From Mycobacterium sp. (lineage in GTDB: Bacteria > Actinomycetota > Actinomycetes > Mycobacteriales > Mycobacteriaceae): 25,026 nt of DNA. The notes under the pieces are model-generated. The model did not search any database. It saw nothing but the letters and a program-made list of their open reading frames with translations, and was not told the DNA's origin. Below, piece after piece: positions 1 through 25,026 of this stretch. A program made the position numbers and the translations under genes. Within the stretch, counting starts at the first letter, position 1. Each line of letters begins with the position of its first letter. The stretch lies in assembly GCA_018500005.2 (NCBI GenBank), contig JAHBAP020000399.1:1-25026 (forward strand). The letters run 5' to 3'.

Positions 1-1
1 C

Positions 2-2128
2 AACTTCGCCATCGTCGACGAGGTCGACTCCATCCTGATCGACGAGGCCCGTACCCCGCTGATCATCTCCGGCCCGGCCGACGGCGCCTCGCACTGGTAC
101 CAAGAGTTCGCCCGGCTTGCCCCGATGATGGAGAAGGACGTCCACTACGAGGTGGACATCCGCAAGCGGACCGTCGGCGTGCACGAGATCGGCGTGGAGT
201 TCGTCGAGGACCAGCTCGGTATCGACAACCTCTACGAGGCGGCCAACTCGCCGCTGGTCAGCTATCTCAACAACTGCTTGAAGGCCAAGGAGCTCTTCCA
301 CCGCGACAAGGACTACATCGTCCGCGACGGCGAAGTGGTCATCGTCGACGAGTTCACCGGCCGCGTGCTGGTCGGCCGCCGCTACAACGAGGGCATGCAC
401 CAGGCCATCGAGGCCAAGGAAAAGGTGGAGATCAAGGCCGAGAACCAGACGCTGGCCACCATCACCCTGCAGAACTACTTCCGGCTCTACGAGAAGCTGG
501 CCGGCATGACCGGCACCGCCGAGACCGAGGCCGCCGAACTCCATGAGATCTACAAGCTCGGTGTGGTGCCGATCCCGACCAACCGGGACATGGTCCGCAA
601 GGACGAGTCCGATCTGATCTACAAGACCGAGGAGGCGAAGTTCATCGCGGTCACCGATGACATCGCCGAGCGCTACGAGAAGGGCCAGCCGGTCCTGATC
701 GGCACCACCAGCGTCGAGCGTTCGGAGTACCTGTCGCGCATGTTGTCCAAGCGCGGCATTCCGCACAACGTCCTCAACGCCAAGTTCCACGAGCAGGAGG
801 CCGCCATCGTGGCCGAGGCCGGTCGCCGTGGTGCGGTCACGGTGGCCACCAACATGGCCGGCCGCGGCACAGACATCGTGCTCGGCGGCAACATCGACTT
901 CATCCTCGACCAGCGGTTGCGTGACCGCGGGCTGGATCCGGTCGATACGCCGGAGGAGTACGAGGCGGCCTGGCATGAGGAACTGCCGCTGGTGAAAGAC
1001 GAGGTCGCCGCAGAGGGCGAGCAGGTTCGCGAGGTCGGCGGCCTCTATGTGCTGGGCACCGAGCGTCACGAGACCCGTCGTATCGACAACCAGTTGCGCG
1101 GCCGTTCGGGCCGCCAGGGTGACCCGGGTGAGTCGCGGTTCTACCTGTCGCTGGGCGACGAACTCATGCGGCGCTTCAACGGCGCCACTCTCGAGGCGTT
1201 GTTGACCCGGCTGAACCTGCCCGACGATGTGCCGATCGAGGCCAAGATGGTCACCCGGGCCATCAAGAGTGCGCAGACCCAGGTCGAGCAGCAGAACTTC
1301 GAGATCCGTAAGAATGTGCTCAAGTACGACGAGGTGATGAACCAGCAGCGCAAGGTTATCTACGCCGAGCGCCGCCGCATCCTCGACGGTGAGGACATGG
1401 AGGGCCAGGCGCACGAGATGCTGGTCGACGTCATCACCGCCTACGTCGACGGTGCCACCGCCGAGGGCTATGCCGAGGACTGGGATCTCGAACAGTTGTG
1501 GGGCGCGCTGCGCACCCTGTATCCGGTGGGCGTGGATCACCACGACCTGATCGACTCCGACGCGGTCGGCGAGGCCGGTGAGCTGACTCGCGAGGAACTG
1601 CTGGAAATTCTCGTCGCCGACGCCGAAAAAGCCTATGCCCGACGGGAAGCCGAAATCGACGCGATCGCCGGACCCGGTGCCATGCGGCAACTGGAGCGCA
1701 ATGTTCTGCTCAACGTGCTCGACCGCAAGTGGCGCGAACACCTCTACGAGATGGACTACCTCAAGGAAGGCATCGGCCTGCGGGCCATGGCGCAGCGCGA
1801 CCCGTTGGTGGAGTACCAGCGCGAAGGCTACGACATGTTCCAGGGCATGCTCGAGGCGCTCCGGGAGGAGTCGGTGGGCTTCCTGTTCAACGTCCAAGTC
1901 GAGGGTGCCCCGCAAACGCCGGCGGTCTCCGCCCAGGCGATGCCGGAGGGTCTGCGGGCCCGCGGCCTCGACGGGGACGACGACCGCCAGCTGACCTACG
2001 TCGGGCCGTCCGAGGATGGCGATGCCGAGATCCAGCGCCACGATGCGCCCGGCAAGGTCAGCCGCCGGGAGCGTCGCCAGGTCGCCCGGCAGCAGACCAG
2101 GGAGAAGAAGTTGCTGCGTCGGCGCTAG
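2..2128 (+). CDS. secA1: Preprotein translocase ATPase SecA1, 5' end cut off by the window
   Basis: SecA is the cytosolic ATPase that drives unfolded preproteins through SecYEG. The reading frame is already open at base 2, so about 708 C-terminal residues are seen and roughly the first quarter of a ~940-residue protein is missing. Visible hallmarks are the Walker B/DEAD-like stretch [20 protein letters not shown] at the left edge, the preprotein cross-linking region, [17 protein letters not shown] (near 840-890) and [20 protein letters not shown] (near 1090-1150) in the second nucleotide-binding domain, then the helical scaffold and wing regions. The C-terminus is basic (ends KLLRRR) and has no CxCx8CH zinc-binding tail. 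The housekeeping paralogue SecA1 is preferred over SecA2 because of length and because the downstream neighbours match the M. tuberculosis secA1 locus. Family assignment is certain; the paralogue call rests on synteny. Confidence 0.97.
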
Positions 2129-2136
2129 CCGGCCCC

Positions 2137-2153
2137 CGGATGGTCGTCATCCG
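2137..2153. terminator. Small hairpin between convergent secA1 and Rv3235-like genes
   Basis: CGGATG and CATCCG form a 6-bp stem with a 5-nt loop (2143-2147), just past the secA1 stop and overlapping the last codons of the opposing gene. There is no U tract, so it is at best a weak bidirectional terminator candidate. Confidence 0.25.
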
Positions 2154-2611
2154 AGGTGCAGCGCGACCACCTGCCAGCGCGGGCCGGTCGCGGTGCTGAT
2201 CTGCTCGACCCGGGCGGCGATGGCGTGCAGGCGATTACCGCGGGTATAGGCCGCGGCCACCTCCGCGCACCGACCGTCGGTGGTGCTCATCTGCGCCACT
2301 ACCCGGCGTAGTCGGGCGGTTCCGTTCGCGGGAACGGCTCGCGCCGTCCCGGCCAGCAGTGAATCCACCAATCCCGCGCTCAGCAGCGGACGCAACTGGG
2401 CCAGCGGCCGCCGCCGGTCGATGACCTCCAGCACGCGGCGTAGGGCGGCGTCGGCGAAGACCGCTGCAGCGCGGCGGTCCGGCTCCGAGGGGCCGGCCAC
2501 CGCTGCCGCCGGAACAGGCGGCAGGCAACGAAAAGCGTTGACGGGCGGCAGGATTGGCGGTCCGCCGAATACCGGCGGTTCGTAGTCGGTTACCGGGACA
2601 ACGGCAGGCAT
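2147..2611 (-). CDS. Rv3235-like small Ala/Arg/Pro-rich protein (DUF6459-type)
   Basis: A 154-residue protein of unknown function, convergent with secA1 and separated from it by 18 bp. The first ~50 residues are Pro- and Ala-rich and probably disordered. The rest is a compact alpha/beta domain: a helical stretch (RRAAAVFADAALRRVLEVID), a conserved-looking segment around TARLRRVV, then strands ending RWQVVALHLG. This layout resembles the Rv3235 family, and the orientation relative to secA1 is the one seen in M. tuberculosis. The ATG at 2611 is supported by a GGAGAA Shine-Dalgarno 5 nt upstream and a TACGAT -10 element. No signal peptide or catalytic motif is visible. The family name is from recall and synteny, not from a search. 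Confidence 0.75.
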   Translation of the reverse strand: MPAVVPVTDYEPPVFGGPPILPPVNAFRCLPPVPAAAVAGPSEPDRRAAAVFADAALRRVLEVIDRRRPLAQLRPLLSAGLVDSLLAGTARAVPANGTARLRRVVAQMSTTDGRCAEVAAAYTRGNRLHAIAARVEQISTATGPRWQVVALHLG

Positions 2612-2614
2612 GGC

Positions 2615-2634
2615 TTCTCCAGGGTTGCATCGTA
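2615..2634 (-). promoter_or_regulatory. Promoter and RBS of the Rv3235-like gene
   Basis: On the minus strand TACGAT (2634-2629) matches the mycobacterial -10 consensus TANNNT. It would place the transcript start near 2622, leaving a leader of about 11 nt that contains GGAGAA (2620-2615) just before the ATG at 2611. Confidence 0.5.
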
Positions 2635-2749
2635 GGTGCCGGTCGCTGGAGAGTGGCGAACCTCGCGGCCATCATGGCACATCCGGGCGAGGCGCGTATT
2701 CGCGCGCATTTCCGGGCCCATCCCGGGATGACCATCACTCCGCGGGGTC

Positions 2750-2755
2750 TAGCGT
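2750..2755 (+). promoter_or_regulatory. -10 element of a probable leaderless promoter
   Basis: TAGCGT lies 7 nt before the ATG at 2763, and no Shine-Dalgarno precedes that ATG. This spacing puts the transcript start at or within a base or two of the start codon. Confidence 0.5.
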
Positions 2756-2762
2756 GGTCGGA

Positions 2763-3134
2763 ATGGGTTACCTCAGCGACGACGAATGCCAGCAGCCGCA
2801 TGTCCGCACCGACAGCCCGCCACGTCGCAACGAGGTCGTGCAGACGAGCCGGGATGTCGAGGCCGGCGAGTACGCCATCGACGATCCCGTCGTCTTGGGG
2901 CCAGGGATGCCGCCCGAGGATGGTTCCTGCGGTCAGTTCGCTGTGCAATTTCATGTCACCACCGCAACAGTGGTCGGTCTCAAACGCATCGCCGATGCGC
3001 GCGGGGTGAGTGTGCCGGAATTGTGCCGACAGGTCGTCGGCGTTTTCGTTGCGCAACAGGAAGGCGAGCTGGCCGCGCTGCTCGCCGCTGAGGCCGAGGC
3101 CGCCGACTACCGGCCCAGCCTGCGCCAGTCGTAG
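2763..3134 (+). CDS. Small protein with a ribbon-helix-helix-like C-terminal domain
   Basis: A 123-residue hypothetical protein. Residues 1-55 are polar and acidic and look disordered. From about residue 58 the pattern is beta strand (QFAVQFHV), helix (ATVVGLKRIADARG), turn (VSVP), helix (ELCRQVVGVFVAQQEGEL), which is the layout of MetJ/Arc/CopG ribbon-helix-helix DNA-binding domains. The open frame extends upstream to 2610, but the ATG at 2763 is chosen because a TANNNT -10 element sits 7 nt before it. The gene diverges from the Rv3235-like gene and converges on the EEP-family gene 14 bp away, at the edge of the polysaccharide locus. A local regulatory role is an inference from fold pattern and position; the protein may instead have a non-DNA-binding role. 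Confidence 0.6.
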   Translation: MGYLSDDECQQPHVRTDSPPRRNEVVQTSRDVEAGEYAIDDPVVLGPGMPPEDGSCGQFAVQFHVTTATVVGLKRIADARGVSVPELCRQVVGVFVAQQEGELAALLAAEAEAADYRPSLRQS

Positions 3135-3148
3135 TCGTGATGGATGCC

Positions 3149-4096
3149 CTAGGTCGGGACGAAGACGGTGGCGCGGACCGCAAGATGGTCGGAACCGGGA
3201 ACCCGGACGGTCCGTAGACCCGCCGCCGAACTGTTCCTGGTCAGGATGTGGTCGATACCGATCAGCGGTGGTACCCGGGAGTCCGCGGGAAACGTCGGGT
3301 TGAGGCCGGCACCGGATTGTTCCGCCGCGTCGCGATACCCGTTATTCAACAGCCGACGGAAGGGCAGCATGTCGGCCGTGGCGTTGAAATCACCGGCGAC
3401 GATCACCGCGCCGTCGCCCGCCCACCGAGCCGCATCCGTGAGAGTCCCTGACAGAGAAACCATTTCGTTGCGCCAACCGTCGATCGGCCACGGCCACGGG
3501 CCCACCACGTGGGCGCCCAGCACGACCGTGTCTGCGGGGGTCCCGGGGATCTTCACGGTGGCGCTGAGCATGCCGAGGCGGTAGCCGCTGATCCGGACGT
3601 TGTTCGCCATCCGGTGCCGACTCCAGATGCCCACCCCGCCGGGGGATTCGTTCGTGTCGAGCGCCCGGTAGGGGAAATCCGAGGCGAGTTCGGACAGCCC
3701 GCGGGCGAACTCGGGGGTGAGTTCCTGGGCGATGAACAGGTCGGCGTCCGAACGGGCCAGGTTGACAACGGATTTCATATCGGCCTGGCTCTTGCCGAGG
3801 TTGATGGTGACCACCCGGACCGCGACACCGCCACTGCGGTCGCTCGGCAGCAGTCGCGGCAGCTGCACGACGACCCCCGCGACCACCAGTGCCACGGCCA
3901 CTGCTGCCGCCGGCCACCGGCGGTTGCCGAGGAGTAGTAGAACCGCGGCCATTCCGGCGCTCATCGTCAGATAAGGCGACAGAGCCGCAACAAAGAGGAC
4001 ACCATGGTTGACGACCGGCACGAAGCGGACCGCCAGTCCGACCACGGCGATCAGGAACGCGAACCAGGCCAGCAGGTCACGGGCTGTCCGCGTCAC
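3149..4096 (-). CDS. Membrane-anchored endonuclease/exonuclease/phosphatase (EEP) family protein
   Basis: A 315-residue protein: three N-terminal transmembrane segments (about residues 8-26, 31-56 and 62-80) followed by a complete EEP-fold domain. The metal and catalytic motifs of the family are all present: VVTINLG (95-101), QEL with Glu125, GAH with His196, GDFNA (235-239), IDH (281-283) and SDH (302-304). EEP enzymes cleave phosphodiester or phosphomonoester bonds in nucleic acids, inositol phosphates, sphingolipids or other substrates; the substrate cannot be read from sequence. The domain should face outside if the odd number of helices starts inside. The GTG at 4096 is chosen because it overlaps the stop of the upstream fusion gene as GTGA, implying translational coupling; longer starts would run into that gene. 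Association with the nucleotide-sugar enzyme suggests a role in envelope glycan or lipid-carrier metabolism, which is inference. Confidence 0.85.
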
Positions 4097-6417
4097 CACC
4101 CGAATCCGACGAGTTTCAGACCCGATCCGGCAAAAGTGGCTTCGGGCAGGCAATTTCGACCGTCCACCACGAGATTGCCGCGCATTACCCGACGGAGTCC
4201 TTCGGGGTCGATGAGCCGGAATTCCGGCCATTCGGTCGCGACCACCACTGCGTCCGCCCGGTCGGCCGCGGCATAGACGTCGTCAGCCAGTCGGACGTCG
4301 CTGAACTCCGCCGGAAGCGTCTTGACGACGGGATCGAACGCCGAGACCGCTGCGCCCCCGGCAAGCAGGCGCTGTGCGATGTCCAGGGCCGGCGCGTCGC
4401 GCAGGTCGTCGGTTCCGGGCTTGAACGCCAAACCCAGCAAGGCGATCCGACGGCCCTTGAGCGAGTGCAGTTCGCGTTGCAGCTTTCGCACTGCGCTCGC
4501 TCGCTGGCTCTGGTTGATCTCGATGGTCGCGTGCAACATCGAGGGGGTGTAGCCGTACTCCTGGCTCGAGGCGATCAGCGCCGACACATCCTTGCCGAAG
4601 CACGAACCGCCCCATCCGACACCGGGATTGAGGAACGCGCTGGAGATCCGGTGGTCGGCGCCGATGGCGGGCAGCACCTCGCGGACGTCGGCGCCGAACA
4701 GTTCGCACATCTGCGCGATCTCGTTGGCGAACGAGATCTTCGTCGCCAGAAACGCATTGGCGGCGTACTTGATCATCTCCGCCGAGGTCAGCTCGGTGGT
4801 GATCAAGTCCGGGCGAAGTCCGCGCCGGCTGCCGTCGAAGGTTTGGTCGAGTACCGGCTGATACAACTCTGCGACCCTGGACACGTCGGCGGCCGCACCG
4901 CCGAGCACGATGCGGTCCGGATAGAGGAAATCGTCGATCGCCGACCCCTCCCGGAGGAACTCCGGGTTGGACACCACCGCGAATGACAACTCGCGGTTGC
5001 CCAGCAGGGCGTCTTCGAGGATGGTTCGTGTCCAGTTGCCCGAGCCGACCGGCACCGTGGACTTGTTGACGATCACCACACCCGGGCGAAGATACGGCGC
5101 CAGGGACTCGATGGCGCCTTCCAGTTGGTCGAGGTCCGGTGACCCGTCCGGACCGGGTGGAGTGCCGACGCACAGGAAGACGAACTCCGCGTCGGAGAGT
5201 GCCTCCTGGATGTTGTCGGTGAACCCTAACCGGCCGGACGCCATCGTCGACTTCAGCATCTCCGGCAGGCCCGGCTCGACGAAGGGCACCTCGCCACGCC
5301 TGAGCCGGCTCGCCCGCTCGGTATTGGTGTCCAGGCCGCACACCTCATGTCCGAGGAACGCCAGGCAGGTGGCGGTGACGGCGCCCACGTAGCCGGTGCC
5401 GATGACGGCGACCTTGTGCCGCGGAGTCGACGGCTTGGCGGCGCGACTGCCGATCAGCGGGGTGGTGGACGGCTGGACGCCTGCGGCCCGGTCGCGGAAC
5501 CAGTCGATGGTCGCGCGCAGCCCGTCGCGGACGTCGACCCGCGGCTCCCACCCCAGCTTCGTGCGGGCGACGGTGATGTCGGGCTGGCGCTGCGACGGGT
5601 CGTCCTCGGCGCGTGGGATGAAACTGAGCGGTGAGTCGGACCCGGTCAGTTCCCGGATCAGTTCGGCGAGTTCCAGAACCGTCATCTCGTGCGGGTTGCC
5701 GACGTTGACCGGCCCGGCGAGGTCGGAGAACAGCAACCGCAGCGCCCCGTCGATCAGGTCGTCGACGTAGCAGACCGACCGGGTCTGACTGCCGTCGCCC
5801 TGGACGGTCAGCGGCTCGCCGGCCAGGGCCTGGGTGATGAAGTTCGGGATGGCGCGGCCGTCGTTCGGGCGCATCCGCGGGCCGTAGGTGTTGAAGATCC
5901 GCAGGATCGCAGTGTTCACGCCGTGTTTGGTGCGGTAGGAGGTGGTGAGCGCTTCGGCGAACCGTTTTGCCTCGTCGTAGCACCCGCGCGGGCCGACCGG
6001 GTTGACGTTGCCCCAGTAGGTTTCCGGCTGGGGGTGGACCAGTGGGTCCCCGTAGGCCTCCGAGGTCGACGCGAGCAAATAACGGGCGCTCTTCTCCATC
6101 GCCAGGCCGAGGGTGTTCAGCGTGCCCACCGATCCGACCTTCATGGTTTGGATCGGCAGTTCGGCATAGTCCACCGGTGATGCCGGCGAGGCGAAGTGCA
6201 GGACGTAATCGACCGGTCCGGCGATCGAGATGTAGTTGGTGACGTCGAGTTCGATCAGTCGGAAGCCGTTGCGGCCCAGCAGGTGCGCGACGTTGTCCGG
6301 GGAACCGGTGGAGAAGTTGTCCAGGACCGTCACGTCTACGTCCTGATCGAGCAGGCTCTCGGCGAGATGGGAGCCCAGGAATCCGGCACCGCCGGTCAAT
6401 ACCGCATGTGGCCGCAT
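4093..6417 (-). CDS. Fused UDP-glucuronate decarboxylase (UDP-xylose synthase) / UDP-glucose 6-dehydrogenase
   Basis: One uninterrupted 774-residue frame with two enzymes. Residues 1-310 are an extended SDR enzyme: GGAGFLG (9-15), STSEAYGDP with Glu120, the YDEAK Tyr147/Lys151 pair, and [15 protein letters not shown] with Arg213, the pattern of UDP-xylose synthase. A linker of about 25 residues (310-334) leads to a full UDP-glucose dehydrogenase: [10 protein letters not shown] (336-345), NKSTVPVG (451-458), [18 protein letters not shown], the catalytic Cys606 in GGSCFGKD, and [13 protein letters not shown]. The C-terminal half would oxidise UDP-Glc to UDP-GlcA with NAD and the N-terminal half would decarboxylate it to UDP-Xyl. 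The ATG at 6417 is preceded by AGGAGG and AGAGGAG. The 3' end overlaps the EEP gene by 4 nt. Family calls are firm; whether UDP-GlcA is also released for other use is unknown. Confidence 0.95.
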
Positions 6418-6434
6418 CTCCTCTGTCCTCCTGT

Positions 6435-6461
6435 TCGTCGCGATCGTCGCGATCGTCGCGA
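6435..6461. repeat. Tandem 9-bp repeat in the divergent intergenic region
   Basis: GATCGTCGC occurs twice in tandem (6442-6450, 6451-6459), preceded by a partial copy TCGTCGC (6435-6441). Each junction creates the palindromes CGATCG and GCGATCGT. It lies between the fusion gene and galE, probably within the 5' leader of the fusion gene, and could be an operator or chance sequence. Confidence 0.5.
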
Positions 6462-6475
6462 AAGCCGTGCGGCGT

Positions 6476-6482
6476 TACGCTA
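6476..6482. promoter_or_regulatory. Overlapping divergent -10 elements for the fusion gene and galE
   Basis: The plus strand reads TACGCT (6476-6481) and the minus strand TAGCGT (6482-6477), both matching TANNNT at nearly the same bases. This would start galE RNA near 6488 and fusion-gene RNA near 6470, leaving leaders of about 45 and 53 nt. No -35 consensus is evident, as is common in mycobacteria. Confidence 0.4.
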
Positions 6483-6532
6483 TCAACTCACACGCGCGAG
6501 CAAACAGTGCCGATCGCAGGGAGATCGCGAAC

Positions 6533-7594
6533 ATGAGCCAGACCATCCTGGTGACCGGTGGCGCCGGGTTCATCGGCAGCCACACTTGTGTCGAGTTGCT
6601 CAACGCCGGCAATGACGTCGTCATTCTCGACGACTTCTCAAACAGCCATCCGGAGTCACTGGGCCGGGTCCGCGAGATCACCGGGAAGTCGGTTGCCGTG
6701 CACGCCGTCGACCTGCGTGACCGCACCGGTCTGTCGGCGGTGTTCGACGCGCATCCGATCGACGCGGTGATCCACTTCGCCGCCAAGAAGGCCGTCGGCG
6801 AGTCCACCCAGATACCGCTGGAGTACTTCGACATCAACATCGGTGGCACCACCAATCTGCTCCGCACGATGAACGACCACGGTGTCACGCGTCTGGTGTT
6901 CTCCTCGTCGTGCTCGATCTACGGCGACGCGCCCGCCGAACCGCTGGCCGAGTCGGCCCCGGCCGCCCCGACCAACCCCTACGCGCTGTCGAAGTGGATA
7001 TGCGAACAACTGCTGTCGGAGGCGTGCCGGCACCTGCCCGCGCTGTCGGTGATCGCGCTTCGGTACTTCAACCCGATCGGCGCGCACCCCAGCGGACGGC
7101 TGGGTGAGGACCCGTTGGGGGTTCCCTACAACGTGATGCCCTACCTGGCGCAGATCGCGGTCGGCAGGCTCTCCGAACTGAGCGTGTTCGGCGACGACTA
7201 CGACACTGGAGATGGAACGGCGATCCGCGACTACATTCACGTCGTCGATGTCGCCGATGCGCACCGGGTCGCATTGGAGCACCTCGACGACCGCACCGGC
7301 TTCCAGGTCTTCAATCTCGGCACCGGATCGGGTGTCTCGGTGCTGCAACTCGTCGCCGCGTTCGCTGCCGCCTGCGGCAAGGAGATCCCTTACCGGATCG
7401 TCGGCCGGCGGCCGGGTGACGTACCGAGCCTGGTTGCCGATCCGGAGCGCGTCGATCGCGAATGGGGTTGGCGCACAAAGCGGGACCTGGCCCAGATGTG
7501 TGACGATGCCTGGCGGTTCCAGAACCAGAACCCGGCAGGGTACGTCGGTGTGGCGGCAGTCAGCCCCGACGAGGTCAGCGGCCGGGAGTCCTGA
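6533..7594 (+). CDS. galE: UDP-glucose 4-epimerase GalE
   Basis: A 353-residue extended SDR enzyme that interconverts UDP-glucose and UDP-galactose, possibly also the N-acetyl forms. Seen are the NAD-binding GGAGFIGSH at the N-terminus, SSSCSIYGD with the catalytic Ser, YALSKWICEQLL with the Tyr-x3-Lys pair, and RYFNPIGAHPSGRLGEDP, the diagnostic GalE segment. The frame is open from 6467, but the ATG at 6533 is chosen because the Rossmann motif should begin within a few residues of the start and AGGGAG (6518-6523) lies 9 nt upstream. The gene diverges from the UDP-xylose/glucuronate fusion gene across 115 bp, and its last 20 bp overlap the convergent ATP-grasp gene. It would supply UDP-Gal to the glycosyltransferases of the locus. 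Mycobacteria carry other galE genes, so this is probably a dedicated paralogue. Confidence 0.93.
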   Translation: MSQTILVTGGAGFIGSHTCVELLNAGNDVVILDDFSNSHPESLGRVREITGKSVAVHAVDLRDRTGLSAVFDAHPIDAVIHFAAKKAVGESTQIPLEYFDINIGGTTNLLRTMNDHGVTRLVFSSSCSIYGDAPAEPLAESAPAAPTNPYALSKWICEQLLSEACRHLPALSVIALRYFNPIGAHPSGRLGEDPLGVPYNVMPYLAQIAVGRLSELSVFGDDYDTGDGTAIRDYIHVVDVADAHRVALEHLDDRTGFQVFNLGTGSGVSVLQLVAAFAAACGKEIPYRIVGRRPGDVPSLVADPERVDREWGWRTKRDLAQMCDDAWRFQNQNPAGYVGVAAVSPDEVSGRES

Positions 7595-8843
7595 ACAGCC
7601 CGCGCAGCCGCACCGCCAGTGACTGCCTGACCTGAACCAGGAAGCTGGCGACGACAGGAGCCATATCGTCGGCGGCCAGCCAGGCCGCCTTCGGCCGACC
7701 GTGGCCGCCGAACCCCTCGAGCGGATGACGTGGTTCGGATACCAGGCTGGGGATGTCCCATGCCTCGACGGCAAATCGCTCCCCATCGATCTGGGCGCCG
7801 ACGGGAATCTGGCGACCGGACAGGTCCAGGTGCATGGCCCGGACCACGTCGACTCCGGCGGTGTCTTCGAACAGGCGGAACTGCGCACCGACGCGGGGAT
7901 TGAAATCGAGCAGGTAATAGCGGCCGGTTCGCCGGTCGAGCCGCCAGTCGATGTCGAAGATCCCCCGGTAGCCCACCTTCGCGCAGAACAACTCCGCCAG
8001 GGCGACGAGTTCGGGGTTTGGCGCACTGTAGGCCGCCGCGGTCGCCCCGCCGCGGACCGGCCAGGACCGCACCTTTCGGCCGGTGAACACGACCCGCGCC
8101 GCGCCGGCGCCGTCGCAGTAGCCGTGGGTGAACCAGTCCTCGCAGTGCTCGTCGGGCAGGTACTCCTGCACCAGCACCTGAAACGGCTCCGCCCATCCCC
8201 GGGCCATTCCCTGCAGTTCCTCGGCGGTGCGCGCCAGGGTGGAGTCCACGACGCTCTGGGCCTGGCCGCGCAGTGCGGTGCTCTTCACCATGACCGGCGG
8301 GGAGATCTCGGCCAGTGCCGCGTCGATTTGAGCCGGCGTGTCCGCGGCCACCGACAGCGGTACCGGCATGCCGTGGCGTCGGCACAAGTCGGCGAGACTT
8401 TCCTTGTCCGCCAACTGCCCGGGCAACTTCCGGTCCACGTCCGGGAGCACGAACCATTCCTCGAGAACGGCGCGCCGCCGGGCGACCAGGACCGCCATCT
8501 CATCGGAGGTGCAGACGATCACCGATCGGCGACCTAGTTCGCGACCGAAGCCAACGAGGCGGTCGAGTAGAACGTCGTACCCCTCGCCCCGGTAAGGCTG
8601 CCAGAGAATCTGTCCACGCGCGTAGCGAGACTTCATGACGGGCGCCTTCGGGTGTCCCACCACCGCGTACACCGGGACGCCCGCCCGCCCCAGGCTGCGA
8701 AAGACTCCCAGGCAGTTGTGTTGGAGCGAGAACGGTGTCACCCACAACACCACGGCGGGCAAACCGACGTCCAGGTCCGGGGTTGCGTGGGAGCGGTCGG
8801 GGCGTAGGACTAGGTCGCTCCACCTTCGCCGGGCGCCACCCAT
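7575..8843 (-). CDS. ATP-grasp family ligase
   Basis: A 422-residue protein with ATP-grasp architecture: an N-terminal preATP-grasp segment (AVVLWVTPFSLQHNCLGVFR, then the VIVCTSDEMAVLV strand), a central lid region (PPVMVKSTALRG, VLVQEYLPDEHCEDWF), and the metal/ATP-binding end GIFDIDW...YYLLDFNPRVGAQFRL. ATP-grasp enzymes form an acyl-phosphate on a carboxylate and couple it to an amine or thiol. In capsule loci such enzymes can attach amino acids to uronic acids or to peptides; which applies here cannot be told. The ATG at 8843 has a TACGAT -10 element 8 nt upstream and no Shine-Dalgarno, indicating a leaderless transcript. It follows the GT2 gene in the same direction after a 57-bp gap and converges on galE with a 20-bp overlap. 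No signal peptide is seen, so it is cytosolic. Confidence 0.85.
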   Translation of the reverse strand: MGGARRRWSDLVLRPDRSHATPDLDVGLPAVVLWVTPFSLQHNCLGVFRSLGRAGVPVYAVVGHPKAPVMKSRYARGQILWQPYRGEGYDVLLDRLVGFGRELGRRSVIVCTSDEMAVLVARRRAVLEEWFVLPDVDRKLPGQLADKESLADLCRRHGMPVPLSVAADTPAQIDAALAEISPPVMVKSTALRGQAQSVVDSTLARTAEELQGMARGWAEPFQVLVQEYLPDEHCEDWFTHGYCDGAGAARVVFTGRKVRSWPVRGGATAAAYSAPNPELVALAELFCAKVGYRGIFDIDWRLDRRTGRYYLLDFNPRVGAQFRLFEDTAGVDVVRAMHLDLSGRQIPVGAQIDGERFAVEAWDIPSLVSEPRHPLEGFGGHGRPKAAWLAADDMAPVVASFLVQVRQSLAVRLRGLFRTPGR

Positions 8844-8851
8844 GGCGATCG

Positions 8852-8857
8852 ATCGTA
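8852..8857 (-). promoter_or_regulatory. -10 element of a probable leaderless promoter for the ATP-grasp gene
   Basis: Minus-strand TACGAT (8857-8852) is 8 nt before the ATG at 8843. The spacer sits in the 10-bp palindrome CGATCGATCG (8846-8855), which overlaps the -10 element and could be a protein-binding site. It would allow transcription independent of the upstream glycosyltransferase genes. Confidence 0.5.
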
Positions 8858-8900
8858 CTTTGGGTCTGTTCGACTTCGCGAGTTGAAGGGCCGCGGTTTC

Positions 8901-10238
8901 CTACTGGGCAGCGATCCGCCGGGCCGAATCGCGCCGCAGTGCGCGGCGATGGTTGCGTCGGCTGCGAAGGTAGGCCAACGGCCCGTAGAGCCGTCCCTTC
9001 AGTTCCACCCTGGTCAACTCCGGCGGATACTCGACATCGGGTTTGTCGGTGCCCTGCCCGCGCCGCGCGAAGGCGATGATCGCCGGTATCCGCGCGATCA
9101 GCCGCAGGCCGTCGAGGGGATGGGCCACAACGAGTTTGGTGAGGTATGCGGTGAATCCGACACCGTAGGTGTAGAACTGGTCCCGCAGCGCCGGGTAGTC
9201 GGCACGGTGCAGATGGTTCACCAGCGCGGCCGGCTGGTACACCAGTTGATAGCCCGCCTGCACGATCCGGTAGTAGATGTCGAGGTCCTCGCCGTTCTTG
9301 GCCAGTGTTCCCGGCCCCAGCACGGGGTCCAGCCCGCCGACCGAACGCAGGGCGGTCGCCCGGAAGGCCATGTTGGCGCCGGTGCCGAACATGCTTGAGC
9401 GCCAGGGGAACAGCCGGTCGTCGGGCCGGTTGGCGGCCAGGTCGAACACCCGTCGGCGGAACCCTTTGTTGAATCCGCTGTGGGTGTCGAACCAGTACTG
9501 CGACGGTGTCTCGATCTCCTGCGGGACTACCAGTCCGGTGACGCAGCCGACGTTGTCGCCCATCGCGAATCCGCGCAGGAGTTCGCGCAGCCAGTGCCGG
9601 TCGACGATCACGTCGTCATCGGTGAAGGCGATGAACTCCCCGCCGGCGTGCCGCAGGCCGCAGTTGTGCGCCCAGCCCAGACCCGGATGCGGTTCGCGCA
9701 CATAGTGAATCCGCGGATCGGTGGCGTACCGATCGGCAATCAGGTCGGCGGTGTCCTCGGTGGACGGGGCGTTGTCGACCACGACGATCTCGTAGTTCGA
9801 ATAATCCACCCGATCGAAGGCCGCCAGGCACAGCGCCAGGCTGTCGGTGCGGTTCCGGGTGGCGATGATGACGGTGATCAGTGGGCAGTCCGCGGTGGCG
9901 CGGTCGCGTTCGACCAGGCACGGTGGCCGGGTGTCGCCGGGGATCCCGGTGACCGCCAGCGACGACAGCTCTGCCATCCCGTCTGCCTGCAGATGCTCGT
10001 TGATCCGCGCCCCCAGATCAGCCCAGATTTCCCGGGCCAACACTTCGGCGGGCAGCGTCCCGCCCGGCAGAGTGAGCTCGATCATGCCCAGCGGTTCGTC
10101 GTGCAGTCGCACCAATGCCCAGGCCCTGGTGTATACGGCGCCTTGTTTATCGCGGGTCGCTGCGACCTCGGGCAGGGCTTCGCCGATCTCGACCTGCAGC
10201 ATTCTGATCGGGGCGAAGTTCGGCAACTCTGCGCTCAC
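8901..10238 (-). CDS. GT2-family glycosyltransferase with an extra N-terminal domain
   Basis: A 445-residue protein. Residues 1-115 form a separate alpha/beta domain of unknown role. Residues 118-400 are a GT-A fold transferase: PLITVIIATRNRTDSLALCL, the nucleotide-binding VVVDNAP, the metal-binding FTDDDV (TDDD 206-209), acceptor-side CVTGLVVPQEIETPSQYW, and NGEDLDIYYRI with the Glu-Asp catalytic base motif. A weakly hydrophobic stretch and a basic tail (RSRRNHRRALRRDSARR) may hold it to the membrane surface. It would transfer a sugar from a UDP- or GDP-sugar to a lipid-linked glycan on the cytosolic side. The GTG at 10238 overlaps the stop of the upstream GT4 gene as GTGA, so the two are translationally coupled. 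Donor and linkage are not predictable. Confidence 0.92.
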   Translation of the reverse strand: MSAELPNFAPIRMLQVEIGEALPEVAATRDKQGAVYTRAWALVRLHDEPLGMIELTLPGGTLPAEVLAREIWADLGARINEHLQADGMAELSSLAVTGIPGDTRPPCLVERDRATADCPLITVIIATRNRTDSLALCLAAFDRVDYSNYEIVVVDNAPSTEDTADLIADRYATDPRIHYVREPHPGLGWAHNCGLRHAGGEFIAFTDDDVIVDRHWLRELLRGFAMGDNVGCVTGLVVPQEIETPSQYWFDTHSGFNKGFRRRVFDLAANRPDDRLFPWRSSMFGTGANMAFRATALRSVGGLDPVLGPGTLAKNGEDLDIYYRIVQAGYQLVYQPAALVNHLHRADYPALRDQFYTYGVGFTAYLTKLVVAHPLDGLRLIARIPAIIAFARRGQGTDKPDVEYPPELTRVELKGRLYGPLAYLRSRRNHRRALRRDSARRIAAQ

Positions 10239-11443
10239 CCGAGCACCTCCCGGTACACCGACTCGATCTGCCCGACGACCGTGCTCGCGTGGAAGGCGGT
10301 GACCCGTTCGCGGCCGGCGGCGCCCATCCGCGCCGCCAGCGTGGGGTCGTCGACCAGCGTTGCCATCGCGGTGCGTAACGCATCGGAGTCCCCGGGCTCC
10401 ACCACGATTCCGGTCTCGCCGTCGGCGACGATCTCCGGCAGCCCGCCGATGCGCGAGGCGATCACCGGCTTTCCGGCCGCCATCGCCTCCATGGCGACGC
10501 CGGGACAGGGGTCGGGCCAGATGGACGGGACGATGCCGGCCAGACTGTGCCGCCAGGCGGTCATCACGGCGGTATGCGGCCAGTTCTTGAGCACGATGAC
10601 GTTGTCGGGAAACGACTTCGGCGACTCGGGCAGGGTGTAGCCGACGAGGACCAACGGGGGAGCCCCTGCGAGTCCGGCGTAGGCATCCAGCAGCGTCTCG
10701 ACGCCCTTTTGCCGGGTCAGCGATCCGACGAAGAGCAGGTAACCGTCCGCGGGAAGCCGATCGCGATACGACTCGTCGCCGAGATCCCCGACGGTGTCCG
10801 GAATGAAGTTGGGAATGATCCGGTAGGGACTTGAGCCGCCTGCCAGGCCGTTGCCGATCGCCACCGCTTCGCTCACCGGGATGAACATGTCGACCATGCG
10901 GCGCTCGGGCACGGCGGTCGCCCAGTTACCCACGGCCACCGCAGTGCCCTTGACCACCCCGCTGTAGCTGATGGTGGCGCAGGACAGGCATTTCACCGGA
11001 CCGGGCCCGGCGCAGGGTTCACCGTCGCGCATCAGAATCCAGTTCGCGCAACGCATGTTGTAGTCGTGCACGGTGGCGACCAGCTTGGCCTGGCTGCTGC
11101 CCTTGATCGGCAGGAACGACCGACCCATCCAATTGTGCGAATGGACCACATCCGGCCGTTCGCGCCGGACCACGTCGCGGATTTCGCCGACCAGTTCCGG
11201 GTCCGGTATCGGGGGCGCATGGGTGCGGTCCCGGAAAATCCGCTCGGACCGCTGCAGGGTGCCGCGAAGGCGGTAGACCCGCACCCCGGCGTCCTCCTCG
11301 TAGGGTTCCAGGCCGGGGCCGGCCAGGGTGGCCACTGCCACGTCATGCCCCCGTGCGACCAGTGCGATGCTCAGGTTCCGTACGTACTGTTGTGCTCCGC
11401 CGATCATCGGGGGGTAGGAGTCGATGAGCATCAGGATGCGCAT
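10235..11443 (-). CDS. GT4-family glycosyltransferase (GT-B fold)
   Basis: A 402-residue retaining-type transferase of the GT4 family. The N-terminal acceptor domain starts MRILMLIDSYPPMIGGAQQYV; the C-terminal donor domain has LLFVGSLTRQKGVETLLDA and the nucleotide-binding block ending MAAGKPVIASRIGGLPEIVADGETG. The usual E-x7-E pair reads D-x7-E (Asp311, Glu319). Four cysteines (132, 144, 152, 155) lie in an insertion, CxxNW...CAGPGPVKCLSC, found in a subset of GT4 enzymes. First gene of a minus-strand operon whose next gene, a GT2, overlaps its stop by 4 nt. The ATG at 11443 has only a weak GAAGG upstream. It probably adds one sugar to the lipid-linked repeat in the cytosol; donor unknown. 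Confidence 0.93.
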   Translation of the reverse strand: MRILMLIDSYPPMIGGAQQYVRNLSIALVARGHDVAVATLAGPGLEPYEEDAGVRVYRLRGTLQRSERIFRDRTHAPPIPDPELVGEIRDVVRRERPDVVHSHNWMGRSFLPIKGSSQAKLVATVHDYNMRCANWILMRDGEPCAGPGPVKCLSCATISYSGVVKGTAVAVGNWATAVPERRMVDMFIPVSEAVAIGNGLAGGSSPYRIIPNFIPDTVGDLGDESYRDRLPADGYLLFVGSLTRQKGVETLLDAYAGLAGAPPLVLVGYTLPESPKSFPDNVIVLKNWPHTAVMTAWRHSLAGIVPSIWPDPCPGVAMEAMAAGKPVIASRIGGLPEIVADGETGIVVEPGDSDALRTAMATLVDDPTLAARMGAAGRERVTAFHASTVVGQIESVYREVLG

Positions 11444-11689
11444 GGGTGCCTTCGGGTGTCGGCCATGAACTTTCGATGGTTGGCTGCCGAGGCGTCGCCG
11501 CCCGGACCGCGGGCCTCGCCCGGTTATCGTAAGCGGTCAGCCAGCAAATGCCGCCCCGATGGCCGGTCGCTAGCCTGCTACGGCGCGGATGACCGATGAT
11601 AGGACCGGAATCGGAATGAGAATCGAAGGAACTCGGTCACCCTGACTGTCAACGCAACCGACGGCCCCCGCCCCGCTGGGCAGACCGGC
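11444..11689. promoter_or_regulatory. Divergent intergenic region between the GT4 operon and the membrane-protein operon
   Basis: 246 bp without a gene. TATCGT on the plus strand (11525-11530) and TACGAT on the minus strand (11531-11526) overlap, so both could be -10 elements of a divergent promoter. TAGCCT (11571-11576) is a second plus-strand candidate. AAGGA (11626-11630) is a Shine-Dalgarno-like site, but it is too far from the GTG at 11690. Confidence 0.4.
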
Positions 11690-14041
11690 GTGGTGGAGCA
11701 CGACGGCGTTCAGGCCTATCCGCACCATCGTGGCCGAGTCATCCTGATCCTCTGGCAGTTGATCGCCATGGCGGGCCAGGTGTCGGCGATTCACCTGGCC
11801 CGGTTGGGACACGAGAAACCGGCGGACGTCCTGTCGACCGTGTGCATGGGGGTGATGTACGGCAGTGCGGTCTGGGTGCTGACCCGGCCCAAGCTGTCCC
11901 GGACTTCGCGCAATATGGCGATCGCCTGCCTGGCCGTGACGCCGACGCTGATGTCGCGCGCCAATGATCCGCTGATATTCACCGGGTTCGACGAGCAACT
12001 ACACATGCGCACCCTCGCCGACATCATCGCCTCGCACCGGTTGTTCGAACCCAATCCGGTGCTCGAGATCAGCCCGCGTTATCCGGGTCTTGAGACGGTC
12101 ACCGTCGTGCTGAGTGAGTTCGGCCTGCCGCCCATGGTGGCGGCCCTGGCCGTCATCCTCATCGCCCGCCTGATCCTGGTATTCGTCCTGAGCGACGCCG
12201 TCGAACTATTGACCGAGAGCTCCCGGGCGGGTGGCCTGGCGGTCGCCGTCTACGCGCTCTCGCCGCAGTTCGTGTGGTTCAACTCCCAGTTCTCCTATCA
12301 GACCGTGTCACTTCCGCTGGCCCTCGGAGCGATAAGCATGATCGGGCGGGCGCGCCACTCCGAAAACCCGCTGCCACTGTTCGGCGGCGCGACGGTGTGC
12401 CTGCTGGGGGTGGCACTGACGCACCATCTGACGAGCTTTCTGACCGTCGCCTTCCTGTGCGTCTGGACTCTGGCCGAGCACGGGCAGGCCCGGTTGCGGG
12501 TCGCCTACGGCGCGATGGCGGCCCTTGCGGCGACGGTGTTGTGGGCGATCGTGCAGCGTTCCTCCCTGACGCAGTATTTCGGCCCGATGCTCGATGACTT
12601 GATCTCCGAACTCAGCGGGGGCGTGCGCCGGCAGGCTTTCCACGACTCGTCGGGAACGGCGACACCGCTGATGGACAAGATTCTCCTGCTCACCTATGCC
12701 GGGGCTCTCACCCTCACCGTGATGGCGTTGTTCTTCCTGACCTTGCGCTGGCAGCGCCGCCGCGAACACGACCTGCACTACTGGAACCCCCAACTGCTGG
12801 TGCTGGGCCTGAGCCTGGCCATCCCGATCCTGCTTGCCGCTCGGGTCGTTCCCAAGGGTGTCGAGATCTTCACCCGCTCAAGTAGCTTCCTGTTCCTGCC
12901 GTTGAGTTTCGTGGTGGTCAACTACATGGGCCGGCTGGACTGGTGGCATATGGGCCGGCTGCCGCATCGTCCTCCCCAGGAGTTCGGTCCGGAACCCAAA
13001 CGGCGGCGCGACCTGTTGTGGCATGTCGTGGCCACCGTGCTCGCGTCGGTGGTGTTCCTCGGCGGGTATGTGCTGGGAAGCGGACCGGCCTGGATGCGCC
13101 TGCCGGGTAGTTACATGCCTGCGGCGGATTCCCGTTCGATGGACCCCGAAACCCTCGCGGCGGTGCGGTGGGCCGACGAGTCGCTGCCGCCCGGCAGTCG
13201 TATCGGTGCCGACCGGGTCAGCGCGGTCCTGCTCGCATCGGAAGCGCAACTGTGGCCCGTGTACGAAGGATTAAACGGGGTTAAGACACCCGACCTCTAC
13301 GTTCCGTATCAGTGGGGGCCGGAACAGTCCGACGCGGCCAACGCACTGAAGATCCGGTACCTGTACGTCGACCGGCGGATGGCCGACAGTCTTCCGCCCT
13401 TCGGCATCTACTTCAACACCGGCGAGGCCGGCCAGGGTAAGCAGTTGACTCCCGCTCAACTCACCAAGTTCGACCGGGTTCCCGGTATCAAGATGGTGTA
13501 CCGGCACGGCCCGGTTTCGATCTATGACCTCAAAGGACTCGGCCTGACGGAATACCGAAACGGTTGGGTCGGTTCGACGCCGGTGCTGCGTCCGGTCGAC
13601 CAGGTCGCCATCGGTCTGGTGGTCGGCCTCTTCATCGCCTGGGTGATGGGTAGCCGATTCTGGCCCCGGATCCTCGCGCAGGCTCGGGGGATGTGGCGCG
13701 CCTGTGGGCCCGCCGACGGCGCGGCTGTCCTGTTGGCCGCGACCGGTCTGGTGTCGGCCGCTCTGCTGTTGCTGCATGTATGGCTGACCCCACTGCTGCT
13801 CATTTCCGGGCTCGGGGTCCCCATGCTGGTGTTCCCACACAGAACGGCGGCAATGCTGCGGCGGGCCACATCTCGGGTGACCCGGCGGGGCGTCCTGGTC
13901 ACCGGCGCGTTGTTGATTCCGTTGGCGGCCATCATCGGCTTCGCCGTTTACGACGCGGCCGCCGAGGATGTCGTCGAGGTGCGTCACATTCTCGAGGACC
14001 CGCAAGCCGTCCACATCCCCCCGGATACCCAACGGGGTTGA
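11690..14041 (+). CDS. Large polytopic membrane protein, candidate polysaccharide polymerase or GT-C glycosyltransferase
   Basis: A 783-residue integral membrane protein with about 12 hydrophobic helices in residues 20-470, a soluble domain of roughly 150 residues (from SGPAWMRLPGSY to SIYDLKGLGL), then about 3 more helices. After the third helix is TGFDEQLHMRTL, an acidic pair in a loop as in GT-C enzymes, and LTHHLTSF occurs further on. The soluble domain should be extracytoplasmic and resembles the tail domains of GT-C and polymerase-like proteins. It leads an operon with the flippase (37 bp downstream) and GH16 genes, so Wzy-type polymerisation or lipid-linked sugar transfer outside the membrane is a reasonable inference, not a demonstrated function. 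The start is uncertain: the frame is open from 11603 and an AAGGA lies upstream of an in-frame CTG at 11642; GTG 11690 or 11693 is otherwise used. Confidence 0.8.
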   Translation: MVEHDGVQAYPHHRGRVILILWQLIAMAGQVSAIHLARLGHEKPADVLSTVCMGVMYGSAVWVLTRPKLSRTSRNMAIACLAVTPTLMSRANDPLIFTGFDEQLHMRTLADIIASHRLFEPNPVLEISPRYPGLETVTVVLSEFGLPPMVAALAVILIARLILVFVLSDAVELLTESSRAGGLAVAVYALSPQFVWFNSQFSYQTVSLPLALGAISMIGRARHSENPLPLFGGATVCLLGVALTHHLTSFLTVAFLCVWTLAEHGQARLRVAYGAMAALAATVLWAIVQRSSLTQYFGPMLDDLISELSGGVRRQAFHDSSGTATPLMDKILLLTYAGALTLTVMALFFLTLRWQRRREHDLHYWNPQLLVLGLSLAIPILLAARVVPKGVEIFTRSSSFLFLPLSFVVVNYMGRLDWWHMGRLPHRPPQEFGPEPKRRRDLLWHVVATVLASVVFLGGYVLGSGPAWMRLPGSYMPAADSRSMDPETLAAVRWADESLPPGSRIGADRVSAVLLASEAQLWPVYEGLNGVKTPDLYVPYQWGPEQSDAANALKIRYLYVDRRMADSLPPFGIYFNTGEAGQGKQLTPAQLTKFDRVPGIKMVYRHGPVSIYDLKGLGLTEYRNGWVGSTPVLRPVDQVAIGLVVGLFIAWVMGSRFWPRILAQARGMWRACGPADGAAVLLAATGLVSAALLLLHVWLTPLLLISGLGVPMLVFPHRTAAMLRRATSRVTRRGVLVTGALLIPLAAIIGFAVYDAAAEDVVEVRHILEDPQAVHIPPDTQRG

Positions 14042-14078
14042 GGGGTGTGGCCGGAACGAAAAAGATGAGAAGCTTCCT

Positions 14079-15425
14079 GTGAGCAGCAAGCGGAGTTTCC
14101 TGCTGCGCAACGCCGCGGCACTGGTATCCACTTCGGTGGTGACCGCGGGGCTGGGCTTCGTGTACTGGACCGTTGCCGCGCGGATGTACGCGGTATCCGA
14201 CGTCGGTGAATCGACCACAGCCATCTCGGCGATGAGTCTGATAGCGCCGTTCACGGTCCTGGGTTTCGGTACGGCGCTGATATCGCGGCTACCGACGATG
14301 ACTTCCGGTCGTGCCCAACTGGTCTCCACCGCCGTCGTGATGTGCTCACTGGCCGCGTGTCTGGTCGCTCTGGCGTGCGCGATGATCCTGCCGGCCAAGT
14401 TCATCGGGCTTCCGGGAATCGGCGAAAGCATCTGGCCCACAATGCTTTTCGTGGGCGGGGTAGCTGCTCATGCGGTTGGTCAACTTCTCGACAATGCGCT
14501 CCTGAGCGCCACCGGCGGCGGTATCCAACTCGGGCGTAACACCGTTTTCGCTGTTACCAAGCTCGCTTTGCTGGTGATCTTCGCCCTGACGCTGAATCGG
14601 TACGGCTCTTTGAGCATCTACGCAAGCTGGTTCATCGCCGGCGTGATATCGATTCTGGTTGTCGGCGTCAAACTTGTCCGGGACCACCGTCTGCCACTGC
14701 GAGAGCTTCGGCCCCGGCTGTCGGCGTTGGACGGGCTGCACTTCCACGCCGTCAAACACCACCTTCTGAACCTGTCGCTCTCGGTTCCGTACTACATGAT
14801 GCCGATCGTCGCCAACGTGATCCTGGGCTCGGAGAAGGCCGGCTACCTCTACGCGACGTGGTCGCTGGCCGGATTCGTCTTCATGCTCCCGATGGCGATG
14901 TCGCTCTCCCTCTTCGCCTCCGGGGCAAAGGATTCCAGCGCGATCCTGCGGGAGTTCCGGTTCAGCCTTCGCTCATCGATGGCCGCCTGCGCGGCCGCCA
15001 ATCTGATCATCCTGCCGTTCGGCGGGCTGGTGCTTCGGATCTTCGGGCCGGCCTACGAGGCGAATGGGCACGCGCTGCTCATCGTGCTGTGTATCGGCGG
15101 CTTCGGCGTGATCATCAGGGATCACCATGTGGCCGTTGCCCGGATACTCGGTCACGTCGGACGCGAGGCTGCCGTGATGATCGCCCTCGGCGCGGGCGAG
15201 ATCATTGCGGCGGCGATCGGGGCCTACCGAGGCGGGCTGCTCGGATTGGGTATCGGGTGGCTGGTCGCGATTGCAATAGAGGTTGCGGTGTGCACGCCTT
15301 TGGTCTGGCGGGCCTATCGTGGCCGCCTCACCGTCCCCGGCTCGGCGGGCGCGGGTCCGGACGGTCCTGTACCAACCGATGACCGCGCTGGGATGATGGG
15401 CGAAGCAGGTACGGCGGAGAGTTGA
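14079..15425 (+). CDS. Polysaccharide flippase, Wzx/MATE-like (MOP superfamily)
   Basis: A 448-residue protein that is hydrophobic throughout with 12-14 predicted helices and short loops. It starts SSKRSFLLRNAAALVSTSVVTAGLG, a layout typical of oligosaccharide flippases: a short basic N-terminus, first helix, then YWTVAARMY.. DVGESTTAISAMSL. The PYYMMPIVANVILGSEKAGYLYATWSL segment matches the middle of the family. It would move a polyprenyl-linked oligosaccharide across the plasma membrane. The frame is open from 13968, inside the upstream gene, but the GTG at 14079 is chosen because it gives the normal N-terminus. It lies 37 bp after the polymerase candidate and 6 bp before the GH16 gene. 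The C-terminal ~25 residues are polar and Gly/Pro-rich. Confidence 0.88.
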   Translation: MSSKRSFLLRNAAALVSTSVVTAGLGFVYWTVAARMYAVSDVGESTTAISAMSLIAPFTVLGFGTALISRLPTMTSGRAQLVSTAVVMCSLAACLVALACAMILPAKFIGLPGIGESIWPTMLFVGGVAAHAVGQLLDNALLSATGGGIQLGRNTVFAVTKLALLVIFALTLNRYGSLSIYASWFIAGVISILVVGVKLVRDHRLPLRELRPRLSALDGLHFHAVKHHLLNLSLSVPYYMMPIVANVILGSEKAGYLYATWSLAGFVFMLPMAMSLSLFASGAKDSSAILREFRFSLRSSMAACAAANLIILPFGGLVLRIFGPAYEANGHALLIVLCIGGFGVIIRDHHVAVARILGHVGREAAVMIALGAGEIIAAAIGAYRGGLLGLGIGWLVAIAIEVAVCTPLVWRAYRGRLTVPGSAGAGPDGPVPTDDRAGMMGEAGTAES

Positions 15426-15431
15426 GGTCAA

Positions 15432-16310
15432 GTGGTGATCGCGGCAGGGCGCATCGGACTGGTCGCTGCCCTTATCACCGCCATGGGCATCGTCAGCATC
15501 CTGAACCCGGACCAGGCCGCTGATTCCTCGCCGCATGGCTGCAGTGACCCGCCGGCTACCCTTCCGCTGGCCGGTGCCTTTTCAGCCGCCCTGCCGAGCC
15601 AGGACACGCCGCACACGGAGTTGTTCGACGATTTCCAGGGGGCGCCCGGCGCCCCGCCTGACCCGGCGAAATGGACCGTCATCGAGGGTGCCGGCTGGGA
15701 CCGTGGAGACCAGAAGTACGCGCGGGAGAACGCCGTGCTCGACGGTGAGGGGCACTTGGTGCTCCGCGCCGAGCAGGCCGGCGGCGGCCATGCCTCCGGC
15801 CGTGTAGAGACCCGCCGAAAGGCTGCCTTCGGCTACGGCACGCTGATCGCGCGGATCAAGATGCCCGCCGGCAAGGGGCTGTGGCCGGCGTTCTGGTTGA
15901 TGGGCGCCGATGAGGACAACCGCCCGTGGCCCGAAGCGGGGGAGATCGATGTCGTGGAGTTGGTCTCCGACCCCCGGCGGCGGTACTCCTCGCTGCACGG
16001 TCCGATTCCGGATGTGAAGGACCATCTACAGGCTCAGGTCGTCGGCGACTCACCCGACCTGAGTGCGGATTTTCACGATTACTGGGTGATCCGCGAGCCG
16101 GATCGCGTGATCGTCGGCATCGACGATATCGTCTGGGCCGACTTCACGCCGAAGTCGTTGCCGCCCAATGCCAGCTGGGTGTTCAACAAGCCGTTCTGCG
16201 TGATCCTCAATCTCGCCGTCGGCGGGGACTGGGCCGGGCCGCCCGACGGTTCCACCGTGTTCCCGGCCGCCATGCTGGTCGACTGGGTGCATTGGCAGCC
16301 CGCGGTCTAG
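15432..16310 (+). CDS. Secreted glycoside hydrolase family 16 (beta-glycanase)
   Basis: A 292-residue protein with an N-terminal hydrophobic segment (residues 8-24) that reads as a signal peptide or anchor, then a GH16 domain. The diagnostic catalytic block is GEIDVVELVSD, with nucleophile Glu171, Asp173 and acid/base Glu176. It is preceded by KGLWPAFWLMG and followed by FHDYWVIREPDRVIVGIDD and the NLAVGGDWAG substrate-cleft segment. GH16 enzymes cut or transglycosylate beta-1,3/1,4 glucans and galactans outside the cell. The tandem GTG codons at 15432 and 15435 follow TGAGG, and the gene is 6 bp behind the flippase stop, so the two are co-transcribed. By analogy with ExoK of the rhizobial succinoglycan locus it may trim the locus's own polymer; that is inference. 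Its stop interlocks with that of the convergent BcsB-like gene. Confidence 0.93.
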   Translation: MVIAAGRIGLVAALITAMGIVSILNPDQAADSSPHGCSDPPATLPLAGAFSAALPSQDTPHTELFDDFQGAPGAPPDPAKWTVIEGAGWDRGDQKYARENAVLDGEGHLVLRAEQAGGGHASGRVETRRKAAFGYGTLIARIKMPAGKGLWPAFWLMGADEDNRPWPEAGEIDVVELVSDPRRRYSSLHGPIPDVKDHLQAQVVGDSPDLSADFHDYWVIREPDRVIVGIDDIVWADFTPKSLPPNASWVFNKPFCVILNLAVGGDWAGPPDGSTVFPAAMLVDWVHWQPAV

Positions 16311-18379
16311 GGCTCGTCGATAGCGGCCGCGGCCTCGGTGGAGGTCTGCTTCTTGGTGCGCAGCACGATGAGCACCGCGCCGGCCAGGGCGAGCAGGGCG
16401 ATACCGCCGGCTCCCCACCACACCCAGTTGTCACCGCTCTGACCCTGCGATGCCGACTCGTCGGTCGGCAGGTCACTTGGCCGGTTGGGAACGGTGACCG
16501 GTTCACTGCCCGGTGTGAAGATGACGGCCCGGCCGTCGAGTTCCGGCCAGCGGCCCTTGCCCAACGACAGGCGACGGAGTAACTCGTCGAGTTGCGCCGG
16601 GTCGCCGGTGGACGTGGCGATCAGCACGGTGCGCTGACCGTCGAACACGGTCTGCAATGAACCGTATTTGATCGCCGGGTCGAGGGTCAGGGTGGTGGGC
16701 TCGCCGGCACTGTTCATCGCGTCGATGGTGACTTTCCCGAGGTCCGCGCTGATCGGCAGTGTCACCGACGGGTCTTTCCATCCGTCGGCGGAGATCAGGA
16801 TCGCCGGCTCGCCGCTGTCGATCGCCTGCTGTAGTTGGGTCACCTCGGTGATCAGCGGCAGTTTGCTGCTGCGTTGTAGGCCGACGATGATTCGGGCGGC
16901 GCGCACAGTGTCGTTGAAGGTGTCCGTGCCGATCCCGATCTGTACCCGCGGCATAAGCGCCTGCGGCAGGGCCCGGAAGCCGGGCGGCACCGGCGGACTG
17001 GCCCGGCTTACCGATATCTCGGTGCTGGGGTCGATCCGCAGCGTCGGGTTCAGGTAGTCATTGCAGTGCCCGCGATCGCCGGTGGTCTGGAGCGTGATCT
17101 TCAGGCCGGTGACCCGCTGTGCCATCCGGTTGGGGATGGTCACCCAGCGGTCGATGATGCCTTCGGAGTTGGCTGCCCAGCGATCGAACACCTGGTCGCC
17201 GATCGACGCGGTCACCTCGCTGTTGAAATTGCTCGGCAGCGGAGTGAAGGAGCCGATCACATGCACCCGGATGTCGTCCACGGGCTGGGCGAATACGCTT
17301 TGGTCGATGGAGATCGTGGCGTTGGGCCGCAGCGCTTCCGAACTTTTCACCGGCTGTTTGAGGTCGGCCAGTGTCACCGAGTCGGCGGCCGGCTTGAGTT
17401 CGGTCGTCAACGGCCCGGCGACGGCCTTGCCGCTGAGCGCGAACGGCAGGGACGGGTCGGTCAGCAGCCGGGTTTGGTTGATCAGCTCATCGCCCGGGCC
17501 GGAGATCAGCAGCGAGGGCATTCCGGCTCCGCGTTGCAGGGTCAGCCCGGCGTCCGGGCCTTCCTTGATGACGATCTGCCGCTCGCCCGGCGCTGACTCG
17601 GGCAGGGTGGTCTGGCCGTCCGGCAGGGCAATGACAGCGACATCGGTTCCTTGCCAGCCGAACCGTGCTGTCAGGTCGGCTGCCAGTTGGATGGCGGCAT
17701 CCGATTCGACCGGCGACAGCGTTCGCGGCACCGCGATGGTGACCCGGCGCAGTGCCGGCGGCAGGAAGGCGGCCACTGTTGTGGGGGGCGCCTGGGTGCC
17801 GCCGAAGGTAATGGAGCTGTCCACCATCCGGATCGCGTTTTCGGCGTCCCAGCAGAAGGATTCGATCGCCGGAACCGCGGTGATCGTCAACGTGACACTG
17901 GCCCAGTTGTCGAACGACTCGATCCCGTCGAGGGGAATCGCCAGCCGCGACTGATCCTTGAGCGGCAACGGCATCCGGCTGAGGGTCCGGCCGTTTTGGG
18001 TCACGGACAGATACCCGAAGCGCAGCTCCACCGGAATCTCGACTGTCGCGTTGAGACGGGCCGGTACCAGACCTGTTGGGACGATGAACGAAAACGTTCC
18101 TTTGGAAACCTCTCTGGGGTCGAACTCGATGGTGTTCGAGGAACCGAGGTCGGCCAGCGGGAACGCCGCATCGTCGCGGGGAACGGTCGGCGGGGTACCG
18201 TCCGGCCTCGGCTGGTCGGGGCTCATCGCAACCGGCGGTGTGCCAGGTGCCGGCGGCCCGGTCGTGACGGGTGTCGGTGGCTCGGTCGGTTCGGCCACCG
18301 CATACGGCGTCGTACCGGACCCCAGCACGACCATCGCAGCCGCGCCGACGAGCGCGGTCGACCGGCGCAGACTCATCAC
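16307..18379 (-). CDS. BcsB-like exported, membrane-anchored polysaccharide-synthesis subunit
   Basis: A 690-residue type I membrane protein: a signal peptide ending near AVAEP (about residue 30), a Pro/Thr-rich linker (30-70), a large extracytoplasmic region, and one C-terminal helix (652-673) followed by a basic stop-transfer RTKK. The extracytoplasmic part looks duplicated, as in cellulose-synthase subunit BcsB: two beta-rich carbohydrate-binding-like segments, one ending at FCWDAENAIRMVDSSITF (Cys176) and one at HCNDYLNPTLRIDPSTEI (Cys439), each followed by an alpha/beta flavodoxin-like segment. BcsB guides the nascent chain from the synthase BcsA; no BcsA lies in this window. The GTG at 18379 has TAGAGT exactly 6 nt upstream and no Shine-Dalgarno; the adjacent ATG at 18376 is the alternative. 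It is downstream of a GT2 gene by 52 bp in the same direction. Confidence 0.82.
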   Translation of the reverse strand: MMSLRRSTALVGAAAMVVLGSGTTPYAVAEPTEPPTPVTTGPPAPGTPPVAMSPDQPRPDGTPPTVPRDDAAFPLADLGSSNTIEFDPREVSKGTFSFIVPTGLVPARLNATVEIPVELRFGYLSVTQNGRTLSRMPLPLKDQSRLAIPLDGIESFDNWASVTLTITAVPAIESFCWDAENAIRMVDSSITFGGTQAPPTTVAAFLPPALRRVTIAVPRTLSPVESDAAIQLAADLTARFGWQGTDVAVIALPDGQTTLPESAPGERQIVIKEGPDAGLTLQRGAGMPSLLISGPGDELINQTRLLTDPSLPFALSGKAVAGPLTTELKPAADSVTLADLKQPVKSSEALRPNATISIDQSVFAQPVDDIRVHVIGSFTPLPSNFNSEVTASIGDQVFDRWAANSEGIIDRWVTIPNRMAQRVTGLKITLQTTGDRGHCNDYLNPTLRIDPSTEISVSRASPPVPPGFRALPQALMPRVQIGIGTDTFNDTVRAARIIVGLQRSSKLPLITEVTQLQQAIDSGEPAILISADGWKDPSVTLPISADLGKVTIDAMNSAGEPTTLTLDPAIKYGSLQTVFDGQRTVLIATSTGDPAQLDELLRRLSLGKGRWPELDGRAVIFTPGSEPVTVPNRPSDLPTDESASQGQSGDNWVWWGAGGIALLALAGAVLIVLRTKKQTSTEAAAAIDEP

Positions 18380-18385
18380 GGCAGA

Positions 18386-18391
18386 ACTCTA
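18386..18391 (-). promoter_or_regulatory. -10 element of a probable leaderless promoter for the BcsB-like gene
   Basis: Minus-strand TAGAGT (18391-18386) is followed by exactly 6 nt and then GTG at 18379, the ideal leaderless spacing. It lies in the 52-bp gap after the GT2 gene and would let the BcsB-like gene be transcribed on its own. Confidence 0.5.
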
Positions 18392-18431
18392 CCGAAGGTC
18401 GGAAATGCGTACACGGCTAACCCTTGCGCAT

Positions 18432-19400
18432 TCACCGGGAGCTCCCGGGGGCTTTCAAGCGGGCTTTCACGCTGGCATAGACGTATCCGTACGCCGTCGC
18501 CGCAAACCCGACCACCATGGCTGCGCTCTGCCCGAGATGACCGAGCCGACGGCCGGGTGTGCGGGCGGCGGTGACCAGTTCCCGGGCGAAGGCCTTCGGC
18601 AGCACCGCAACGGTGAACCGCCGCTCGGTGCTCAACGCGTCGGACTGACCGACCATGGTGCTGAGTTGCCGCTTGGAGAATCCCTCCCAGAAACACCGGC
18701 GCAGGAAGTACTTCCAGGTGGTGCGGTCGTCGGAGACCCAGTGTCGGACCTTGACCGAAGGGTCGAGCAGCAGCAGGGGAGCGGCCGTCTGCTGGTTGAT
18801 CCGGATGCACAGTTCCGTCTCGTCGCACCGCATCAGATTGGATCCGGTCTGCCCGATCTCGGGATTGAACCCGCCGACGGCATCCAGGGCTTCGCGGCGG
18901 AAGGACATGTTGCAGCCCAACAGATTGCGCACCGGTGCCCGGTGCTCGGGAAGGCCTTCGTGGCTGCAGCCGACCACCCAGTTGAAGGTGTCCGGGAACC
19001 AGGCCGGACGTTCGGCCGGCCAGACCGGCTGTGCGTTGCCGCCGACGCCGGTCACCGCGGGGTCGCGGTAGTCCTCGCGCAGCCGTTCCAGCCAGCCGGG
19101 CTGGACCTGGGCGTCGTCGTCGACGAACGCGACGACATCACAGCGTGACGCCTCGATCCCGGCATTGCGGGCACCGCATATTCCCTGGTCGTTCCGGTTG
19201 GGCACCACCGTGGCCCGCGATCCGTACTCTGCCGAGACCCGTGCCAATAACTCTTCGTTGTAGTCGATGACGACCACCAGCTGATCGTCCGGCCGCAACT
19301 GGGCCAGGATCGCCTCGATGGAGCTGTCCAGCAACTCCCGGCGGGCGTCGGTGTAGGCGCATACGACGGCTGAGATCGTCACCACGGTATCGACAGACAT
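18432..19400 (-). CDS. GT2-family glycosyltransferase
   Basis: A 322-residue GT-A transferase. It begins MSVDTVVTISAVVCAYTDARR, has VVVIDYN, the metal-binding AFVDDDAQVQPGW, acceptor-side LLGCNMSFRREALDAVGGF, and CDETELCIRI for the catalytic-base position, with a weak C-terminal hydrophobic helix (QSAAMVVGFAATAYGYVYA). The frame is open to 19457, but the upstream GTG codons overlap a TATAGT -10 element, so the ATG at 19400 with GGTGGAGG just ahead is used. It precedes the BcsB-like gene by 52 bp and probably shares a transcript. It is short, without the multi-helix membrane part and QxxRW motif of BcsA, so it is not a processive cellulose synthase. Donor and acceptor unknown. Confidence 0.92.
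   Translation of the reverse strand: MSVDTVVTISAVVCAYTDARRELLDSSIEAILAQLRPDDQLVVVIDYNEELLARVSAEYGSRATVVPNRNDQGICGARNAGIEASRCDVVAFVDDDAQVQPGWLERLREDYRDPAVTGVGGNAQPVWPAERPAWFPDTFNWVVGCSHEGLPEHRAPVRNLLGCNMSFRREALDAVGGFNPEIGQTGSNLMRCDETELCIRINQQTAAPLLLLDPSVKVRHWVSDDRTTWKYFLRRCFWEGFSKRQLSTMVGQSDALSTERRFTVAVLPKAFARELVTAARTPGRRLGHLGQSAAMVVGFAATAYGYVYASVKARLKAPGSSR
18435..18448. repeat. 14-bp perfect palindrome at the end of the GT2 gene
   Basis: CCGGGAGCTCCCGG reads the same on both strands and ends one base before the GT2 stop codon (18434-18432). It can form a 5-bp GC stem with a 4-nt loop. There is no T tract, so a termination role is doubtful. Confidence 0.35.
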
Positions 19401-19446
19401 GCCTCCACCCTTTCGGGGCAGTACTTTTCTGGGATCGCTGGCGGTC

Positions 19447-19452
19447 ACTATA
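19447..19452 (-). promoter_or_regulatory. -10 element for the GT2/BcsB-like transcript
   Basis: Minus-strand TATAGT (19452-19447) would start RNA near 19440, giving a leader of about 40 nt that carries GGTGGAGG before the ATG at 19400. It lies in the 172-bp divergent gap shared with the acyltransferase gene. Confidence 0.45.
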
Positions 19453-19530
19453 ACCACTGGCCCGCGCCGCGGTAGGCGGCAAGAGATGGTCGCTCGCCAT
19501 GGGAGGCGCAGCCGGGCGCGGCCGAGCCGC

Positions 19531-19536
19531 TACCGT
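19531..19536 (+). promoter_or_regulatory. -10 element for the acyltransferase gene
   Basis: TACCGT lies 36 bp before the ATG at 19573, giving a leader of about 30 nt that contains the strong Shine-Dalgarno AGGAGGG (19563-19569). No -35 consensus is clear. Confidence 0.4.
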
Positions 19537-19572
19537 GTCAGTTACCTGAACGGGGGTGACTGAGGAGGGACG

Positions 19573-20982
19573 ATGGTGGCACGACTGTCGACCTCCGATG
19601 CGGCGTTCTACCACCAGGAGAACACCGCGACACCGATGTACGTCGGGTCGTTGTCCATCCTGCGCCGGCCTCGCGGCGGCCTGAGTTACGACGCGCTGCT
19701 GGAGACCGTCGAGCGACGGCTGCCGCAGATTCCGCGGTATCGGCAGAAGGTCCGCGAGGTGACGCTGGGCATCGCTCGGCCGGTCTGGATCGACGACCCC
19801 GACTTCGACATCACCTACCACGTCCGACGTTCGGCACTGCCGTCCCCCGGCAGTGACGCGCAGCTTCACGAACTGGTCTCCCGGCTGGCCGGCCGTCCCC
19901 TGGACCGGAGCCGACCGCTGTGGGAGATGTACCTCATCGAGGGTCTCGAGCGAAATCGCCTGGCGCTGTTCATCAAATCCCATCAGGCGCTGATCAACGG
20001 GATGACGGCGGTGGAGATCGGGCACGTCATCGCCGACCGCACCCGCAAGCCCGTCGACTCCGGTGAGGACATCTGGCTACCGGCCCGCGAACCCTCGGAT
20101 GGACGGCTGCTGTTCGACGCGGTGACCGACATGCTGGCCCGCCCGGGTCAGGAACTCGGTGCTCTTCGTTCGACGCTCGGTGAGGTGGTGACCAACGCCG
20201 GGGAGCGGGCGCAGTTGGGCCGGCGCGCCGCGGATCTGGCCCGCCGGGTGACCCGCCGCAATGCGCCGGAGAGTCCGCTGAACACCACGGTGTCGCGGCA
20301 CCGCCGCTTCACCGTGGCGGCCGCGCCGCTGGCGGAATTCCGGCGGGTGCGGACGCGGTTCGACTGCGACGTCAACGACGTTGTGCTGTCGGTCATCGCC
20401 GGCGCGTTGCGCAACTGGCTGCTGTCGCGGGGGGAGCCGGTGCCGGCGGGCATGGCGGTGCGGGCGATGGCGCCGACCTCGGTCTACCCCGATATCGACA
20501 TGGCCTCCTCCGGTCCCGGGCAAGCCATCAGCGAGGTGGCCCCCTTCCTCATCGACCTGCCGGTCGGCGAGGGCAACACGGTGGTTCGGCTCTCTCAGAT
20601 CGCGCACGCCACCGAATCGCACTCGGCGCTGGCGAGTCTGGTGGATGCCCGGACCATCGTGACGCTGTCGGGTTTCCCCCCGCCCACTCTGCACGCCATG
20701 GGAACCCGGGTGGCGACCCGTTTCCCGCCGCGTCAGTTCAACCTGCTGATCACGAATGTGCCTGGGCCGCAATCGCAAATGTATATCGCCGGCGCCAAGC
20801 TTCTGGAGACCTACGCGGTACCGCCACTGCTGCACGACCAGGTGCTCGCCATCGGGGTGACGTCCTATTGCGGCATGGTCTACTTCGGGATCAACGCCGA
20901 CCGCGATGCCATGAGCGATGTCGACGTATTCCCCGAACTCCTCGCCGAATCTCTGGAAGAGCTAATCGACTCCGCGCAATAG
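19573..20982 (+). CDS. tgs3: WS/DGAT-family acyltransferase, Tgs3-like
   Basis: A 469-residue member of the wax ester synthase/diacylglycerol acyltransferase family, which moves acyl groups from acyl-CoA to diacylglycerol or alcohols. Family landmarks are the N-terminal LSTSDAAFYHQENTATPMYV, PLWEMYLIEGLERNRLAL, NDVVLSVIAGALRNWL and the C-terminal NLLITNVPGPQSQMYIAGA. The catalytic HHxxxDG motif reads HQALING (residues 137-143), with the second His and the Asp replaced, so enzyme activity is uncertain. In M. tuberculosis the matching locus is two genes, Rv3234c and Rv3233c, whose lengths add up to about this one; here the frame is intact. ATG 19573 has AGGAGGG upstream. It is first in a five-gene plus-strand run with ppk2 and the desA3 system. 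The symbol rests on synteny. Confidence 0.9.
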   Translation: MVARLSTSDAAFYHQENTATPMYVGSLSILRRPRGGLSYDALLETVERRLPQIPRYRQKVREVTLGIARPVWIDDPDFDITYHVRRSALPSPGSDAQLHELVSRLAGRPLDRSRPLWEMYLIEGLERNRLALFIKSHQALINGMTAVEIGHVIADRTRKPVDSGEDIWLPAREPSDGRLLFDAVTDMLARPGQELGALRSTLGEVVTNAGERAQLGRRAADLARRVTRRNAPESPLNTTVSRHRRFTVAAAPLAEFRRVRTRFDCDVNDVVLSVIAGALRNWLLSRGEPVPAGMAVRAMAPTSVYPDIDMASSGPGQAISEVAPFLIDLPVGEGNTVVRLSQIAHATESHSALASLVDARTIVTLSGFPPPTLHAMGTRVATRFPPRQFNLLITNVPGPQSQMYIAGAKLLETYAVPPLLHDQVLAIGVTSYCGMVYFGINADRDAMSDVDVFPELLAESLEELIDSAQ

Positions 20983-20992
20983 TCGTGCGTCG

Positions 20993-20998
20993 TACGAT
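20993..20998 (+). promoter_or_regulatory. -10 element of a probable leaderless promoter for ppk2
   Basis: TACGAT is followed by exactly 6 nt and the ATG at 21005. It sits in the 22-bp gap after the acyltransferase, and no Shine-Dalgarno is present. Confidence 0.55.
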
Positions 20999-21004
20999 TC
21001 GGCG

Positions 21005-21886
21005 ATGGGTAAGGGCAAGTCCAAGAAGTCGAAAAAGAGCGACAAGAGCAAAGTCGCGAAGATTTCGAACGAAGTCTACGAAGCCGAACTTTTCCGCCTG
21101 CAAACAGAATTGGTGAAGGTTCAGGAGTGGGTTCGTGCCACCGGGGCCCGCATCGTGATCCTCTTCGAGGGACGCGACGCCGCCGGAAAGGGTGGCACCA
21201 TCAAACGGATCACCGAGTACCTGAGCCCGCGCACCGCGCGGATCGCCGCACTGCCCGCCCCCAGCGACCGGGAGAAGGGGCAGTGGTACTTCCAGCGCTA
21301 CATCGAGCACCTCCCGACCAAGGGCGAAATCGTGCTTTTCGACCGGTCCTGGTACAACCGGGCCGGCGTCGAACGGGTGATGGGGTTCTGTTCCCCTGCC
21401 GAGGAGACGCTGTTCCTGCGTCAGACCCCACTCTTCGAGCAGATGCTCATCGACGACGGAATCATGTTGCGCAAGTATTGGTTCTCGGTATCCGAGGACG
21501 AGCAGTTGCGCCGGTTCAAGTCCCGTCTCAACGACCCGTTGCGGCGCTGGAAGCTCAGCCCGATGGACATGGAGTCCATCTACCGCTGGGAGGACTACTC
21601 GCGGGCCAAGGACGACATGATGGTGCACTGCGACACCCCGGTCAGTCCGTGGTTCGAGGTGGAGTCCCACATCAAGAAGCACGCCCGACTGAACATGATC
21701 AGCCACCTGCTGTCCACCATCCCGTACGAGGAAGTGGAGTTGGAGAAGGTCGTCATCCCGGAGCGTCCGCAGATCGGCAACTACCGCCGTCCGCCGCGCG
21801 ACCTGACCAACTTCGTGCCCGACTTCGCGTTGTCGCTCATGGGCGACAAGGAGGAGCGGATGAACGACCGAGACGGGCGTCGCTAG
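21005..21886 (+). CDS. ppk2: Polyphosphate kinase 2
   Basis: A 293-residue class I (single-domain) PPK2, which transfers phosphate between polyphosphate and nucleoside di/triphosphates, generally favouring NTP synthesis. It has the Walker A EGRDAAGKGGT (55-65), the lid and base-contact region (EYLSPRTARIAALPAPSDRE), and the Walker B block FDRSWYNRAGVERVMGF (112-128). The C-terminal YRWEDYSRAKDDMM and PWFEVES segments are also typical. The first 20 residues are a Lys/Ser-rich tail, MGKGKSKKSKKSDKSKVAK, which may bind polyphosphate or other polyanions. It matches Rv3232c in position. The start is fixed by the leaderless -10 spacing. It is cytosolic and could adjust GTP/ATP pools or polyphosphate under stress. 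Confidence 0.96.
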   Translation: MGKGKSKKSKKSDKSKVAKISNEVYEAELFRLQTELVKVQEWVRATGARIVILFEGRDAAGKGGTIKRITEYLSPRTARIAALPAPSDREKGQWYFQRYIEHLPTKGEIVLFDRSWYNRAGVERVMGFCSPAEETLFLRQTPLFEQMLIDDGIMLRKYWFSVSEDEQLRRFKSRLNDPLRRWKLSPMDMESIYRWEDYSRAKDDMMVHCDTPVSPWFEVESHIKKHARLNMISHLLSTIPYEEVELEKVVIPERPQIGNYRRPPRDLTNFVPDFALSLMGDKEERMNDRDGRR

Positions 21887-21889
21887 TCT
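21884..21889 (+). promoter_or_regulatory. -10 element overlapping the ppk2 stop codon
   Basis: TAGTCT begins with the TAG stop of ppk2 (21884-21886) and is followed by 7 nt and the ATG at 21897. The downstream gene has no Shine-Dalgarno, so a separate leaderless transcript is plausible. Confidence 0.5.
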
Positions 21890-21896
21890 CTCCTGC

Positions 21897-22394
21897 ATGC
21901 GGGTCTACATCCCGGCGACTCTGCCGATGCTGCAGGAACTGGTCAACGACGGGTATCTACAGCCACGCGGTGGCACCGCGTTCGCCGTGACGCCGACCCT
22001 GCGCGAGGCCTACGCGGAGGGCGACGACGAGGAACTCGCCGAGATCGCCATCGGCGAGGCCGCGATGGCCTCGATCCGGTTGCTCTCCGCCGACGCGGGA
22101 GGCGGGCTGCCGGTCCGGCGGGGCGTGGGGGTTGCCGACGCCGAGAAGACCACGTTGCGACCCGACCTCGATGACGCCGTGGTCCGGATCAGCGGCCGGA
22201 TCGCGATGGACCAGGTGGTCGCCGTCTACGTCGACAACGCCGATGCCGAGCCGGCGCTGAAAGCCGCGATCGAGGTGATCGACGAGGCCGACTTCGGCGA
22301 CGAGGACGCCGAATTGACCGTGGGTGACGCCCAGGACCGCGCCATGGCCTGGTACGCCACCCAGGAGGTCCCTTTCCTTCTCGACTTGCTGTGA
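21897..22394 (+). CDS. Conserved actinobacterial protein, Rv3231c/DUF6912-like
   Basis: A 165-residue acidic cytosolic protein of unknown function. It begins directly with a strand, [19 protein letters not shown], then has an acidic helical middle ([25 protein letters not shown]), a [35 protein letters not shown] alpha/beta unit split here by my reading into strand-helix-strand-helix, and the closing [16 protein letters not shown]. No catalytic motif, signal peptide or membrane helix is apparent. It is 10 bp behind ppk2 and 19 bp ahead of the reductase gene, matching Rv3231c in the M. tuberculosis order. The ATG at 21897 is supported by the -10 element and not by a Shine-Dalgarno. Constant association with the desaturase system suggests a shared envelope-lipid or redox context, but no role can be assigned. 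Confidence 0.85.
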
Positions 22395-22401
22395 GGTCCC
22401 G

Positions 22402-22407
22402 TACGGT
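22402..22407 (+). promoter_or_regulatory. -10 element of a probable leaderless promoter for the reductase gene
   Basis: TACGGT is followed by exactly 6 nt and GTG at 22414. This decides the start, since the open frame reaches back to 22324 within the preceding gene. Confidence 0.55.
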
Positions 22408-22413
22408 GGTGGC

Positions 22414-23535
22414 GTGAGAACCCAGGCCAGCCTGGTGGCCAGTCCCCGGAAGAAAATCAGCGCTGCGGTCCGCGGGCTGATCGGCCCGGTGTCCACGCCC
22501 CTGCTGCCCGATGACTACCTCAAACTGGTCAATCCGCTGTGGTCGGCCCGCGAACTGCGCGGACGCATCGTCGAAGTCCGGCCCGAGACCCGGGACTCGG
22601 CGACCCTGGTGATCAAGCCGGGCTGGGGTTTCAGCTTCGACCACCAGCCCGGGCAGTACATCGGAATCGGGGTCCCCGTCGATGGGCGCTGGCGGTGGCG
22701 GTCCTATTCGCTGACCTCACCGGCCCGCACCGGGCGTTCCCGGACCCTGAGCATCACCGTCAAGGCGATGCCGGAGGGTTTTTTGTCGACCCATCTGGTC
22801 AACGGGGTGCGGCCGGGCACCGTCGTGCGACTGGCCGCGCCGCAGGGCGACTTCGTGATGCCCGAACCCGCACCGGCCTCGGTGCTGTTCCTCACCGCCG
22901 GATCGGGCATCACCCCGGTGATGTCGATGCTGCGGACGATGGCCCGGCGCGGCCAGCTCGACAGGCGTGAAAAAACATCTTCGAGCGTCGTGCACCTGCA
23001 CAGCGTGCCCACCGCGGATGACGTGATGTTCGCCGCCGAACTCGCCGAGCTCGAACGCACACATCCGGACTATCGGCTCATCGTGCGGACCACCCGCACC
23101 GAGGGCCGGCTGGATCTCTCCCGGCTGGCCGATCAGGTTCCGGACTGGCGCGACCGGCAGACCTGGGTCTGTGGGCCCGAGGGACTGCTCAACGAAGCTG
23201 AAAACCTCTGGACTGCAAGCGGTATCGCGGGCCGGCTGCACCTGGAGCGCTTCGCCGTGACCCGAGTCCCGGCCGCCGAGGGCGGCGGAACGGTCACCTT
23301 CGTCCGCTCCGGTACCACCCGCACCGCGGATGCGGCCACCTCACTGCTGGAGGCCGGCGAACAAGCCGGTGTCCAACTGCCGTTCGGTTGCCGGATGGGC
23401 ATCTGCCACACCTGCTCGGTGAGCCTGGTGGACGGCCGGGTCCGCGATCTGCGCAACGGCGCCGAGTACGAACCCGGAACCCGGGTGCAGACCTGTGTGA
23501 CCGCACCCAGTGGCGATTGTGCAGTGGACTGCTGA
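22414..23535 (+). CDS. Ferredoxin reductase-type oxidoreductase, DesA3 electron donor (Rv3230c-like)
   Basis: A 373-residue flavoprotein with a fused plant-type ferredoxin. The FAD domain has RSYS (96-99); the NAD(P)H domain has [13 protein letters not shown] (161-173) and CGPEGL (253-258); the C-terminal [2Fe-2S] domain has Cys326, Cys331, Cys334 and Cys361 in [14 protein letters not shown] and VQTC. It passes electrons from NADPH through FAD and the cluster to an acyl-CoA desaturase. In M. tuberculosis Rv3230c is the shown partner of DesA3. The GTG at 22414 is picked over upstream starts by its leaderless -10 element. Its TGA overlaps the desaturase ATG by one base (TGATG), so the pair are translationally coupled. 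Function by family and context is nearly certain. Confidence 0.96.
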
Positions 23536-24788
23536 TGGCGATCACCGACATCGAGGCCTTCGCCCACCTCACCGAAGCCGACATCGATTCGCTGGCAACC
23601 GAACTCGACGCCATCCGCACCGACGTCGAAGACTCCCTCGGCGAACGCGACGCCCGCTACATCCACCGCACCATCGCCGCCCAACGCGGCCTCGAGGTGG
23701 CCGGCCGACTGCTGCTGGCCTTCGGGTCCAGGCGGGTCTTCTGGTGGGCCGGAACCGCAAGTCTGGCGGTGGCCAAGATCATCGAGAACATGGAGATCGG
23801 CCACAACGTCCTGCACGGTCAGTGGGACTGGATGAACGACCCGGAGATCCACTCCTCGACCTGGGAGTGGGACATGGTCGGGGCGTCCAAGCACTGGCGG
23901 ATCACCCACAACGTCTCCCATCACAAGTACACCAACATCCTCGGCATGGACGACGATGTCGGCTACGGCGTACTGCGGGTCACCCGCGATGAGCCGTGGA
24001 AGCCGCGCAACACCCTCAATGTCGCCATCAATACTGTGCTCGCGCTTGGGTTCGAATGGGGAATCGCCCTGCAGCACTTGGAGCTCCGCAAGATCCTTCA
24101 GCCCGAGACTCGCTCAGCCACCATCGTGCGGCTCACCGAACTGTCCACCAAGTCAGCCCGGCAGTTGGGCAAGGATTTCGTCGCCTACCCGGCGCTGACG
24201 GCACTGTCGCCGCGGAACTTCGGCAAGGCCGGCTTCACCGCCACGGTCAAGGCGAACCTGCTGGCGAATGTCATCCGCAACCTCTGGACCAACGCCGTCA
24301 TCTTCTGCGGGCACTTCCCCGACGGCGCGGAGAAGTTCACCACCACCGACATGGTGGGGGAGGGGCCGGGCCAGTGGTACCTGCGCCAGATGCTGGGCAG
24401 CGCCAACATCGACGCCGGCCCGGTGCTGGCGTTCATGACCGGCAACCTGTCCTATCAGATCGAACATCATCTCTACCCGGATCTGCCCAGCCGCCGGTTG
24501 GCGGAGATCTCGGTGCGGGTGCGGCAGGTTTGCGAGAAGTACGACCTGCCCTACACCAGCGGGCCATTGCCGGTGCAGTACGCCAAGACCTGGCGCACCA
24601 TCGCCAAACTCTCCCTGCCGGACCGCTTCCTGCGGGCTACCGCCGACGATGCCCCGGAGACCCGCAGCGAGCGGATGTTCGAGGGCCTGCAGATCCGCTC
24701 CCAGGGGTTGAAGACCGGCCTCAAGACGGCATTGCGTGAGGCGCGTGCCCGTCGGGTGGCACGCAACTCCCCGCCGACTGCGCGCTGA
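23535..24788 (+). CDS. desA3: Stearoyl-CoA delta-9 desaturase DesA3
   Basis: A 417-residue integral-membrane fatty-acid desaturase that introduces the delta-9 double bond in stearoyl-CoA, giving oleoyl-CoA for phospholipids and triacylglycerol. The three histidine boxes are complete: GHNVLHG (His90, His94), HNVSHHKYTN (His125, His129, His130) and QIEHHLYPDLP (Gln308, His311, His312). Hydrophobic segments lie near residues 58-82, 162-180 and 240-260. The ATG at 23535 shares its A with the reductase stop codon; the frame is open further upstream only within the reductase gene. Length is close to the M. tuberculosis protein (427). It is the last gene of the run beginning with the acyltransferase, so oleate production, reductant and triacylglycerol synthesis are clustered. 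Confidence 0.96.
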   Translation: MAITDIEAFAHLTEADIDSLATELDAIRTDVEDSLGERDARYIHRTIAAQRGLEVAGRLLLAFGSRRVFWWAGTASLAVAKIIENMEIGHNVLHGQWDWMNDPEIHSSTWEWDMVGASKHWRITHNVSHHKYTNILGMDDDVGYGVLRVTRDEPWKPRNTLNVAINTVLALGFEWGIALQHLELRKILQPETRSATIVRLTELSTKSARQLGKDFVAYPALTALSPRNFGKAGFTATVKANLLANVIRNLWTNAVIFCGHFPDGAEKFTTTDMVGEGPGQWYLRQMLGSANIDAGPVLAFMTGNLSYQIEHHLYPDLPSRRLAEISVRVRQVCEKYDLPYTSGPLPVQYAKTWRTIAKLSLPDRFLRATADDAPETRSERMFEGLQIRSQGLKTGLKTALREARARRVARNSPPTAR

Positions 24789-24810
24789 GGGCATCCCTCA
24801 ACGGGGAGGG
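24786..24810. terminator. Nested hairpins between convergent desA3 and the aldo-keto reductase gene
   Basis: TGAGGG (24786-24791) pairs with CCCTCA (24795-24800) over a 3-nt loop, starting on the desA3 stop codon. CCCTC (24795-24799) can instead pair with GAGGG (24806-24810). The site is in the 24-bp convergent gap, but there is no U tract. Confidence 0.3.
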
Positions 24811-24812
24811 GC

Positions 24813-25007
24813 TTACTCCGGAATGTAGGCGAAGGTATCCGGGTTGGGCCCCATCCGGCCCGCTTCGCCCTTGTCCAACGCCGTCAACGCCTCGATCTCC
24901 TCGTCGTTGATCTCGAAGTCGAAGATCTCGAAGTTCTCCCTGATGCGTTGCGGGGGAACCGATTTGGGGAATACGACGTCGCCGCGTTCGATATGCCAGC
25001 GCAGTAC
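24813..25007 (-). CDS. Aldo-keto reductase, C-terminal 64 residues only
   Basis: The visible residues, VLRWHIERGDVVFPKSV onward, form the C-terminal part of an NADPH-dependent aldo-keto reductase of the 2,5-diketogluconate reductase type. FPKSVPPQRIRENFEIFDFE is the cofactor 2'-phosphate-binding segment, and EIEALTALDKGEAGRMGPNPDTF is the usual tail. The N-terminal three quarters lie beyond the contig end. Bases 25008-25026 are adapter: the codons that would read MYKRQ before the first Val come from it and are not protein. The gene converges on desA3. In M. tuberculosis the closest type is Rv2971, which is not next to desA3, so the conserved order ends here. Confidence 0.9.
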   Translation of the reverse strand, partial: VLRWHIERGDVVFPKSVPPQRIRENFEIFDFEINDEEIEALTALDKGEAGRMGPNPDTFAYIPE

Positions 25008-25026
25008 CTGTCTCTTATACACATCT
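25008..25026. other. Tn5/Nextera mosaic-end adapter left at the contig end
   Basis: CTGTCTCTTATACACATCT is the reverse complement of the 19-bp transposase mosaic end used in tagmentation library kits, with all 19 bases identical, and it ends flush with the window. It is library sequence, not a genomic insertion. Confidence 0.97.

Follow-up and report, generated by a model that had tools for sequence, protein, structure and literature searches.

In the window analyzed here, a 25,026-nucleotide stretch of Mycobacterium sp. DNA, positions 3149-19457 hold eleven glycan genes between Rv3235 and tgs3, which bears out the glycan-gene locus that an earlier note had placed in the secA1-desA3 neighbourhood. 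At least two cassette types occupy this site (type A, as in locus L057 and like the window, and type B, as in locus L044). We consider it rather probable that this fixed place in the chromosome holds a surface-glycan cassette open to exchange, which would direct the Wzx/GT-C-dependent assembly of a glucuronic acid (GlcA)/xylose heteropolysaccharide and be swapped by recombination. The surface glycans usually ascribed to mycobacteria are alpha-glucan, arabinomannan and mannan. The eleven-gene set probably makes an acidic sugar polymer of the cell surface, which we infer to contain xylose and GlcA and to differ from the known capsule. Among the top matches listed, no description of such a locus was found in open-licence PMC text. 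The cassette genes and their two flanking genes are as follows.

2147-2611, minus strand: left flank, DUF6459 (Rv3235 family; Pfam E 2e-13), the left cassette boundary
3149-4231, minus strand: EEP, three hydrophobic segments and an exo/endonuclease/phosphatase domain (PF03372 E 3.6e-18), weakly VanJ-like
4093-6417, minus strand: UXS-UGD, UDP-xylose synthase (residues ~1-312) and UDP-glucose 6-dehydrogenase (~334-774) fused in one chain
6467-7594, plus strand: GalE, UDP-glucose 4-epimerase (TIGR01179 404.8 bits, above the cut-off of 262.3)
7575-8843, minus strand: ATP-grasp protein (PRK12767 / biotin-carboxylase-like, by profile matches)
8901-10238, minus strand: GT2a, glycosyltransferase (PF00535 E 2e-24; no TM segment predicted)
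10235-11443, minus strand: GT4, glycosyltransferase (PF00534 E 1.4e-27)
11690-14041, plus strand: GT-C membrane glycosyltransferase, proposed polymerase or oligosaccharide transferase
13968-15425, plus strand: Wzx-type flippase (PF01943 E 2.4e-4, 21.1 bits, below the cut-off of 28.2; nine hydrophobic segments)
15432-16310, plus strand: GH16, beta-1,3(4)-glucanase-like (PF00722; 2hyk E 1.9e-48 with a GEIDVVE segment)
16307-18379, minus strand: BcsB-fold protein (536 residues match the fold), anchored by a C-terminal TM segment
18432-19457, minus strand: GT2b, glycosyltransferase (among curated models closest to that of the haloarchaeal glucuronosyltransferase AglG, NF041394, at 233 bits, below the cut-off of 440)
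19573-20982, plus strand: right flank, tgs3 (WS/DGAT), at whose start the L057-L044 flank similarity begins

Judging from its sequence, the UXS-UGD fusion would convert UDP-Glc through UDP-GlcA to UDP-Xyl in one chain. Sequencing error was rejected as the origin of the fusion, as it recurs in 11 other genomes of 198 (75-81%); it is also present in L057 and L062, and among the papers listed by a literature search none dealt with such a fusion. In 10 of the 11 other loci, the fused gene adjoins a Bac_transf-cluster gene (initiating sugar transferase; one member of the cluster was tested by Pfam). Profile searches of the eleven locus genes gave no initiating polyprenyl-phosphate glycosyl-1-phosphate transferase (PGT), and neither Wzz nor a kinase was found in the window cassette. 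The window's own genome, 625 contigs with a completeness of 72%, yielded a single Bac_transf gene, which lies on another contig (G000:C420) and is adjoined by another EEP gene.

The gene previously taken for a polymerase candidate does not encode a recognised Wzy. No Wzy family is matched among the 11 locus genes, and the protein is instead a GT-C glycosyltransferase with an oligosaccharyltransferase-like predicted fold, a C-terminal soluble domain and further C-terminal TM helices. EpsG was matched in one of 31 GT-C members, weakly (E 0.0037), and a PDB sequence search with the GT-C profile gave only matches with E >0.1. Such a protein could act on a protein, lipid or wall acceptor instead of polymerising. 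The whole could accordingly be a glycosylation locus, in which the GT-C protein, being oligosaccharyltransferase-like, moves a flipped oligosaccharide en bloc to protein, lipid or arabinogalactan and no free polymer is made; we regard this as possible although unlikely. The predicted fold that suggests it scores 15.6 with ArnT, 13.9 with mycobacterial AftD and 13.3 with AftA, the same range as with oligosaccharyltransferases, and thus does not separate donors. WWDxG is the acceptor-binding motif of oligosaccharyltransferases (GT66), and as it was found in none of the 31 GT-C relatives searched (set A3), the protein was not filed with these enzymes. Moreover, the presence of GH16 and BcsB-fold genes agrees better with a polymer, and the relative in Rhizobium is accompanied by a Wza-type exporter and a GH5 gene.

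The Wzx-type flippase claimed earlier holds, on the profile match and hydrophobic segments given above and on its co-occurrence with GT-C. Wzx accompanies GT-C in 18 of the 21 close loci counted as distinct, those without it (L061, L071, L074) being three short or cut contigs, and in all seven of the distant mycobacterial loci examined, out of 10 (G055, G143 and G170 were left out of this count). For these numbers, it should be considered that L059, L060 and L066 are duplicates of L043, L048 and L044 and were counted once, and that set A1 is without L027, which has an internal stop. Across the family, GT-C was matched in 5 of 201 genomes, two of them outside the genus, while a plasmid search returned only rhizobial relatives (25-31%). 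In Rhizobium pRL11, GT-C and Wzx are found together with GT2b-like, GT4 and glycanase genes; there, the window's Wzx is 33% identical to a protein which itself matches PF01943 below cut-off.

Among the remaining genes, the EEP reading frame overlaps the next gene, and its true start is probably near 4100. VanJ has been taken for a lipid-pyrophosphate phosphatase, and by this weak likeness (29.5 bits, against a VanJ model cut-off of 700) we propose EEP as a polyprenyl-pyrophosphate phosphatase that recycles the lipid carrier; a PDB search with EEP gave no match. In passages on VanJ in PMC4790382 and PMC5882110, its role is left undecided. The ATP-grasp protein, proposed from its sequence as a ligase decorating the glycan, has counterparts in L044, L062 and L067 and was not found in L057. 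GH16 is probably exported, given its N-terminal hydrophobic segment, and is proposed to trim the polymer. As for the protein described earlier as BcsB-like, the BcsB fold is indeed present with no BcsA beside it, the locus having no membrane GT2, and the model suggests a periplasmic guide. A PDB sequence search with the BcsB profile gave only matches with E >0.1, and TIGR03030 was matched above cut-off in none of 198 genomes (the window's own genome has one weak match, E 4.3e-5). A lineage-specific BcsB was also considered and was rejected, as the protein is found in 116 of 198 genomes of the genus and, across 21 of 31 genera, in 90 of 201 genomes of the family; the base of the CelA-like count is 101 weak and 49 stronger matches among those listed.

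We propose the following order of steps, in which each biochemical role is deduced from family, fold or gene neighbourhood. The fused UXS-UGD and GalE would supply UDP-GlcA, UDP-Xyl and UDP-Gal, and the polyprenyl-phosphate sugar transferase encoded elsewhere (G000:C420) would start a lipid-linked unit, to be extended by GT4, GT2a and GT2b, of which the last probably adds glucuronic acid. Wzx would flip this unit and GT-C, in the place of Wzy, would join units outside the membrane, after which the VanJ-like EEP may remove phosphate from the used polyprenyl pyrophosphate. The chain may be bound, or guided towards the mycomembrane, by the BcsB-fold protein, trimmed by GH16 and perhaps amidated by the ATP-grasp protein.

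The site itself is conserved. Where a single contig carries both flank markers, as in 75 genomes, the median Rv3235-tgs3 gap is 2.6 kb, and three of these genomes, the window's included, have an insert of >8 kb. The DUF6459 left-flank gene was matched in 77 of 79 genomes. Both flanks are seen in seven loci and the right flank alone in two, and the cassette always lies between Rv3235 and tgs3. The carriers fall in one flank-gene clade of environmental mycobacteria, inside which G025 has the site empty. A single clade of ten sampled carriers was not rejected (AU p 0.08), and this clade is not an unbiased sample, since the ten were picked for holding the locus or GT-C; in one of them (L108, genome G106), a different contig carries the cassette, whose place is thus not shown. 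Related loci also occur away from the site: G098, G067, G104 and G167 carry a GT-C/Wzx locus elsewhere, with a gap of 2.5-3.5 kb at Rv3235-tgs3, and the GT-C loci of M. komossense and M. palustre have neither secA1 nor tgs3 in the stretch examined. The earlier note had proposed that this lineage gained the locus or that others lost it. The absence of an insert >8 kb from 72 of the 75 comparable genomes and the common clade of the carriers agree with this in part, but one gained block does not stand, given that the site is occupied by alternative cassettes. Base composition gives no sign of a foreign origin, which was rejected on this ground, as the GC content of cassette and flank is no different (0.665 vs 0.661).

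The evidence for exchange comes from comparing flanks with cassettes. L057 and L044 are flank sisters, yet the cassette proteins that they share are only 39-54% identical, and types A and B differ in gene order and strands. In the tgs3 tree, L057 groups with L044 (100/100) and L043 with L062 (100/99), whereas the GT-C, Wzx and BcsB trees group L043 with L044 (100/100) and the window with L057 and L058 (100/100). AU tests, for which the groups were named after identities had been seen, reject the opposite groupings (nine tests, p 1e-3 to 2e-79). On the left side, the Rv3235 proteins of L057 and L044 are 81% identical over 94 aa and those of L062 and L106 (G032) 95%, against 61-78% for other pairs. 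At the DNA level, the right flanks of L057 and L044 are 90.5% identical (tgs3 90-96% from its start), while in the cassette the aligned pieces reach 65-67% and the rest is unalignable. Flank and cassette trees thus conflict strongly, which looks like capsule-locus exchange, and the locus has not been inherited vertically as a single unit. Recombination is our suggested cause, with the swap between species proceeding by homologous recombination through secA1/Rv3235 and tgs3-desA3.

This incongruence rests on nine loci, eight of which are from metagenome-assembled genomes, and chimeric contigs, joining one species' flanks to another's cassette, would give the same discordance. Indeed, the contig of L044 is 20 kb long and includes ~0.3 kb of the left flank, G032 is spread over two contigs and contig L048 of G003 ends in an inverted secA1 piece. 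Such an artefact is nonetheless improbable, as the cassette keeps the same place in all nine loci, relative to both flanks in seven and to the right flank in two, and the contigs that hold L057, L073, L064 and L062 measure 397, 120, 100 and 86 kb. The flanks of L057 and L044 also differ by ~10% overall, so that the two are not one strain, and tgs3 identity shows no drop towards the junction. Very improbable is an old single gain followed by vertical descent, paralogue loss and fast divergence with no exchange, which the unrejected clade of carriers and the window and L057 cassettes, diverged about as far as their flanks, would allow, but which has to place type A and type B cassettes between flanks that are sisters on both sides, is at odds with the tgs3 tree's rejection of window plus L057, both type A (p 0.001), and needs an ancestor with two cassettes at the one site, of which each was lost where the other was kept.

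Returning to exchange by recombination, whole glycan cassettes replaced between species at one site would, if this is true, mean cps-like variation by recombination in mycobacteria, GT-C would be a polymerase type outside the Wzy families, and the locus would give a gene set for biofilm and phage/grazer interaction in environmental strains. A fuller version, which we put forward tentatively and hold to be somewhat doubtful, is that of a mycobacterial capsule-switching locus: environmental species would swap whole surface-polymer cassettes by recombination at the secA1-desA3 site, and the polymer would be made through Wzx and GT-C, with an enzyme of oligosaccharyltransferase fold standing in for Wzy and the chain guided by a BcsB-fold protein that has no BcsA.

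Compared with known systems, our analysis suggests that the locus is probably a variant of the cps-type systems, with cassettes swapped much as in the capsule genes of other bacteria. The Wzx/Wzy-dependent capsule (cps) loci of streptococci and enterobacteria have fixed flanks, whole-cassette replacement, nucleotide-sugar genes, several glycosyltransferases and Wzx, and the window locus resembles them in each of these; it differs in having GT-C and no recognised Wzy, in its added EEP, ATP-grasp and BcsB-fold genes and in its mycobacterial host. Its BcsB fold and C-terminal TM anchor recall the BcsA-BcsB cellulose synthase, although with no BcsA-like membrane GT2 in the locus, assembly appears to be of the flippase rather than the synthase type. 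GT-C shares its transmembrane fold and C-terminal soluble domain with STT3/AglB/PglB and with ArnT, AftA and AftD, but structural alignments give 8-14% identity, and it is accompanied by Wzx and GH16 and has the further C-terminal TM helices. The M. avium serovar-specific glycopeptidolipid clusters are likewise strain-variable surface sugar genes in mycobacteria; they decorate a lipopeptide, and we know of no Wzx/GT-C machinery in them. M. marinum EpsH (PMC12167362) is a 249-aa glycosyltransferase. The Rhizobium johnstonii pRL11 locus (NC_008384.1, 422262-433042) is similar in GT-C (27%), Wzx (33%), GT2 (40% to GT2b), GT4 and a glycanase, and differs by its Wza-type exporter and in that the stretch examined shows no counterpart of BcsB, EEP or UXS-UGD. 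As the GT-C/Wzx core is also present in rhizobia, it may represent a general, as yet unnamed, route of polysaccharide assembly.

The window corresponds to contig C58 in a mycobacterial genome that is 72% complete and consists of 625 contigs. To the left of the cassette (3149-19457) lie secA1 and the DUF6459 gene (Rv3235), and to the right the order is tgs3, PPK2, DUF6912, oxidoreductase and desA3. The eleven cassette genes encode an exo/endonuclease/phosphatase-domain protein (EEP), a fusion of UDP-xylose synthase and UDP-glucose 6-dehydrogenase (UXS-UGD), GalE, an ATP-grasp protein, GT2a, GT4, a membrane glycosyltransferase (GT-C), Wzx, GH16, a BcsB-fold protein and GT2b. The earlier gene list holds, with some of its labels changed.

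To see how often such an insert occurs, Rv3235 and DUF6912 were searched in 79 genomes, namely the window's own (G000), 70 from the start of an even draw, and eight chosen for their GT-C matches. Both genes were on a single contig in 75 genomes, with a median gap of 2,566 bp, and the gap exceeded 8 kb in only three of these (G000, G003 and G182); in the even draw taken alone, the figure was 1 of 67. GT-C itself is present in 20 of the 198 genomes of the genus, at an identity of at least 46% in ten of them. When four proteins of the right flank were used to build a tree, ten sampled carriers (in one of which, G106, the cassette is on a separate contig) formed a clade together with the empty-site genome G025, with a support of 100/100; a clade of carriers only was not rejected by the same proteins (p 0.08).

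At least two alternative cassettes, differing in gene order and strand, occupy this one shared site; for L058 and L043 the right flank alone is visible:

Type A cassette: the window, L057 and L058
Type B cassette: L043 (genome G032), L044 (G182), L048 (G003), L062, L064 and L073

Within type A, the glycosyltransferases, GT-C and Wzx share 71-84% identity, whereas between the types identity falls to 39-44% for the glycosyltransferases and 52-58% for GT-C and Wzx. Cassette and flanks conflict in L057 and L044, whose flank proteins are close (tgs3 96%, PPK2 about 100% and Rv3235 81% identical) and whose cassette proteins are, nonetheless, far apart (EEP 49%, GT4 39%, GT-C 54%), the similarity beginning at the start of tgs3. 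Likewise, G032 (L043 and a second contig stretch, L106) and L062 share 95% identity in tgs3 and Rv3235 but only 61% in GT-C, and trees and AU tests agree with this conflict. As L062 has a type B right half, yet a UXS-UGD that is 86% identical to that of the window, and as L106 carries EEP and then reaches its contig end inside UXS-UGD, the cassettes are mosaic. These comparisons point to exchange of cassettes at a fixed site, and it should be considered that the evidence comes from metagenome assemblies and that the tested groups were named once the identities had been seen. Separately, the end of contig L048 (positions 1-203) repeats part of secA1 in inverted orientation, which is probably an assembly artefact.

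On balance, the locus is most likely a Wzx/GT-C-dependent cassette for an acidic heteropolysaccharide that is swapped as a whole at one constant position, and we infer the polymer, its sugars and the roles of the genes. Regarding precursor supply, the two halves of UXS-UGD match solved enzymes (E 1e-106 for the UXS half, 4e-101 for the UGD half) and the YDEAK and SCFGKD segments are retained. The fusion occurs in 11 other genomes among the 198, at 75-81% identity (L091-L101) and in varied contexts, with no secA1 or tgs3 match in any of these 11 stretches. In 10 of the 11, a neighbour belongs to one single cluster, of which the one member tested is an initiating sugar transferase (Bac_transf). 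The sole Bac_transf found in the window's 72%-complete genome adjoins a second EEP:

L104 (the 9.9-kb contig C420 of G000), 7280-9912: Bac_transf next to the second EEP and further glycan genes

It is mainly because of this adjacency that we assign EEP a putative lipid-carrier role.

The label BcsB-like, given in the earlier note, was borne out at the level of predicted structure: the model (pLDDT 73.3) aligned to E. coli BcsB across 536 residues, and the protein is predicted to have a BcsB fold. Relatives of this protein are widespread across the family. No BcsA-like gene was found near the BcsB-fold gene in the window. Across the genus, a listed BcsB-like gene stood no more than 6 kb away from 45 of the 101 weak CelA-like GT2 matches listed (43 genomes) and from none of the 49 stronger matches listed; none of the listed CelA-like GT2 matches passed the curated cut-off. 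Examples of such a weak CelA/BcsA-like GT2 near a BcsB-like gene are found in G011, G098, G141 and G187. Such a pair of genes may be considered a candidate for the mycobacterial cellulose machinery, which PMC12167362 describes as unknown.

BcsB-like genes were also seen in other surroundings. In 7 of 14 loci, it is preceded by several small genes in a row, which resemble a ribosomal-protein operon in size and order, and a gene of a sulfatase cluster (named from one tested member) lies downstream:

Loci with the ribosomal-operon-like run: L038, L046, L047, L050, L053, L055 and L056

At 11696-14676 of L039, the BcsB-like gene is followed by Wzz/kinase-like and Wzy_C genes, and L039 would, judging from its gene content, represent a second type of exopolysaccharide locus in mycobacteria.

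Compared with known systems, the window cassette would be a variant of the same kind as cps-type loci. It also resembles a locus on Rhizobium pRL11 (L105, NC_008384.1 422262-433042) that has genes for GT-C, Wzx, GT2, GT4 and a glycanase, together with a Wza-type exporter.
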